A stretch of 63,856 nt of DNA from positions 1 through 63,856 of the forward strand of contig JAICKA010000009.1 of NCBI GenBank assembly GCA_025928185.1, written 5' to 3'. The position numbers were made by a program, and so were the translations under genes. Under the pieces are notes generated by a model. The model worked only from the letters and a program-made list of their open reading frames with translations. It searched no databases and was not told the origin of the DNA. Below, piece by piece: positions 1 to 63,856 of this stretch (the first letter of the stretch is position 1; every line of letters begins with the position of its first letter). Source of the DNA: Gemmatimonadaceae bacterium (GTDB taxonomy: Bacteria > Gemmatimonadota > Gemmatimonadetes > Gemmatimonadales > Gemmatimonadaceae).

Positions 1-1
1 C

Positions 2-844
2 ACGATCAAGCGGCTCGTGCGGCGCGCGGCGCGTGACCCGGCGGAAATCGAATGGAATCCGACGGCCGGCACGATCGACGCCGGCGCACTCCGCGGCGTC
101 GACGTCGTGATCAACCTCTCCGGCGAAACACTGGCGCAACGCTGGACCGCCAGTGCGAGGCGCCGAATTCTCGAGAGTCGTACCAGACCCACGCTGCTGC
201 TTGCGCGCACCGTGGCCTCGCTCAGTCCTCGTCCAAGCGCGTTTCTGAGCGCGTCGGCCGTAGGCATCTACGGCAGCCGCGGCGATGCGATGCTCGACGA
301 AACGAGTCCGCCCGGCGACGATTTTCTGGCCGACGTCTGCAAGCAGTGGGAAGCCGCGACGGAGCCGGCGTCCGCGGCGGGCATTCGCGTCGCCTGCTTG
401 CGGACGGCGGTGGTCATGTCGAGCGAAGGCGGAATGCTCGCCAAGCTGCTGCCGGTGTTTCGCGCCGGAATCGGCGGACGCATCGGCGACGGGCGCAATT
501 GGGTGAGCTGGATCGCACGCACTGATTGCGCGGAAGCAATCGCGTTCCTCGCCGGCCTTCCCGCGGCCAGCGGACCGGTGAACCTCGTCGCGCCAAATCC
601 GGTGACCAATGCCGAGTTCACGCGCGTGCTCGCACACGTGCTGGCTCGACCGCGCTTTGTCACGGTTCCGCGGCTAGCGATGAAGCTCGTGTTCGGCGAG
701 ATGGCGCAGGACACCATTCTGGCGAGCCAGCGCGTGGCGCCGCGCCGGCTGCTGGAATGGGGGTTCGAGTTCGCCTGCCCAACGCTGGAATCCGCGTTGC
801 GGCAGGCGTTGGCGGATCGCTCGGCTACGCGATTAGCGCACTGA
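2..844 (+). CDS. TIGR01777-type NAD(P)-dependent epimerase, 5' truncated by window edge
   Basis: This is the C-terminal part of an atypical short-chain dehydrogenase of the TIGR01777/SDR39U1 group (E. coli YfcH-like). The reading frame is open to the first bases of the window, so the N-terminal Rossmann glycine motif lies outside. Visible family features are the stretch INLSGETLAQRWT, the block SASAVGIYGSRGD, the WVSWIARTD segment, and a C-terminal DUF1731-like end with LASQRVAPRRLLEWGF. The substrate of this family is not established. Its 3' end overlaps the convergent response-regulator gene by 20 bp. Confidence is high for the family and low for any specific reaction. Confidence 0.85.
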   Translation, partial: TIKRLVRRAARDPAEIEWNPTAGTIDAGALRGVDVVINLSGETLAQRWTASARRRILESRTRPTLLLARTVASLSPRPSAFLSASAVGIYGSRGDAMLDETSPPGDDFLADVCKQWEAATEPASAAGIRVACLRTAVVMSSEGGMLAKLLPVFRAGIGGRIGDGRNWVSWIARTDCAEAIAFLAGLPAASGPVNLVAPNPVTNAEFTRVLAHVLARPRFVTVPRLAMKLVFGEMAQDTILASQRVAPRRLLEWGFEFACPTLESALRQALADRSATRLAH

Positions 845-1595
845 GTCGATCGCTGAACACGCGGCTTGCGGTGAGCCGCACGCCGTCGCGCATGATGACG
901 ATATACTCACCGTGGAACCAGGGCTCGAGCTCCTTGATGCGATCGATGTTGACGATCGCGGACCGATGGATGCGCACGAACGTTTTTGGATCGAGCTTGG
1001 CTTCCATGTTCTTCATGCTCTCGCGCAGCAGGTGCGCGTCGCTGCCGGTGTGGATCTTCACGTAGTTGCCGGACGCTTCGACCCAGTCGATTTCCTCGGT
1101 GCGCACGAAGAACACGCGTCCGCTCGACTTCACGATCAGTCGCTCAGGATACTTTCGTTCTTCGCGCAATTCCTCGAGCAGCGAGACGAGACGCGAATCC
1201 ATGACCGGCTGGTGATTCGAACGGAGCTGCGCACGAGCGCGCGACAGGGCCTTCTCGAACCGCGTCTGGTCGTACGGCTTGAGGAGAAAGTCCAGCGCGT
1301 GGATCTCGAACGCGCGAATGGCATGCCCGTCGTACGCCGTGACGAAGACGACCGCGGGCAAGTGGCCCGCGTCGATGTTCTCGACCACCTCGAAGCCGTC
1401 CATGCCGGGCATCTGGACGTCGAGGAAGACGAGATCGGGCTGCAGCCGATCGATCGCCTCGAGGGCGCTCGGGCCGTCGCTGCAAACCGCGACGATCTCC
1501 ACGTCGGGTTGCTGCTCGAGCAGCGACTGCATGCGTTCGCGGCTCAGGTCCTCGTCGTCGACCACGACGGTGCGAATCTTCGAATTGTCGGTCAT
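825..1595 (-). CDS. LytTR-family response regulator
   Basis: A 256-aa response regulator of the LytR/AlgR type. The N-terminal receiver (about residues 7-125) has the acidic pair in VVVDDED, the phospho-acceptor Asp59 in LVFLDVQMPG and the conserved lysine in FLLKPYDQ. A C-terminal LytTR DNA-binding domain (about 150-255) contains VEASGNYVKIHT and FVRIHRSAIVNID. Its ATG shares one base with the stop codon of the upstream kinase gene (TGATG), so the two are almost certainly co-translated as a two-component pair. The target genes cannot be read from the sequence. Confidence 0.95.
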   Translation of the reverse strand: MTDNSKIRTVVVDDEDLSRERMQSLLEQQPDVEIVAVCSDGPSALEAIDRLQPDLVFLDVQMPGMDGFEVVENIDAGHLPAVVFVTAYDGHAIRAFEIHALDFLLKPYDQTRFEKALSRARAQLRSNHQPVMDSRLVSLLEELREERKYPERLIVKSSGRVFFVRTEEIDWVEASGNYVKIHTGSDAHLLRESMKNMEAKLDPKTFVRIHRSAIVNIDRIKELEPWFHGEYIVIMRDGVRLTASRVFSDRLSALIA

Positions 1596-2806
1596 CAGTC
1601 TGCCGCCACTCGGTCAAAGGGAGAAAACGGGATGGTCATGATCACGTGAACGCCCGCACCGGGCGCTCCGCTCAGAGAAAAGCTCTGGTGGTCGCCGTAG
1701 AGGTGCGCGAGTCGTTGCCTGGTGCTCGCCAGCCCGATGCCTTCCTTGTGGCCGGCGCGCAGCCCACGACCGTCGTCCTGCACCTCGCAGCGCAGCACCT
1801 CACCTTCGCGACGTACGCTGATCGATACGGTTCCGCGGCCGAGATCGCTGAAGCCGTGACGGAAAGAGTTCTCGACCAGCGGTTGCAGGAAGAGGTTCGG
1901 CACACGCGCGTCGCGCACTTCGGGATCGACGTCGATCGTCACGCGCAACCGATCGCCGAAGCGCAGCGACATGATCTCGACGTACCGCTGCAGAAATTCG
2001 AGCTCGGTCTGAAGCGGCACTTCCTGCGCGCCGATGTTCTGGAGCGACATGCGGAGCAGGTCGCTCAGGGCCGCGATCATGGAATCGGCGCGCCGCACGT
2101 CCTTGTGCATGAGCGCCGAAATCGAGTGCAGCGTGTTGAACAGAAAATGCGGCTGGAGCTGCATGCGCAGCATCTGCAATTGCGCCTGCGCGAGTCGCAT
2201 CTCGAGCTGCGAGGCGCGGAGCGCCCGGTCCTTCGACACGCGATAGTACACGAGCGCGTTGTGGATGGCGACGAGCGTGCAGAACACGATGCCGTCGAGC
2301 ACCGTCCAGGAGAGCAGGTACTGGCTGAACAGCGCCGGCAATGACCGCACGGTGACTACCGGATCGAGCGCGGCGTCGACCAGCGAGAAGATCGACACGT
2401 GGAGCACGACGAAGGCGATCATCGCCGCGACCTGCATCAGCCAGTTCGTCGCGCGACGGTGGCTCCAGAGCGGAAAGCGCCGCGCAACGATCATCACGAG
2501 CGGCGTGAGCAGCGCCCAGGCGTACGTGAACGTCAGCTCGATCGGCAGCAGTCGCGCGAGCGAGACCGGCGCACCGACGAGCCGGTTGTACGAGTACTGC
2601 TCCAGCGAATACAGCAGCGCGATAAGCGTTGCGACACCGAACAGAATCAGCGCGAAGTTGATGCGCCGTTCGCGCAGCGCCGGCTTGTCCGCCCGAGCGA
2701 TGCCGTAGATGCTGTACTCGCCAGTCTGGGCGAGCGACTCCACCGGCCCCGAGGGCCGGGCGCGGGTTGGTTCGCGCGTGCGGGTGGAGTTCAGCAGAGG
2801 AGACAT
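1595..2806 (-). CDS. LytS-like sensor histidine kinase (His_kinase family)
   Basis: A 403-aa membrane sensor kinase that is the partner of the LytTR regulator just downstream. About 60 soluble residues precede four hydrophobic segments (roughly residues 50-75, 85-115, 120-150 and 160-190). Then follows the His_kinase domain with the phospho-acceptor motif LQPHFLFNTLHSISAL and a HATPase domain with VENSFRHGF and EVQDDGRGL. No extracellular sensor domain is evident, so the stimulus is probably perceived through the membrane segments. The 224 bp upstream hold its promoter region and the terminator of the next gene. Confidence 0.93.
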   Translation of the reverse strand: MSPLLNSTRTREPTRARPSGPVESLAQTGEYSIYGIARADKPALRERRINFALILFGVATLIALLYSLEQYSYNRLVGAPVSLARLLPIELTFTYAWALLTPLVMIVARRFPLWSHRRATNWLMQVAAMIAFVVLHVSIFSLVDAALDPVVTVRSLPALFSQYLLSWTVLDGIVFCTLVAIHNALVYYRVSKDRALRASQLEMRLAQAQLQMLRMQLQPHFLFNTLHSISALMHKDVRRADSMIAALSDLLRMSLQNIGAQEVPLQTELEFLQRYVEIMSLRFGDRLRVTIDVDPEVRDARVPNLFLQPLVENSFRHGFSDLGRGTVSISVRREGEVLRCEVQDDGRGLRAGHKEGIGLASTRQRLAHLYGDHQSFSLSGAPGAGVHVIMTIPFSPFDRVAAD

Positions 2807-2983
2807 CCGAAGGTTCGTTCGTGTGGTGCAGCGGGGGTTCGGAAACGGGAAGGGCTTTGTTCCCCACTACACGAAACGGCAGACGGTGGTTTCAGACCGG
2901 CGCCGTTCGGTTAGACACCGCAACTGCCATGACGGTACACGCCGGCCTGTAGCGGATTTGTAAGATGTCCGCGTCGACGCAGA

Positions 2984-3009
2984 AAACCCTCCGCCGGGGC
3001 GGAGGGTTC
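2984..3009 (-). terminator. Rho-independent terminator of the amidase gene
   Basis: An 11-bp perfect inverted repeat, AACCCTCCGCC (2986-2996) and its complement (2999-3009), is followed on the minus strand by a TTTT run (complement of 2984-2987). It lies about 20 bp past the amidase stop codon. The remainder of the 2807-3030 gap shows no gene and presumably holds the promoter of the LytS-like kinase. Confidence 0.8.
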
Positions 3010-3030
3010 GTGCGAACGATCGTTCCGAGA

Positions 3031-4860
3031 TCAGGCGAACTGGGGCGGATGTTTCTCGTGAAAGTCGGTTGCGCCCTGAAAGGCGTGGGCGACCGCAAGA
3101 ATCTTTTCGTCCTGGTAGATCGGTCCCATGATGTACATCCACGTCGGGAGCGGAAGGGCTGGCGGCGGCGGAGGCGGCGGTGTGGCGGGACGCGTCGTAT
3201 CGGCGCCGCGGCCGCCGCTGCCACCTCGCCCGCCGCGGCCGTTGAACTGGGCCGGAATCTCGAAGCCGGTCGGCACGACGATGGACGGGGTGCCGACGAC
3301 GTTCGTGACCGACGTGTTCTCCTGCGGCGAGAGAATGACGTCGTAGCGGTTGAACAGATCCCACCACTTCTTGCAGAGCAGGGTGCGGGCGCGGTTCGCA
3401 TTGACATAGTCGGCCGCCGAAACGAATTGCGCCGCACGGAAGTAGTCGGGCCACGTGCTCGGGAATTCCGTGCGGCCGCGCATCATCACGTCGAGCGTCC
3501 CGGCGAGCGTGGGCGCCTGGAACGCCGCGCCGGCTTCCGCGCGCAGGATGAAATCGTCGAGGTAGCCGCCGTTCGGCGTCGGATCCTCGACTTCCACCGG
3601 CTTGGCTCCGAGCGACTCGAGCACGTGCAGGAAATTGAGCGCCTCGCCGTTCGGCACCGTGGCGCCAGATTGATCGCGGCGCGTGAACAGGTCGCGTCCG
3701 TTGCTCGTCTTGAAGTAGCCGATGCGGAGCTGCGACGCCTTCAGGTTCGCATTCCAGTTGAACGGGTACCCCTTTACAGAATAATCATAGCCGTCCGGTC
3801 CGTGGATCGCGTTGAACACGAGCGCGCAATCCTCGGCGCTGCGGCAAATGGGGCCGAGCTTGTCCGTGGTCCATGAGAGGGCCATTGCGCCGGTGCGCGG
3901 CACGCGTCCGAACGTCGGCCGGAATCCGCTCACGCCGCAGGTGCGCGACGGCGACGTGATGGAGCCGTTCGTCTCCGAGCCGATGGAGAAGCCGACGCAT
4001 CCCGCCGAGGTTGCCGACGCTGGCCCCGCGGACGAGCCGCTCGACCCCGTGGCCGGATTCCACGGGTTCCGCGTCCGTTCGCCGAACCAGATGTCGCCCT
4101 GCGCGAGCGCGCCCAGCGTGAGCTTGGCGATGAGGATGGCGCCGGCGGCGTCGAGACGAGCGACGACCGTCGCGTCGTAGTCGAGCATCTGATCCTTGTA
4201 CGGCAGCGCGCCCCACGTGGTCGGATAGCCCTTGACCGCGAGCAGGTCCTTGGCGCCCCACGGAATACCGTGTAGCGGTCCGCGGTAATGGCCGTGGGCG
4301 ATTTCCGCATCCAGATCGCGCGCCTGCTTGCGGGCGCGATCCTCGGTGAGCGTGATGACGAAGTGGAGCTGTGGGTCGTACCGCTTGAGCCTGGAGAGAT
4401 ACATCTCTGTGAGCTCGGACGGTTTCACCTTGCGCGTGCGCACCATTTCGGAGAGTTGCGTCACCGGCGCATAGGCGAGCTCGTCGAGACTGCCGGGCCG
4501 CGCTACGATCGGCGCGTGGCTCCGCTGCATTGCGGCCTTTGCCTTTGCGGCGAGCTTCTCGCCTGGCGGGACGGGCTCGAAGACGATCGCGGGAAAGACC
4601 GTCATGTCGAGCGGTTCCTTGTGGAGTTGCTCGATCTCGCTCGAAAGTCCGCGCAGCCCCTGCGCAATCGCTTCGCGCTGCTCGTCCGTGAACTGGAGTC
4701 CGGCGATTTCCTCCGCGCCGGCGACCATCTCCTTCGTGATCTCCGTGCCTTGTTGTTGACGGAGCTGCGACCAGAGCACACCGGGAAGCAGCGTCGATCC
4801 GAGTCCGATCGACGCGAAGTAGGTCACGAAGGACCGGCGATCGTAGGTAGTTGTCGGCAT
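3031..4860 (-). CDS. Tat-exported amidase (amidase signature family)
   Basis: A 609-aa amidase of the GatA/AS family, predicted to hydrolyse amide bonds outside the cytoplasm. The start at 4860 puts a twin-arginine signal (YDRRSFVTYF plus hydrophobic stretch) at the N terminus; an upstream in-frame TTG at 4905 would bury it. The Ser-Ser-Lys triad is visible: Lys204 in GIPWGAKDLL, the cis-Ser near residue 273 in ATGSSGSSAGP and the nucleophile Ser300 in GSETNGSI. A Gly/Arg-rich and then poly-Pro insertion interrupts the protein about 50 residues before its end. It lacks the GatB/GatC context and is not expected to act on tRNA. A strong terminator follows. Confidence 0.9.
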   Translation of the reverse strand: MPTTTYDRRSFVTYFASIGLGSTLLPGVLWSQLRQQQGTEITKEMVAGAEEIAGLQFTDEQREAIAQGLRGLSSEIEQLHKEPLDMTVFPAIVFEPVPPGEKLAAKAKAAMQRSHAPIVARPGSLDELAYAPVTQLSEMVRTRKVKPSELTEMYLSRLKRYDPQLHFVITLTEDRARKQARDLDAEIAHGHYRGPLHGIPWGAKDLLAVKGYPTTWGALPYKDQMLDYDATVVARLDAAGAILIAKLTLGALAQGDIWFGERTRNPWNPATGSSGSSAGPASATSAGCVGFSIGSETNGSITSPSRTCGVSGFRPTFGRVPRTGAMALSWTTDKLGPICRSAEDCALVFNAIHGPDGYDYSVKGYPFNWNANLKASQLRIGYFKTSNGRDLFTRRDQSGATVPNGEALNFLHVLESLGAKPVEVEDPTPNGGYLDDFILRAEAGAAFQAPTLAGTLDVMMRGRTEFPSTWPDYFRAAQFVSAADYVNANRARTLLCKKWWDLFNRYDVILSPQENTSVTNVVGTPSIVVPTGFEIPAQFNGRGGRGGSGGRGADTTRPATPPPPPPPALPLPTWMYIMGPIYQDEKILAVAHAFQGATDFHEKHPPQFA

Positions 4861-4919
4861 GGAAGGATGAGAGCGGTCGAAGGGTGCGCTGGGGACAAGA
4901 TACAAACTATCTTTTCACA

Positions 4920-5411
4920 ATGCCCATCGTTCCCTTCGGTTCATTGCCGGATTCCGCGCGCGTGTGGGTGTTCGCGAGCGATCATCCGCTTACCGGTGCG
5001 GCCGCGGACACGCTGCTTGCGGCCGTCGATTCCTTTCTCGCCGCGTGGAAGGCGCACGGCGTACCGCTCCGCTGCGCGCGCGACTGGCGCGATGGCCGTT
5101 TTCTCGCCGTTGGTGTGGACGTGGATGTCGAGAACGCGTCCGGGTGCTCGATCGATGGATTGTTTCATCGCCTGCAGCAGCTCGAGCGCGAGATCGGCAC
5201 GCGCCTCGTCGGTGGCGGCCGCGTGTTCTACCGCAGCCCGTCGGGCATCGAGACCGCGTCGCGCGAGGAGTTCGTGCAGCGCGTCGCCAACGGCGATGTC
5301 GTGAGCGAGACGCCGGTGTTCGACACGGGCGTTACGGCGGCAGCTCGCTGGCGCACGGCCTTCGAGCAGCCTGCGTCGCAGGGGTGGACGGCGTCGTTCT
5401 TTCGCGGATGA
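4920..5411 (+). CDS. Conserved hypothetical protein (often mis-named 'ABC transporter ATPase')
   Basis: A 163-aa soluble protein with no Walker motifs. The pattern ARVWVFASDHPLTG, then AAWKAHGVPL, then DVDVENASGCSIDGLFHRLQQLE matches a small conserved family in which the invariant ASGCSID segment is the best landmark. The function is unknown. The ATG at 4920 is preferred because it starts directly with the conserved region; an upstream in-frame start at 4851 would run through the divergent promoter gap. The last codons and stop lie inside a GGTGGAAC-type tandem array. It is transcribed divergently from the amidase gene. Confidence 0.75.
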   Translation: MPIVPFGSLPDSARVWVFASDHPLTGAAADTLLAAVDSFLAAWKAHGVPLRCARDWRDGRFLAVGVDVDVENASGCSIDGLFHRLQQLEREIGTRLVGGGRVFYRSPSGIETASREEFVQRVANGDVVSETPVFDTGVTAAARWRTAFEQPASQGWTASFFRG

Positions 5412-5437
5412 ACGGTGGAACGGAGGAACGGTGGAAG
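5406..5437 (+). repeat. 8-bp tandem array (GGNNGAAC units), overlapping a stop codon
   Basis: Four consecutive 8-mers are seen: GGATGAAC, GGTGGAAC, GGAGGAAC, GGTGGAAG. The TGA stop of the preceding gene (5409-5411) lies within the first unit. The same unit recurs at about 49.5 kb and 58.0 kb, where an inverted counterpart is present; none is found here. Confidence 0.8.
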
Positions 5438-5465
5438 GCTGAGAGCTCTGCCATCTCGCATCTCA

Positions 5466-6506
5466 TCAACTCTCTCCCCTCTCCCCTCCCCCCTCTCCCC
5501 TCTGCAGTTCGGGATAACTCCGCATCACGCGCGTAATCTCCTCCGCCTGTCCGGGTGAGAGCGTTTCGTTCTCGTCCAGACACCAGATGCCGTCGAGCAA
5601 TCCCTGACGTCGTAGCACCTCGTGAATGCCGGGAATGCAGCCGGCAAACGCGTGCGTTGCGTCGAAGATCGCCGCATTCGCGTCGGTGAGCGCTGCGCCG
5701 AGCGAAAGGAGTGACGCCGGCAGCCGGCCCGTGCCCCGTGCCGACTTGATTTCAGCGAGCATCGCCACGGCGGTACGCGTCCACATCGCCCACTGTCCGA
5801 GCAGTCCGCCATCGATCCAGCGCACCACTGTGCCGCCTCGGGCGTGGATGGGGAAGGGCGTGAGCAGGTCCGCGACGATGTTGTCGTCGTTGCCCGTGTA
5901 CAACGCGATGTCGTCGCGTCCCGCCTCGACGACGGCGCGCACGACATCGATCGTCTGATAGCGATTGAACGGCGCGATCTTGATCGCCCAGACGTTCGGA
6001 ATCTCGGCGAATTCGCGCCAGAACGCGTGCGACAAAACGCGACCGCCGACCGCCGGCTGGAGGTAGAAGCCGAACAGCGGAATGACGGTCGCGATCTCGC
6101 GGCAGTGCGCGAGCAACGCGTCCTCCGCTTCAATCCGCCAGTCGCCGAGGCTCAGGAGGGCGGCGTCATAGCCGATGGTCGCCGCGGTATCCGCCTCGGC
6201 CAGCGCCTGCGCCGTGTGGCCGCAAATGCCGGCGATCATCGCCACGGGCCGTTCCGACGCATTAGAGAATGCTGATCTCGCCTCGTCGATCGCCAGCTCG
6301 AGCACGGGACGATACAGCCCGATCGAGGGCGACCGGATGGCGAACTGGGTGGTGTGCACGCCGACCGCCAATCCGCCGGCGCCGGCGGCGAGGTAGTATC
6401 GCGTCAGCGCGCGTTGGCGCGACTCGTCGAGCGTGCGCCTGGCCGTGAGGGCGAGCGGGTGTGCCGGGATGACCTGTCCGGCTCGGAGATGCTCGCGAGC
6501 GTTCAT
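5466..6506 (-). CDS. Dihydrodipicolinate synthase / N-acetylneuraminate lyase family aldolase
   Basis: A 346-aa (beta/alpha)8 lyase-like protein of the DapA/NanA superfamily. The Schiff-base lysine is probably the Lys in VWAIKIAPFNRY, and the tyrosine in PLFGFYLQPAVGG sits at the expected distance before it. AGAGGLAVGVHTTQ corresponds to the usual glycine-rich substrate loop. It is longer and more divergent than true DapA, so another 2-oxo-acid substrate is likely. The start at 6506 (MNAREHL) begins the conserved region. It is the last gene of an operon with an atypical SDR. Its last dozen residues (Gly/Glu/Arg-rich) are encoded by a CTCTCCC tandem array. Confidence 0.85.
   Translation of the reverse strand: MNAREHLRAGQVIPAHPLALTARRTLDESRQRALTRYYLAAGAGGLAVGVHTTQFAIRSPSIGLYRPVLELAIDEARSAFSNASERPVAMIAGICGHTAQALAEADTAATIGYDAALLSLGDWRIEAEDALLAHCREIATVIPLFGFYLQPAVGGRVLSHAFWREFAEIPNVWAIKIAPFNRYQTIDVVRAVVEAGRDDIALYTGNDDNIVADLLTPFPIHARGGTVVRWIDGGLLGQWAMWTRTAVAMLAEIKSARGTGRLPASLLSLGAALTDANAAIFDATHAFAGCIPGIHEVLRRQGLLDGIWCLDENETLSPGQAEEITRVMRSYPELQRGEGGGERGES
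5472..5499. repeat. 7-bp tandem array (CTCTCCC units) inside a C-terminal coding end
   Basis: Units CTCTCCC, CTCTCCC, CTCCCCC, CTCTCCC occupy this stretch and a partial CTCTGCA follows. It encodes the Gly/Glu/Arg tail of the lyase-like protein on the minus strand. A related GAGAGGG array lies after msrP. Confidence 0.75.
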
Positions 6507-6628
6507 GGCACGGGTCGACCGGTAACGTGAGGGTGGCGGACGAACGCGGGCATCGACGGAGAATCGCCCGGTGTCCGCCGTGGCGCAACGTCGGGGCGTG
6601 CTGTGTCTCGGCCGGGTTTGCGGACAAT

Positions 6629-7660
6629 TCAGAAGCGGCCGTCGCGGGCCTCGAACCGCGTCGGCTTGCCGAGGAGTGAACCGCCCTGCTCGATCCAGTC
6701 TGCGACGCGGTCGAGCATGTCGTCGAGCGGCATCTCCGGCGCGGCGAAGGTCGCGCGCATGCGGCTCGTATCGCTCAGCAGCGCGTCCTCCCGTTCGGCG
6801 CCGCTGAATCGCGCGGTCATGCCAAAGCGCTCGCCGAATGCCGCCGCGAGCGCGCGCACGGACAAACGCTCCGCACCGGTGACGTTGACGATGAACGGCG
6901 GCGCTGACGCGTGCGGCAGACACTCGAGCGCGATGCGGTTCGCATCGCCCTGCCAGATGACGTTCACGTAGCCCATCTCCAACGGAATCGGTTCGCCGGT
7001 CCGCACGCGCAACGCGAGATCGACGAGGACGCCGTAGCGCAGGTCGATCGCGTAGTTGAGCCGCACGATGGCCACGCGCGTGCCGCGTCGCTCGGCGTAG
7101 AGCTCGAATACGCGCTCGCGCCCGAGACACGACGCGGCGTACTCGCCGACGGGCGAGGGCGCATCCTCCTCGCGCGAGCCGTGCGACGAGGCCGGCGTGA
7201 GCGCGTAGACGTTTCCGGTCGAGAACGCGACGATGCGCGCGTCGGCGTACCGTTCGGCGCAATGCGCGGGCACGATGACGTTCATGCCCCACGTCATCGC
7301 CGGCGCGCCCGTCGTACCGAACTTCTGGCCGGCCATGAAGATCACGTTCGGCAGGACCGGCAGTCGCGAGACGGCGGCCGAGTCGAGCAGATCGCACCGG
7401 ATCGTCTCCACGCCGGCATCGTTGAGTGCGCGTTCGGCCGTGCTGGAGGACCAACGCGACACGGCGATCACACGCCGGTCGGGAGCGGCGCGCGCCGCCA
7501 TGCGCGCGAGGGTGGGCCCCATCTTGCCGCCCGCTCCGAGGACGATGATGTCGCCGGCGCAGTGGGCGAGTGCTGTGGCGGTCTCGGGGCGCGGCGTCGA
7601 CAGAAGGTCGTCGAGCTGCGATTCGGTCAGCGACGACTCAGCCGGCGTGCGCGCGCGCAT
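6629..7660 (-). CDS. Atypical NAD(P)-dependent epimerase/dehydratase (extended SDR-like)
   Basis: A 343-aa Rossmann-fold protein. The nucleotide-binding motif is VLGAGGKMGPTLARMA, near residue 50. AFSTGNVYAL corresponds to the SDR beta-strand with the catalytic Ser/Thr. At the usual YxxxK site the sequence reads AASCLGRERVFE, so the catalytic tyrosine and lysine are not in their classical form. RLNYAIDLRYGVLVDLA is a well-conserved later block. The gene starts inside sufE (23-bp overlap) and is followed after 122 bp by the DapA-like lyase, suggesting that the two enzymes act in one catabolic route on an unknown sugar-acid or similar compound. No substrate is claimed. Confidence 0.83.
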   Translation of the reverse strand: MRARTPAESSLTESQLDDLLSTPRPETATALAHCAGDIIVLGAGGKMGPTLARMAARAAPDRRVIAVSRWSSSTAERALNDAGVETIRCDLLDSAAVSRLPVLPNVIFMAGQKFGTTGAPAMTWGMNVIVPAHCAERYADARIVAFSTGNVYALTPASSHGSREEDAPSPVGEYAASCLGRERVFELYAERRGTRVAIVRLNYAIDLRYGVLVDLALRVRTGEPIPLEMGYVNVIWQGDANRIALECLPHASAPPFIVNVTGAERLSVRALAAAFGERFGMTARFSGAEREDALLSDTSRMRATFAAPEMPLDDMLDRVADWIEQGGSLLGKPTRFEARDGRF

Positions 7661-8084
7661 AACGCTTGATGCGGTTGACCATTGCGTTGAGGCCGACTTC
7701 GCGACCCGACAGCCCGATGCCTTCCATGAGCTGCTGGACGAAGTCGTCGGGAATCGCGAGGGTGGTCGCGGGCGGCTGATCGTTGATCGCCGAAAAGAGA
7801 ATCGCGAGAAAGGCGGCGATTGTCGGGGATTGTCTGACGTTCAGGTCGGCGTAGAAGTGCAGCGTCCCGTCGTGTCTTTCCGGAAACAAGTCGACGCGGG
7901 TCTGACATTCGGGCACTTCGAATGCGGCGCGGTCCAGTTCCCGCAGACGATCCGGCAACGGTTCGAGCTTCTTGGAGTAGTGCACCAGAGCCTGCATCTT
8001 TTCCTCGCGTCCCATCGCCCGAAAGCGCGACAGCACGCGACTGATGCTCGGCGGAAGCTGGTCCGGGGTCGTCGACTGGCTCAT
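7638..8084 (-). CDS. sufE: SufE-family Fe-S cluster assembly sulfur acceptor
   Basis: A 148-aa SufE-like protein that accepts persulfide sulfur from a cysteine desulfurase for Fe-S cluster assembly. The acceptor cysteine is Cys60 in VPECQTRVDLF, followed by HFYADLNVRQSPTIAAFLAI, the typical SufE core. Length is normal for the family. No sufS or sufBCD is adjacent; instead it overlaps the downstream atypical SDR gene. It is transcribed divergently from the osmC-like gene across 114 bp, which must contain both promoters. Confidence 0.9.
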   Translation of the reverse strand: MSQSTTPDQLPPSISRVLSRFRAMGREEKMQALVHYSKKLEPLPDRLRELDRAAFEVPECQTRVDLFPERHDGTLHFYADLNVRQSPTIAAFLAILFSAINDQPPATTLAIPDDFVQQLMEGIGLSGREVGLNAMVNRIKRYARAHAG

Positions 8085-8198
8085 GTGGTCGGATTCAAGT
8101 GACGGTCGCGCGGAACGTCAAGGAACGCGCCGCACCCGCCACGAGCCGGCGGCGATGTTAGAGACGCGATGGTGAACTCAATTCCAAGGGAGCGGTAA

Positions 8199-8627
8199 AT
8201 GCCAACACGCAGTGCGAGCGCCACATGGGAAGGCGGACTGAAAAGCGGCCACGGCACGTTCCGCGGCAACACGGGGATCGGTGGCCAATTCAACTTCAGC
8301 TCGCGTTTCGAGTCGGGCGCGGGCTCGAATCCGGAGGAGCTCCTCGCCGCCGCGGAGGCCGCGTGTTTCAGCATGGCCCTGAGCGCGGGACTCGAACAGA
8401 ACGGCACGCCGCCCACCAGTGTGGAGACGACGGCTCGCTGCACAGTCGAGAAATCCGGCGACGGCTTCGCGATCACGAAGATGCAGCTCGACGTCCGCGC
8501 TCGCGTACCGAAGATGGACGATGCGACCTTTCAGCGGATCGCGGCGGCGACGAAGGACGGGTGTCCCGTGTCGAAAGCGCTCAAGGGCAACGTGCAACTG
8601 ACGCTGACCGCGACCCTCGCATCATGA
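8199..8627 (+). CDS. OsmC-family peroxiredoxin
   Basis: A 142-aa OsmC-type hydroperoxide reductase that detoxifies organic hydroperoxides using two redox cysteines. Cys56 (AAEAACFSMALS) and Cys122 (DGCPVSKALKG) are both present, as is the active-site stretch GSNPEELLAAAEAACF. The start is supported by a GGGAG ribosome-binding site a few bases upstream. The 3' end overlaps the convergent gene at 8622 by 6 bp, both stop codons being in the overlap. It is a monocistronic stress gene by context. Confidence 0.93.
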   Translation: MPTRSASATWEGGLKSGHGTFRGNTGIGGQFNFSSRFESGAGSNPEELLAAAEAACFSMALSAGLEQNGTPPTSVETTARCTVEKSGDGFAITKMQLDVRARVPKMDDATFQRIAAATKDGCPVSKALKGNVQLTLTATLAS

Positions 8628-8930
8628 GTCGCTGTAGTACTCCCTGATGCACATCGTCACCACCCGTTGCAGCAGGCGGACCTGATCCTCCGAATTGTCC
8701 ATGTCGCGAACCGCGGGCACCGAATACCAGATGTCCTTCAGGATGATGAGGAGCTGTTCGGGAAGAATTGCCCGCTCGTGCGCTTCGGCGGCGACCCGGT
8801 GCAAACTGATCCGCAGCGCGTCGCTCCCACCTGGCGAGTCGATGTACTGCACGAGCGCCGCGCTCAACTCGTCGATCGTTTCCTGGGCCAGGCCACGGGG
8901 GCCCGGTCTCGAATCATGCGCCATCATCAT
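8622..8930 (-). CDS. Hypothetical helical protein, 102 aa
   Basis: A small, mostly helical soluble protein with no recognised domain. It begins with three in-frame ATG codons (MMMAHDS), and the middle part contains AHERAILPEQLLIILKDIW, which looks like an amphipathic helix. No membrane segment or signal peptide is visible. It is convergent with osmC and divergent from the pseudo-receiver gene at 9084. The coding assignment rests on its position filling the gap and on its amino-acid composition. Confidence 0.6.
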   Translation of the reverse strand: MMMAHDSRPGPRGLAQETIDELSAALVQYIDSPGGSDALRISLHRVAAEAHERAILPEQLLIILKDIWYSVPAVRDMDNSEDQVRLLQRVVTMCIREYYSDS

Positions 8931-9083
8931 GCGGGAATCGCGCGGGCGTGCTGCGTTGAAAAGGAGGAACGGCTTGCGAGCGGAGTGGAGCGGCGTCGCT
9001 GCGGCGACGAATGTTTACCGTCAGGCGGCTCGCGTCAAGTGCGCAGGGCACGCGAGAATTGACGGTCGCCTCACACTGAACCG

Positions 9084-9443
9084 ATGACGGCCTCGGTCGT
9101 TCTCATTTTTTCTACTGACCCGCTCGCCGCCGCCCTCCTGGGTGCCGGCGTCGAGCTCGCGCGGGCGACGCCGGCGTTTCCGCGCGAACAGGAGAAGCCG
9201 CGCGACGCGCTCGTTCGAGTAAAGCCGCGGCTCGTCATGATCGACTGCGATCACGAAGACGCGTGCAGCGAAGCGCTGTTCGGGCCCGCGATGATGATCG
9301 GAGCCCGCATCGCCGTGTTCAGCTCCAGCCGGTCGCGACGGGCGCTGGAGCCGATCGCGCGTGAGTTCAACGTCGCCAGCTTCGGGCTGCCGGCTGACCT
9401 GAACGAGTTGGCGCGCTTGCTTCACGAGTGCGGCGTGACGTAG
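9084..9443 (+). CDS. Degenerate receiver-like protein, 119 aa
   Basis: A single-domain protein with the alternating strand/helix pattern of a response-regulator receiver: VVLIFSTDPLAAALL at strand 1, LVMIDCDHED at strand 3 and IAVFSSSRSR at strand 4. The acidic pair after strand 1 is absent. The usual Lys-Pro near the C terminus is replaced by SFGLPAD, so classical phosphorylation is doubtful. It may be a pseudo-receiver adaptor; no partner kinase gene is adjacent. A palindromic site and the cupin/SDR pair follow. Confidence 0.6.
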   Translation: MTASVVLIFSTDPLAAALLGAGVELARATPAFPREQEKPRDALVRVKPRLVMIDCDHEDACSEALFGPAMMIGARIAVFSSSRSRRALEPIAREFNVASFGLPADLNELARLLHECGVT

Positions 9444-9467
9444 GATACCGGGCCGGTGGCCGCGCGC

Positions 9468-9484
9468 CGCATCACGGTGATGCG
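9468..9484. promoter_or_regulatory. 17-bp palindrome upstream of the cupin gene, candidate operator
   Basis: CGCATCAC and GTGATGCG form a perfect 8-bp inverted repeat around one central base, 35 bp before the cupin start codon. Its size and position suit a dimeric repressor or activator, but no regulator is assigned and the function is inferred from symmetry only. Confidence 0.35.
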
Positions 9485-9519
9485 CGATGTGCCGCCGCTC
9501 CTCGTCCACACATCGCGAC

Positions 9520-9906
9520 ATGACACCACCCGCATCGTCCTCCCGATCCGTCACCTGGTACGCGTGGGACCAACTCCCGCGCGAGACCGTTTCATCGCAG
9601 CTCGATCGCCGTCTGATCGTCGGCGACCGCATGATGCTCGCGCACGTCTACCTGAAAAAGGGCTGCATCGTGCCGAAGCATTCGCACGAGAACGAGCAGC
9701 TCACGTACATCCTGGAAGGCGTGCTCAAGTTCTGGATCGGCGAGGACGAATCGCAGGAAGTGCTCGTCCGCGCCGGCGAGGTGCTGCACATTCCGTCCAA
9801 CGTGCCGCACAAGGCCGAGGCGCTGGAAGACACGCTCGATGTCGACATCTTCGATCCACCGCGTCAGGACTGGCTGAACAAGACCGACGCATACCTGCGG
9901 AAATAG
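9520..9906 (+). CDS. Cupin-domain protein
   Basis: A 128-aa single-domain beta-barrel cupin. Motif 1 is clear in PKHSHENEQLTYILEG (metal-binding His-X-His and Glu) and motif 2 in AGEVLHIPSNVPHKAEAL (third His). The ATG at 9520 is chosen because residues upstream of it (from 9487) are low-quality and lie near the palindrome. It is separated by only 4 bp from a downstream SDR gene, so the two probably form one transcript. The ligand is unknown; cupins of this size range from isomerases to small-molecule sensors. Confidence 0.88.
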   Translation: MTPPASSSRSVTWYAWDQLPRETVSSQLDRRLIVGDRMMLAHVYLKKGCIVPKHSHENEQLTYILEGVLKFWIGEDESQEVLVRAGEVLHIPSNVPHKAEALEDTLDVDIFDPPRQDWLNKTDAYLRK

Positions 9907-9910
9907 CCGC

Positions 9911-10702
9911 ATGGATCTCGGCATTCGCGGCAAGGTAGCGCTCGTCGCCGCGGCGAGCCGCGGCCTCGGGCGCGCCATCGCGCTCGAGCTGGCGAGCGAA
10001 GGTGCGAAGCTGATTCTCTGTGCGCGCGGCGCCGACACGCTCGACACCGCGCGCAACGTGATCTCGACGTGCACCGGCGTCGAGGTGCACACGGTCGTCG
10101 CCGATCTCTCGAAGCACGAGCACATCGAGCTGGTCACGACCGAGGCGATGGCGCGGTTCGGCCAGGTCGACATTCTGGTGACGAATGCCGGCGGTCCGCC
10201 CGCCGGCCCGTTCGAGGCGCATGACTGGGCGGCGTGGGAGCGCGCCGTGAATCTCACGCTGCGCAGCGCCGTGGAGCTCACGCGTGCCGTGCTGCCCGGC
10301 ATGCGCCAGCGGCACTGGGGCCGGATCATCAACGTGACGTCGATCGCCGTGAAGCAGCCGGTGAACAATCTCATCCTGTCGAACAGTGTTCGATCGGCCG
10401 TCACCGGTTTTGCACGCACGCTGGCCAACGAAGTCGCCACCGACGGCGTCACCGTCAACAACATTCTACCCGGCTACACGCGCACCGAGCGGGTGGAGGA
10501 GTTGGCCGACGCGAACGCGCGGAAGGAAGGCCTGTCGCGCCGCGACATTCTCGCGCGCTTCGAGTCGGAGATTCCGATGCACCGACTCGGCGAACCGAAG
10601 GAGTTCGCTGCCCTGGCAGCCTTTCTCGCCTCCGAACAGGCGAGCTACATCACCGGCCAGTCGATCGCGGTCGACGGAGGGTGGATCAAGAGCTTGCTGT
10701 GA
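9911..10702 (+). CDS. SDR-family oxidoreductase lacking the YxxxK dyad
   Basis: A 263-aa protein with the overall length and fold markers of 3-oxoacyl-ACP reductase-like SDRs: cofactor motif ASRGLGRAIALELA, ADLSKHEH, TNAGGPPAG (instead of NNAG) and the end motif YITGQSIAVDGGW. The catalytic Ser seems present (NVTSIAVKQP), but the YxxxK site reads L-S-N-S-V, so Tyr is Leu and Lys is Val. A known divergent FabG-like subgroup has the same TNAGGP and LSN pattern; its reaction is not established. It is coupled to the cupin gene upstream. Confidence 0.9.
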   Translation: MDLGIRGKVALVAAASRGLGRAIALELASEGAKLILCARGADTLDTARNVISTCTGVEVHTVVADLSKHEHIELVTTEAMARFGQVDILVTNAGGPPAGPFEAHDWAAWERAVNLTLRSAVELTRAVLPGMRQRHWGRIINVTSIAVKQPVNNLILSNSVRSAVTGFARTLANEVATDGVTVNNILPGYTRTERVEELADANARKEGLSRRDILARFESEIPMHRLGEPKEFAALAAFLASEQASYITGQSIAVDGGWIKSLL

Positions 10703-10711
10703 AGGCGGTGT

Positions 10712-11806
10712 TCAGGTCGTACTCTTCTCCACGTACACCGTCCGGCTCGGGAATGCGAACTTCACCTGCTCGGCGGTGAAGCGGCGCAGGACATCCAGAT
10801 TGATCGCCTGCTGGATGTCCATGTACAACTTGTAATCGGCGTCGAGCACGTAGTACACAGTCTCGAGGCGGATCGCCGAGTCGCCGAAGCTCGCGACGTG
10901 GCTGCGATCGAAGCGCACCGGCGTCTGCGCGGACACGATCTGTTCGACCAGCCCGGGCAGCTTGCCGAGGACTTCGGGCGGTGTGTCGTAGGTGACATCC
11001 AGATTGAACGCGACGCGCCGCTGCGTCATTCGCCGGTAATTGCGCAGGCGGCTCTTGAGCAGGTCGGCGTTGCCGATGATGATCTGCTCGCCGCTCGTCG
11101 ACCGGATGCGGGTCGTCTTGAGACCGATGTGCTCGACGGTGCCGGACATCGTGTCGACGCCGATCGAGTCGCCGACGTCGAACGGTTTGTCGAACACGAT
11201 CGCCAGGGCGGCGAGAATGTCGCCGAGGATGTTCTGCACCGCGAGCGCCAACGCGATGCCGCCGACGCCTAGGCTCATCACCACGGCGGTGATGTGCACG
11301 TCGAAGACGTATTCCAGCGCCGTGATCACCACCAGCAGCCAGACGACGACGTGCGAGATCACCGACATCGCCCGGATCATGGCGACGCTCGCTTGATCCG
11401 CCGTGTCGATCGATTGCCGCTCGAGGCGGTTCTTGGCCCACGAGGCGATCGCCGCACCGGCCCAGATCGCCGTCTGCCAGAGCAGCACGAGCACCGCGAT
11501 CTGCGCGAGATAGTGATCGCCGTGGGCCGGCAGTGTCAGAGAGTCGGCGCCGATCAGCAACGAGATGACGAGCAGCACCCAGATCCGCGTGGCGCGCACC
11601 ACCGCCGTGAGGATGTCGTCGATCCGCCGAGCCGATCGCGACGACAGCTCGCTGAGCCGCGCCACGAGCAGCCGGCGCGAGATGGTGAAGACGAAAAACA
11701 GCGCCGCGGCGGTGATCGCGGCGGTGAGCCACGCTTCGAGCGAATTGTTGAACCAGTCGTGCGTCGCGGGAGCCAGCGCCGCGCTGAGGAGCATTGGCGT
11801 TCGCAT
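10712..11806 (-). CDS. MscS-family mechanosensitive ion channel
   Basis: A 364-aa small-conductance mechanosensitive channel-like protein in the inner membrane. Hydrophobic segments occur at about residues 25-47, 70-92, 100-125 and 145-170. The pore helix and beta domain follow: SLGVGGIALALAVQNILGDILA (Gly/Ala-rich TM3), then FDVGDSIGVDTMSGTVEHIGLKTTRIRS and IIIGNADLLKS. The C-terminal alpha/beta domain ends near residue 360. It is the last gene of the minus-strand run that starts with hsp20 and is convergent with the SDR gene. Confidence 0.93.
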   Translation of the reverse strand: MRTPMLLSAALAPATHDWFNNSLEAWLTAAITAAALFFVFTISRRLLVARLSELSSRSARRIDDILTAVVRATRIWVLLVISLLIGADSLTLPAHGDHYLAQIAVLVLLWQTAIWAGAAIASWAKNRLERQSIDTADQASVAMIRAMSVISHVVVWLLVVITALEYVFDVHITAVVMSLGVGGIALALAVQNILGDILAALAIVFDKPFDVGDSIGVDTMSGTVEHIGLKTTRIRSTSGEQIIIGNADLLKSRLRNYRRMTQRRVAFNLDVTYDTPPEVLGKLPGLVEQIVSAQTPVRFDRSHVASFGDSAIRLETVYYVLDADYKLYMDIQQAINLDVLRRFTAEQVKFAFPSRTVYVEKSTT

Positions 11807-11832
11807 GGAGCGCCAATGTAATCGAAACGCGA

Positions 11833-13332
11833 CTACACCGCCGCTGCCTCGATCGCCGGCAGGGCGCGCCGGCGCGTCACGACCAGACCGCCGTCGCAGG
11901 CATCACAGTTCCCGCATTGCCAGTCCTGGTCGACGTCCTCGCCGAAGTAGTCGAGAATGAAGCGCGTGCGGCACTGGGCGCTCTGGCAGTAGTTGATCAT
12001 TGCCTGGAGCTTGGCCCGGTCCTGCAGGCGGCGTTGCTCGTAGTCGGTGAGATCGGCGCTGAGATCCACCGACGTGAGGCGGCTCTGCATTCGCTCCCAG
12101 CTGCCGCCGCGATACTCGCGAACCAGCCCGTGCCGCTTGAGCAGCACGAGCACGATCCGCGTCTTGCGGCGCGCCACTCCGGATTTGTCGGACAGCTCGT
12201 CGAGCAGCACGGTGTCGCCGAGCGGCACCTGCTCGAGGACGATGGCGACGCGCGCCGCCTCCTCGACATCCGGGTACTTGCCCCCGAGGAAATACGACTG
12301 CACGCGGCTATCCTCGACGCGATAGAACAGCGTGCAGGTGGCCGGCAGGCCGTCCCGGCCGGCGCGACCCGCTTCCTGGTAGTACGACTCGACGGAGCCG
12401 GGGAAGTGATAGTGAATCACGAACCGGATATCGGCCTTGTCGATGCCGAGCCCGAACGCGTTCGTGGCGATCATCGCCTTGAACTCGTCGGCCATGAAGC
12501 GATTCTGCGCATCCTTGCGATCGGCCGCGGCCATCTTGCCATGGTACATGCCCATGGGAAAGTGCGGCGAAAAGCGCTCGTACAGCCGCTCGGCCTCGCG
12601 TACGGTGGCGACGTAAATGACGCCGACACCGGGGCTATCGGTCAGCATCTGCTCGAGCGCGGCGTCTTTCGTGGCGGCATTCACCGTCCGCCGAACCTCG
12701 AATCGGAGATTGGGCCGCGCAAAGCCGGTGACGGTTACGTGCGGATCGCGCATGCCCAGCTGCCGCGCGATGTCGGCGCGCACCTCACCCGTGGCCGTTG
12801 CGGTCAGCGCGAGAATCGGCGGACGGCCCAGTCGCCGCACGACCGAGCCGAGCGTGAGGTAGTCGGGGCGGAAGTCGTGCCCCCACTGGCTCACGCAATG
12901 GGCTTCGTCGATCACGAACAGACTCACGGTACGCGTGAGCAGCCGCTCGAAGAATTCACGATCCTTGAAACGCTCGGGCGTGAGATAGAGGATCTCGCCG
13001 CCGCCGTCGCCGACACGCTGCGCGAGGTCGCGAGCCTGCGAATCGGTGAGATGCGAGTGCATGGCGAGCGCGTCGACGCCGTGCGCGGCAAGCTTGTCCT
13101 GCTGGTCCTTCATCAGCGAGATGAGCGGACTCACCACTACCGTGAGACCAGGCAGCATGAGCGCGGGCAGTTGATAGACGAGCGACTTGCCGCTGCCAGT
13201 CGGCATGACGACGAGCGCATCGCAACCCTCGAGCACGGCGCGCATCGGCTCCCACTGGCCCGTCTGAAAATTGCGGTGACCAAAACGATCGACGAGAACG
13301 CGGCGCGCTCGGGTTCGAAGTGTCGCAGGCAT
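11833..13332 (-). CDS. RecQ-family ATP-dependent DNA helicase
   Basis: A 499-aa superfamily-2 3'-5' helicase. Motif I is MPTGSGKSLVYQLPAL, motif II is VIDEAHCVSQWGHDFRPDY, motif III is ALTATATGEVRA and motif VI is YYQEAGRAGRDG. A RecQ zinc-binding segment follows, with cysteines in YCQSAQCRTRFILDYFGE and CGNCDACDGG. A C-terminal HRDC domain is missing, so it is a short RecQ. The ATG at 13332 is chosen because an upstream extension would run into the intergenic gap and the preceding gene. It probably acts in recombination repair. Confidence 0.92.
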   Translation of the reverse strand: MPATLRTRARRVLVDRFGHRNFQTGQWEPMRAVLEGCDALVVMPTGSGKSLVYQLPALMLPGLTVVVSPLISLMKDQQDKLAAHGVDALAMHSHLTDSQARDLAQRVGDGGGEILYLTPERFKDREFFERLLTRTVSLFVIDEAHCVSQWGHDFRPDYLTLGSVVRRLGRPPILALTATATGEVRADIARQLGMRDPHVTVTGFARPNLRFEVRRTVNAATKDAALEQMLTDSPGVGVIYVATVREAERLYERFSPHFPMGMYHGKMAAADRKDAQNRFMADEFKAMIATNAFGLGIDKADIRFVIHYHFPGSVESYYQEAGRAGRDGLPATCTLFYRVEDSRVQSYFLGGKYPDVEEAARVAIVLEQVPLGDTVLLDELSDKSGVARRKTRIVLVLLKRHGLVREYRGGSWERMQSRLTSVDLSADLTDYEQRRLQDRAKLQAMINYCQSAQCRTRFILDYFGEDVDQDWQCGNCDACDGGLVVTRRRALPAIEAAAV

Positions 13333-13402
13333 TTGTCGCTCAAGAGGCACGAACCGGACCGCACGTGCCCAGCGGCTGCGAGCGCGCGTAGCCGACTCGT
13401 CG

Positions 13403-14902
13403 CTACTGCGACGGCGGCGCGAGCAGCGAGCTGTCGACTTCCATTCGGCCGCCGAATTCATAGAACGCGATCGGAACTCGCGGCCGCGCAAAGCGCATCA
13501 GCGCCGAATCCTGCTTGCCGAGGTCATTGACGACCCAAATGGAATCCTGCGCCAGATGCGGTGAGTTGGCGACGAGGTCGGCATGCGCGGGCAAGCGGTC
13601 ATCGTAGTGCACGAAGATCACCGCGGCATGCCTCGGCAGATTCGCCAGCGCTTTATAGAACGCTCGGTCGAATCTGGCGTCGGCGGCGTGCGCCCGACGC
13701 CACGTCTGCACCTCGAATGCCGCAATCAGGGCGAGCACGGCGGCGGCGGCGGTCAACGCGCGAGGCTGCCATCGCGCGGCGACGCGCCGAACTCCCAGTG
13801 CGGCGAGCAGCGCGAGCACGGGCATCGCCTCGAAGTAGTAGAGCGTCCAGAGCGCCCAGTGGCCGTAGCTGAGATACCCGGCGAACAGCGCGAGGGCGCA
13901 GACCAGCGCAAAGACAACTTCGGCGTTCATCGACGCAAGGCCGACGAGCACGAACGGCACGAGCAGCAGGCGCGGACCGCTCCACTCGGCGTGTGCAATC
14001 GCCGACAGCCGTTCGAAGGCGATTCTCGGCAGATTCGCCGGCGTGTGCTCCACGTGGCGCGGACGAAAGGTCGCGTACACGTAATAGTTCGGACGCGCGA
14101 GCGGGCGAAGCGGCGGAGTGCTGTCGAGTCCGAATCCTGGCTTGTCGTACGGCAGGTAGTTGCGCGAATAGAACGTCTGCGGCGTCAATCGCCAATCCCC
14201 AGTCGTGCGAGCACTCCACAGCGGGACGATGCCGAGGATGACGACGCCGAGCGCCAGCGCGTACGCCAGTTCGCGCCATGAGTGTTCGCGAATAGTGTCG
14301 CGGATCACGACGACCCCGATCGGGACCGCGAACGCGAGCATGCTGAGTGGTCGGGTGATGGCGCCCCAGGCCACGGTGGCGGCGAGTGCGAGCAGCCAGC
14401 CACGCCGCCGCGACGTTCGCCACTCGAGCAGCGCCCACCAGGCGAGGAGCCACATCGTCTCGCTGGTCACTTCCGAGTAGTAGCCGGGACGGAAGCGGAG
14501 ATTGATCGGGTCGCCGATCCAGACGAGCCACGTGAACAGGGCGACCCACTCGTTGGCGACGCGGCGAGCCAGCGCGAACAATAGTGCGCCGGTAATGGCG
14601 GTAAGGAGCAGAGGCACGAGCGGCGGCCACCCGATCAACGCGCCAAGCGTCAGCAGCAGCGCGTGCCCCGGAAAAAACTTCGAGGCGACGGCCGGAAACG
14701 TCAGCACGTGCGGCTGCTGGAAGAATCCGTGCAGCGGCGGCGACGGAGCCGTCCAGTGGCCCGTGGCAAAGATCCGGGACTGCAGAACGTACGAAATCTC
14801 GTCCTGCACGAGTGGACGTGGACTGAGCGTACCCCACACCCACCAGATGGCGAGCGCCGAGACGAGTCCAACGAGGTATGGCGCGCGGCGAGTCCGGAGC
14901 AC
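13403..14902 (-). CDS. Polytopic membrane glycosyltransferase (GT39/PMT-like, ArnT fold)
   Basis: A 499-aa membrane protein with about ten hydrophobic segments and a C-terminal soluble tail. The first external loop carries PLVQDEISYVLQSRIFATGHW, matching the Asp-Glu catalytic motif of GT-C transferases that use lipid-linked sugars. The probable role is transfer of a sugar from a polyprenyl carrier to a protein or glycolipid at the periplasmic face. The start codon is GTG at 14902; two ATGs just upstream are out of frame. It lies between hsp20 and recQ on the same strand. Confidence 0.8.
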   Translation of the reverse strand: MLRTRRAPYLVGLVSALAIWWVWGTLSPRPLVQDEISYVLQSRIFATGHWTAPSPPLHGFFQQPHVLTFPAVASKFFPGHALLLTLGALIGWPPLVPLLLTAITGALLFALARRVANEWVALFTWLVWIGDPINLRFRPGYYSEVTSETMWLLAWWALLEWRTSRRRGWLLALAATVAWGAITRPLSMLAFAVPIGVVVIRDTIREHSWRELAYALALGVVILGIVPLWSARTTGDWRLTPQTFYSRNYLPYDKPGFGLDSTPPLRPLARPNYYVYATFRPRHVEHTPANLPRIAFERLSAIAHAEWSGPRLLLVPFVLVGLASMNAEVVFALVCALALFAGYLSYGHWALWTLYYFEAMPVLALLAALGVRRVAARWQPRALTAAAAVLALIAAFEVQTWRRAHAADARFDRAFYKALANLPRHAAVIFVHYDDRLPAHADLVANSPHLAQDSIWVVNDLGKQDSALMRFARPRVPIAFYEFGGRMEVDSSLLAPPSQ

Positions 14903-14940
14903 GCATCATTGTACTCGCACCGGACTCCGCCGCACCAGCG

Positions 14941-14964
14941 GCGGCGTGCCATGTGGCACGCCGC
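14941..14964 (-). terminator. GC-rich hairpin after hsp20, possible terminator or attenuator
   Basis: GCGGCGTGCCA (14941-14951) and TGGCACGCCGC (14954-14964) form a perfect 11-bp inverted repeat ten bases past the hsp20 stop. No T-run follows, so it could be a weak terminator, a processing site or an mRNA-stabilising 3' hairpin separating hsp20 from the glycosyltransferase gene. Confidence 0.5.
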
Positions 14965-14973
14965 GATCGACGA

Positions 14974-15456
14974 TCAGTTCTGGCTGCTGCCTTCAGACAG
15001 ATTCGACGTCTTGACCGTGTCGGTTCTGATCTCGATGCGCCGCGGCTGTGCAGCCTGCGCCTTGGGAACGCTGACGGTCAGCACGCCATTATTGAACTCG
15101 GCGCTGATTCGCTCGCCGTCGACGAATTCCGGGAGGCGAATCGAGCGCTCGAAGCTTCCGCTCACGCGCTCGGCGGCGTACACCCGAAGCTCTCCGTCCA
15201 TGCCGGCGTCGAGCGATGAGGACTTGGTACCGCGAATCGTGAGGACGTTCTGCTCGAAGCTGATGTCGATCTGCGATGCGTCGACGCCGGGCAGCTCGGC
15301 GTGCATGACGTAGGCGTCCTTCTTCTCGAGCACGTCGATCGCCGGAATCCAGACGCGGGCATTGCCCTGGGTCGCGGCGCTGAACGCCTGATCGAACGCC
15401 CGGTTGAGGCTCATCATGCGGTCCAGGGTCGAGTTGAGGCTGCGAGTGCTGATCAT
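14974..15456 (-). CDS. Hsp20/alpha-crystallin small heat-shock protein
   Basis: A 160-aa ATP-independent holdase chaperone. The alpha-crystallin domain spans about residues 40-135 and contains IPAIDVLEKKDAYVMHAELPG, QNVLTIRGTK and the hallmark ISAEFNNGVLTVSVPKA. The C-terminal I-x-I motif appears as RRIEIRTD. It has a strong ribosome-binding site (AGGAG, 9 bases before ATG). It is divergent from msrP across 217 bp, which must contain a stress promoter; no CIRCE element is visible. Confidence 0.95.
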   Translation of the reverse strand: MISTRSLNSTLDRMMSLNRAFDQAFSAATQGNARVWIPAIDVLEKKDAYVMHAELPGVDASQIDISFEQNVLTIRGTKSSSLDAGMDGELRVYAAERVSGSFERSIRLPEFVDGERISAEFNNGVLTVSVPKAQAAQPRRIEIRTDTVKTSNLSEGSSQN

Positions 15457-15569
15457 GGTGATATTCTCCTATGGCTCTCCGCCCGCAGGCGGCTCGAAGG
15501 GTGAATGGTGCCGCGCCTCGCGCGGCGCGAGCCCAGGAGAAAGCAGCGCGCGTGCCCACCAAATCCGTC

Positions 15570-15584
15570 AAAGTGACAAACTTT
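15570..15584. promoter_or_regulatory. Small inverted repeat in the hsp20/msrP divergent region
   Basis: AAAGT and ACTTT flank a 5-base spacer in the 217-bp gap between divergent hsp20 and msrP. It lies about 115 bp upstream of the hsp20 start codon. It may be an operator, but it is short and could be chance. Clear -35/-10 boxes were not resolved in this gap. Confidence 0.2.
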
Positions 15585-15673
15585 CCGCTGCGGGGTAGAT
15601 CAGGACGACAGGCCCGCCTGCCGTTTTCGCGCCTGTTAGCTTCAATCAGATAGCTCTAATCGCGGGAGATCCC

Positions 15674-16597
15674 ATGCTCATCAAAAAGCCCGGCGACATC
15701 CGGTCGTCGGAGATCACGGCAGAGCGCGATTACCTCAGCCGGCGGAAATTCATCGCCGCCGCGGGCGTGGCGACGCTCGGGCTGGCGGGTTCGGCGCGTC
15801 TGCTCGGCGCGCTCGGCTCGGCGACGGCCCAGGAGCAGCAGAACGAGAAGCCGAATACCTGGGACGAGATCACGACATACAACAACTACTATGAGTTCGG
15901 CACCGACAAGGACGACCCGTCGGCGAACTCGAAGAACTTCCGGACCCGGCCGTGGACGGTGAAGGTCGACGGGCTCGTCAAGAAGCCCGCCGAATACCAT
16001 TTCGAGGATCTGGTGAAGCCGTACGCCGAGCAGGACCGGGTGTACCGGTTCCGCTGCGTGGAAGCCTGGTCGATGGTGATTCCATGGCGCGGCATTCCGC
16101 TCGCCGAAATGATCAAGCGCTTCGAACCGCTGCCGAGCGCGAAGTTCGTGCAGTTCACGACCATCTATGCGCCCGCGGAGATGCCCGGCCAGCGCTCCGA
16201 CGTGCTGCAGTGGCCGTACGTGGAAGGGCTGCGGATGGACGAGGCGATGCACCCGCTCACGCTGATGGTCACGGGACTCTACGGAAAGACGCTGCCGAAC
16301 CAGAACGGCGCGCCGCTGCGGCTGATCGTGCCGTGGAAGTACGGCTTCAAGGGCATCAAGGCGATCACGCGCATCTCGTTCGTCGAGAAGCAGCCGCTGA
16401 ATACCTGGCAGATCGCGGCGTCAAACGAATACGGCTTCTACGCGAACGTGAATCCGAACGTGGACCATCCGCGCTGGACGCAGGCGAGCGAGCGGCGCAT
16501 CGGCCAGTTCCGTCGTCAGAAGACGCTGATGTTCAACGGGTACGCCGACCAGGTCGCGCACATGTACGCGGGGATGGATCTGCGGAGGAATTTCTGA
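15674..16597 (+). CDS. msrP: Periplasmic protein-methionine-sulfoxide reductase, molybdopterin catalytic subunit
   Basis: A 307-aa Tat-exported oxidoreductase of the YedY/MsrP family that repairs oxidised methionine in periplasmic proteins. The N-terminal signal is [19 protein letters not shown], typical of twin-arginine export of a folded Mo-cofactor enzyme. The molybdenum ligand is Cys128 in [15 protein letters not shown], and the conserved [14 protein letters not shown] and [21 protein letters not shown] segments are present. The gene for its haem membrane partner, msrQ, follows 100 bp downstream, so the electron route is quinone to MsrQ to MsrP. Confidence 0.96.
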
Positions 16598-16599
16598 TC

Positions 16600-16634
16600 G
16601 AGAGGCGAGAAGGGAGAGAGGAGAGGGGAGGAAC
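16600..16634 (+). repeat. 7-bp tandem array (GAGAGGG-type units) after msrP
   Basis: Five 7-mers in register are seen: GAGAGGC, GAGAAGG, GAGAGAG, GAGAGGG, GAGGAAC. The array starts two bases past the msrP stop and supplies several purine-rich Shine-Dalgarno-like tracts. The unit resembles the complement of the CTCTCCC array at 5.5 kb. Confidence 0.7.
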
Positions 16635-16697
16635 TACCGAGATGGCGGATGTGAAAGGCAAGTGAGCGAGGCATGAGTGAGTGAGTCGTCGGTTCAT

Positions 16698-17369
16698 ATG
16701 AGCGAGCGAGTCCTGAGTGGACGGGTCTTCAGCGGCGGGCGGGCGGTGAGTCGACGCGCGCTCGGCAAGAGCGTCGTGTTCGTCGCCGCGCTCGTACCGC
16801 TGGCGCTGATCGCGTGGCGCTTCTTCCACGACGAGCTCGGAGCGAATCCGATTCGCGAAGCGGAGATCGAGACCGGCTTGTGGACGCTCCGGTTTCTGGC
16901 GATCACGCTGGCGATCACACCCTTTCGCCGCAGCTTCGGCTGGAACTGGCTGGCGAAGTATCGCCGCATGCTCGGGCTGTTCACGTTCGCGTATGCGTGC
17001 GTGCACCTGAGCATGTGGGCGGGCGTGGACTGGTTCTTCGACTGGTCGTCGATGGGCAACGAGATAGTGAAGCACAAGTACATCCTGATCGGCATGACGA
17101 CGTGGCTGCTGCTGCTTCCCCTGGCGATCACATCGACCAAAGGGTGGGTCCGCCGACTCGGCAAGCGGTGGACACGTCTGCATCAACTCGTCTATCTGGC
17201 GGCGATCACCGGAACGATTCACTACCTCTGGGCGGTGAAGAAGGACACGTTCTTTCCCCTCGTGTATCTGGCGGTGTTCGCGATGCTGCTTGCGTATCGC
17301 CTGATCGACAATCGCCGGCGTGCGCTGCGCGCACCGCAACCGAAGTCGAAGACGCCGATGGCGGCGTAA
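16698..17369 (+). CDS. msrQ: MsrPQ system haem b membrane subunit
   Basis: A 223-aa integral membrane cytochrome of the YedZ/MsrQ (ferric reductase-like) family, passing electrons from quinones to MsrP. About five to six transmembrane helices are visible, with candidate haem histidines in YACVHLSMWAG, WTRLHQLVYL and GTIHYLW. The ATG at 16698 is preferred; an in-frame GTG exists at 16677. A near copy of the start region (ATGAGTGAGTGAGTC, 16673) lies 25 bp upstream but runs into a stop after three codons. The stop overlaps the next start (TAATG). Confidence 0.94.
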   Translation: MSERVLSGRVFSGGRAVSRRALGKSVVFVAALVPLALIAWRFFHDELGANPIREAEIETGLWTLRFLAITLAITPFRRSFGWNWLAKYRRMLGLFTFAYACVHLSMWAGVDWFFDWSSMGNEIVKHKYILIGMTTWLLLLPLAITSTKGWVRRLGKRWTRLHQLVYLAAITGTIHYLWAVKKDTFFPLVYLAVFAMLLAYRLIDNRRRALRAPQPKSKTPMAA

Positions 17370-18535
17370 TGCCGGCGCGTCCCGCCGGATCAACCGAACT
17401 GCTGTCCGCATTCGCCGTGACCGCGCCGGGCCTTGAGGCGCTGTGCGCGACGGAGCTTGCCACGCTCGGACTCGGAGGCGCCGTCGAATCCGGCGGCGTG
17501 TCGTGGAGCGGCACGCTCGATACGGTGGCGCGCGCGAATCTCTGGCTGCGAACGGCGAGTCGGGTGCTAGTTCGCGTGGCCCAGTTTCGCGCGACGTCGT
17601 TTTTCGAGCTCGAGCGGCATGCAAAGCGAATTCCCTGGCCCCGGTTCGTCGCAGCTGGAGCTGCGGTGGAATTCCGCGTGACCTGTCGCAAGTCCCGGCT
17701 GTACCACAGCGACGCCGTGGCTCAACGATTGGCCGAGTCGGTGGAGCGCGCGGTATCTGGCGCACGCGTCGTGCGCGGGACAGACGCGAGTGGCGACGAG
17801 GACGCGTCGCCGAACGAACGGCGGCAGCTGTTCGTCGCCCGGTTCGATCACGACCGATGCACTGTGAGCGCCGACAGCTCCGGCGAACGATTGCACATGC
17901 GCGGCTATCGGCAGCAGCTCGCCAAGGCGCCGCTGCGCGAGACGCTGGCGGCGGCGGTGCTGATCGGCGCCGACTGGTGGGGGGCGACGCCGCTCGCTGA
18001 TCCGATGTGCGGCTCAGGCACCATTCCGATCGAGGCCGCGCGCATCGCGCGGCGCATCGCCCCCGGACGCGATCGAACGTTCGCATTTCTCGGGTGGCCG
18101 GAGGTGGATCGACGGCAGTGGGTCGCACGCGTGAGCGAAGCGCGCGACGGCGAGCTGGCGCGCTCGCCGGTATCGATCGAGGCGTACGATCGCGACGAGG
18201 GCGCGATTGCGGCGGCTCGCGCAAACGCCGAACGGGCGGGCGTCCAGGCCGACATCGAATTCGGTGTACAACCGCTGTCCGCGCTTCGAGAAGCGTCCGG
18301 GCCGGGCCTGATCGCCATCAATCCGCCGTATGGCGTCCGGATCGGCGAAGCCGATCGGCTGCGAAATCTCTACGCCCAGATCGGCAACGTGCAGCGGACA
18401 CGCCGCCCGGAGTGGGGAATCGCGCTGCTCGCCGCCGACGCGCGGCTCGCCGGCCAGACGCAGCTTGCATTGGAAGAGCGCTGGCGATCGAGCAACGGCG
18501 GAATTCCGGTGAAGCTGCTCGTCACGCCGCGCTGA
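17369..18535 (+). CDS. THUMP-domain RNA guanine-N2 methyltransferase (RlmL/Trm14-like)
   Basis: A 388-aa class I SAM-dependent RNA methyltransferase. An N-terminal ferredoxin-like/THUMP region (about residues 10-175) is followed by the Rossmann domain with DPMCGSGTIPIEAARIA (SAM motif I) and the catalytic AINPPYGVRIG (N-P-P-Y, used for exocyclic amines of guanine). The likely target is 23S rRNA or tRNA guanosine N2; the exact site cannot be told from sequence. The ATG shares a base with the msrQ stop, so translation is coupled although the functions seem unrelated. Confidence 0.9.
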   Translation: MPARPAGSTELLSAFAVTAPGLEALCATELATLGLGGAVESGGVSWSGTLDTVARANLWLRTASRVLVRVAQFRATSFFELERHAKRIPWPRFVAAGAAVEFRVTCRKSRLYHSDAVAQRLAESVERAVSGARVVRGTDASGDEDASPNERRQLFVARFDHDRCTVSADSSGERLHMRGYRQQLAKAPLRETLAAAVLIGADWWGATPLADPMCGSGTIPIEAARIARRIAPGRDRTFAFLGWPEVDRRQWVARVSEARDGELARSPVSIEAYDRDEGAIAAARANAERAGVQADIEFGVQPLSALREASGPGLIAINPPYGVRIGEADRLRNLYAQIGNVQRTRRPEWGIALLAADARLAGQTQLALEERWRSSNGGIPVKLLVTPR

Positions 18536-18683
18536 GGTCGGTGCCGCGCGGCGCGTTTCAGGGCCCGGAGCAGCGTACCGGTTCTTGCAGTTGAGTCCCT
18601 ATTGGCCAGCGCACGGCCGGTCAGCACGGACGAGACCGGCACCACTCTTGAAGTAAGCGACTCAGGCGAGCTCAACTCGCATT

Positions 18684-18709
18684 GCCCGGTGCGGAACGGC
18701 GCACCGGGC
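18684..18709 (+). promoter_or_regulatory. Perfect 10-bp hairpin in the leader of the poly-HAMP kinase gene
   Basis: GCCCGGTGCG (18684-18693) and CGCACCGGGC (18700-18709) form a perfect stem with loop GAACGG, 80 bp before the chosen GTG. There is no T-run. It could terminate the upstream methyltransferase transcript or act as a leader structure. The 254-bp gap 18536-18789 otherwise shows no gene. Confidence 0.4.
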
Positions 18710-18789
18710 GCTCGGCACATCCCTGCACCTCATCTCACCGCCGCAGCGCGGTGGTCCTCGATCTCGTACCCTCTCGTCAGGAGCTGACT

Positions 18790-24866
<6,077 letters not shown>

Positions 24867-24882
<16 letters not shown>

Positions 24883-25739
24883 AGGCGAACCGGTCGCTCA
24901 ATGGTCCGCCCGTTTCGTATGACGCCGAGCTGGAGCGCGTCGAGATCGAGTTGCTGCTCGAGGGGATTTTCCGTCACTACGGTTTCGATTTCCGGTCGTA
25001 CGCCTACGCGTCCATCCGACGGCGTTTGTGGAAACGCATCGACGCCGAACATCTGAGCTCGGTCTCGGAGCTCCAGGCGCTCGTGCTGCACGACACGAGC
25101 GCCATGGAGCGGCTGCTGCTCGATCTGTCGATCAGCGTCACGGCGATGTTCCGGGATCCCGGGTTCTACCAGGTGTTCCGCAGCGAGGTCATCCCGCTGC
25201 TCCGGACGTACCCGTTCATTCGCATCTGGCACGCGGGCTGTTCGACGGGCGAGGAGGTCTACTCCACGGCGATCGTGCTGGAGGAGGAAGGGCTGCTCGA
25301 CCGCACACGCATCTACGCCACGGACGTGAACGACGCGGTGCTCCAGCAGGCGCGATCCGGCATATTTCCGCTCAATCGGATGCAGGAGTACACCGAGAAC
25401 TACATCAAGGCGGGCGGCAAGCGGTCGTTCTCGGAGTACTACACGGCGAAGTACGACGGCGCGCTGTTCAGCCCCGCGCTCACGCGCAACACGGTGTTCT
25501 CGCAGCACAACCTGGTGACGGACCAGTCGTTCTCCGAATTCACCGTCATCTTCTGTCGGAACGTGCTGATCTACTTCGATCGCAATCTCCAGAATCGCGT
25601 GCACGCGCTGTTCTACGAGAGCCTCGTGATGTTCGGCATCCTCGCGCTCGGCAGCAAGGAATCGCTCCGGTTCTCGGAATACGAATCGTGTTACGAGAAA
25701 TTGAATACGCGCGAAAAGCTCTACCGGAAGGTCAGGTGA
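24867..25739 (+). CDS. cheR: CheR-type protein-glutamate O-methyltransferase
   Basis: A 290-aa SAM-dependent methyltransferase that methylates glutamates on signalling coiled coils. The N-terminal helical domain contains [15 protein letters not shown]. The catalytic domain carries the SAM motif [29 protein letters not shown] and [10 protein letters not shown]. Length is normal. The ATG at 24867 lies inside the last codons of the poly-HAMP kinase gene (16-bp overlap), and the stop overlaps the cheB start (GTGA). No chemoreceptor gene is present in the window, so the methyl acceptor is unknown. Confidence 0.94.
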
Positions 25740-26365
25740 CCGCAGCCTACGAGATCGTCGTCGTCGGAACGTCATGGGGTGGTCTCAGCGCGCTGCGCGA
25801 GCTCGTCAGCGGGCTGCCGGCGGCCTTTCCGCTGCCCGTCGTCGTCGTGCAGCACCGGCACCGGCAGTCCGATCACCTGCTGCCGATGCTGCTGCAGGAT
25901 TCCACGCCGTTGCGCGTCTGCGAGGTCGAGGACAAGGCACCCATCACGGGAGGCCACGTGCACGTCGCGCCCGCCGATTACCATTTACTCATCGAGTACG
26001 GCTCGTTCTCGCTGTCGGTCGACGAACCGGTGCGCTACAGCCGGCCGTCGATCGACGTGACGCTGGTGTCGGCGGCCGACGCCTACGGCGGCCGCGCCGT
26101 CGGCGTGATCCTGACCGGCGCGAACTCGGATGGCTCGCGCGGGCTCGAACGAATTCACGAGCGCGGCGGTCTGGCGCTCGTGCAACTGCCCGCGACGGCC
26201 GAGAGCCCGATGATGCCGGCCGCGGCGCTGCGGTGCGTCCCGACCGCGCGGGCGCTGTCGATCGCCGAAATCGCCTCGACGCTCGCCGCGTTGCCGGTGG
26301 CGGCCACCATTCCGGTGACGTCGCCGCCGCGCACGCGCCTCGGCACACGGGACGCGCACTCATGA
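25736..26365 (+). CDS. CheB-type methylesterase catalytic domain without receiver
   Basis: A 209-aa protein consisting only of the CheB esterase domain, which removes methyl esters from glutamates. The triad is visible: Ser13 (VVGTSWGGLSA), His40 (VVVQHRHRQ) and Asp132 (ILTGANSDGS), with spacing like full-length CheB. The N-terminal receiver that normally inhibits the esterase until phosphorylated is missing, so activity would have to be controlled otherwise. The start is GTG, overlapping the cheR stop; the stop overlaps the next start (ATGA). All five genes from 18790 to 28650 run the same way. Confidence 0.92.
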   Translation: MTAAYEIVVVGTSWGGLSALRELVSGLPAAFPLPVVVVQHRHRQSDHLLPMLLQDSTPLRVCEVEDKAPITGGHVHVAPADYHLLIEYGSFSLSVDEPVRYSRPSIDVTLVSAADAYGGRAVGVILTGANSDGSRGLERIHERGGLALVQLPATAESPMMPAAALRCVPTARALSIAEIASTLAALPVAATIPVTSPPRTRLGTRDAHS

Positions 26366-28122
26366 GCGCCCCCGAGCAGGTCGACATTCTGCTCGTCGAC
26401 GACCGGCCGGAGAATCTCCTCGCGCTCGAGGCGATCCTCGAGCCGCTGGGCCAGCGGCTCGTACGCGCCACCTCGGGACAGGAGGCGCTGCGCCGGCTGC
26501 TCGAGCGCGAGTTCGCCGTGATCCTGCTCGACGTGCAGATGCCCGGCATGAGCGGTTTCGAGACCGCGCAGCTCATCAAGTCCCGCGAGCGCACGAAATA
26601 CATCCCGATCATCTTCCTGACGGCGATCAACAAGGAGGACGAGTACGTCTTCAAGGGCTACTCGGTCGGCGCGGTCGACTACATGTTCAAGCCGTTCCAG
26701 CCGGAGATCCTGCGCTCGAAGGTGGCGGTGTTCGTCGACCTGTACGTGCAGCAGCGTCGCATCGCCGAGCAGGAGCAGCGGATTCGCGACATCGAACGCC
26801 AGGAGCTGGAGCTGCGGCACATGCGCGAGCTGCTGCAGTCCGAGGCGCGTTTTCGCGAGATCGTTTCGTCGGCCATGGACGCGATCGTCGTGTTCGATGC
26901 GGCGAACTGCATCACCATGGTGAACGGCGCGGCCGAGCGCATGTTCGGCCGCCCAGCCGACGAGGCGGTTGGCGGCGCGATCGGCTCGCTCTTTCCCGAA
27001 ACCACAGCCAGCCAGACGGTGAGCGGAATCCGCGCCGCCGGCGAGCGCATGACGGGTGACGCGCCGGTTCGCCCCGAGGCGCTGACGGCGCGGCGCGCCA
27101 ACGGCGAGACCTTCCCGATCGAAGCCTCGGTGTCGTCGCTCGAGACGGCCAATGGCCGCACGTACACGCTCATCGCGCGCGACGTGTCCGAGCGCATCGC
27201 GCACGAGCAGGCGCTCGAGGAGCAGGCCCGCTCGCTCGCCACGTCCGCCAGGGAGCTGACAGCCCTGAACGAGGAGCTGCACCGCCGGCAGGTCGACCTC
27301 GAGCGCGCGATGACGGCGCGCAGCCGGTTCTACGCGTCGATGTCGCACGAGCTGCGAACGCCGATCAACGCCGTGCTCGGCTACAGCACCCTGTTGTTAG
27401 AGAATATATATGGACCGCTGAACGAGAAGCAGACCGAAGGCATCGAACGGACGCAGAAGGCGGCGCGGCACCTGCTGGAGCTGGTGAACGACGTCCTCGA
27501 TCTCTCGAAGATCGAGGCCGGCAAGATCGATCTGCGCCTGCAGCCGGTCGAGTTCCCGACGCTGATCGAGGATCTGTTCGTGACCGTGCGGCCGCTCGCC
27601 GACGAGCACGGATCGACGCTCACGCTGAATCGCACCGGCGACGAGGTCACGCGCGTGATCTCGGATCCGCGCCGCGTACGACAGATCCTCCTCAACCTGC
27701 TCTCGAATGCGATCAAGTTCGGGCGAGGCCGTCCGATCACCGTCAGTTGCGACACGCGCGACGATGGCGGCGTGGTTGTCGCGGTCAGCGATCAGGGCGA
27801 CGGGATTTCGGCCGAGGACCAGGAGCGCATCTTCCACGAGTTCGTGCAGCTCGGCCGCACCCAATTGCAGGACGGCACCGGACTCGGCCTCCCGATCTCG
27901 CGCCGCCTGGCCGAACTGCTGCGCGGCTCGCTGACGGTCGAGTCGGAAGTGGGCGCGGGCAGCACGTTCCGGCTTCAGTTGCCAGCGAGCGCCGAAGCGC
28001 GTTCGCTCCGGCTGGTCGAGCAGGAGCAGCCGCGGCCCGTGCCCGTTGACGAACGCGAGCGCACGGCCGCCGACGCGCCTCGGCCGTTCCGGCGCGACCA
28101 GTCCGTGCGCTCCGGATCATGA
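26362..28122 (+). CDS. REC-PAS-HisKA-HATPase sensor kinase
   Basis: A 586-aa soluble kinase. An N-terminal receiver (about 5-125; Asp57 in AVILLDVQMPGMSG, Lys in DYMFKPFQ) is joined by a coiled coil (about 130-165) to a PAS domain (about 165-280; DAIVVFDAANCITMVNGAAERMFG), a second coiled coil, HisKA with His329 ([14 protein letters not shown]) and HATPase (NLLSNAIKFG, SDQGDGIS, GTGLGLP). A receiver at the N terminus suggests that it is an output of another kinase, plausibly the poly-HAMP protein encoded upstream. Translationally coupled to cheB. Confidence 0.93.
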   Translation: MSAPEQVDILLVDDRPENLLALEAILEPLGQRLVRATSGQEALRRLLEREFAVILLDVQMPGMSGFETAQLIKSRERTKYIPIIFLTAINKEDEYVFKGYSVGAVDYMFKPFQPEILRSKVAVFVDLYVQQRRIAEQEQRIRDIERQELELRHMRELLQSEARFREIVSSAMDAIVVFDAANCITMVNGAAERMFGRPADEAVGGAIGSLFPETTASQTVSGIRAAGERMTGDAPVRPEALTARRANGETFPIEASVSSLETANGRTYTLIARDVSERIAHEQALEEQARSLATSARELTALNEELHRRQVDLERAMTARSRFYASMSHELRTPINAVLGYSTLLLENIYGPLNEKQTEGIERTQKAARHLLELVNDVLDLSKIEAGKIDLRLQPVEFPTLIEDLFVTVRPLADEHGSTLTLNRTGDEVTRVISDPRRVRQILLNLLSNAIKFGRGRPITVSCDTRDDGGVVVAVSDQGDGISAEDQERIFHEFVQLGRTQLQDGTGLGLPISRRLAELLRGSLTVESEVGAGSTFRLQLPASAEARSLRLVEQEQPRPVPVDERERTAADAPRPFRRDQSVRSGS

Positions 28123-28227
28123 TCGCCGCCGCCGTGCGGGCGCTTCGCCCATGCGGCGTGATGCAAGTCACGCGACGCGGGCAATTTCTGATTGAACATT
28201 GCCGCGACCGCGCCGTATATTTTCGGC

Positions 28228-28650
28228 ATGCGAGTGCTGTGCGTCAGCCGACATCCGTACTTGAGCGAGCACCTCTGCCGGTTCTTCGAGGCGCTCGATG
28301 TGAGCGCCACTCCGTGCGTGGGCGTTCGCGAGGCAATTGCGGCGGTCGCGGTGCACGAGCCTGACGTCGTGATCTGCGACTACGACGTGCTCGCCACGAT
28401 GTCGCTCCAGAGCTGGGAGGCGGATCCCGCGTTGTCGGGAACGCCGGTCATCGCGGTGAGTCTCACGCGTCATCCGGGCGAAGCGCACCTGCTCGACACC
28501 AATGGCATCTCGGGGTTTCTGTACCTGCCGACACTCGACCCCGACGACGCGCACCGTGTGCTCGCTGCCGCGAGTCGCCGGCGTGACGGTATCACCCCGC
28601 CGGACGTGCTTCCGTGGTCGGCGACGAAATCCGTCGAACAGATGCGCTGA
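28228..28650 (+). CDS. Pseudo-receiver protein, 140 aa
   Basis: A single receiver-like domain. Strand 1 reads MRVLCVSRHPYLSE, so the acidic pair is absent. The phospho-acceptor Asp position appears kept in DVVICDYDVL. The Lys-Pro loop is replaced by GFLYLPTLD. It is therefore probably not a normal phospho-switch. The ATG at 28228 is preferred to a TTG at 28192. A 105-bp gap separates it from the kinase upstream, and the next kinase gene starts inside its 3' end, indicating a functional pair. Confidence 0.75.
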   Translation: MRVLCVSRHPYLSEHLCRFFEALDVSATPCVGVREAIAAVAVHEPDVVICDYDVLATMSLQSWEADPALSGTPVIAVSLTRHPGEAHLLDTNGISGFLYLPTLDPDDAHRVLAAASRRRDGITPPDVLPWSATKSVEQMR

Positions 28651-30014
28651 GCGGCGGGGACGACGGCACGCCGTCGTTTCCCGCGCAACCGCTGCTCGAC
28701 GCGCTCACCGCCACCAAGGCCGACGGCACGCCGCGCCGAGTCATACTCGGCGACGCGCCCGCACCCACGATCGAAGCTGAAGTCTGCCGCGATGCCGCCG
28801 GGCACCTCGTCGTTGAGCTGCCGACGCACGCGAGCGACGAGAGCGAAGCGCTTCGGCGGCTGGCCCGACAGATGGCCGGCGAGCCCGATACCGCTGCGCT
28901 GCTCGAGATCCTGTGCGAGGCGGGCGCGGGGCAGTGCGCTGGCACCGGCGGGGCGGTGCTCAAGGTCATCGGCAACGAGGGCGAAGTCGTCGCCGCGGTC
29001 GGCGGCCCGCTCGTCGCCCTCGGCAAGCGGTTCGCGCTTCCCGGCTCGCTGATGCGCGACGTGCTGCGCACGCACGACGTCGCATCGGTGGCGGATTTCA
29101 GCAACAGCGCGCGTCCGCTCACGCGCGTCGTGCCCGAGCTGCACGTGGGCCCGATGCTGCTCGCGCCGCTCATCGCGCAGGACACGATCGTCGGCGTGCT
29201 CGCGGTGACGCGCGATTCGGGCGCGCCGGCGTTCTCGCCGCGCGAAGCGCACCGCCTGCGCGCGATCGCCGACTACGCCGCGCTCGCGTTGCGCAAAGCC
29301 GAGCTGCTCGAGCAGGCGCAGATCGCCGACCGCGCGAAGAGCCGTTTTCTCGCGACCGTGTCACACGAGCTGCGCACGCCGCTCACCGCGCTCGCCGGCT
29401 ACGAGGAGCTGCTCGCCGATCAGGTGCTCGGGCCATTGTCCGACAACCAGCTCGACGTGCTCGAACGCATGCGGTCCGTGACGCAGCATCTTGCCGCGGT
29501 GATCGAGGAAGTGCTGGCGTTCTCCAGTCTGGACGAAGGTCGCGAGACGATGCGGCCGACGGATTTCCTGGCGGCGGATCTCGTGCGCGCCACGGCGGCG
29601 GTGGTCGAGCCACTCGCGCGCCAGAAGCATCTCGCGTTCGAGTACACCGTACCGAGCGCGCCGGTGCGCATGACGAGCGACGTCGATAAAGTGCGGCAGA
29701 TTCTCGTGAATCTTGCCGGCAACGCCGTGAAGTTCACCGACCGCGGCTTCGTGCACCTCGAGCTCGAGACGGGCGAGCGCTCGGTGCAATTCATAGTTCG
29801 CGACAGCGGCATCGGCATCGCCGCGGCCGACATGGAGCGCCTGTTCCAGCCGTTCGCTCAGCTCGACACTGGACTTACGCGGCGGCACGGCGGCACGGGG
29901 CTCGGCCTCTACATCGCGCGGAGCCTGGCCGAGCTGCTCGGCGGGCGACTCGAAGTCGAATCGTCGCCGGGGCGCGGGTCGTCTTTTACGTTGACGTTGC
30001 CCGCCGATCTCTGA
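28614..30014 (+). CDS. GAF-domain sensor histidine kinase
   Basis: A 466-aa soluble kinase. A GAF domain (about residues 85-225) is followed by HisKA with His251 ([15 protein letters not shown]) and HATPase (NLAGNAVKFTDRG, DSGIGIAAAD, GGTGLGLYIA). The start is GTG 28614, 37 bp inside the pseudo-receiver gene, suggesting translational coupling. It lacks membrane segments and a fused receiver, so it probably signals to a separate regulator. It is the last gene of the signalling island before sucA. Confidence 0.9.
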   Translation: MVGDEIRRTDALSGGDDGTPSFPAQPLLDALTATKADGTPRRVILGDAPAPTIEAEVCRDAAGHLVVELPTHASDESEALRRLARQMAGEPDTAALLEILCEAGAGQCAGTGGAVLKVIGNEGEVVAAVGGPLVALGKRFALPGSLMRDVLRTHDVASVADFSNSARPLTRVVPELHVGPMLLAPLIAQDTIVGVLAVTRDSGAPAFSPREAHRLRAIADYAALALRKAELLEQAQIADRAKSRFLATVSHELRTPLTALAGYEELLADQVLGPLSDNQLDVLERMRSVTQHLAAVIEEVLAFSSLDEGRETMRPTDFLAADLVRATAAVVEPLARQKHLAFEYTVPSAPVRMTSDVDKVRQILVNLAGNAVKFTDRGFVHLELETGERSVQFIVRDSGIGIAAADMERLFQPFAQLDTGLTRRHGGTGLGLYIARSLAELLGGRLEVESSPGRGSSFTLTLPADL

Positions 30015-30050
30015 ATCCCGCCCTCCGCGGGTCATTACATTTCCGACAAT

Positions 30051-32798
30051 ATGTCCAGCCTTCCCATCACGAGCGTCTTCAACGACGGCTACATCGCGGA
30101 AACGTACGAATCGTACCGCCGCGACCCGTCGTCCGTGGACGAATCGTGGCGTCAATTCTTCCGCATGGCGGAGCAGCTCGCCGGCACCAGCGAGGCCGCC
30201 GGCGGCTATGATGTCGCGCTGCTCCGCAAAGCGGCCGGTGCTTCCGAACTGCTCGGCGCGATCCAGCGCTATGGACATCTCGCCGTCGCGCTCGATCCGC
30301 TCGGCTCCGCACCTTCCGGTGCCGCCGAGCTGTCGCCGGAGTTCCACGGCATTTCCGACGCGGACCTGCAACAGGTGCCTGCATCGGCGCTCGGGTACGA
30401 CAATGGAACGGCGGCCGACGTCGTGCAGCGCATGCGCGAGCACTACAGCGGCACGATTGGCTATGAGTTCGAGCATCTCAACGAGGAAGTCGAGCGCCAG
30501 TGGTTCCGCGATGCGATCGAATCGGGCGAAGCGACGACACCGCTCACCGACGACGAGAAGCGCGCGCTGTTGCAGCGGCTCACGCAGGTCGATGGGCTCG
30601 AACGGTTTCTCGGACGCGCGTATGTCGGCGCCAAGCGCTTCTCGATCGAAGGCGTCGACGCGCTCGTCCCGATGCTCGACGAAACGATCGCGCGCGGCGC
30701 GGCACACGGCGCGCGCCGGGTCGTGATCGGCATGGCGCATCGCGGCCGCTTGAACGTGCTGGCGCACGTGATGGGCAAGCCGTATCGCACGCTGCTGGAG
30801 AATTTCGAGGGGGCGCACGGCAAGAACGACGAGCCGGGCGTCACCGGCGACGTCAAGTATCACCTCGGCTACCGCGGCTCTCGCGACGTGCCGGGGGCCG
30901 GCCGGGTCGAGCTCGAGCTGGTGCCGAATCCAAGCCATCTTGAAGTCGTGGATCCCGTGGTGATGGGCGTGACGCGCGCGCAGCAGCACGCCGAGGGGTC
31001 GGCCCCAACGGCGCGCGACGAAGCGTCGGTGCTGTCGGTGCTCGTGCACGGTGACGCATCGTTTCCGGGCGAGGGAGTCGTTTCCGAAACGCTCAATCTC
31101 TCGCTGCTGCCGGGTTTTCGCGTGGGCGGGACGCTCCACATCATCGCCAATAACCAGATCGGCTTCACCACCGATCCGGTCGATTCACGATCGACGCACT
31201 ACGCGAGCGATCTGGCGAAGGGCTTCGAGATTCCGGTGCTGCACGTGAACGCGGATGACGCCGAATCGTGCATCCAGGCCGTGCGGCTCGGCATCGCATA
31301 TCGCCAGCGATTCGGCAAGGATTTTCTCATCGATCTGGTGGGCTACCGCCGCCACGGCCACAACGAGGCCGACCAGCCGGCGTTCACGCAGCCGACGATG
31401 TACAAGTTCGTCGACGAGCACCCGACGCCGCGTCAGGTGTGGGGGGCGCGGCTCGTGCGCGAGCGCGTCGCCAGCGAGGACGACGTCGCGGCGGCCGACA
31501 AGGCGGTGAGCGATCTGCTCCAGCAGACCTACGAGCAGATGAAGCGCGACGGAACGGAGCACGAGGAGCACGCTGCCGTTCCGGCGAAGGCGCCCGCGTC
31601 GGCCCCCGCGGAAACCGCAGTGCGCGCCGAGAAGCTGGTATCGCTCAACGAGCAGCTGCTCACCTGGCCGCAGACGTTCAAGCTGCACCCCACGATCCAG
31701 CGGACGCTACCGCGTCGCCGGGATGCGATCAACAATGGCGGTATCGACTGGGGCCACGCCGAGGCGCTGGCGTTCGCGTCGCTGCTCACGGACGGCGTGA
31801 GCGTACGGATCACAGGTCAGGACGTACAGCGCGGCACGTTCTCGCATCGCTCCGCCGTGCTGCACGACGTGAACACCGGCGAGACGTACACGCCGCTCGA
31901 GCACCTGCCGCAATCGCGCGGTGCATTCGAGATCTATAACAGCCCGCTCTCCGAGACGGCGGTGATGGGTTTCGAGTACGGGTTCAGCATCGCCGCGCCG
32001 GGCACGCTGGTGTTGTGGGAGGCGCAGTTCGGCGATTTCGCCAACGTCGCGCAGCCGATCATCGATCAGTTCATCGCGGCCGATCGCGCCAAGTGGGGCC
32101 AGGACTCCGGGCTCGTGCTGCTCATGCCGCACGGCTACGAAGGGCAGGGACCGGAGCATTCGAGCGCGCGCCTCGAGCGCTTCCTGCAGCTCGCTGCCGA
32201 GGGCAACATGCGCGTGGCGTACCCGTCGACGCCGGGCCAGTACTTTCACGTGCTGCGCCGCCAGGCGAATGCAAACCCGCGGCGGCCGCTCGTGCTGATG
32301 CAGCCCAAGTCGCTGCTGCGCATGCCGGCGGCCGCCTCGGCGCTCGACGAGCTGGCGACGGGATCGTTCCGTCCGGTGATCGACGATCCGGTCGCGTCGC
32401 AATCGCGCGAGCAGGTGCAGCGGCTCGTGTTCTGTACCGGCAAGATCTACTACGATCTCACCGCGGGTGAACGCCGGCCGAACGTCGCGATCGTTCGCGT
32501 GGAGGAGCTGGCGCCGTGGCCACGCGAGGTTGCGGACGTCGTGGATCAGTATCCCAACGTCGAAGAGGTCGTGTGGGCGCAGGAAGAGCCGAAGAACATG
32601 GGCGCGTGGACGTACGTGCAGCCGCGGCTCCGCGCGTCGATCGGCACGCTGACCACGCTGCGCTACATGGGGCGGCCGGAACGCGCGAGTCCCGCCGAGG
32701 GATATCTATCGGCGCACACGGCGGAGCAGCATCGGATCGTAAAGGACGTACTCACCTACGCGCCGGCGGCGCGCAAGAAGGCAGGTGCGGCCCGCTGA
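30051..32798 (+). CDS. sucA: 2-oxoglutarate dehydrogenase E1 component
   Basis: A 915-aa thiamine-diphosphate-dependent E1 subunit that decarboxylates 2-oxoglutarate in the TCA cycle and passes succinyl groups to E2. The N-terminal E2-binding segment (VFNDGYIAETYESYRRDPSSVDE, read in two parts), the substrate/TPP blocks AHRGRLNVLAHVMGKPY and GDVKYHLGYRG, LVGYRRHGHNEADQPAFTQP and the C-terminal PRRPLVLMQPKSLLR are typical. Length is close to E. coli SucA (933 aa). No sucB or lpd is adjacent, so the complex genes are dispersed. Confidence 0.97.
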   Translation: MSSLPITSVFNDGYIAETYESYRRDPSSVDESWRQFFRMAEQLAGTSEAAGGYDVALLRKAAGASELLGAIQRYGHLAVALDPLGSAPSGAAELSPEFHGISDADLQQVPASALGYDNGTAADVVQRMREHYSGTIGYEFEHLNEEVERQWFRDAIESGEATTPLTDDEKRALLQRLTQVDGLERFLGRAYVGAKRFSIEGVDALVPMLDETIARGAAHGARRVVIGMAHRGRLNVLAHVMGKPYRTLLENFEGAHGKNDEPGVTGDVKYHLGYRGSRDVPGAGRVELELVPNPSHLEVVDPVVMGVTRAQQHAEGSAPTARDEASVLSVLVHGDASFPGEGVVSETLNLSLLPGFRVGGTLHIIANNQIGFTTDPVDSRSTHYASDLAKGFEIPVLHVNADDAESCIQAVRLGIAYRQRFGKDFLIDLVGYRRHGHNEADQPAFTQPTMYKFVDEHPTPRQVWGARLVRERVASEDDVAAADKAVSDLLQQTYEQMKRDGTEHEEHAAVPAKAPASAPAETAVRAEKLVSLNEQLLTWPQTFKLHPTIQRTLPRRRDAINNGGIDWGHAEALAFASLLTDGVSVRITGQDVQRGTFSHRSAVLHDVNTGETYTPLEHLPQSRGAFEIYNSPLSETAVMGFEYGFSIAAPGTLVLWEAQFGDFANVAQPIIDQFIAADRAKWGQDSGLVLLMPHGYEGQGPEHSSARLERFLQLAAEGNMRVAYPSTPGQYFHVLRRQANANPRRPLVLMQPKSLLRMPAAASALDELATGSFRPVIDDPVASQSREQVQRLVFCTGKIYYDLTAGERRPNVAIVRVEELAPWPREVADVVDQYPNVEEVVWAQEEPKNMGAWTYVQPRLRASIGTLTTLRYMGRPERASPAEGYLSAHTAEQHRIVKDVLTYAPAARKKAGAAR

Positions 32799-32834
32799 GC
32801 CGCGCCTGCCGCTCCTTCCAGCCGAGGACATCGA

Positions 32835-35498
32835 GTGTCGAAGCGAGCGCTGATCCTGTTCGGTAGTCTGTGTCTCATCGTCGCGCCGCGTCTTTCCGCT
32901 CAGGAGCGCGGCGCGGCTGCGTTGGGCGAGCTGGTCGAAGGACTCGGCACCACCGCGCGCGTGCTGATGATCGGCGCGCACCCGGACGACGAAGACACGC
33001 AACTCATCACCTGGCTCGCGACGGGCCGCCATGTCGAGACCGCGTACCTGTCGCTGACGCGCGGCGATGGCGGCCAGAATCTCATCGGCAACGAGCTCGG
33101 CGAGCCGCTCGGAATGATTCGCACCGAGGAGCTGCTCGCCGCCCGCCGCATCGACGGCGGCCGCCAGTACTTCACCCGCGCATTCGATTTCGGGTTCTCC
33201 AAAACCATCGACGAAACGTTTCAGCACTGGCCGCGCCAGGTCATCCTGCGCGACATGGTGGCGATCGTGCGCGCGTACCGGCCGCAAGTGATCATCTCGG
33301 TGTGGAGCGGCACGCCGGCGGACGGGCACGGGCATCATCAGTACGCCGGCGTGCTGGCGCGCGAAGTGTTCGACGCCGCGGGCGACTCGGTGCGCTTTCC
33401 ACCGTCGACGCTCGGCGGATTGAAGCCGTGGACGCCGCTCAAGTTCTACCGCAGCGCCCGATTCGGCCGCGGTGCCGGCGGCGCCGCGGGCGACCTCCTT
33501 CGCTTCAACGTCGGCGAGTACGATCCGCTGCTCGGCGAATCGTACTCGGAGATCGCGACGGTGAGTCGGTCGCAGCACCGGTCGCAGGGTCAGGGCGGGC
33601 TGCCGCAGCGCGGCGCGCGAATCGACGCGGTGCGGCTGGAGACGACGCATCTCGCCGCGACGCCGGCAACGCCGGAGCGTACGATCTTCGACGGCATCGA
33701 CACGAGCTGGGCGCGATTCGCCTCGCTGCGGCTCGTCGATTCCGCGCGCGCCGCGTTGGACTCGCTCACCGTCGCGCAGGTCGCGGTCGTGCGCGCGCGC
33801 GATCTCGCGGCTCCGGCACGGATGGTCGCGCCGCTCGCCGCCTACGTGCGGCTCGCCACACGCGCGGCGAGCGGTGTCACGTGCACGACGCTCGAGTCGG
33901 ACCCGGCGCATCCGCGGACATGCGATGCGTCGATGGGCGACCTGGCGCTGGCGCTCGACCTCACGCGCGAGCGCGCGACGCAAGCGCTGCTCGATGCGGC
34001 GGGCGTGAGCATTCAGGCCACCGCACCGCGCGAGGTGATCGCGGAATCCGACTCGATGCCGGTCACGATCTCCGTATTCAATGAAGGACGGGCGCCGGTC
34101 CGGCTCGACGGCGCCGCGATTCGCGGCGAGGGTGCCGCGACGAACGAGTCGCGCACGATCCTGCCCGATAGCACGCTGCGCGAAACGCTCCAGTACCACG
34201 CGCCGCCATCGCCGACTCGTTCGTGGTGGCTCGTTCGACCGCGCGTTGGCGACATGTTCAACCTCGATTCGACGCCGCATCCCACGACGGTGCCGCGCGA
34301 GATGATCGTCGGAGCCGACCGGATCGAAACGTCCGCGGCCGACGTGACGCTGAACATCGACGGCACGGCGGTTCCGGTCGAGGAAGCGCCGATCGTGTAC
34401 CGGTACGCCGATCCGGCGCGCGGCGAAGTACGGCGACCGATCGCCACGGTACCGCCGGTGACGGTACTGCTCGAGCACGAGGTGGAGTACGCGCGAGCCA
34501 ACGTGCCGTTCGATCGCACGATGCTCGTCGACGTGCATTCCGCGGCGACGCGGCCGCTGGTGACCGACGTCTCCCTGGTGCTGCCACAGGGGCTTCACGC
34601 CGATTCGGCCGTGCGGCACGTGTCGCTCGAGCCGGGCGCCGACGCTCATGTGTATTTCCGCGTTCAAGGACGCTTATCCCCGGGCCGCCACCCGATCTCC
34701 GCCGTCGCACGGCTCGGTTCGCGCCAGTACACAGAAGGCTTCACGCCGATCGAATACGAGCACATCCGGCCGCTCCGCTACTATCGGCCTGCGACCGTGC
34801 AGGTACAGGCAGTCGACGCGGTGTTTGCCAATCTTCGCATCGGCTACGTCCGCGGTGTCGGCGACAACGTGATGCCGATGCTCGAGGAGCTCGGGCTCCC
34901 GGTGACGGAGCTCGATCCCGCCGCACTCGCTCGCACGGATCTGTCGGGATTCACGACGATCGTGCTCGGCAGCCGCGCCTACGAGGCGAGCCCCGCGCTG
35001 CTCGCGAACACGCCGGTGCTGATGCGCTTTGCTCGCAACGGCGGCACGATCGTGACGCAGTACGGGCAGTACGAGATGGCCCGACCCGGTGTGCTGCCGT
35101 ATCCGATCACGCTGAGCCGGCCCGCCGACCGCGTGACCGACGAGTTCGCGGCGGTGCGCGTGCTCGACCCGGGCTCGCCGCTGCTCTCGACCCCGAATCG
35201 AATTACGGAAGCGGATTTTGCCAACTGGGTGCAGGAGCGATCGTCGTACATGCCGCACACGTTCGATCGCGCGTATCGCGATCTGTTCTCGATGCACGAT
35301 CCCGGCGAGCCGCCGAACGACGCGGCGGTGCTCGTCGCGCCGGTCGGCAAGGGCACGTACATCTACACCACGTTCTCGTTCTTCCGGCAATTGCCGGCTG
35401 GTAACCCGGGCGCGGCGCGCCTGTTCATCAACCTGCTGTCCGCCAACCAGAGCGCCGCGAATCGTCCGGTGTCTGCGTCCGACGCAATCCGCCCGTGA
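32835..35498 (+). CDS. Secreted PIG-L family deacetylase, 887 aa
   Basis: Starts at GTG with a signal peptide (about residues 1-22, ending LSAQ). The PIG-L/LmbE domain (about 40-250) has the zinc-binding AHPDDED motif (residues 48-54), RTEELLAARRIDGG and the later GHGHHQYAG histidines, predicting N-deacetylation of a GlcNAc-like sugar amide. Roughly 600 further residues contain Ig-like beta segments (PVTISVFNEGRAPVRLDGA) and a C-terminal region with IVLGSRAYEASPAL and GGTIVTQYGQYE resembling a class I amidotransferase-like fold. Its stop overlaps a 33-aa membrane-peptide gene, followed by a Na+/solute symporter, suggesting coupled breakdown and uptake. Confidence 0.9.
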   Translation: MSKRALILFGSLCLIVAPRLSAQERGAAALGELVEGLGTTARVLMIGAHPDDEDTQLITWLATGRHVETAYLSLTRGDGGQNLIGNELGEPLGMIRTEELLAARRIDGGRQYFTRAFDFGFSKTIDETFQHWPRQVILRDMVAIVRAYRPQVIISVWSGTPADGHGHHQYAGVLAREVFDAAGDSVRFPPSTLGGLKPWTPLKFYRSARFGRGAGGAAGDLLRFNVGEYDPLLGESYSEIATVSRSQHRSQGQGGLPQRGARIDAVRLETTHLAATPATPERTIFDGIDTSWARFASLRLVDSARAALDSLTVAQVAVVRARDLAAPARMVAPLAAYVRLATRAASGVTCTTLESDPAHPRTCDASMGDLALALDLTRERATQALLDAAGVSIQATAPREVIAESDSMPVTISVFNEGRAPVRLDGAAIRGEGAATNESRTILPDSTLRETLQYHAPPSPTRSWWLVRPRVGDMFNLDSTPHPTTVPREMIVGADRIETSAADVTLNIDGTAVPVEEAPIVYRYADPARGEVRRPIATVPPVTVLLEHEVEYARANVPFDRTMLVDVHSAATRPLVTDVSLVLPQGLHADSAVRHVSLEPGADAHVYFRVQGRLSPGRHPISAVARLGSRQYTEGFTPIEYEHIRPLRYYRPATVQVQAVDAVFANLRIGYVRGVGDNVMPMLEELGLPVTELDPAALARTDLSGFTTIVLGSRAYEASPALLANTPVLMRFARNGGTIVTQYGQYEMARPGVLPYPITLSRPADRVTDEFAAVRVLDPGSPLLSTPNRITEADFANWVQERSSYMPHTFDRAYRDLFSMHDPGEPPNDAAVLVAPVGKGTYIYTTFSFFRQLPAGNPGAARLFINLLSANQSAANRPVSASDAIRP

Positions 35499-35596
35499 GC
35501 GACAACCGCTTTCGGCGAACGCTTACGCGCGTGCTGGCGGTGCAGGTGATCACGCTGGCGCTTCTCTGGCTGCTGCAGAACCACTTTTCCGCCTGA
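35495..35596 (+). CDS. 33-aa single-span membrane peptide, likely symporter accessory protein
   Basis: GTG at 35495 overlaps the PIG-L stop by 4 bp (GTGA) and the frame runs 33 codons to TGA. The product has a short basic N terminus (SDNRFRRTLTR), one hydrophobic helix (VLAVQVITLALLWLL) and a short polar end. The symporter gene starts 34 bp later. Small single-helix partners encoded next to SSS/NSS transporters are known; the role here is inferred from position and topology. It is too short for routine gene calling. Confidence 0.65.
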   Translation: MSDNRFRRTLTRVLAVQVITLALLWLLQNHFSA

Positions 35597-35630
35597 ACGC
35601 GCCGCCATCCCAGTGACCGCCGCCTGAGCC

Positions 35631-37349
35631 ATGAACCCACTCAATTGGGTCATCGTGATCGGCTGGCTGGCGTACGTCATGATCGATGGCGTGCGCCGCG
35701 CGCGCGGCACGAACGAGATCGAAGGCTACTTTCTCGCCAATCGCAGCCTGCCCTGGTGGGCGGTGGGATTGTCGGTGATGGCGACGCAGCTCTCCGCCGT
35801 GACGATGATCGGTACCACGGGCCAGGGCGCGACGGACGGCATGCAGTTCGTGCAGTTCTACTTCGGGCTGCCGCTGGCGATGGTCATCCTCGGCGTGACG
35901 CTCGTGCCGTTTCTCCACGGTGCGCGCGTGTACACCGCATACGAGTTTCTCGAGCGCCGGTTCGACGCCAAGACCCGCTCGCTCACGGCGTTCCTGTTTC
36001 TCATCTCGCGCGGAATGTCGTGCGGTACGATCATCGCCGCGCCGGCGGTGGTGTTCTCCGCCATGTTCGGCTGGAGCATCGGCTGGTCCGTCGTGCTGAT
36101 CGGCGTACCGGCCGTGTTGTACACGATGATCGGCGGCGTGCAGGCGGTCACGTGGGTGGACGTCAAGCAGATGGTGCTGATCGTCGGCGCGATCATCGCC
36201 GTGATCGTCACCGTGCTGATCCAGCTGCCCGTCGCCCCGAGTGACGCGCTGCACATCGCCGGCGCCGCCGGCCGCCTGCAGGTGTTCGATTTCTCGTTCA
36301 GTCTTACGAATACCTACACGTTCTGGTCGGGCGTGATCGGCGGCACGTTTCTGATGTTGTCGTACTTCGGTACGGATCAGAGCCAGGTCCAGCGCTACCT
36401 CGCCGCGAAGTCCGTCGACGAGGCGCGCAGCTCGCTCCTCATTAGCGCGTACTGGAAGATTCCGCTGCAGGCGCTGGTGCTGCTGATTGGCGTGCTGATA
36501 TTCGTATTCTATCAATTCACGCCGCAGCCGCTGCTGTTCAATCCGGCGCACGAACGGGCGGTGCAGCGCGAGCAGCCGGCGGCATACACCGCGCTCTCGC
36601 GGCAGTTCGCGGCGGATCTCGCGGCGCGCAACGCCGCCGCCCGCGCGCTCGCCCGGGCGCACGACGGCGGGGACCAGCAGCGGATCGCCGCCGCCTCGGC
36701 TGCCTATCGCACGAGCGATGACCGCGCCGTCGCGGTGCGCGGCCAGGCGCTCGACCTGGCTGCCCGGGTGACCGGTGAGCCGTCGAAGGACGTCAACTAC
36801 ATCATTCCGCGTTTCGTGCTCGACTACCTGCCGATCGGCCTCGCCGGGCTGTTCATCGCCGCCGTCATCGCCGCCGCCATGAACGCGATTGCCGGCGAGC
36901 TGACGTCCCTGTCCACGGCGTCGGTGATCGATTTCTATCGGCGCTGGATTCGCAGCGAGGCATCCGACCGGCACTTCCTGATCGTGTCGCGCATGGCGAC
37001 GGGCCTGTGGGGCGTGTTCGCCTGTATCGTCGCCACCTACGCGGTGAATCTGGGTTCGCTGATCGAGGTCGTGAACCGATTCGGCTCGTTCTTCTACGGC
37101 TCGATCCTCGGCGTCTTCCTGCTGTCGATGATTCCGCGGGCGCGCGCAACCGGTGCATTCCTCGGGCTCCTGGCCGGCATGGGGGCCGTGGGAGCAGTGA
37201 ATTTCGGCGCACCCGATGTTTCGTTCCTCTGGCACAACGTGATCGGGGCCGTTACCGTCGTCGTCGTCGGCATGGTCGTGAGCGCGTTCAGCGGCCCGCC
37301 GGCACCGCGTTATGGCATGTTGCGGGAGCCGCGCGCGACCAGTCCCTGA
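35631..37349 (+). CDS. Sodium:solute symporter (SSS family)
   Basis: A 572-aa inner-membrane Na+-coupled importer with about 13 hydrophobic segments. SSS landmarks are SLPWWAVGLSVMATQLSA, TMIGTTGQGATDGMQF, AYEFLERRFDAKTRSL, and GTDQSQVQRYLAAKS. An Ala/Arg-rich hydrophilic insertion of about 90 residues (roughly 300-390) separates two helices and probably lies outside the membrane. The substrate cannot be read directly; the upstream secreted deacetylase suggests an amino sugar or its acid derivative. Confidence 0.93.
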   Translation: MNPLNWVIVIGWLAYVMIDGVRRARGTNEIEGYFLANRSLPWWAVGLSVMATQLSAVTMIGTTGQGATDGMQFVQFYFGLPLAMVILGVTLVPFLHGARVYTAYEFLERRFDAKTRSLTAFLFLISRGMSCGTIIAAPAVVFSAMFGWSIGWSVVLIGVPAVLYTMIGGVQAVTWVDVKQMVLIVGAIIAVIVTVLIQLPVAPSDALHIAGAAGRLQVFDFSFSLTNTYTFWSGVIGGTFLMLSYFGTDQSQVQRYLAAKSVDEARSSLLISAYWKIPLQALVLLIGVLIFVFYQFTPQPLLFNPAHERAVQREQPAAYTALSRQFAADLAARNAAARALARAHDGGDQQRIAAASAAYRTSDDRAVAVRGQALDLAARVTGEPSKDVNYIIPRFVLDYLPIGLAGLFIAAVIAAAMNAIAGELTSLSTASVIDFYRRWIRSEASDRHFLIVSRMATGLWGVFACIVATYAVNLGSLIEVVNRFGSFFYGSILGVFLLSMIPRARATGAFLGLLAGMGAVGAVNFGAPDVSFLWHNVIGAVTVVVVGMVVSAFSGPPAPRYGMLREPRATSP

Positions 37350-37412
37350 AGGTGGTTCAGCGCGTAGTATGCATGCTGACGTGACGCGCCCGTTTTCTCC
37401 CCGCCTCGCCTC

Positions 37413-39410
37413 GTGACACAGCCCTCGGTCGGCCTCGATTTCGCTCGCATCGGCATTCCCGGCCTTCGCCTGGAAGCACTCTTCGAGGGCGTCCCGTTGG
37501 CGCTCGCCGTGTTCGACGCCGAGTTGCGGCTGGTCAGCGCCAACGCGCGATACGGTGAGCTGACCGGCGTGGCGGCAAAGCCGTCGACCAAGATGTCGAT
37601 CTACGACGCGTTCCCCAACGCGCTCGCCGATCTCACCGATCAGATCGATACGGCACTCCGCGGGCCGGCGGCGATCACAACGGTGCCGGTGCCGTTCCAG
37701 CATCGATCGGGACGCCGGCTGATCGAGACGACGTTTGCCACGCTGAGCGAGGAAGGCGGCCGCGGACTTCTCTTCGCCGGCAACGACGTCAGCGAACGAG
37801 AAGACCTGCGCGAAACCCTCAGCCGCAACGTCGCGCAGCTCGAATCCATCTTCGACGTCATTCCGGATTCCGTGCGCGTGTTCGACACGGAAGGCCGCAC
37901 CGTTCGCTCCAACACCCAGGCACTCCAGGATCATCCGTCGGGGCAGCCGTCCACGCTGCGCGAGCTGTGGCAGCTCGATCGCCCACGCACGGTGGACGGC
38001 ACCAGCTTGTTCATGCACGAGCACCCGACCGCCCGCGCATTGCGCGGCGAGCGCGTGCGCGGCGAAACATTGGCCGTACGCCGCGGCGCCGACGACATGC
38101 CGCTCATCATCGAGGTCAACTCGAATCCGCTGTACGACGAGCAGGGCAAGATTCGCGGCGCGGTGACCGTCGAACGCGACGTCACCGTGAAGACGCAGCT
38201 CGCCAAGGCACTCGAGGAAGAAGCACGGCGCACGGCCGAGCTGTACGAGCGGGTGTCGACGGAAGCGGAACGTCTCGAGCGCATGGTGCAGGAGCGCACG
38301 CAGGAGCTGCTCGCACTGCAGGAGGCGCGGTCGCGCGAACGGCGGCTCGCCGCAGTCGGCCAGCTCGCGGCCGGCGTGATGCACGACGTCAACAATGCGC
38401 TCAATCCGATCATGGCCGCGGCGTATCTGCTCGAGGCCAACGCCGAGAATCCGACGGCGGTGCGCGACTACGCGGTACGCATCGCCAAGGCGGCGGAGAC
38501 CGGTGCGGCCACGGCGGCGCGGGTCGGCCGGTTCATTCGCCAGGAGCCGTTGCAGGCGGAGCGCGAGGAGCCGGTGGATCTCTCGCTCGTCTGCGATGAA
38601 GTCGTGGCGATGACGCGGCCGCTGTGGGCGGAACGCGCGCGCGGCGGCGTGATCCACTTCGAGCGCGAGCTCGCGGAAGGCGCGGTGGCGCGCGGCATTG
38701 CCGGCGAGTTGCGCGAGGCGCTGCTCAATCTGGTACAGAACGCACTCGACGCGATGGCCGGCGGCGGAACGCTCGGCCTGCGTACGACTGTGACCGAGAG
38801 TGAAGTGCGGCTGGAAGTACGCGACTCGGGCATCGGTATGTCGGCCGAAGTGCGCGAGCGCGCATTCGAGCCGTTCTTCACGACCAAGGGCCGCGCCGGG
38901 ACGGGTCTGGGGCTGGCCGAGGTGTACGGAATCGTCAAACGCCATCGCGGACACGCCGAGATCGAGTCCACGCCGGGCATCGGCACGACGATCCGGCTCA
39001 TTTTTCCGCGCGCATCGCAGCAACAGCCGCCGGAAGTGACCGAAGCGCCGCGGCAACGAGTCGCGCGCAAGGTTCTGCTGGTCGAGGACCATCCGGACAG
39101 TCGCGAGTTCATGCAGGCACTGCTCGAGTCGGATGGGCACAAGGTCGACACCGCGACGTGCGTTCAGGAGGGTCGCGCGCTGCTCGAGCAGGCCGATCCG
39201 CCGTACGAGGTGCTCGTGTCCGACATCGGACTGCCGGACGGAAGCGGTTGGGACCTCATCTCCTTCGCCCGCGAACGCTGGCCGGCGATGCGCGCCGGGG
39301 CGGTCACCGGGTGGGAACCGCGGGCCGGGGCGGCCGCCGTGGGTGATTTCATTCTTCGCAAACCGGTTCGCACGTCGGAGTTACTCGCGCAGGTCGCCGC
39401 CGAAGGCTGA
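37413..39410 (+). CDS. PAS-domain hybrid sensor histidine kinase with C-terminal receiver
   Basis: A 665-aa soluble protein. Two PAS-like domains (about 20-130 and 140-260), a coiled coil, a HisKA-like domain with His324 in AAGVMHDVNNALNPI (NtrB-like HDxNN form rather than HELRT), HATPase (LLNLVQNALDAMAGGG, DSGIGMSAE, GTGLGLAEVYG) and a receiver (about 555-660; LLVEDHPDS, VLVSDIGLPDGSG, FILRKPVRT). The start is GTG 37413. An ANTAR response regulator gene follows 52 bp later and is its probable partner. Confidence 0.92.
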   Translation: MTQPSVGLDFARIGIPGLRLEALFEGVPLALAVFDAELRLVSANARYGELTGVAAKPSTKMSIYDAFPNALADLTDQIDTALRGPAAITTVPVPFQHRSGRRLIETTFATLSEEGGRGLLFAGNDVSEREDLRETLSRNVAQLESIFDVIPDSVRVFDTEGRTVRSNTQALQDHPSGQPSTLRELWQLDRPRTVDGTSLFMHEHPTARALRGERVRGETLAVRRGADDMPLIIEVNSNPLYDEQGKIRGAVTVERDVTVKTQLAKALEEEARRTAELYERVSTEAERLERMVQERTQELLALQEARSRERRLAAVGQLAAGVMHDVNNALNPIMAAAYLLEANAENPTAVRDYAVRIAKAAETGAATAARVGRFIRQEPLQAEREEPVDLSLVCDEVVAMTRPLWAERARGGVIHFERELAEGAVARGIAGELREALLNLVQNALDAMAGGGTLGLRTTVTESEVRLEVRDSGIGMSAEVRERAFEPFFTTKGRAGTGLGLAEVYGIVKRHRGHAEIESTPGIGTTIRLIFPRASQQQPPEVTEAPRQRVARKVLLVEDHPDSREFMQALLESDGHKVDTATCVQEGRALLEQADPPYEVLVSDIGLPDGSGWDLISFARERWPAMRAGAVTGWEPRAGAAAVGDFILRKPVRTSELLAQVAAEG

Positions 39411-39462
39411 CCGGCATCACCACCGCTGGCGCCCACCGCGGCGCGCGGTCAGATTCCGTACA

Positions 39463-40071
39463 ATGACAGAAACAGCCAGTCGCATTCGCCTGCTCGTCGC
39501 CGAGGACGATGACAACGCGCGTTCGCTGCTCATCGATCTCCTCGGCACCCTTGGCCACACGGTTGTCGCCGAAGTGTCCACGGGGCGCGAAGCGTTCGAG
39601 AGCGCGAAGGATGTCGTGCCCGACGTCGTGTTGCTCGACGTGCACATGCCGGACGGTTCCGGCATCGAGGCGGCCGAGCGAATCACGCAGACCGTGCCCG
39701 GGGTGGCGGTCGTATTGTTCAGCGGCGATCACACGGTGACGTTGAGTGATCGCGACGTGACGGCGACGGCGGCGATCGCGTTTCTGCCCAAGCCCGCGCC
39801 GCCGCGCGTGCTCGATTCGACGATTCGTCTCGCCGCGACGCGCGCCAAGGAGCTGATGAACGCGCGACAGGATGCCGAGTCGGCGCGTCAGGCGCTCGAG
39901 AACCGCAAGACGATCGAGCGCGCGAAAGGTGTGCTGATGCGCCGCACCGGTTCCTCGGAACAGGAGGCGTATCGCATCCTGCAGCGCACGAGTCAGGATC
40001 GTTCCGTGCCGATGGTCGAGATTGCGCGAGCGGTGCTCGCGAGCGAACCGGCGGGCCACGAAGAGCGATGA
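39463..40071 (+). CDS. ANTAR-domain response regulator (RNA-binding antiterminator)
   Basis: A 202-aa regulator with a receiver (about 8-125; LLVAEDDDNAR, DVVLLDVHMPDGSG, IAFLPKPAPPR), a coiled-coil linker and a C-terminal ANTAR domain (about 145-195; LENRKTIERAKGVLMRRTG and EAYRILQRTSQDRSVPMVEIARAVL). ANTAR proteins bind paired RNA hairpins and prevent transcription termination. The start at 39463 gives the receiver immediately. It is followed by a strong bidirectional terminator. The controlling kinase is most likely the PAS hybrid encoded upstream. Confidence 0.93.
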   Translation: MTETASRIRLLVAEDDDNARSLLIDLLGTLGHTVVAEVSTGREAFESAKDVVPDVVLLDVHMPDGSGIEAAERITQTVPGVAVVLFSGDHTVTLSDRDVTATAAIAFLPKPAPPRVLDSTIRLAATRAKELMNARQDAESARQALENRKTIERAKGVLMRRTGSSEQEAYRILQRTSQDRSVPMVEIARAVLASEPAGHEER

Positions 40072-40077
40072 TCAAAA

Positions 40078-40114
40078 ACAAAACGCCGGCGCCCTGAAGG
40101 CGCCGGCGTTTTGT
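40078..40114. terminator. Bidirectional Rho-independent terminator
   Basis: AAAACGCCGGCGCC (40080-40093) and its complement (40099-40112) flank loop CTGAA, with A-rich and T-rich ends on both sides. It serves the ANTAR regulator on the plus strand and the metalloprotease lipoprotein on the minus strand (stop at 40137). Confidence 0.93.
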
Positions 40115-40136
40115 CGTTTGTACCGCGGTGCCGGCC

Positions 40137-41885
40137 TTACTGGCTGCGTACCACCGTGAACTGCACGCCGGGCGCCACCGCCGCGCCGCCGCTGCTCGAC
40201 CAGTTGATCGTCGCCTGCGTATTCGCAGGGACCGAGAAGCGCATGTAGGCCACGCCACCCGCGTCGACCGACACCGACGCGGGCGAACCGTCACCGAGCG
40301 GCACCACCGTGAGCGGGAATTTTCCGATCTTCTGGCTACAGCTGCTGTTCGCGCACAGCTGCGGAAAGATTCCACGCATGTTCCAGCTCGCCTCCTGATA
40401 GGTCGGCGGAACACCAGGGAGATCGTCGCTGAACACCGACGTGGCCCAGTCGCGGATCTGCGTCATGTAGGTGCTACCGAATACGTGCGCGAGATTCGAC
40501 TGGCCGGTGAACGTGGTGTTCACGAGCGCCTGCCATGTGCTCTGGTCGGACGTGCCAGCGTTGTGCTGATCGGCGAGGTAGCGCAGCAGGTTCCACGTCG
40601 CCCCGCGTGTCTCGAGCGAATCGTCCCCGCCGTAGACGGACGTCTTCGACGGCTTGCTCATGAATACGTTGTAGCGGCCGAGATTGTCCGCCTGATCGTT
40701 GTTGAAAATGTTGACCGATGTTTGCGTCGCGCCGATGGTATTGATGCTGATGTTCTGCCGCGGCGCGAGCCCGCTCTGACGGTAATACAGCAACTCCTCG
40801 GCGATGTGGCTCAATCCCTCATTGAGCCAGGTGTCCTCGAACGCATTGGCATTGTTGACGTACAGTCGCCGGCCGGCGTTGATGAGATGCTGATACTCGT
40901 GCGCGAGCGTTGCGGGCGTGAGGTTCAGCACGTCCGTCTTCGTTCTGGGATCGCTCACCGTGCCGTTCGGATCCGGGACCATCACGTAGAACATCTCGCC
41001 AAAGTTGCTTCCCGCGCAGCCGGTGAGCCCGTGCGTCGGATCATCGTTCACGGGAAACAGATCGCGCTCGAAGGTGAACCCGCCGACCACGCCGGCACTT
41101 CCGCGCGGCGTGAGCTTGTTCACTTCCTGCGTGAACAGAATGAGAATCTTGCCGTTCTGATCGATGTCCGTCGGCTGACCGAAATTCTGGACGTCGAGTG
41201 GACTGATCAGCGTGTCGAACATCGTCGCGAACGACTGATAGTCCGCATCGGTAAAGCCGCCGGCTGGGTTGCTCGTGTCGGCGGCGATGATCGTGCCGGA
41301 CGTCTGCGTGACGACGCGCGCGCCGATCTCGATCGGATTGTCGCACGGGTCGTTCGCGTTTGCGTTGAGCGTCAGAATCTGTCCGTCGGTCACCGTCTGC
41401 GGGATGACGTCGAACGACGCGCGATGGGCGCGATTCATGTACGCACGGGCGGCAACCATGCGCGGCGTGAGCGCGGCGCGCGCGAGAGTGCGCAAATGCA
41501 TGTCGAACTGCTCGCGGAAGCTGCCGCCGTTTTGCGTGAACAGCTGCCCGCTGGCCGTGACGCTTCCCTCCGGGACCTTGTTGGCGGTGGAGAGTGCCGT
41601 TGCGCCCTGGGTCGTCACGTTCACCGAAGCGACCTGCGAGCTGTCGGGATTGGCGTAGAACGCCACCAGCGCGTATTGCGCGCCGGCCGCGCCGCCGCCG
41701 ACACAGATCTGCGGACCGGACGCGTTCGGGACGACCGTGCCCACGTCCGGAGCCGACGCGATCTTTCCGTTCTGGCATGTGAGATCGGTATTCGGACCGC
41801 CTGGACCGGACGGCGCCTTGTCACACGCGGCGGCGAGCGACAGGGCACAGAGCAACAACGCTCCACGAAGTCGGGGAGCGAGCAT
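40137..41885 (-). CDS. HEYQH zinc metalloprotease lipoprotein (M30-like)
   Basis: A 582-aa exported lipoprotein. The lipobox is LSLAAACDKAP near residue 21, preceded by an AGGAGG ribosome-binding site four bases before the ATG. The central region has the zinc motif TPATLAHEYQHLIN and, downstream, WLNEGLSHIAEELLYY, a gluzincin arrangement as in hyicolysin-type (M30) peptidases where a later Glu is the third ligand. The C terminus (about 490-582) is beta-rich and may be a binding or adhesion domain. It probably degrades extracellular proteins at the cell surface. The gene ends at a strong terminator. Confidence 0.85.
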   Translation of the reverse strand: MLAPRLRGALLLCALSLAAACDKAPSGPGGPNTDLTCQNGKIASAPDVGTVVPNASGPQICVGGGAAGAQYALVAFYANPDSSQVASVNVTTQGATALSTANKVPEGSVTASGQLFTQNGGSFREQFDMHLRTLARAALTPRMVAARAYMNRAHRASFDVIPQTVTDGQILTLNANANDPCDNPIEIGARVVTQTSGTIIAADTSNPAGGFTDADYQSFATMFDTLISPLDVQNFGQPTDIDQNGKILILFTQEVNKLTPRGSAGVVGGFTFERDLFPVNDDPTHGLTGCAGSNFGEMFYVMVPDPNGTVSDPRTKTDVLNLTPATLAHEYQHLINAGRRLYVNNANAFEDTWLNEGLSHIAEELLYYRQSGLAPRQNISINTIGATQTSVNIFNNDQADNLGRYNVFMSKPSKTSVYGGDDSLETRGATWNLLRYLADQHNAGTSDQSTWQALVNTTFTGQSNLAHVFGSTYMTQIRDWATSVFSDDLPGVPPTYQEASWNMRGIFPQLCANSSCSQKIGKFPLTVVPLGDGSPASVSVDAGGVAYMRFSVPANTQATINWSSSGGAAVAPGVQFTVVRSQ

Positions 41886-41923
41886 GCAACCTCCTGGCAA
41901 AGTTGTGGCCGGATGGCCCTGAA

Positions 41924-43189
41924 TCAAGCCGCTGGAGCAGCCTCCGGTTCGCGCTTTGGACGAACGTACTCCTCCATACCCAACCCTAGCAGAATCGTGC
42001 CAGCGACGAGTCCGGCCGACGCAAAGAATGGGAGTTCTGGAAACTTGTCGAACGCCCATCCGGCGAGTAGCGGAAAGACCACCCGCGCCCCGCCGCCGAA
42101 CGTCTGCTGAACTCCCATGTACAGCCCACGTTCGTTGTTCGGAATGACTCGTGACAAGAGTGCGGTAACACACGGAAACGTGAACGCCGTACCGATCGGC
42201 ACGAGAGCGACGGCCAGTGCGAGCGGCACGTACGGCAACAGGGCGATCATGAAATGCGGCAGAATCGCCCCATACCGATCGGCAAATTGCTCCGGCGTTC
42301 CCGCCAGGTGCATCAGTGGAAGTATCGCCAGCCCGAGCGAGAGGATCAGTAATCCGACACGCGACAGGCGAACCTCCCCTAGTCGGTCCACCGCCGGACC
42401 GAGCACGGCCGCGCGGACGATGATCGACAGCACGCCGACATACATGAAGAAGATGCCGATGGTGTTCGCCGTCACAGCGAACCGCGCCGCGAGGAACAGG
42501 GCCAGGATCGCGTTCATTCCCTGAAAGGCGCCGATCGCGATGGCGTAGATCCAGATCAGCCGCGGCGCTGGCGCATTCGAGTGCGTGATCACGTGCAGCA
42601 CGGCCTGCAACGAACGGCCGCGGCGCGGCATTGCGTTCGCCTCGGCCATATCTCGCGACTCGTGCAGGAAGCGGGCGGCGAACATGATGTTCACCACGCA
42701 CAGCAACGCCGCCGCGAGGCCGGGCCCGTGTGAACCCGCGCCGAGCGCGAACGTGCCGATCACCGGGCCGAGCGCCACGCCGGCATTGGTCGATGCGGAC
42801 AACCAGCCCAGCCCCTTCGCGCGATCTTCCGGCTTCATCGCGTCGGCCACGTACGCCTGGATCACGCTCACCGTCCCGCCGCCCGCCCCCTGAACGAGCC
42901 GCGAGAGAAACAGCAGCCAGAGCGAGTCGGCGTATGCAAAGATCACGTACGCAATCGCCGACGCCGCGAGCCCCACGAGCAGCGCCGGCCGACGGCCGTA
43001 TCGGTCGGAAAAGCGTCCCCAGATCGGAGCACTCAGCAGCTGCGCGATCGCAAAGGCGGAGAACAGCATGCCGACCATGAAGGCGCTCGCGCCGAACGAC
43101 TTGGCGTAGAACGGCAGCAGCGGAACGATCATCAACAGTCCAACCATGTCGATGAACGCCGTGATCATGAGTACGACGAGTTTGGCCAT
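41924..43189 (-). CDS. MFS transporter (TetA/drug-exporter type)
   Basis: A 421-aa protein with 12 predicted membrane helices. The DHA1 signature GRFSDRYGRRPALLVGL lies between TM2 and TM3, and the antiporter-like motif C is replaced by LSASTNAGVALGPVIG. It probably exports drugs or metabolites with proton antiport; the substrate is unknown. The ABC-importer genes upstream are on the same strand, but a 162-bp gap with an inverted tandem array separates them. Confidence 0.9.
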   Translation of the reverse strand: MAKLVVLMITAFIDMVGLLMIVPLLPFYAKSFGASAFMVGMLFSAFAIAQLLSAPIWGRFSDRYGRRPALLVGLAASAIAYVIFAYADSLWLLFLSRLVQGAGGGTVSVIQAYVADAMKPEDRAKGLGWLSASTNAGVALGPVIGTFALGAGSHGPGLAAALLCVVNIMFAARFLHESRDMAEANAMPRRGRSLQAVLHVITHSNAPAPRLIWIYAIAIGAFQGMNAILALFLAARFAVTANTIGIFFMYVGVLSIIVRAAVLGPAVDRLGEVRLSRVGLLILSLGLAILPLMHLAGTPEQFADRYGAILPHFMIALLPYVPLALAVALVPIGTAFTFPCVTALLSRVIPNNERGLYMGVQQTFGGGARVVFPLLAGWAFDKFPELPFFASAGLVAGTILLGLGMEEYVRPKREPEAAPAA

Positions 43190-43202
43190 TGAAAAACAGG
43201 TA

Positions 43203-43355
43203 CTAGATGCTAGGTGCTTGGTGCTGGTGGGTTGCTAGATGCTAGATGCTGGATGGCTCGGTGTGAGGTGCTGGTTCGGCGGTAACGAGCTTGTCCAAGC
43301 GGCTGATGGGTACGAGCGCCTAGCATCCAGTCTCCCGCTAGCACCTAGCCACTAG
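43203..43355. repeat. Inverted pair of 7-bp tandem arrays (CTAGRTG units)
   Basis: The left array (43203-43255) has units CTAGATG, CTAGGTG, CTTGGTG, CTGGTGG, a 4-base break, CTAGATG, CTAGATG, CTGGATG. The right array (43317-43355), read on the minus strand, has CTAGTGG, CTAGGTG, CTAGCGG, a 4-base break, CTGGATG, CTAGGCG. The permease stop codon TAG is part of the first minus-strand unit. About 60 bp separate the arrays. Confidence 0.85.
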
Positions 43356-44236
43356 TTACCAGCTTCTTTCCCCAATGCCGTCGGCGGGACTGCTCGCCCA
43401 ACCACGCCGGCCAGAGCGACGATCGTGAGCACGTATGGTATCATCTCGACGAACTGCGACGGGATGAGTTGGACACCCTGAAGCTGAATCTCGACGCTCT
43501 CGGCCGCCGCGAACAGCAGACAGGCGAGCGCCGCTCGATAGGGATCCCACCGGCCGAATATCGTTGCCGCCAGCGCGATGAAGCCGCGCCCCGCCGTCAT
43601 CTCGGCGCTGAACTGGTGCTGATCGAACACCAGATACGCGCCGCCGAGTGCGGCAAGCAGTCCGGAAAGCGCAGCGGAAAGATAGCGGACCCGCTCGACG
43701 CTGATTCCAACCGATGCCGCCGCTTCGGGATGCTCGCCCACCGCACGCACGCGAAGGCCGAACGGCGTGCGGTAGAGCACCCAGCCGATGATGAACACCG
43801 TAAGAATCCCGATCCAGATCAACGGATTCCCGGCCAGCGCGGCGAAGCCCGAGCCAGCTCGCTCCTCACCAAAGCTCGGTATGCGCGGCGAGTTCGCCGA
43901 GCTGTGAAACGCCAATCTGAGAAAGAACTCCGTTGCGCCGGTGACGAGCAGATTCACCGCGACGCCGACGACGACCTGATCGCCCCGGAACCGAATCGAC
44001 GCGACCGCATACAACAGCGCGAGTGCCACACCACCGGCCATTGCGCCGAGCAGGCCGATCCATGCACTGCCGCTGTAATAGCTGGCGAGTGCGCCGCAGA
44101 AGGCGCCGCCGAGCATGTATCCCTCGAGGCCGAGCCCGATGAGGCCCGACTTCTCCGTCATCACGCCGCCGGTGGCCGCGAAGAGATACGGAATGGCGAT
44201 GCGCAACGTCTGCGCGAGGAATGCGAGCACGATCAT
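43352..44236 (-). CDS. ABC transporter permease (BMP/nucleoside-type importer), second subunit
   Basis: A 294-aa membrane permease with about eight to nine hydrophobic helices, of the RbsC/YufQ-like BPD_transp_2 family. Landmarks are GLEGYMLGGAFCGALASYY, GDQVVVGVAVNLLVTG and YRTPFGLRVRAVGEHPEAA. The ATG overlaps the upstream permease stop (ATGA). It forms the second half of the membrane channel with the product of the 44233-45348 gene. The stop codon is embedded in the CTAG tandem array. Confidence 0.92.
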   Translation of the reverse strand: MIVLAFLAQTLRIAIPYLFAATGGVMTEKSGLIGLGLEGYMLGGAFCGALASYYSGSAWIGLLGAMAGGVALALLYAVASIRFRGDQVVVGVAVNLLVTGATEFFLRLAFHSSANSPRIPSFGEERAGSGFAALAGNPLIWIGILTVFIIGWVLYRTPFGLRVRAVGEHPEAAASVGISVERVRYLSAALSGLLAALGGAYLVFDQHQFSAEMTAGRGFIALAATIFGRWDPYRAALACLLFAAAESVEIQLQGVQLIPSQFVEMIPYVLTIVALAGVVGRAVPPTALGKEAGN

Positions 44237-45348
44237 CGCGCGCCTTTGCCTCGCAGCAAGCGGCGCACCTCGGGCACGGACGCGGCCACGGCGATGATCA
44301 CGACGGCCTCGAGGACGTCCACCATCTGCTTCGGAACCATCGCGTTCACCGCGAGGCCGCCCTGCGAGATCGTCGCGAACGCGAGCGACGCGAGCGCGAC
44401 GCCGATCGGATTGTTGCGCCCGACGATCGCCACGGCGATGCCGAGGAAGCCGGCACCGGAGGCGAACGCATCTTCATAGTAGTACTTGTAACCGAGCACG
44501 AAATTCAGTCCGCCGATGCCGGCCAGCGCGCCCGAGAGGGCCAGCGCGCGCCACCACACGTTGCCGACGTTCACGCCGCCATATTCGGCGGCGAGCGGCT
44601 GCAATCCGGTGGCGCGCAGCTCGAAGCCGCGCCGCGTGCGGAACAGGTACCACCACGTGGCGATCACCGCGATGATCGCGAGCACGATCACCATGCTCGC
44701 CGCCGATCCGTGAAAACCCGGGATGTACGCCGAGAGGCGCGGCAGTGCTCCGCCATCGATCGGCGCCGTGTGCAGCGTGTCCGGAACCTTGAGATGCGCC
44801 GACACCAGGTAGTTGAGCAGCGCCAGCACGACGAAGTTGAGCATGATCGTCGTGATCACTTCGTGCGCGCCGAACTTGGCCTTGAGTGCCCCCGGAATGC
44901 CGCCGACGATCCCGCCGCCGAGCGCGGCGGCGACGATGTAGATCGGCAGCGTGACGAGCGCCGGCAGGCCGGCGGGCAGCAGCAGTCCGACCATTGCCGC
45001 GCAGAATCCGCCCGCGGCGAGCTGACTCTCGGCGCCGATGTTGAACAGGCCGGCGCGCAAGCCGACCGCGACGGCGAGTCCGGTGAACGTCAGCGTTGTC
45101 GCCTTGTACAGCACCTGCCCGAAGCCGTACGCGTTGCCCCACGTTCCTTCGATCAGCAGCCGGTACACCGCGCCCGGGTTCTGACCGAATGAGAGAATCA
45201 GAATGTCGCCGACAAGCGCGGCCACGAGCAGCGCGACGAGCGCCGGCAGGATGGCCTCCTGGATCCTCGCGCGACCCGAGCGCCGGTCCGCCGGCGGCGC
45301 TGCCGACGGGGGCGCCGGGGTGATCTCGGTGGCGTGGGTCGTCGTCAC
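44233..45348 (-). CDS. ABC transporter permease (BMP/nucleoside-type importer), first subunit
   Basis: A 371-aa permease of the BPD_transp_2 family. The Pro/Ala-rich N-terminal 30 residues are cytoplasmic, followed by eight to ten helices. Conserved stretches are GLRAGLFNIGAESQLAAGG, FGAHEVITTIMLNFVVLALLNY and ATGLQPLAAEYGGVNV. The GTG start at 45348 overlaps the ATPase stop by 4 bp. It belongs to the four-gene importer bmp-ATPase-permease-permease, which usually takes up purine nucleosides or similar ligands. Confidence 0.92.
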   Translation of the reverse strand: MTTTHATEITPAPPSAAPPADRRSGRARIQEAILPALVALLVAALVGDILILSFGQNPGAVYRLLIEGTWGNAYGFGQVLYKATTLTFTGLAVAVGLRAGLFNIGAESQLAAGGFCAAMVGLLLPAGLPALVTLPIYIVAAALGGGIVGGIPGALKAKFGAHEVITTIMLNFVVLALLNYLVSAHLKVPDTLHTAPIDGGALPRLSAYIPGFHGSAASMVIVLAIIAVIATWWYLFRTRRGFELRATGLQPLAAEYGGVNVGNVWWRALALSGALAGIGGLNFVLGYKYYYEDAFASGAGFLGIAVAIVGRNNPIGVALASLAFATISQGGLAVNAMVPKQMVDVLEAVVIIAVAASVPEVRRLLRGKGAR

Positions 45349-46907
45349 GCGGCGCGGTCCGGCGTGGCGCCGGTCATGAACGGTCCCAGGATCTCCTCGT
45401 TCGCGGCGGCGCGCGGCAGCACGGTTGCAAACCGTCCACCGTACATCACCGCGATGCGATCGGACAGCGCGAGAATTTCGGCGAGATCGGCGGAGACGAG
45501 CAGGATCGCCTTGCCGGCGGCGCGCGCGTCGCGGAGTCGCGCGTGGATGAACTCGATCGCGCCCACGTCCACGCCGCGCGTCGGTTGCGCGGCGAGCAGC
45601 ACCTGAAACTCGCGCGACATTTCGCGCGCGATCACGATCTTCTGCTGATTGCCGCCGGAAAGAGCGAGCGCCGAGGCGGCCGGATCGGCCGGGCGAATGT
45701 CGTACGCTTCGATCTGCCGGTGCGCGTTGTCGAGAATGCGCGCCCGATCGAGCTGCGCGCCGCGCGTGAAGCGGTGCTGCTGCCCGAGAATGAGATTGTC
45801 CGCCACCGAGTACTCGAGGATCAGGCCGCGTGCCTGACGATCTTCCGGAATGTGCGACAGACCCGCGTCGCCACGCGCGCGCACCGACAGCTCGGTGACG
45901 TCGCGCCGGCCGAGTGCGATGGTGCCGCTCGATGCGCGCCGCAGCCCGGCGAGCGCTTCGAGCAGCTCCGTCTGGCCGTTCCCTTCCACCCCCGCAATGC
46001 CGAGAATCTCGCCGGCCGCGACCGAAAAGCTGACGCCGCGCACCGCATCCAGCCCGCGCCCGCGCGACACAACGAGATCGCGCACGTCGAGCAGCTCCGT
46101 GCTCGGCGCGAGGTGCTTGGACGAATCCGCGGCTCCGGGTGAGCTCTCGGCGACGTACGTGGCCGCGAGCTGTACATCGCGGCCGACCATCGCCCGCGCA
46201 ATCTCGGCCGGCGTCGTCGACGATGTACGCATTCGCTCGACCGTGCGGCCGTGTCGCATGACCGTGATCGTGTCCGAGATCGCCATCACCTCGTCGAGCT
46301 TGTGCGTGATGAGCACGATCGTCTCGCCGCGATCGCGCATTTGCCGCAGCACCGTCCACAGCTCGCTCACCTCGGGCGGCGAGAGCACGGCCGTTGGTTC
46401 GTCGAGAACGAGAATTCTCGCACCGCGGTAGAGCGTCTTGAGGATTTCCACGCGCTGCGCCTCGCCGACCGACAATTCGCCGACGAGGCGCGTCGGTTCG
46501 ACCGCAAGGCCGGTCGTGCGGCTCAGCTCCGCCACGTCGCGATTCGCCCGCGCGCGATCGAGTTGGCCGGCCTTCGTCAGCTCGCGGCCGAGCACGACGT
46601 TTTCCGCGACGGTGAGCGTCGGCACGAGCATGAAGTGCTGGTGAACCATGCCGACGCCGGCGTCGATCGCGCGTGCCGTCGACCAGCCGGTGACGTCGCG
46701 CCCATTGACTTCCATTCGGCCGGCGTCCGGCGTGTACATCCCGCTCAACACACGCATGAGCGTCGACTTGCCGGCGCCGTTCTCGCCGACGAGCGCGTGG
46801 ATTTCGCCTCGCGCCACCTCGAGCGACGCGCCGCGATTGGCCCGCACGGGGCCGAACGATTTGTCGATGTCGATGAGACGAATGGCGAGCGTCGAATCGT
46901 CCGCCAT
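45345..46907 (-). CDS. Double-domain ABC transporter ATPase (BMP/nucleoside-type importer)
   Basis: A 520-aa protein with two nucleotide-binding domains. Domain 1 has Walker A GENGAGKSTLM, signature LSVGEAQRVEILK and Walker B ILVLDEPTAVL. Domain 2 has a degenerate Walker A, GVEGNGQTELL, signature LSGGNQQKIVIAR and Walker B VLLAAQPTRGVDVG, as usual for sugar/nucleoside-type importers in which one site is inactive. It starts two bases after the bmp stop. It energises uptake through the two permeases. Confidence 0.95.
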   Translation of the reverse strand: MADDSTLAIRLIDIDKSFGPVRANRGASLEVARGEIHALVGENGAGKSTLMRVLSGMYTPDAGRMEVNGRDVTGWSTARAIDAGVGMVHQHFMLVPTLTVAENVVLGRELTKAGQLDRARANRDVAELSRTTGLAVEPTRLVGELSVGEAQRVEILKTLYRGARILVLDEPTAVLSPPEVSELWTVLRQMRDRGETIVLITHKLDEVMAISDTITVMRHGRTVERMRTSSTTPAEIARAMVGRDVQLAATYVAESSPGAADSSKHLAPSTELLDVRDLVVSRGRGLDAVRGVSFSVAAGEILGIAGVEGNGQTELLEALAGLRRASSGTIALGRRDVTELSVRARGDAGLSHIPEDRQARGLILEYSVADNLILGQQHRFTRGAQLDRARILDNAHRQIEAYDIRPADPAASALALSGGNQQKIVIAREMSREFQVLLAAQPTRGVDVGAIEFIHARLRDARAAGKAILLVSADLAEILALSDRIAVMYGGRFATVLPRAAANEEILGPFMTGATPDRAA

Positions 46908-46909
46908 GC

Positions 46910-47947
46910 TCACCGCGTGCTCGGCACGGTGATCCTGCCGGCGACGATATCCGCCTTCAGCTGCTCGAGCTTCGCATGCACGCTGTCCGGAATGAGCGCG
47001 CGATTGTGCTCGTCGTACACGTAGCCGACGCCGTTCTGCGCGAGACCGAACTCGTAGACGCCGCCCTGGAACGTGCCGTTCTTCACGCGCCGGATCATGT
47101 CGAACACGGCGACGTCCACGCCTTTCACCATCGAGGTGAGAATGCGGCCCGGGGCTTCGTCGTACTGATCCGCGTCGACGCCGATCGCGTACTTGCCCGT
47201 CTGCCGCGCCGCCTCGAACACGCCAAGGCCGGTGGAACCGGACGCGTGGAAGATCACGTTGGCGCCCTGCGCGTACTCCGTGAGCGCGAGTTCCTTGCCC
47301 TTGCCGGGATTGCGAAAGGCATCGGGCGTCACGCCGGCGTACGAGACGAGCACCGTGCAATCCGGGCACACGTATTTCACTCCCGCACGATAGCCCGCTT
47401 CGAATTTCTGAATCAGCGGCGAGTCCATGCCGCCGACGAAGCCAACCTTCTTCGAATGGCCGACCATCGCCGCGAGCGCGCCGACGAGAAACGAGCCTTC
47501 CTCTTCCTTGAACTTGAGCGCCGCGACGTTCGGCGGCGGCGGAATCACGTGGCCCGCGTTGTCGGTCGCCAGCGAGTAGTCGACGCCGGCGAAGTCGGTA
47601 TGCGGATATTCCTTGGCGAGCGCCGCGATGTCGTCCGTGAAGATGAACCCCACGCCGATGACGAGGTCCATGTGCTCGGCGGCGAGCAGCCGCAGTCCCG
47701 CTTCGCGATCCGAACCTTCACCCGGCTCGATGAGCCGGATGCGCGCGCCAAGCTCCTTCTCCGCGAGCATGGCGCCGCGATACGCGCCGTCGTTGAACGA
47801 CTTGTCGCCGAGTCCGCCCACGTCGAGGACGATGCCGACGTTGACGGCATCCGTCACCGCCGCTGGTGCGGCCGGTGCAACGTGAACGAAGAGGAGCGCC
47901 GCATTGACGATCACGAGGACGCCAACGAGCACGAGCAGCTTGCGCAT
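46910..47947 (-). CDS. BMP-family substrate-binding protein of ABC importer
   Basis: A 345-aa periplasmic binding protein of the basic membrane protein family. An N-terminal hydrophobic export segment (MRKLLVLVGVLVIVNAALL) lacks a lipobox cysteine, so it is not a lipoprotein. Mature-domain landmarks are GIVLDVGGLGDKSFNDGAYRG, GVGFIFTDDIAALAKEYP, GGMDSPLIQKFEAGYRAG and IGVDADQYDEAPGRILTSMVKG, typical of nucleoside binders. It is first in the importer operon and divergent from nadB across 48 bp. Confidence 0.93.
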   Translation of the reverse strand: MRKLLVLVGVLVIVNAALLFVHVAPAAPAAVTDAVNVGIVLDVGGLGDKSFNDGAYRGAMLAEKELGARIRLIEPGEGSDREAGLRLLAAEHMDLVIGVGFIFTDDIAALAKEYPHTDFAGVDYSLATDNAGHVIPPPPNVAALKFKEEEGSFLVGALAAMVGHSKKVGFVGGMDSPLIQKFEAGYRAGVKYVCPDCTVLVSYAGVTPDAFRNPGKGKELALTEYAQGANVIFHASGSTGLGVFEAARQTGKYAIGVDADQYDEAPGRILTSMVKGVDVAVFDMIRRVKNGTFQGGVYEFGLAQNGVGYVYDEHNRALIPDSVHAKLEQLKADIVAGRITVPSTR

Positions 47948-47995
47948 CAGGAAAGTTTCGCCGCTGCGCTGGATGGCGGCAAGTAGCTTTCGAGC

Positions 47996-49504
47996 ATGAC
48001 GGAGCGTATGCGGACGCGATTTCTCGTCGTGGGAAGCGGTGTGGCCGGCTTGCATACCGCGTGGCGCGCATCGCAGCACGGCGACGTGCTGCTCCTTACC
48101 AAACGCTCACTTTTCGACAGCGCCACGGCGTACGCGCAGGGCGGCATCGCCGCAGCGCTCGGCGCCGGTGACTCGCCGGCGCTGCACCGGCAGGATACGC
48201 TCGCCGCAGGTGCGGCCCTCTGCGACGCCGCCGCCGTCCAGGTGCTCGTCGAGGAAGGTCCGGCGCGTGTGCGCGAGCTGCAGACCGCCGGCGCACACTT
48301 CGATCTCGACCCGGCGGGCCGTCTGCTGCTCGGCCGCGAAGCGGCGCATTCGAAGAACCGGATCGTCCACGCGCATGGTGATCAGACGGGCGCGGAGGTG
48401 GCGCGCACGCTCGTCGCGCGCGTGCGGGATACGCCGGCCATTCGTGTGCTCGAGCGAGCCCGCGTGCTGGATCTCATCATGCGGCGTGGCGTGTGTGTCG
48501 GCGTTCGAGCGAGTCTTGGCGGTCGCGCGACGGATATCGTGGCCGACGCCACGGTGCTGGCCACGGGTGGCTGCGGACAGATTTATCGCTACACGACGAA
48601 TCCCGAGGTGGCCACCGGCGACGGGTACGCCATCGCACACCGCGCCGGGGTGCGCCTGGCGGACATGGAGTTCGTGCAGTTCCATCCCACCGCGCTGGCG
48701 ACGGCGGAGAACCCGCTCGCGCTCATTTCGGAAGCGGTGCGCGGCGAAGGGGCGGTTCTCGTGAATTCGCGCGGCGAGCGATTCATGGCCGCCAAGCATC
48801 GGCTCGCCGAGCTGGCGCCGCGCGATGTGGTCGCACGTGCCATCTTCCGCGAACAGCGGCATGGGCCGGTGTTCCTGGACGCGCGCATGCTCGGCGAGCG
48901 GTTCGCGGAGCGCTTTCCGGGCATCTTCGCGCTCTGTCGCGCTCGCGGCATCGATCCGCGCCGCGAGCTCATCCCGGTTACGCCGGCGGCGCATTACATG
49001 ATGGGTGGTATCGTCACCGATCTTCGCGGCCGCTCGAGCGCGACCCGGCTGTACGCTGTGGGAGAGGTGGCGCGCACCGGCGTGCACGGGGCGAATCGGC
49101 TCGCGTCGAATTCGCTGCTCGAAGGACTGGTGTTCGCCGAACGCGTCGCCCGCGACATGACGGGCGTAAAGCCGCTCGGCGAGGTGAAGCCGATGAAGTC
49201 GTGGACCGTGCCGCCGCTCGCCGATCGCGGCGCCGCGCAGGTGCTTGCCGACGCGATACGCTCGGTGATGTGGGACGATGCCGGCATTGCGCGAACGGCG
49301 CGCGGGTTGCGGGCGGCGCTGGAGCAGCTCGACGAAGTCGAGACGCGACTCACGCCCGGAATGACGGAAGAGCGCAACATGCTGGACACAGCGCGGCTCG
49401 TCGCGGAAGCCGCGCTCGTGCGGCGTGAATCGCGCGGCGGCCACTATCGAACGGACTACCCGCGTGCGAAGCGGAGCTGGGCGGGGAGACATATAGAACG
49501 GTAG
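47996..49504 (+). CDS. nadB: L-aspartate oxidase
   Basis: A 502-aa FAD enzyme that oxidises L-aspartate to iminoaspartate, the first step of quinolinate synthesis. FAD motif VVGSGVAGLHTAWRA, DSATAYAQGGIAAAL, VLATGGCGQIYRYTTNP, MEFVQFHPTAL, AAHYMMGGIVTD and GANRLASNSLLEGLVFAERV are all present and in order. Length fits NadB rather than succinate dehydrogenase. It starts the nadB-nadA-nadC operon. Its last residues and TAG stop lie within a GGTAGAAC/GGTGGAAC tandem array. Confidence 0.96.
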   Translation: MTERMRTRFLVVGSGVAGLHTAWRASQHGDVLLLTKRSLFDSATAYAQGGIAAALGAGDSPALHRQDTLAAGAALCDAAAVQVLVEEGPARVRELQTAGAHFDLDPAGRLLLGREAAHSKNRIVHAHGDQTGAEVARTLVARVRDTPAIRVLERARVLDLIMRRGVCVGVRASLGGRATDIVADATVLATGGCGQIYRYTTNPEVATGDGYAIAHRAGVRLADMEFVQFHPTALATAENPLALISEAVRGEGAVLVNSRGERFMAAKHRLAELAPRDVVARAIFREQRHGPVFLDARMLGERFAERFPGIFALCRARGIDPRRELIPVTPAAHYMMGGIVTDLRGRSSATRLYAVGEVARTGVHGANRLASNSLLEGLVFAERVARDMTGVKPLGEVKPMKSWTVPPLADRGAAQVLADAIRSVMWDDAGIARTARGLRAALEQLDEVETRLTPGMTEERNMLDTARLVAEAALVRRESRGGHYRTDYPRAKRSWAGRHIER

Positions 49505-49591
49505 AACGGTGGAACGGCGGAACGGATGAACGCGCGGGCACAGCAGTCTGAGTTCATCCGCATTTCCGTTCCACCGTTCCACCGCTCCACC
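49492..49591. repeat. Inverted pair of 8-bp tandem arrays (GGTGGAAC units) between nadB and nadA
   Basis: Left units are TATAGAAC, GGTAGAAC, GGTGGAAC, GGCGGAAC, GGATGAAC (49492-49531). Right units are GTTCATCC, GCATTTCC, GTTCCACC, GTTCCACC, GCTCCACC (49552-49591). The innermost units give a perfect 9-bp stem (49523-49531 with 49552-49560) and a 20-base loop. The nadB stop codon is inside the second left unit. The arrays fill nearly the whole gap. Confidence 0.9.
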
Positions 49592-49605
49592 GCTAGCTTT
49601 TCTTC

Positions 49606-50601
49606 ATGCCCGAGCTCCAATCCGAGATCAAGCGTCTCGCCCGCGAGCGGAACGCCGTCATTCTCGCCCACAACTACGAGCGCGCCGAAGTCCAGGACGC
49701 CGCCGACTTCGTCGGAGATTCGCTCGGCCTCTCGCGCGAGGCGGCCCGAACGCGCGCCGACGTGATCGTCTTCTGCGGCGTGCACTTCATGGCGGAAACC
49801 GCGGCCATTCTGTCGCCGCACAAAACCGTGCTGCTGCCCGATCTCGCGGCGGGCTGCTCGCTCGCATCCACGATCGACGCACCGGCGCTGCGCGCCTGGA
49901 AGGCTGAGCATCCTGGCGCGATTGTCGTGTCGTACGTGAATACGACGGCCGAGGTGAAGGCCGAGAGCGACTACTGCTGCACCTCTGGGAACGCGGTCGA
50001 GGTCGTGAACTCGATTCCGGAGGATCATGAGATCCTCTTTCTCCCCGACATGTTCCTCGGCGCGCACGTAAGGCGTATGACCGGCCGCAAGAACATGCAC
50101 GTCTGGATGGGCGAGTGTCACGTACACGCGGGGATCGATCCGGAGAACATCCGGCTGCAGCGGACACTGCACCCCGAGGCCGAATTCCTGATCCACCCCG
50201 AATGCGGCTGCTCGACGAGCGTGCTCGAGGCGATGTCGGCCGGCGACGTCGATCCGGAGGGCGTGCAGATCCTGTCGACCGAGGGCATGATCAAGCGGCC
50301 GGCTTTATCGGATGCGAACGAATTCATCGTCGCCACGGAGGTAGGCATCTTGCATCGCCTCCGACGCGAGAATCCAAGCAAGCGATTCTTCGCGGCGAAC
50401 GAGCGGGCGTCGTGTGCGTACATGAAAGTCACGACGCTGGAGAAAGTCCGTGACTCGCTCGAGGGGATGCACTATCGTATTACGGTGCCGCCCGAGATCG
50501 CAGACCGGGCACGCCGAGCCATCGAACGGATGGTCGCGATTGGCGGTGGGGCGAAGCAGCCCCTGTCGCCCGTGGCGGATGGCATCGATCCAGGCGAATG
50601 A
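49606..50601 (+). CDS. nadA: Quinolinate synthase (4Fe-4S)
   Basis: A 331-aa enzyme that condenses iminoaspartate with dihydroxyacetone phosphate to quinolinate. The cluster cysteines are probably Cys84 (LAAGCSLAS), Cys171 (MGECHVHAGI) and Cys270 (RASCAYMKVTT). The conserved AHNYERAEVQDAADFVGDSL, YVNTTAEVKAESDYCCTS and HPECGCSTSV segments are complete. It is the second gene of the nad operon. The start codon lies 14 bases past the inverted repeat array. Confidence 0.97.
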   Translation: MPELQSEIKRLARERNAVILAHNYERAEVQDAADFVGDSLGLSREAARTRADVIVFCGVHFMAETAAILSPHKTVLLPDLAAGCSLASTIDAPALRAWKAEHPGAIVVSYVNTTAEVKAESDYCCTSGNAVEVVNSIPEDHEILFLPDMFLGAHVRRMTGRKNMHVWMGECHVHAGIDPENIRLQRTLHPEAEFLIHPECGCSTSVLEAMSAGDVDPEGVQILSTEGMIKRPALSDANEFIVATEVGILHRLRRENPSKRFFAANERASCAYMKVTTLEKVRDSLEGMHYRITVPPEIADRARRAIERMVAIGGGAKQPLSPVADGIDPGE

Positions 50602-50620
50602 TTCGGACAGGAGTGCCAGC

Positions 50621-51556
50621 ATGGAAACGCCGGAGATTCCCCGCGAGCGCAGATCCATCCCGCGGACGATCACCCCGCTGTCAGTGCCGGCGGTGAACGG
50701 CGCCGGGCTGCTGAACTTTCCGCTGCAGCACGCCGCGCTCGAAGCCACGGTCCGCGGCGCGCTCCAGGAAGACGGCGCGTTCAACGACGTGACGACGATC
50801 GCGACGGTGCTCTCCGACCGCCGCTCGCGCGCCACGCTGGTTGCTCGCGAGACCGCCGTGATTTGCGGCGTTCCGCTCGCGCTCGAAGCGTTCCGCCTGC
50901 TCGATCCCAAGGTCGCCATCCGCGTCGATCGCGAGGACGGATCGCGCGTGCGGGCCGGCGAGCCCGTGCTGTTCGTCACCGGCCACGCCCGCGGCCTACT
51001 GTCGGCCGAGCGCGTCGCGCTCAATTACCTGCAGCGGTTGTCGGGCATCGCGACGATGACGTCGCGCTACGTCGACGCAGTGCGCGGCACCCGGGCAAAG
51101 ATCCTCGACACCCGCAAGACGACGCCGGGCTGGCGCGTGCTGGAGAAGTACGCCGTGCGCGCTGGCGGCGGCACGAACCATCGCATGGACCTGTCGACCG
51201 GCGTGCTGATCAAGGACAACCATCTCGCGGCAGTGGACGGCGACGTCGCGAAAGCCGTGACGCGCGCGCGCGAGCTGGCGCCTCGCGGCGTGAAGATCGA
51301 GGTGGAGTGCGAGCGGGTAGATCAGGTGGAGCGCGCGGCGGACGCCGGCGCGGACATCATTCTGCTCGACAACATGCCGCCGGACGTGATGGCCGAGTGC
51401 GTACAGCGCGTCGGCGGCCGCGCGATCATCGAAGCGTCGGGCGGCGTCACGCTCGCCACGGTGCGCACGATCGCCGAAACCGGCGTGGACTGGATTTCGG
51501 TGGGTGCGCTCACGCACTCGGCGACGTCGATGGACCTGGCGCTGGATTTCGACTGA
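50621..51556 (+). CDS. nadC: Nicotinate-nucleotide diphosphorylase (carboxylating)
   Basis: A 311-aa quinolinate phosphoribosyltransferase making nicotinate mononucleotide from quinolinate and PRPP. Key blocks are ALQEDGAFNDVTT, ERVALNYLQRLSGIAT, ILDTRKTTPGWRVLEKYAV, AGGGTNHRMDLSTGVLIKDNH and a C-terminal IEASGGVTLATV. A roughly 35-residue N-terminal extension is rich in Pro and Arg and is not needed for the fold. The ATG at 50621 has AGGAG nine bases before it. The gap from nadA is only 19 bp, so it is cotranscribed. Confidence 0.96.
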   Translation: METPEIPRERRSIPRTITPLSVPAVNGAGLLNFPLQHAALEATVRGALQEDGAFNDVTTIATVLSDRRSRATLVARETAVICGVPLALEAFRLLDPKVAIRVDREDGSRVRAGEPVLFVTGHARGLLSAERVALNYLQRLSGIATMTSRYVDAVRGTRAKILDTRKTTPGWRVLEKYAVRAGGGTNHRMDLSTGVLIKDNHLAAVDGDVAKAVTRARELAPRGVKIEVECERVDQVERAADAGADIILLDNMPPDVMAECVQRVGGRAIIEASGGVTLATVRTIAETGVDWISVGALTHSATSMDLALDFD

Positions 51557-51574
51557 GGCGCCGGCGCTCTGAGG

Positions 51575-52723
51575 TCAGCGCGGCACTCCGGCGCGCGCTG
51601 GCCAGAGCACGATCGTCAGCGGGACCGAATCGGCCGGTGCCATGTCGACCCCGACCTCGAGCGACGCGTACCCTGGTTTGGCGATCTTCAGAGTGTTCAT
51701 GCCCGGCTCGAGGAACGCGAGCGACACAGTTCCGGTCTTCGTGGTCAGCACGGTGGTGCCGGTCTCGGAATCGGTGACGGCGCAACTGTCGACCGGGGCG
51801 CCGCTCACGGCGTCGAACACGCCGAGGATGCGCTGACGTTGAGCATTCCCTGATTCTGGCCGGGCACCCGGTTTCAGAATTGCGTTCAACGAACTGGACG
51901 CGGTGAGCGGATACGTGCCTCGCACCGGATCGAACCGAATGCCGGTCTTGAGCACGACAAACAGAGCATTCTCACCATGGATGCGGCCGAGCGACATGTC
52001 GGTGCAGTCGTGGTACGATATCTCGGCGATGTCCTGCGGGCGGATCTCGGCGAGAGCGGAGACGATGTAGTCGGGAACGGCCAGACTGTCCTTCAGGGAC
52101 GGGCTTGGGCGCATGATCGTCGCCCGTGCGCGAGCGACAGCCAATTCGTTCGTCGTGATCGAGTACGGTGGCACCCATCGCCCGTTGATCCACAGGTTGT
52201 GAATCGCCGGACAGTAGCCGCGGCCGCCGAGCCCGAAGACCATGTCGGGACGCATCTTCGTGATCACATCCACGCCGTCGTTGATGATGCGTTTGCTGTT
52301 GGCGATCGCGTCCGCATCGACGAAGAGGCGTTTGTGCTTTTCACTTTCGGCCGCTGTCACTTTCACCGTGGCGAGCGTTTGTGGAAGCGCCTGTAGGCGA
52401 AGCGTGAGCGTCAAAGGCTCGCCCGATACGCGGATCTCGTGCGACGCGGCCGCATAGCCGAGCCGGCGAGCCTCGAGCTCGTACGTCGCCGAGTCTCTCG
52501 GGAGCGCCAGCTGTGCGCGGCCGGCGGCGTCGGTATGCGTTTCGGCGCGTGTTGTATTCGCGGCGTCCACGATCGTCACTTCCGCGCCGGCAATCGCGCG
52601 GCCCGCGGTGTCCGTCACCGTGACGTGGACGGCGGCTTGTTGCGCGTGTGCGGCCAGCGGCAACAAGTCGAGTGCCGCGGTCAGGGCGAACACTCGCCAC
52701 GCAATCGGCGGCGTTCCGTTCAC
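51575..52723 (-). CDS. Secreted CarboxypepD_reg-like protein with TonB-plug-like region
   Basis: A 382-aa exported protein. A signal peptide (about 1-27, ending AAHAQ) precedes a carboxypeptidase regulatory-like beta domain (about 30-110; VHVTVTDTAGRAIAGAEVTI). A middle part (about 110-260) has IWI/LWINGRWVPP and ALAEIRPQDIAEISYHDC, reminiscent of the plug of TonB-dependent receptors without a barrel. A second short beta domain (about 300-380) follows. The start is GTG, overlapping the Clp-N gene stop. It may be a surface anchor; the function is not known. Confidence 0.75.
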   Translation of the reverse strand: MNGTPPIAWRVFALTAALDLLPLAAHAQQAAVHVTVTDTAGRAIAGAEVTIVDAANTTRAETHTDAAGRAQLALPRDSATYELEARRLGYAAASHEIRVSGEPLTLTLRLQALPQTLATVKVTAAESEKHKRLFVDADAIANSKRIINDGVDVITKMRPDMVFGLGGRGYCPAIHNLWINGRWVPPYSITTNELAVARARATIMRPSPSLKDSLAVPDYIVSALAEIRPQDIAEISYHDCTDMSLGRIHGENALFVVLKTGIRFDPVRGTYPLTASSSLNAILKPGARPESGNAQRQRILGVFDAVSGAPVDSCAVTDSETGTTVLTTKTGTVSLAFLEPGMNTLKIAKPGYASLEVGVDMAPADSVPLTIVLWPARAGVPR

Positions 52724-53619
52724 CCGCTCATCTGACGGGCGAGCCGCTGCACGTCACCGGCCGTTATCTCTTGTTCGGCGAGTACCGCGCTCACCTGCGG
52801 GGATGCTGCCAGAATACCGAGCAAGAGATGCTGGGTGCCCAGCTGCGGGTCGCGGCCGTCACGCTGCGAGCGCCGCATTGCGTCGAGGGCGGCGACGAGA
52901 TCGGGCGCGAGCGTCATTGCCGCGTCCGACGACGTCTCGCCGGCGGCAATATCAGGCTTACCATTGAACGCTGCGAGTGCGCGCTCGCGGTCAATGCCAA
53001 GCCGGTCGAGCACGGCGTTGGCCATGCCCTCGCCGTGCGCGAGCAGCGCGGCGGCGGCGTCTTCGGCTGTCACTGAGGGTCTCCCGCACGACAGCGCTAC
53101 TCCGTGCGCCTGAGTGATGATGGCCCGTACGCGACCAGGCAGACGGGTCCAGGGAGTCGCCGGCCGGCCATCCGCTTCGCCGGATTCGCTGAGCCGCCGT
53201 GTTTCGTCGCGCGCCGCTTCCAGCGTGATGCCCGTGTCGGCAAGGACCTGCGCGGGCAACGACCCGCGCTGGTGAATGAGACCAAGCAGCAGATGCGCGG
53301 TTCCGACGGAGTCCTGCTCGAGCTGGCGGACCTCCGCCATGGCAAGCTCGATGACTTTCTTCGCGCGCGACGTGTACGGAAGATCCGAACGAAACGTTCG
53401 CTCCGTCCCGGGCGGCAGGAGCTGCTCGACTTCCGCTGCGAGCGTTTCCGGATCGATGCCGAGATTCCGGAGCACCGCGACTCCAGCCTCATCGCCGCCG
53501 CGGAGCAGCGAGAGCAGCATATGCTCCGGCGCGACGTGCGCGTGACGCAGTCGCTCGGCTTCGGTGCGCGCGTCTGCCAGCACCCGCCGCACCTGCTCGG
53601 TAAAGTTGAACCCGCGCAT
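52720..53619 (-). CDS. Stand-alone double Clp-N domain protein
   Basis: A 299-aa protein made only of Clp_N-type helical repeats, with no AAA+ module. The first pair (about 1-145) has EQVRRVLADARTEAERLRHAHVAPEHMLLSLL and GTAHLLLGLIHQRG. The second pair (about 155-295) has ITQAHGVALSCGRPSVTAEDAAAALL and LGTQHLLLGILAASPQ. Clp_N domains in ClpA/ClpC bind adaptors or substrates, so a free copy may act as adaptor, decoy or sensor for a Clp protease. The ATG shares one base with the stop of a zinc-ribbon gene upstream (TGATG). Confidence 0.85.
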   Translation of the reverse strand: MRGFNFTEQVRRVLADARTEAERLRHAHVAPEHMLLSLLRGGDEAGVAVLRNLGIDPETLAAEVEQLLPPGTERTFRSDLPYTSRAKKVIELAMAEVRQLEQDSVGTAHLLLGLIHQRGSLPAQVLADTGITLEAARDETRRLSESGEADGRPATPWTRLPGRVRAIITQAHGVALSCGRPSVTAEDAAAALLAHGEGMANAVLDRLGIDRERALAAFNGKPDIAAGETSSDAAMTLAPDLVAALDAMRRSQRDGRDPQLGTQHLLLGILAASPQVSAVLAEQEITAGDVQRLARQMSG

Positions 53620-53813
53620 CACAGGTCGGCGCAGCTCTTGTTGATCTGCCGGCAACTCGCGCATACCAGCTTGCACTTTCGCCATTCCAGCGTTGGTGCG
53701 CCGCAGTAGTCGCACGCCTCACGCGACTCGGCGATGGCGGGTGCGGACCCCTCCTCGGCGCGATCGATCACGACGCCTGGGCGGATGAACGGCTGCGTGT
53801 GACAGGGCGGCAT
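53619..53813 (-). CDS. Small zinc-ribbon protein, 64 aa
   Basis: The C-terminal half carries CDYCGAPTLEWRKCKLVCASC, two C-x2-C pairs (ACDYCG and VCASC) plus Cys residues in RKCK and SCADL, which fits a conserved small zinc-binding family (the KSCADL ending is typical). The N-terminal part is acidic and likely flexible. It is translationally coupled to the double Clp-N gene. The zinc-finger plus Clp-N arrangement recalls McsA next to ClpC, but sequence homology to McsA cannot be claimed. It is divergent from the RNB gene across 90 bp. Confidence 0.75.
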   Translation of the reverse strand: MPPCHTQPFIRPGVVIDRAEEGSAPAIAESREACDYCGAPTLEWRKCKLVCASCRQINKSCADL

Positions 53814-53903
53814 GCATCACAATGGCGCGGCCGGCGAGAAACGCAAGATCCTCCGGCGGCCCGGACCATGCGAGATTACTGACGACTCCAGACCAGGACT
53901 GAC

Positions 53904-55412
53904 ATGAGCAAGGGCCACGCGTCGCACGGCGGTAATTCCCATTCCCACTCCGGCCACGGGCACAACGATGGCCACTTCGACATGCACGCAGCCGTGCGCC
54001 GGATCCTCGCTGCGGCGCAATTCGAGCCCCGACTCGATTCGGCGGCCGAGCAGCAGCTCGACCAGCTCACCGCGCCGGCTCCGATGCCTCCAGGTGTGAA
54101 GGACCTGCGAGCGCTTGCCTGGTCCTCGATCGACAACCAGGAGTCGCGCGATCTCGATCAGGTGGAAGTGGCCGAGCAACTGCCGGACGGATCGATCAAG
54201 CTGACCGTCGGCATCGCCGACGTCGACGCGCTCGTGCCAAAGGGATCGCCGATCGACGAGCACGCGTACGCGAACTGCACGTCGGTGTACACCGGCGTCG
54301 AGGTGTTCCCGATGCTGCCGGAGAAGCTGTCGACCGGCCTGACCTCGCTGAACGAGAACGAGGACCGCCTGGCGATTGCGATCGAGACGGTGGTCGACGC
54401 GACCGGCAACGTGACGGCGTTCGATGTGTATCGCGCGACGGTGCGGAACGGAGCGCAGCTCGCGTATGACGAGGTCGGCGCCTGGCTGGACGGCGAGGCT
54501 CCCCCGGCGAAGGTCGCGGGCAACAACGCGTTGAGCGAGCAGCTCAAGCTCCAGCACGAAGCATCGAAGCGGCTCAAGGCCGAACGGGTGCGGAACGGCG
54601 CGCTCGAGCTGGACACGATCGAGGCGACGCCGGTGGCGAAGGACGGCCGCATCGTCGACCTCGCGGTGGTGCGCAAGGGCAAGGCGCGTGATCTGATCGA
54701 GGATTTCATGATCGCCAGCAACGTCGCGATCGCGAAGTTTCTCGAGGCGAAAGGGCGCTCGGGGATCCGCCGCGTCGTGCGTGAGCCGGAGCGGTGGGGC
54801 CGCATCGTCGAGCTGGCGGCGCGCTACGGTGAGACGCTGCCCGCCGAACCCGATTCGCTCGCGCTGGCGGAGTTTCTGATCAAGCGACGGGATGCGGCGC
54901 CGGATGTATTTCCAGATCTCTCGTTGACGATCGTGAAGCTGATGGGCCCCGGCATCTATGCCCTCGATCTACCCGGCAAGGATCCCGGCGGTCACTTCGG
55001 GCTGGCCACGCACGACTATTCCCACGCGACGGCGCCGAACCGGCGCTACGCCGATCTCGTGACGCAGCGCCTCGTCAAGGCGACGCTGGCGAACGCGCCG
55101 GCGCCGTACACGAACGACGAGCTGACGGAAGTCGCGGCGCGCTGCACCGAGCGCGAGGACGCCGAGAACAAGGTGGAGCGAAGGGTGCGCAAAACCGCGG
55201 CGGCTGTGCTGCTGAGTGACCGCATCGGGCAGGTGTTCGACGCAATCGTCACCGGTGCGAATGAGAAGGGCACGTTCGTGCGCACGCTGCATCCGCCGGC
55301 CGAAGGCATGGTCGTGCGCAACCATGCCGGCTTCGACGTCGGCGACAAGGTGAAGGTGAAGCTGGTCGGCGCGGACCCCTGGAAGGGCTTCATCGATTTC
55401 GAAGGAGTGTAG
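53904..55412 (+). CDS. RNB-domain exoribonuclease (RNase II/R family) with His-rich N terminus
   Basis: A 502-aa 3'-5' exoribonuclease-like protein. The first 27 residues are extremely His/Gly/Ser-rich (ten His). No cold-shock domains precede the RNB core (about 60-400). The catalytic Asp cluster reads SIDNQESRDLDQVE, so three of the four metal-binding Asp are kept and the fourth is Gln. The conserved THDYSHATAPNRRYADLVTQ is intact. A short S1-like domain (about 430-502) ends the protein. Some RNB relatives share the DLDQ form, so activity is plausible but not proven. Confidence 0.88.
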   Translation: MSKGHASHGGNSHSHSGHGHNDGHFDMHAAVRRILAAAQFEPRLDSAAEQQLDQLTAPAPMPPGVKDLRALAWSSIDNQESRDLDQVEVAEQLPDGSIKLTVGIADVDALVPKGSPIDEHAYANCTSVYTGVEVFPMLPEKLSTGLTSLNENEDRLAIAIETVVDATGNVTAFDVYRATVRNGAQLAYDEVGAWLDGEAPPAKVAGNNALSEQLKLQHEASKRLKAERVRNGALELDTIEATPVAKDGRIVDLAVVRKGKARDLIEDFMIASNVAIAKFLEAKGRSGIRRVVREPERWGRIVELAARYGETLPAEPDSLALAEFLIKRRDAAPDVFPDLSLTIVKLMGPGIYALDLPGKDPGGHFGLATHDYSHATAPNRRYADLVTQRLVKATLANAPAPYTNDELTEVAARCTEREDAENKVERRVRKTAAAVLLSDRIGQVFDAIVTGANEKGTFVRTLHPPAEGMVVRNHAGFDVGDKVKVKLVGADPWKGFIDFEGV

Positions 55413-55421
55413 TAGCGGCTC

Positions 55422-57014
55422 TCAACCCGCCGGCTCGCGCCACTCCACGCCGTCCCGCTCGATCAGCTCGTCCGCCTCGCGCGGGCCCCAACTGCCCGCG
55501 GCGTACGTCGGCATTCGTTTCGGCTTGTGCGCGTCCCAGTACTGGATCAGCGGATCGATCACGCGCCACGCGGCTTCTACTTCGTCGCTGCGGGTGAACA
55601 GCGTCGCTTCGCCGATCATCACGTCGAGCAGCAGCGTCTCGTAGGCCGGTGCTGCCACTTCGCCGAATGCCTCGGCGTAGGTGAAGTCCATGTCCACCGG
55701 CGCGATCTCGATCGCGGAGGTCAGCGCCACCGCCGCGCCGGGCACCTTCACCTCGAAGTTCAACGACACGCCCTCGTTCGGCTGCACGCGCATGACGAGG
55801 GTGTTCGGACGCATTGCGCCCTGCGGCTGGCCACCGAACATCAGGTGCGGCGGTGTGCGAAACTGCACGGCGATTTCCGACACGCGGTGCTTGAGCCGCT
55901 TGCCCGAGCGCAGATAGAACGGCACGCCGGTCCAGCGCCAGTTGTCGATGTACAACCGCACCGCGGCGAACGTCGGCACCGTCGAGTCGGGTGCGACATC
56001 CTTCTCCTGCGTATAGCCCGGAACGTGCTTGCCGGCCATCGCGCCTGGCGTGTACTGCGCGCGCACGGCGTTCTGCGGGATCGTCTCCGGCGTCATCCAG
56101 CGCACCGATTTGAGCACCTTCACCTTCTCGTCGCGCACCGCGTTCGCGGTCATCACCGGCGGCGGTTCCATGGCCGTCAATGAGAGAAGCTGCATGAGGT
56201 GATTCTGAAACATGTCGCGGACGACACCGGCCTCCTCGTAGTACCGCCCACGCTCCTCGACGCCGACGCTCTCCGCCGCGGTGATCTGCACGTGATGGAT
56301 CGACTGCCGGTTCCAGATCGGCTCGAAGATCGAGTTGGCGAATCGCAGCACCAGCACGTTCTGGACGGTCTCCTTGCCCAGGTAGTGGTCGATGCGATAC
56401 GTCTGATGTTCGGCGAACAGCCCGAGCACCAGATCGTTCAGCTGTTGCGCCGTTTCCAGGCTGCGGCCGAACGGCTTCTCGATCACGACGCGCACCCACG
56501 GCCGCGCGTCCGCGGTCCGCGTGCGCGGCGCCAGGCCGCTCTGCGAGAGATTCCTCACGATCGCCTCGAACACGCTCGGCGGCACCGCGAGATAGAACAG
56601 CCGGTTGCGCTGCTCTTCCGGCCGGTCGGCCTCGATCTGCTTCAGCCGCTCGCCGATCCGCTGATAGTCTTCCGCGCAGGTCAGATCTGCCGAGCAGTAG
56701 AACAACCGCTTGCAGAGCTCCTCCCACAGATCGGCGTCGACGTCCTCGATCTCGTCCGACGAGCCGAGCGCTTTGCGCATCTCGGTTCGGAACGTGTCGT
56801 CGGTCTGGCCGTCCTCACGGCTCACGCCGAGGACGCGGAACGAGTCGGCGACGAGGTGCTCCTTCATCAACGAGTAGATCGCCGGCAACAGCTTGCGCCG
56901 ACTGAGGTCGCCGAGCGCGCCGAAGATCACGAGCGTGCAGGGATCGGCGCGTCGGACGTTCGGCGACTGCACCTGCGTCGCCGGTCGCGCCGAAATCACG
57001 GTCCCACCAGTCAT
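55422..57014 (-). CDS. zwf: Glucose-6-phosphate 1-dehydrogenase
   Basis: A 530-aa NADP-dependent enzyme that oxidises glucose-6-phosphate to 6-phosphogluconolactone and feeds the oxidative pentose phosphate pathway. NADP motif LVIFGALGDLSRRKLLPAIY near residue 28, active-site signature YRIDHYLGKETVQNVL and KPFGRSLETAQQLN are complete. The ATG overlaps the gnd stop by 4 bp, so the two pathway enzymes are translated together. The 3' end is convergent with the RNB gene. Confidence 0.97.
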   Translation of the reverse strand: MTGGTVISARPATQVQSPNVRRADPCTLVIFGALGDLSRRKLLPAIYSLMKEHLVADSFRVLGVSREDGQTDDTFRTEMRKALGSSDEIEDVDADLWEELCKRLFYCSADLTCAEDYQRIGERLKQIEADRPEEQRNRLFYLAVPPSVFEAIVRNLSQSGLAPRTRTADARPWVRVVIEKPFGRSLETAQQLNDLVLGLFAEHQTYRIDHYLGKETVQNVLVLRFANSIFEPIWNRQSIHHVQITAAESVGVEERGRYYEEAGVVRDMFQNHLMQLLSLTAMEPPPVMTANAVRDEKVKVLKSVRWMTPETIPQNAVRAQYTPGAMAGKHVPGYTQEKDVAPDSTVPTFAAVRLYIDNWRWTGVPFYLRSGKRLKHRVSEIAVQFRTPPHLMFGGQPQGAMRPNTLVMRVQPNEGVSLNFEVKVPGAAVALTSAIEIAPVDMDFTYAEAFGEVAAPAYETLLLDVMIGEATLFTRSDEVEAAWRVIDPLIQYWDAHKPKRMPTYAAGSWGPREADELIERDGVEWREPAG

Positions 57015-57913
57015 GAGTGCTTCACCGCGTGTCCACCGAACTCATTCCGCAGCGCGGCGATGACCTTGGCGCCGAACGAATCGGGTTGCCGCGAGCGGAA
57101 GCGCGTGAGCAGCGACAGCGTGATCACCGGCGCCGGCACGTCGAGGTCGATGGCTTCCTGCACCGTCCACCGACCCTCGCCCGAGTCGGCGACCCAGCCC
57201 TTGAGCGCCGACAGCGACGCGTCGCGCGAGAACGCGGTGACGGCGAGCTCGTTGAGCCACGATCGCACGACGCTGCCGTGCTGCCACACCTCCGAGATCT
57301 GCTCGAGGTCCAGTTTCGGGAAGATCTTCGACGCATGCAGAATCTCGTAACCCTCCGCGTAGGCCTGCAGCAGGCCGTACTCGATGCCGTTGTGCACCAT
57401 CTTCACGTAGTGGCCGGATCCCGTGGGACCGACGTGGGCGTAGCCCTTCTCGGGTGCAAGCGCGGTGAAGATCGGCTCGCAGCGCTTCACCGCGGCGTCG
57501 CTGCCGCCGACCATGAGACAATAGCCGTTCTCGAGTCCCCAGATTCCGCCGCTCGTGCCGCAGTCGATGTACTCGATCTTCGACTCCGCGAGCTGTTTGC
57601 CGCGACGAATCGTGTCGTGAAAGTTCGAGTTGCCGCCGTCGATGATGATGTCGCCCGCCTTCAGCATCGGCGTGAGCGTCGCGATGGTCTGATCGACCGG
57701 ATCGCCTGCCGGCACCATGATCCAGACGATCCGCGGCGACGGGAGACCCGCGACCACTTTTGCCAGATCATCGGCACCGGTCGCCCCCATGCCGGCGTAC
57801 TTCGCCACGGCCTCGGCGCTGCGATCGAACACGACGAGCTTGTGCCCGTGCCGCATGAGGCGTTCGACCATGTTGCCGCCCATGCGGCCGAGTCCAATCA
57901 TCGCAAGTTGCAT
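57011..57913 (-). CDS. gnd: 6-phosphogluconate dehydrogenase, short (YqeC/GntZ-like) type
   Basis: A 300-aa oxidative decarboxylase giving ribulose-5-phosphate. It is the short bacterial form (classical Gnd is about 470 aa). The nucleotide motif MQLAMIGLGRMGGNMVERL is at the N terminus, IIDGGNSNFHDTIRRG and KMVHNGIEYGLLQAYAEGYEIL form the active site. The ATG at 57913 begins exactly at the Rossmann motif; an in-frame extension to 57988 would be encoded by the GGTGGAAC array and is not accepted. It precedes zwf in the operon. Confidence 0.96.
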   Translation of the reverse strand: MQLAMIGLGRMGGNMVERLMRHGHKLVVFDRSAEAVAKYAGMGATGADDLAKVVAGLPSPRIVWIMVPAGDPVDQTIATLTPMLKAGDIIIDGGNSNFHDTIRRGKQLAESKIEYIDCGTSGGIWGLENGYCLMVGGSDAAVKRCEPIFTALAPEKGYAHVGPTGSGHYVKMVHNGIEYGLLQAYAEGYEILHASKIFPKLDLEQISEVWQHGSVVRSWLNELAVTAFSRDASLSALKGWVADSGEGRWTVQEAIDLDVPAPVITLSLLTRFRSRQPDSFGAKVIAALRNEFGGHAVKHS

Positions 57914-57931
57914 TTCAGAGATCCTAAAAAG

Positions 57932-58054
57932 GGTGGAACGGTGGAACGGTGGAACGGTGGAACGGTGGAACGGTGGAACGGCTGACAACTGAGAACTGAG
58001 AACTGACGTCTCGGTAGTTCGCGTTCAGCCGTTCCACCGTTCATCCGTTCATCC
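57932..58054. repeat. Inverted pair of 8-bp tandem arrays (GGTGGAAC units) between the HAD gene and gnd
   Basis: Six perfect GGTGGAAC copies (57932-57979) face four reverse units GTTCAGCC, GTTCCACC, GTTCATCC, GTTCATCC (58023-58054). GGTGGAACGGCTGA (57972-57985) and its exact complement (58025-58038) form a 14-bp stem. The spacer holds three 7-bp AACTGAG/AACTGAC units (57987-58007). The right array touches the HAD gene stop codon (58056-58058). Confidence 0.92.
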
Positions 58055-58055
58055 G

Positions 58056-58667
58056 CTACGTGAGCAACCCTTGCGCCTTCAGATCAGCCCGCAGCTGATC
58101 GGCGCTGCGGAAGTGGATCGTGCGAATGCCCAGCGCGGCGGCCGGCGTCAGGTTCTGCACGCGATCGTCGACGAATACGGTTCGCCGCGGATCAGCCTGC
58201 GTCATGCCGAGGACACGGCTGTAGATCGCCTGCGTCGGCTTGCGCACGCCGAGCCAGCACGAAGTGAAAAACGTCGGGAAGATGCTTCGCAACCCGAACC
58301 GTCGAATGCGCTCGCAATTCAGCTCCTCGCTCTCGTTGTTCAGCGTCGCGAGGCGCGCCGTGCCGGCACGCGCCAGCTCCTGCGCCACCGCGATGCTCTG
58401 CGGCCATGCCACGCTCTGCTCGAACATGAAGTCGCGAAACTCCTCGCGGGTGAACGGCCGGTGTTCGCAGAAGACCGTCAGATCGAGGTATTCGTTCAGC
58501 GAGATCTGGCCGGACTCGAACGCGCCGACGGTCTCCTCGTGACGATACTGAAAGTCGTCCGCGTCGAGTCCGAACCGCGCGACGGCTTCCGCGCGCTGCT
58601 CGCGGTCCCAGCCATTGCTGCCGAGCACGCCTCCGATGTCGAACAGCACCAGTTCGACGTCTCTCAT
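58056..58667 (-). CDS. HAD-family hydrolase
   Basis: A 203-aa haloacid dehalogenase-like phosphatase. Motif I is LFDIGGVLGSNGW with the nucleophile Asp; motif II (Thr/Ser) is near LATLNNESEEL, motif III Lys is in GVRKPTQAIY and motif IV is FVDDRVQNL. The cap region is helical (about 20-90). The substrate is unknown; its position with sugar-phosphate enzymes is compatible with a phosphosugar. The ATG overlaps the cyclase stop by 4 bp. Confidence 0.9.
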   Translation of the reverse strand: MRDVELVLFDIGGVLGSNGWDREQRAEAVARFGLDADDFQYRHEETVGAFESGQISLNEYLDLTVFCEHRPFTREEFRDFMFEQSVAWPQSIAVAQELARAGTARLATLNNESEELNCERIRRFGLRSIFPTFFTSCWLGVRKPTQAIYSRVLGMTQADPRRTVFVDDRVQNLTPAAALGIRTIHFRSADQLRADLKAQGLLT

Positions 58668-59293
58668 CCGACGAGCACCGCGCGCGCCGGCGCGCCGTCG
58701 AGTCCCGCGAGCCGCAGCGGCAGGCAGCGTAGCTCGTACGGGCCCATCGGCGGCCGCGAGAGGTCGAGCCCTTCGATGATGATGACGCCGTGCTCGAGCA
58801 GCGTACGGTGCGTGCGGTGATGGCCCGAGTGAAACTGCTCGATCGACAGATAGTCGACACCCACCAGCTTGACGCCGAGCGATACGAGATATGCTGCGCC
58901 ATCGGGCGCGAGGTAGGTGTAATCGCGCACGAACGGCTTGCGTAGAATGAAGCCCGAGTTGCGCGTCTTGATCAGCACGCGCGTGTGCCCGTGCAGCTCG
59001 TGTTTTCGGAGCTCGGCCTCGGTGATGGCCATCACGTCGTCGGCCATCGCAATCAGGACGGCTGGGCCCATCAACACGTCGAGCGACAATTGATCCACGC
59101 CGGCGCCGTCGTCGAAGAAGTGCTTCGGCGCGTCGACGTGCGTGCCCGTGTGTGAGCCGAACGACAATTGCGACACGTTGGCGCTCGCGCCTTTCGACAC
59201 CGACTGCTGCGCGCTGATCTGGATCTCCGGATTGCCCGGGTACACGAGGCCGTCGTTCACGATCGGCACCGAAACGTCGTAGAAAGTGGCCAT
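58664..59293 (-). CDS. Cyclase family protein (kynurenine formamidase-like)
   Basis: A 209-aa metal-dependent hydrolase of the PF04199 cyclase family. The metal-binding HTGTHVDAPKHFF motif lies at about residues 48-60, followed by VLIKTRNSGF and GVDYLSIEQFHSGHHRTHRTLL. Length is close to KynB (N-formylkynurenine to kynurenine), but the family also includes isatin hydrolases and cyclases; no other tryptophan-catabolism gene is nearby, so the substrate remains open. It is coupled to the downstream HAD gene. Confidence 0.88.
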   Translation of the reverse strand: MATFYDVSVPIVNDGLVYPGNPEIQISAQQSVSKGASANVSQLSFGSHTGTHVDAPKHFFDDGAGVDQLSLDVLMGPAVLIAMADDVMAITEAELRKHELHGHTRVLIKTRNSGFILRKPFVRDYTYLAPDGAAYLVSLGVKLVGVDYLSIEQFHSGHHRTHRTLLEHGVIIIEGLDLSRPPMGPYELRCLPLRLAGLDGAPARAVLVG

Positions 59294-59338
59294 GCTCCCG
59301 TGGTTGATGGTGACGCGCGCAGCGTGCGGCGCGCGGCG

Positions 59339-61096
59339 CTACTCGGGCAGCTCGAGAATCGCGTCGGTCACGCCGTATCCGGCATCCTCCCGCACGCGCC
59401 GCGCCACGCTGCGCCGGGTTTCGTCCTGCGGCGACTCCAGCGCCTGACGCGCGCGGCGAAACCGCCGGCCCGACTCGATGACGAACAGGTCGCAGAGGTC
59501 GAGCTCCCGGCCGCAGGCCTCCGCGCCGCGCTGGTCGATCAGCCCCTGCGTGCGCGCGATCGTGCACGCCGTCGCGAACAGCTCGATCGCCATGTCCGAC
59601 AGCCGCTCGAGCTCCTGCTGCCGATCCACGATCTCGCGCCGGTAGCGCCGAATCACCCGCTCCGTCGCCGATCGCAGGTCGGCCACGTGCTTCTCCAGAT
59701 ATTCCTTGTGGCCGCTGAGCCGTTCGTGCAGCGGCACGTCGAGCGTGGGCGTCGCGCCGAGGGCGCTCCGCAGCCGCGATGCGGCAAAGCCGCTGATCAG
59801 ACCGAGATTCCGCAACGGCCGCCGCAGCGCCGATCCGATCTCCTTCAACTGCTCGGCCGGACCCTGAATGCCGTTCAGGGCGATGAACAGCCGCAGGATC
59901 TCGTTCGTGCCTTCGAAGATCCGATTGATGCGCGCATCGCGCAGCGTGCGCTCGTAGGGATACGGTTTGACGAACCCGCGGCCGCCCGCCAGCTGCACCA
60001 TCTCGTCCGCGGCGCGCCAGAGCATGTCGCTCGCGAACACCTTGCAGCACGCCGCCTCGAGGGCGAAGTCGCCGTCCGGCGCCGACGCGAGATGAGCCAG
60101 CTCGCCAAGCATCGCATCGGACGCATAGATGTCGGAGACGGTGCGCGCCACCTTGCGTTGCGTGATCTCGAATGCGGCGATCGGCTTGCCGAACTGCACG
60201 CGCTGCTCGGTGAACGCCGCCATCTCGTGCGCGATCTGCTTCGTGCCGCCGGTGCAGCCCGCGGCGAGCGTGAGCCGCCCGCCGTTGAGCACGTGCACGG
60301 CGACAGAGAATCCATGTCCGACGGTGCCGAGCACGTGATCCGACGGCACTTGCAAGTTCTCATATAGCAGCTCGGCTTGCGTCGAGCCGCGGATGCCGAG
60401 CTTGCGTACCGTGCTCACTACGCGAAAGCCGGGCATGTCCGGGCGGATGATGAATGCCGTCGGGCGCTGCACCTGCTTGCCGCGCCGCTCGGTGAGCGTT
60501 TGCGCGAACGTGGCGATCACGCCGGCGCGATGGCCGTTGCCGATCCACTGTTTGTGGCCGTTCAGAATCCAGTGCGAGCCGTCAGCGCTCAGGCGCGCCT
60601 GCGTCTTCACGTTCTGCGCGTCGGACCCGACGTCCGGCTCCGTGAGGGCGTATGCGGCGAGCGTGTCGCCGCGCGCCAGCATCGGCAGGTACCGTTGCTT
60701 CTGCTCGGCCGATCCGAACAGCACGATCGCCTTGGATCCGAGCCCGCAGTGGACGCCGATCAGCACCGCAATCGACGCGTCGATGCGCGAGATCTCACCG
60801 AAGATCCGCGCATACCCGGCCAGCGAGAGCTCGAGGCCGCCATACTCGCGGGGAATCGTGAGCGCGAGCAGCCCGTTCTCGGCCAGCGCGCGGATCGTCG
60901 GCTCGGGGATCGTTTCCGTTTCATCGAACGCCGCCGAATCGACCAACCCTTCGCGTTGCATCTGCCGGAGCGCGTCGATCAGCCGGCGGACGACCTTCGC
61001 TTCGGACGGATTGCTGACGTCCAGCGGCGGCGGGTAGGGAAAGAGCAGCGCGTCGTGCAGCGCGCCCGAGAAGATCCCGCGGACGAAGGAGGCCAT
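59339..61096 (-). CDS. Acyl-CoA dehydrogenase (VLCAD/ACAD9-like)
   Basis: A 585-aa FAD-dependent beta-oxidation enzyme. N-terminal domain ALTIPREYGGLELSLAGYARIF, FAD/substrate loop AAYALTEPDVGSDAQNVKT, and IRGSTQAELLYENLQVPSDHVLG are typical. The catalytic Glu is in DARINRIFEGTNEILRLFIAL, the position used by very-long-chain dehydrogenases. A roughly 170-residue C-terminal extension, rich in Arg and Leu helices, also fits the VLCAD group. It is first in the operon followed by cyclase and HAD, and divergent from a histidine kinase gene across 99 bp. Confidence 0.93.
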   Translation of the reverse strand: MASFVRGIFSGALHDALLFPYPPPLDVSNPSEAKVVRRLIDALRQMQREGLVDSAAFDETETIPEPTIRALAENGLLALTIPREYGGLELSLAGYARIFGEISRIDASIAVLIGVHCGLGSKAIVLFGSAEQKQRYLPMLARGDTLAAYALTEPDVGSDAQNVKTQARLSADGSHWILNGHKQWIGNGHRAGVIATFAQTLTERRGKQVQRPTAFIIRPDMPGFRVVSTVRKLGIRGSTQAELLYENLQVPSDHVLGTVGHGFSVAVHVLNGGRLTLAAGCTGGTKQIAHEMAAFTEQRVQFGKPIAAFEITQRKVARTVSDIYASDAMLGELAHLASAPDGDFALEAACCKVFASDMLWRAADEMVQLAGGRGFVKPYPYERTLRDARINRIFEGTNEILRLFIALNGIQGPAEQLKEIGSALRRPLRNLGLISGFAASRLRSALGATPTLDVPLHERLSGHKEYLEKHVADLRSATERVIRRYRREIVDRQQELERLSDMAIELFATACTIARTQGLIDQRGAEACGRELDLCDLFVIESGRRFRRARQALESPQDETRRSVARRVREDAGYGVTDAILELPE

Positions 61097-61195
61097 GAGC
61101 GAAACCTATCAGGCCCGGGTCGGGTGCAAGGATTCCGTAAACGCCCCCGTGCGCTCTGGCACCCGTCGCGCGCGACCCATTGTATTCAGGAAGCC

Positions 61196-62968
61196 ATGCG
61201 CCGCTCTCCTCGCTTGATCGGTACTGTCGCGCTGCTGATCCTCGCGCTCGTCGTCGCCGCGGTCCTCGCCTATCAGGCGTGGGACGCGGCGCGCTCGCAG
61301 CGCCAGACGGCCGACGGCGCGCTGCACGATTACGCCAAGTTCGCCAACTGGGAGCTCACGCAGCAGGCAAAGAACGCGCTGCTGACGCAGGTGGTCACGT
61401 CGCTGATGTTCCAGGCGTCGCAGGTGAATCCCGATTCGCTGCAGCAGACCGTAGTGTCTCCTGCGGAAGTTGAGCGGGTCGCGCGGGAGATGGTCGGCTG
61501 GTGCGGGTGTCTCTCCGGCGTCCGCTATTTCTTTCGGTACGATTGGCACGACGGCACGTTCCGCACGACCGAGACCTCGCTGCCGGATTCCGATCTCGCC
61601 TGGGCGCGCGACACGATGGCGGCGTACACGCGCGCGCTCGCGCCGCTTCGTGATCGGCGCGTCCTGGCGTTCGGCTCTCCGGACGGCCGCTTCGGGCCGA
61701 TCAAGGATCTCGCGGTCATTCTCACCAACGACTCGTACGCGATGCTGTTCGGCGAACGCGAGCACCAGCCGGTACTCGTCGTGTTCGCCGTCGCACGCAG
61801 CATTCGCGACGGCGCCCCAGTCGAAGTGTACGGCTACGTCACCGATCCTCGGCCGTTTCTCGCGCCGACTTTCGCCGGCATTCGCGGGACGAACGGGAGC
61901 GCCAACGCGCTGCTGCCGGAATCGCTCATTCGTGGTCTCTCGCCGGATTCGATTCTCTCGATCTCGGTGACGACGCTGGGCGGCGACGAGGTGTACAAGT
62001 CGCCCGGCTGGGCTGCGCCGACATACAGCGCCATCGACACGATCGAGCCGGCGTTCGGCCGCTTGATCATGCGCGTGAGCCTGCGGCCGGAATTCGCGGG
62101 CGATCTCGTCGTTGGCGGACTGCCGCAATCGCGGCTGCCTATGCTCGTCGCGCTGTTCGTCATCGCGGCGGGACTGCTGACGGTTGCGCTCATCCAGTTG
62201 CGGCGCCAGCAGGAGCTCGCGCGCTTGCGCACGGACTTCGTCTCTGGCGTGACGCACGAGCTCCGCACGCCGCTCGCGCAGATTCGCTGGTTCGCCGAGC
62301 TGCTGCACCTCGGCAAGCTGCGGACGGAGGATGAGCGCACGCGGTCGGCGCGCATCATCGATCAGGAAGCGCGGCGGCTGACGTATCTCGTCGAGAACGT
62401 GTTGAACTTTTCGGGCGCGGAAAAGGGTGTGCAGCGCGTGTCGCCATCGCTGACCGATCTCGATCAGGAGATTCGCGGCGCGCTGGAGCTGTTCGCACCG
62501 CTCGCGCGTGCGCGCCGCAGCACGGTGGTGACGCGGCTCGAGGCGCGAACGGCCGTGCCGCTGGACCGCGGTGCGTTTCGTCAGATTCTGCTCAATCTCC
62601 TCGACAACGCGGTGAAGTACGGACCGGCGGGCCAGACGATCACCGTCGGCTCCGAGCTCGCGGGCAATCGAGCGCGCGTCTGGGTGGAAGACGAAGGCCC
62701 GGGCATTCCACACGACGACCGGCAGCGCGTGTGGGAGCCGTACGTGCGGCTCAATCGCCGCGCGGAAACGGGCACCGGCGGCAGCGGCATCGGGCTGTCG
62801 GTCGTGCGCGAGCTGGTGACGCTGCATGGCGGCCGCGCTCGCGCCGAAGGTGCCCCCGGCGGCGGCGCGCGATTCGTCATCGAGCTGCCGCTCACGCAGG
62901 AGCAGGAACAACAACCCCCGTCCGAGCTGGAACCGAACGACAACGTGCAACTCAGGGTGGTCCCATGA
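61196..62968 (+). CDS. Membrane sensor histidine kinase
   Basis: A 590-aa sensor kinase with an N-terminal TM helix (about 8-28), an extracytoplasmic domain of about 285 residues, a second TM (about 317-340), HisKA with His354 (VSGVTHELRTPLAQIRW) and HATPase (NLLDNAVKYGPAG, DEGPGIPHDD, GSGIGLSVV). The ATG at 61196 has an AGGA Shine-Dalgarno sequence. It ends with an ATGA overlap into the OmpR-type regulator. The ligand is unknown; the external domain contains two Trp/Cys-rich stretches (MVGWCGCLSGVRYF). Confidence 0.93.
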   Translation: MRRSPRLIGTVALLILALVVAAVLAYQAWDAARSQRQTADGALHDYAKFANWELTQQAKNALLTQVVTSLMFQASQVNPDSLQQTVVSPAEVERVAREMVGWCGCLSGVRYFFRYDWHDGTFRTTETSLPDSDLAWARDTMAAYTRALAPLRDRRVLAFGSPDGRFGPIKDLAVILTNDSYAMLFGEREHQPVLVVFAVARSIRDGAPVEVYGYVTDPRPFLAPTFAGIRGTNGSANALLPESLIRGLSPDSILSISVTTLGGDEVYKSPGWAAPTYSAIDTIEPAFGRLIMRVSLRPEFAGDLVVGGLPQSRLPMLVALFVIAAGLLTVALIQLRRQQELARLRTDFVSGVTHELRTPLAQIRWFAELLHLGKLRTEDERTRSARIIDQEARRLTYLVENVLNFSGAEKGVQRVSPSLTDLDQEIRGALELFAPLARARRSTVVTRLEARTAVPLDRGAFRQILLNLLDNAVKYGPAGQTITVGSELAGNRARVWVEDEGPGIPHDDRQRVWEPYVRLNRRAETGTGGSGIGLSVVRELVTLHGGRARAEGAPGGGARFVIELPLTQEQEQQPPSELEPNDNVQLRVVP

Positions 62969-63699
62969 CGTACGCCTTGGAGAGTCATCAGACGATCGTC
63001 GACAGTCTCGCCATGCCACGGATTCTCATCGTCGAAGACAACGCGGATCTCGCCTACGGTCTTCGCACCGGGCTGGAGATCGAGGGCTACGAGGTGCAGG
63101 TCGCCGAGAACGGGGAAACCGGGCTCGAGCGCGCGCGAAGCTGGAAACCCGATCTCATGATGCTGGACCTCATGCTGCCGGGCATGGACGGCTATCGCGT
63201 GCTCCGCTCCATTCGTGACGGCGGTTCCGACGTGCCGGTGCTGATTCTCACCGCGCGCGGCGAAGAAGCCGACAAGGTGCTCGGCTTTCGTCTTGGGGCC
63301 GACGATTACGTCACCAAGCCATGCGGCGTGCTCGAGCTGCTGGCGCGCGTGGGGGCGCTGCTCCGGCGCTCGCGGCTCGATCGCGCGCCGCTGCCCGATC
63401 CGATCGAGCGCTTCGGCAGCGTCGAGATCCACCCGGCCTCGCGGACCGTGACCAAGCAGGGCACTCCAGTTGCACTGAGCCCCAAGGAATTCGATCTTCT
63501 TTTGGCGCTCGTTCGGCGTCGTGGCGCGGTGGCGTCGCGCGTCGAGCTGCTGCGCGAGGTGTGGGGTCACCGTGTGGAAGTGATGACGCGCACGGTGGAC
63601 ATTCACATCGCGGAGCTGCGGCGCAAGCTCGAGGACGATCCCGCGCAGCCGCGCCACATTCTGACGGTGTGGAAGGCGGGGTACCGATTGGAACCATGA
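62965..63699 (+). CDS. OmpR/PhoB-family response regulator
   Basis: A 244-aa regulator with a receiver (about 18-135; RILIVEDNADLAYGL, MMLDLMLPGMDGYR, DYVTKPCGVLEL) and a C-terminal winged-helix DNA-binding domain (about 150-240; LSPKEFDLLLALVRRRGAVASRVELLREVW, read in parts, and VDIHIAELRRKLE). The ATG at 62965 overlaps the kinase stop (ATGA); ATG 63013 is an alternative start directly at the receiver. It is the cognate partner of the upstream membrane kinase. An exported lipoprotein gene follows at once. Confidence 0.93.
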   Translation: MTYALESHQTIVDSLAMPRILIVEDNADLAYGLRTGLEIEGYEVQVAENGETGLERARSWKPDLMMLDLMLPGMDGYRVLRSIRDGGSDVPVLILTARGEEADKVLGFRLGADDYVTKPCGVLELLARVGALLRRSRLDRAPLPDPIERFGSVEIHPASRTVTKQGTPVALSPKEFDLLLALVRRRGAVASRVELLREVWGHRVEVMTRTVDIHIAELRRKLEDDPAQPRHILTVWKAGYRLEP

Positions 63700-63700
63700 T

Positions 63701-63856
63701 ATGAATCTTCGCCGGCGACATCTTCTCTCATCCCCGCGGCTCTGCGCCGCGGGGTTGATCGTTTTTGTATCCGCCTGTCACCGGCAGCGTACCGTCGTGC
63801 AACCGGCGCCGGTCCCGACTCCCCCGCCGGCACCGGTCGCGATCACGACCGCGCCG
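63701..63856 (+). CDS. Pro-rich lipoprotein, 3' truncated by window edge
   Basis: ATG 63701, two bases after the response-regulator stop, opens a frame that runs off the window end (52 codons visible). The product has a basic N terminus (MNLRRRHLL), a hydrophobic core (CAAGLIVFV) and a lipobox VSAC near residue 26, followed by a Pro/Ala-rich linker. This predicts an outer-membrane or periplasmic lipoprotein; the functional domain is outside the window. Its position suggests control by the adjacent two-component system. Confidence 0.7.
   Translation, partial: MNLRRRHLLSSPRLCAAGLIVFVSACHRQRTVVQPAPVPTPPPAPVAITTAP

What the first reader, a model, noticed from the sequence alone, without database searches (positions are those of the whole stretch)
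5406..58054. Family of stop-codon-anchored short tandem arrays, often paired as inverted copies
Five separate junctions (about 5.4, 16.6, 43.2, 49.5 and 58.0 kb) carry arrays of 7- or 8-bp units. The units differ (GGTGGAAC, CTAGRTG, GAGAGGG/CTCTCCC, AACTGAG) but the design is shared: the array starts at, inside or within two bases of a stop codon, and in three of five cases is mirrored by an inverted array so the RNA could fold. No coding role explains the non-coding copies. 7-bp units containing TAG or TGA also place stops in all three frames. They could be 3'-end modules: terminators, mRNA stabilisers or read-through barriers.
Basis: partly seen in the sequence, partly recalled or inferred. 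Interest (0 to 1): 0.72.

Follow-up and report, generated by a model that had tools for sequence, protein, structure and literature searches.

The report
Mirror-image short repeats between bacterial genes
A little-known bacterium and its relatives carry short repeats between genes set as mirror images, with letters that mostly differ from lineage to lineage but the same layout, which makes a poorly understood kind of bacterial repeat easier to test.

Summary
In 827 kb of the window's genome (22% of 3.71 Mb), 471 gaps hold 41 period-7 and 38 period-8 array rows against 0.03 of each in shuffles. Related-unit pairs in one gap are mostly inverted (17 of 22). An array edge lies within 2 bp of, or overlaps, a stop codon on 38 of 75 stop sides (uniform null 10.7).

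Units mostly differ by lineage: GGTGGAAC doubled occurs 182 times here and 3 times in 77 relatives; another genus uses TTGGCTR (181 and 187 hits). One rule holds across units: the G-richer arm comes first (33 pairs, 0 reversed, 4 ambiguous), at divergent junctions too.

A general terminator role is weakly supported: no TTTT on 33 of 36 transcribed sides, though all three mirrored window pairs have one; 1 of 79 orthologous gap comparisons shares arrays. Closest known: Xanthomonas/Nostoc GGGAATC heptamers (PMC4692102), same layout. Verdict: new variant of a known kind, most likely lineage-specific spreading repeats tolerated at gene ends.

The parts
5410..5436 (+). GGTGGAAC-family array, 3.4 units; its start overlaps the TGA stop (5409-5411) of ORF 4920-5411
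   Evidence: TRF; sequence; gene calls
5472..5503 (-). GAGAGGG array (CTCTCCC on +), codes the C-terminal tail of ORF 5466-6506 (DHDPS-like), C-rich arm facing the previous array
   Evidence: TRF; translation of the tail; Pfam
16600..16630 (+). GAGAGGG array two bases after the stop (16595-16597) of the Oxidored_molyb gene; no inverted partner; fold z of the gap 0.38
16631..16638 (+). hinge motif GAACTACC
43198..43255 (+). CTAGRTG arrays (two TRF rows), 8 bp from the start codon of the minus-strand MFS gene; a TTTTT run follows on the minus strand
43318..43360 (-). inverted partner of the CTAGRTG array, overlaps the stop (43352-43354) of the minus-strand permease gene; edges read by eye
   Evidence: sequence; fold z of the gap -3.3; no TRF row
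49496..49537 (+). GGTGGAAC-family array containing the nadB stop TAG 49502-49504
49566..49592 (-). inverted partner array upstream of nadA, followed by TTTT; fold z of the gap -5.4
57932..57981 (+). GGTGGAAC array, 6.2 perfect units; TTTTT follows on the minus strand
57982..58006 (+). AACTGAG heptamer array inside the loop
58013..58020 (-). hinge motif GAACTACC (GGTAGTTC on +)
58022..58055 (-). inverted partner array abutting the stop of the minus-strand HAD gene; fold z of the gap -6.1

Best explanation
These are members of a lineage-specific family of intergenic palindromic repeats whose arms are made of short tandem units (7, 8 and 10 bp here). Shown: the same few units recur at many loci of one genome, most units are not found in relatives, pairs are inverted with the G-richer arm first, and most lie in gaps and not in coding DNA. 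Inferred: a small palindromic seed gains whole units on each arm by replication slippage or fold-back copying; ectopic copying between loci spreads and homogenises a unit within a lineage; copies in coding or start regions are purged, so survivors pile up against stop codons, the first position where they do little harm. Any effect on mRNA ends (a hairpin after the stop) is a by-product that may be kept at some genes, perhaps including the three mirrored window pairs. The fixed polarity is a property of how the elements arise in DNA, since it does not depend on the direction of transcription.
For: Unit sharing: GGTGGAAC doubled 182 times here, once each in 3 of 77 relatives; TTGGCTR pattern 181 and 187 in two species of one other genus, 3 and 2 in two order-level relatives, 0 in the other 74 of 78 genomes; unit table on held stretches. 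Far above chance: 41 and 38 rows against 0.03. Intergenic: 39 of 50 period-7 and 39 of 43 period-8 rows lie in the 7.4% of DNA between genes. Polarity: 33 G-first, 0 C-first, 4 ambiguous pairs. Polarity at all junction types: own genome 90 inward of 102, lone arrays 33 of 36. Place not conserved: both 1, one only 14, neither 64 of 79 orthologous gap comparisons. Arms of one locus are not more alike than arms of different loci (P 0.15 and 0.10), as separate expansion would give. Arrays of different units share a hinge, GAACTACC, in 11 of 66 array gaps against 1 of 392 others, which points to copying of blocks. The last nadB codons match the unit here but not in sisters.
Against: No agent of spread was found: RAYT-type transposase (PF01797) gives no match in the own genome; other agents were not searched. 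Slippage and ectopic copying are inferred; no population data were available. The sharp peak at stop codons (distances -2 to +4) exceeds the start-guard nulls and is not fully explained by purging. The 43.2-kb junction carries arrays of three different units in three of six genus members (by eye), which hints at site preference. Array gaps fold better than non-array gaps (median z -1.93 of 47 against -0.50 of 120, P 0.0013), and all three mirrored window pairs end in a T-run, as a functional hairpin would. Lone arrays of other genomes do not follow the inward rule (11 of 20). Not every unit is private: the own decamer GCGGAGAAC-N resembles the 9-mer CGCGGAGAN of Gemmatirosa. Three of 13 sampled family genomes had no period-7/8 row (G002, G009, G016).
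Confidence: 0.55

Rival explanations
1. 3'-end modules: hairpins after the stop codon that stop read-through or protect mRNA 3' ends, working like REP/BIME elements or terminators on both strands.
For: Stop anchoring in own genome, 38 of 75 stop sides against a null of 10.7. T-run after all three mirrored window pairs. Convergent gaps have the highest share with arrays: 16 of 70, against 43 of 318 same-direction and 10 of 83 divergent; in own genome alone not significant (P 0.065 and 0.087), pooled with relatives 29 of 173 against 65 of 677 (P 0.010) and 17 of 195 (P 0.026). Stronger RNA folds: own array gaps median z -1.93 (47 gaps), other genomes' array gaps -6.3 (29), own non-array control -0.50 (120). 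PMC8355165 has a section headed 'Presence of poly A/U trails is not necessary in genomes' (abstract and headings seen, section not read).
Against: No TTTT on 33 of 36 transcribed sides; 2 of 30 untranscribed sides have one. Same polarity at divergent gaps. Arrays inside neighbouring gene pairs. Two of five window array gaps have no fold (z -0.23 and 0.38), and 24 of 47 own array gaps have z above -2 while 32 of 120 controls have z below -2. Little sharing at orthologous gaps. No stop anchoring in Gemmatirosa.
Confidence: 0.28
2. G-quadruplex elements, as proposed for GGGAATC repeats of Xanthomonas and Nostoc: four G-tracts on the strand leaving the gene.
For: G-richer strand rule is the same as in PMC4692102 (sections 10, 13, 16 read). 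GGGAATC doubled occurs 6 times in 40 kb of relative G007.
Against: Units CTAGRTG, GGTCCRT, CTRGTGA, GGCTRTT and GGCATCA have no GGG run, and GGTGGAAC offers only two-G tracts; the layout is kept without three-layer quadruplex capacity (judged from the letters, not computed).
Confidence: 0.08
3. Scars of DNA-end processing: breaks in gaps are resected to the gene edges, both 3' ends gain G-richer repeats as at a telomere, and the ends are joined.
For: Predicts G-first pairs and inward polarity at every junction type, independent arms, array edges at gene ends and little conservation of place.
Against: No enzyme or template was identified or searched; several units per genome would need several templates; telomere-like repeat addition at bacterial breaks is not something I know of (recalled, not searched).
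Confidence: 0.07
4. Ordinary independent slippage at each locus (plain microsatellites).
For: Slippage of heptamers is discussed in PMC4692102 (section 16). Arms of one locus are not specially alike.
Against: Independent slippage does not give the same 8-mer at many loci of one genome and almost none in 77 relatives, nor fixed polarity, nor the shared hinge.
Confidence: 0.05

Closest known systems
GGGAATC / GGGGA(C/T)T heptamer repeats of Xanthomonas and Nostoc (PMC4692102: abstract, sections 10, 13, 16 and passages read)
   Same: Mostly intergenic heptamer arrays with fixed and variable positions; 70 and 75 convergent (inverted) pairs in two Xanthomonas genomes, few in Nostoc; G-rich strand sense just after stops (overlapping them too) and antisense before starts; 5' gene edge nearer (28 against 160 nt); divergent gaps under-represented; function unknown.
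   Different: One unit type studied per organism there, G4-forming, most often four copies. Here several 7-, 8- and 10-bp units per genome, units mostly replaced between lineages, many without GGG, a shared hinge, and strong anchoring at stops in one genome.
TAACTGA direct repeats of Beggiatoaceae (PMC4679880: abstract and passages read)
   Same: 170 mostly intergenic heptamer sets in one genome, some overlapping stops.
   Different: 169 direct and one inverted set, most placed just before start codons.
Cyanobacterial short tandemly repeated repetitive (STRR) heptamers (recalled; a passage of PMC4692102 mentions three tandem heptanucleotides in Calothrix)
   Same: Tandem heptamers, several units per genome.
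   Different: Inverted layout and polarity were not checked there by me.
REP/BIME elements with RAYT transposases (PMC2817692, search listing with abstract start only; the rest recalled)
   Same: Extragenic inverted repeats in many copies.
   Different: Units here are short tandems; no RAYT-type match in the own genome.

Membership tests
Xanthomonas/Nostoc-type G-rich heptamer repeats (Rehm 2015) | dispersed heptamer arrays over-represented between genes | tested here: met
   39 of 50 period-7 and 39 of 43 period-8 rows intergenic; chance 0.03 each
Xanthomonas/Nostoc-type G-rich heptamer repeats (Rehm 2015) | convergent pairs, G-rich strand first | tested here: met
   33 G-first, 0 C-first, 4 ambiguous pairs
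Xanthomonas/Nostoc-type G-rich heptamer repeats (Rehm 2015) | G-rich strand sense after stops, antisense before starts | tested here: met
   own 51 of 60 (4 ties left out) and 39 of 42; others 25 of 34 (4 ties) and 20 of 23 (1 tie)
Xanthomonas/Nostoc-type G-rich heptamer repeats (Rehm 2015) | unit GGGANTN with GGG tracts able to form G4 | tested here: not met
   GGGAATC doubled 0 times in 827 kb of the own genome; five of the six own units in the table lack GGG; G4 formation itself not computed
Intrinsic (Rho-independent) terminators | stable hairpin after the gene | tested here: inconclusive
   array gaps median z -1.93 against -0.50, but 24 of 47 have z above -2
Intrinsic (Rho-independent) terminators | U-tract after the hairpin | tested here: not met
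   TTTT on 3 of 36 transcribed sides, background 1.6-2.2% of 16-mers; exception: all three mirrored window pairs
REP/BIME with RAYT | REP-associated tyrosine transposase in the genome | tested here: not met
   PF01797 0 matches in own genome (90% complete), matches in 5 of 22 genomes
Rfam families | match to a described RNA family | tested here: not met
   0 matches in the window at gathering score
Any transcript-level function | mapped RNA 3' ends at arrays | not testable with these tools

The most novel reading that the evidence does not exclude
Each lineage of this family has its own short repeat 'dialect' that is written into gene gaps by a DNA-level process with telomere-like polarity (G-richer strand growing 5' to 3' away from the flanking gene on both sides, then joined), so the letters are arbitrary and replaceable while the layout is fixed; the GGGAATC repeats of Xanthomonas would be one dialect of the same process.
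Probability: 0.07. Interest if true: 0.9.

Novelty: new variant of a known kind. Interest (0 to 1): 0.52.

Why it matters
Heptamer repeats of this layout were described with one G-rich unit type each in Xanthomonas and Nostoc and discussed as G-quadruplex elements. Finding the same layout with many different units, several without GGG, separates layout from letters: polarity, not G4 capacity, is the common feature. The polarity does not follow transcription, so explanations should look at DNA synthesis or repair first. A finished cultured relative (Gemmatirosa kalamazoonensis) carries inverted arrays, so tests are possible.

Tried and rejected
Intrinsic terminators as a general account: TTTT on 3 of 36 transcribed sides. 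RAYT/REP spread: no PF01797 match in the own genome. Mirror-image matching of arm variants within a locus, which would show copying of one arm from the other or pair-wise constraint: not significant (P 0.15 with 8 loci, 0.10 with 6). Conserved place with changing letters: tempting at 43.2 kb (three of six genus members, by eye) but not borne out systematically (1 shared of 79 comparisons, Fisher P 0.57); power is low (about 0.8 shared expected by chance), one gap can count in several species pairs, and the held stretches overlapped little. Scan of named genomes for GGTGGAAC x3: 16 stretches with titles from many unrelated groups, one match each except three in L021; I did not look into them, and the tool says that records near the window's genome may be left out. 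The reversed-pattern control is void because GAGAGGG reverses into itself.

Caveats on counts: gene calls come from a simple hexamer-based caller of mine, so starts are uncertain; the other genomes were sampled at 40-100 kb each, and one search used 300 kb of Gemmatirosa plasmids. TRF limits differ: score 40; 32 with at least 2.4 copies (which feeds 36, 39-43, 45, 64, 65); 30 with at least 2.3 copies in 63. Pairs mean related units (up to 2 mismatches): 3 direct and 2 undecided of 22 in own genome, 2 direct of 18 in others, are not in the polarity count; one gap in G007 gives two of the pairs. Inward counts leave out arrays with equal G and C (own 4, others 5). The weakest class of the inward rule is same-direction gaps at stops (own 27 in, 8 out; others 13 in, 6 out). 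Fold controls are the first 120 non-array gaps of 50-300 bp. Arrays at orthologous junctions were judged by eye. Gene spacing is extrapolated from BLAST ends with the own start, which may lie too far upstream. Period 10 is also in excess in own gaps (19 rows against 0.23); 10 of these 19 share a gap with a 7/8 array, most are GCGGAGAAC-type, and by eye they too stand as G-first inverted pairs; they are in none of the counts above.
Full report
What is there. The five arrays of the finding were confirmed by Tandem Repeats Finder and by reading the sequence. An array edge meets a stop codon at all five junctions, and three junctions (43.2, 49.5, 58.0 kb) have an inverted partner of the same unit. 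Their gaps fold better than shuffles (z -3.3, -5.4, -6.1), while 5.4 and 16.6 kb do not (z -0.23 and 0.38). Dinucleotide shuffles of the window gaps gave no such array in 100 rounds.

Whose genome. The window is G000:C277:1-63856 of a 3.71-Mb draft genome in 288 contigs. No names are given for these genomes, but relative G020 has a contig of exactly 1,040,503 bases, the length of Gemmatirosa kalamazoonensis plasmid 2, and is placed in the window's family. I therefore take the family to be Gemmatimonadaceae (lineage); this is an inference from contig length.

Genome-wide. I held 827 kb of the own genome (41 pieces with the window). Gaps are 7.4% of it and hold 39 of 50 period-7 and 39 of 43 period-8 rows. 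Real gaps gave 41 and 38 rows, shuffled gaps 0.03 each; periods 5 and 6 gave none, 9 gave 3, 11 gave 2, and 10 gave 19 (shuffles 0.17, 0.43 and 0.23 for 9, 11 and 10). The decamers are mostly of a GCGGAGAAC type and, by eye, also stand in G-first inverted pairs. GGTGGAAC doubled occurs 95 + 87 times in the whole genome, the reversed control 0. Other units: GAGAGGG 38, CTAGRTG 7, AACTGAG 1; in the held stretches also CGCTGGAN and GGTCCRT.

Stop codons. Across 69 array-bearing gaps of the own genome the outer edge lies within 2 bp of, or overlaps, the stop on 38 of 75 stop sides, and near the start on 5 of 63 start sides. Random placement in the same gaps gives 10.7 (sd 2.1, maximum 20); barring 15 or 25 bp before starts gives 18.3 and 21.1. 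In the 13 other family genomes pooled it is 14 of 48 against 9.1 (P 0.006), 11.9 (P 0.13) or 13.6 (P 0.49) with the same bars. In 300 kb of Gemmatirosa plasmids it is 0 of 11. So the anchoring is strong in this genome and not a rule of the family.

Layout and polarity. In one gap, arrays of the same period and related unit are inverted in 17, direct in 3 and undecided in 2 cases in the own genome, and 16 inverted to 2 direct in the other genomes. Of the inverted pairs the G-richer arm comes first in 15 + 14, never second, 4 ambiguous; Gemmatirosa adds 4 of 4. Counted array by array, the G-richer strand runs from the nearest gene into the gap in 90 of 102 cases here and 45 of 57 elsewhere, with 11 of 13 at divergent junctions in both sets; lone arrays do so in 33 of 36 here but only 11 of 20 elsewhere. 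Gaps without arrays lean the other way after stops (52 G-rich, 14 tied, 82 C-rich). As divergent gaps have no gene 3' end, transcription termination cannot be the reason for the polarity.

Dialects. Of 78 genomes, GGTGGAAC doubled is found in the own genome and once each in three others. The heptamer TTGGCTR is found 181 and 187 times in the two held species of genus g7, 3 and 2 times in two order-level relatives and in none of the other 74. In sampled stretches 10 of 13 other family genomes had period-7/8 rows in gaps, G002, G009 and G016 had none at that limit, and the two order-level outgroups (60 kb each) had none. Units were mostly private: of 14 unit patterns on 17 sets of stretches the only strays were 1 GGTGGAAC hit in G020 and 2 CTRGTGA hits in G010. 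The own decamer resembles a Gemmatirosa 9-mer, so not every unit is private.

Composite build. GAACTACC, a non-tandem octamer, occurs in 11 of 66 array gaps and 1 of 392 other gaps; it follows both GAGAGGG and GGTGGAAC-type arms and is followed by CAG/GAG and CAGA-type heptads. This suggests copying of blocks, not only local slippage.

Orthologous junctions. Of 13 relatives whose locus held both nadB and nadA, an array is seen in one, G007 (unit GCGGATT, inverted); in 12 of the 13 the two genes lie within about 160 bp (by eye). At 43.2 kb three of six genus members have arrays of three different units; at 58.0 kb G005 has its own; at 16.6 kb two sisters have a quite different palindrome. Systematically, in 79 orthologous gap comparisons arrays were in both 1 time, in one 14 times and in neither 64 times (Fisher P 0.57). 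In 13 of 17 relatives with both hits the two genes flanking the 16.6-kb array have negative extrapolated spacing, so they are close-packed there, though the own start used for this may be too far upstream.

Tests of function. TTTT within 16 nt after the hairpin was found on 3 of 36 transcribed and 2 of 30 untranscribed sides. Two of the three are the window's 49.5 and 58.0 kb pairs; the 43.2 kb pair, outside that set because TRF missed its partner, has TTTTT too. So the window pairs do look like intrinsic terminators one by one, while the family as a whole does not. No Rfam family matches. No RAYT-type transposase match in the own genome. Arms of one locus are not more alike in variant than arms of different loci.

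Comparison with print. PMC4692102 (abstract, sections 10, 13 and 16, passages) describes in Xanthomonas and Nostoc heptamer arrays with the same intergenic place, strand rule and distance rule, inverted pairs in Xanthomonas (few in Nostoc), one unit type each and G4 formation in vitro, and leaves the function open. PMC4679880 (abstract, passages) describes TAACTGA arrays near starts. My searches listed no paper on such arrays in Gemmatimonadota; most subscription papers are not in that library.

Mechanism. I favour lineage-specific spreading palindromic repeats tolerated at gene ends (0.55). Shown are unit sharing, layout, polarity and little positional conservation; slippage, ectopic copying and purging are inferred.

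Noticed in passing
window 18751-24882 (repeat 19383-21853): A very long ORF (about 2040 aa) with nine 276-bp tandem repeats; looks like a histidine kinase with repeated HAMP-like units (name recalled, not searched).
   Followed up: no
L030:17348-17937, L035:13608-14494, L037:6091-6765: A longer intergenic repeat (a few hundred bases, GC-rich, begins with GGTCCRT heptamers, holds GCGGAGAAC decamers) recurs in at least three gaps of the own genome (by eye).
   Followed up: no
   Followed up: partly
L173, L191, L192 (same-genus junctions): Palindromes of the GTCATCCTGAG...CTCAGGATGAC type sit at junctions where the window has arrays.
   Followed up: partly
G054 (order-level relative): The reversed control of the TTGGCTR pattern gave 7 + 9 matches there, so that genome seems to have a GGTTRTC heptamer unit of its own.
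   Followed up: no
window 5466-6506: The array at 5472-5503 is read through as the tail QRGEGGGERGES of a predicted DHDPS-like ORF.
   Followed up: partly
L042:17349-17677 and L044:7970-8289: Arrays of different unit families stand side by side in one gap.
   Followed up: no
G020:C4: Contig length points to Gemmatirosa kalamazoonensis plasmid 2.
   Followed up: yes
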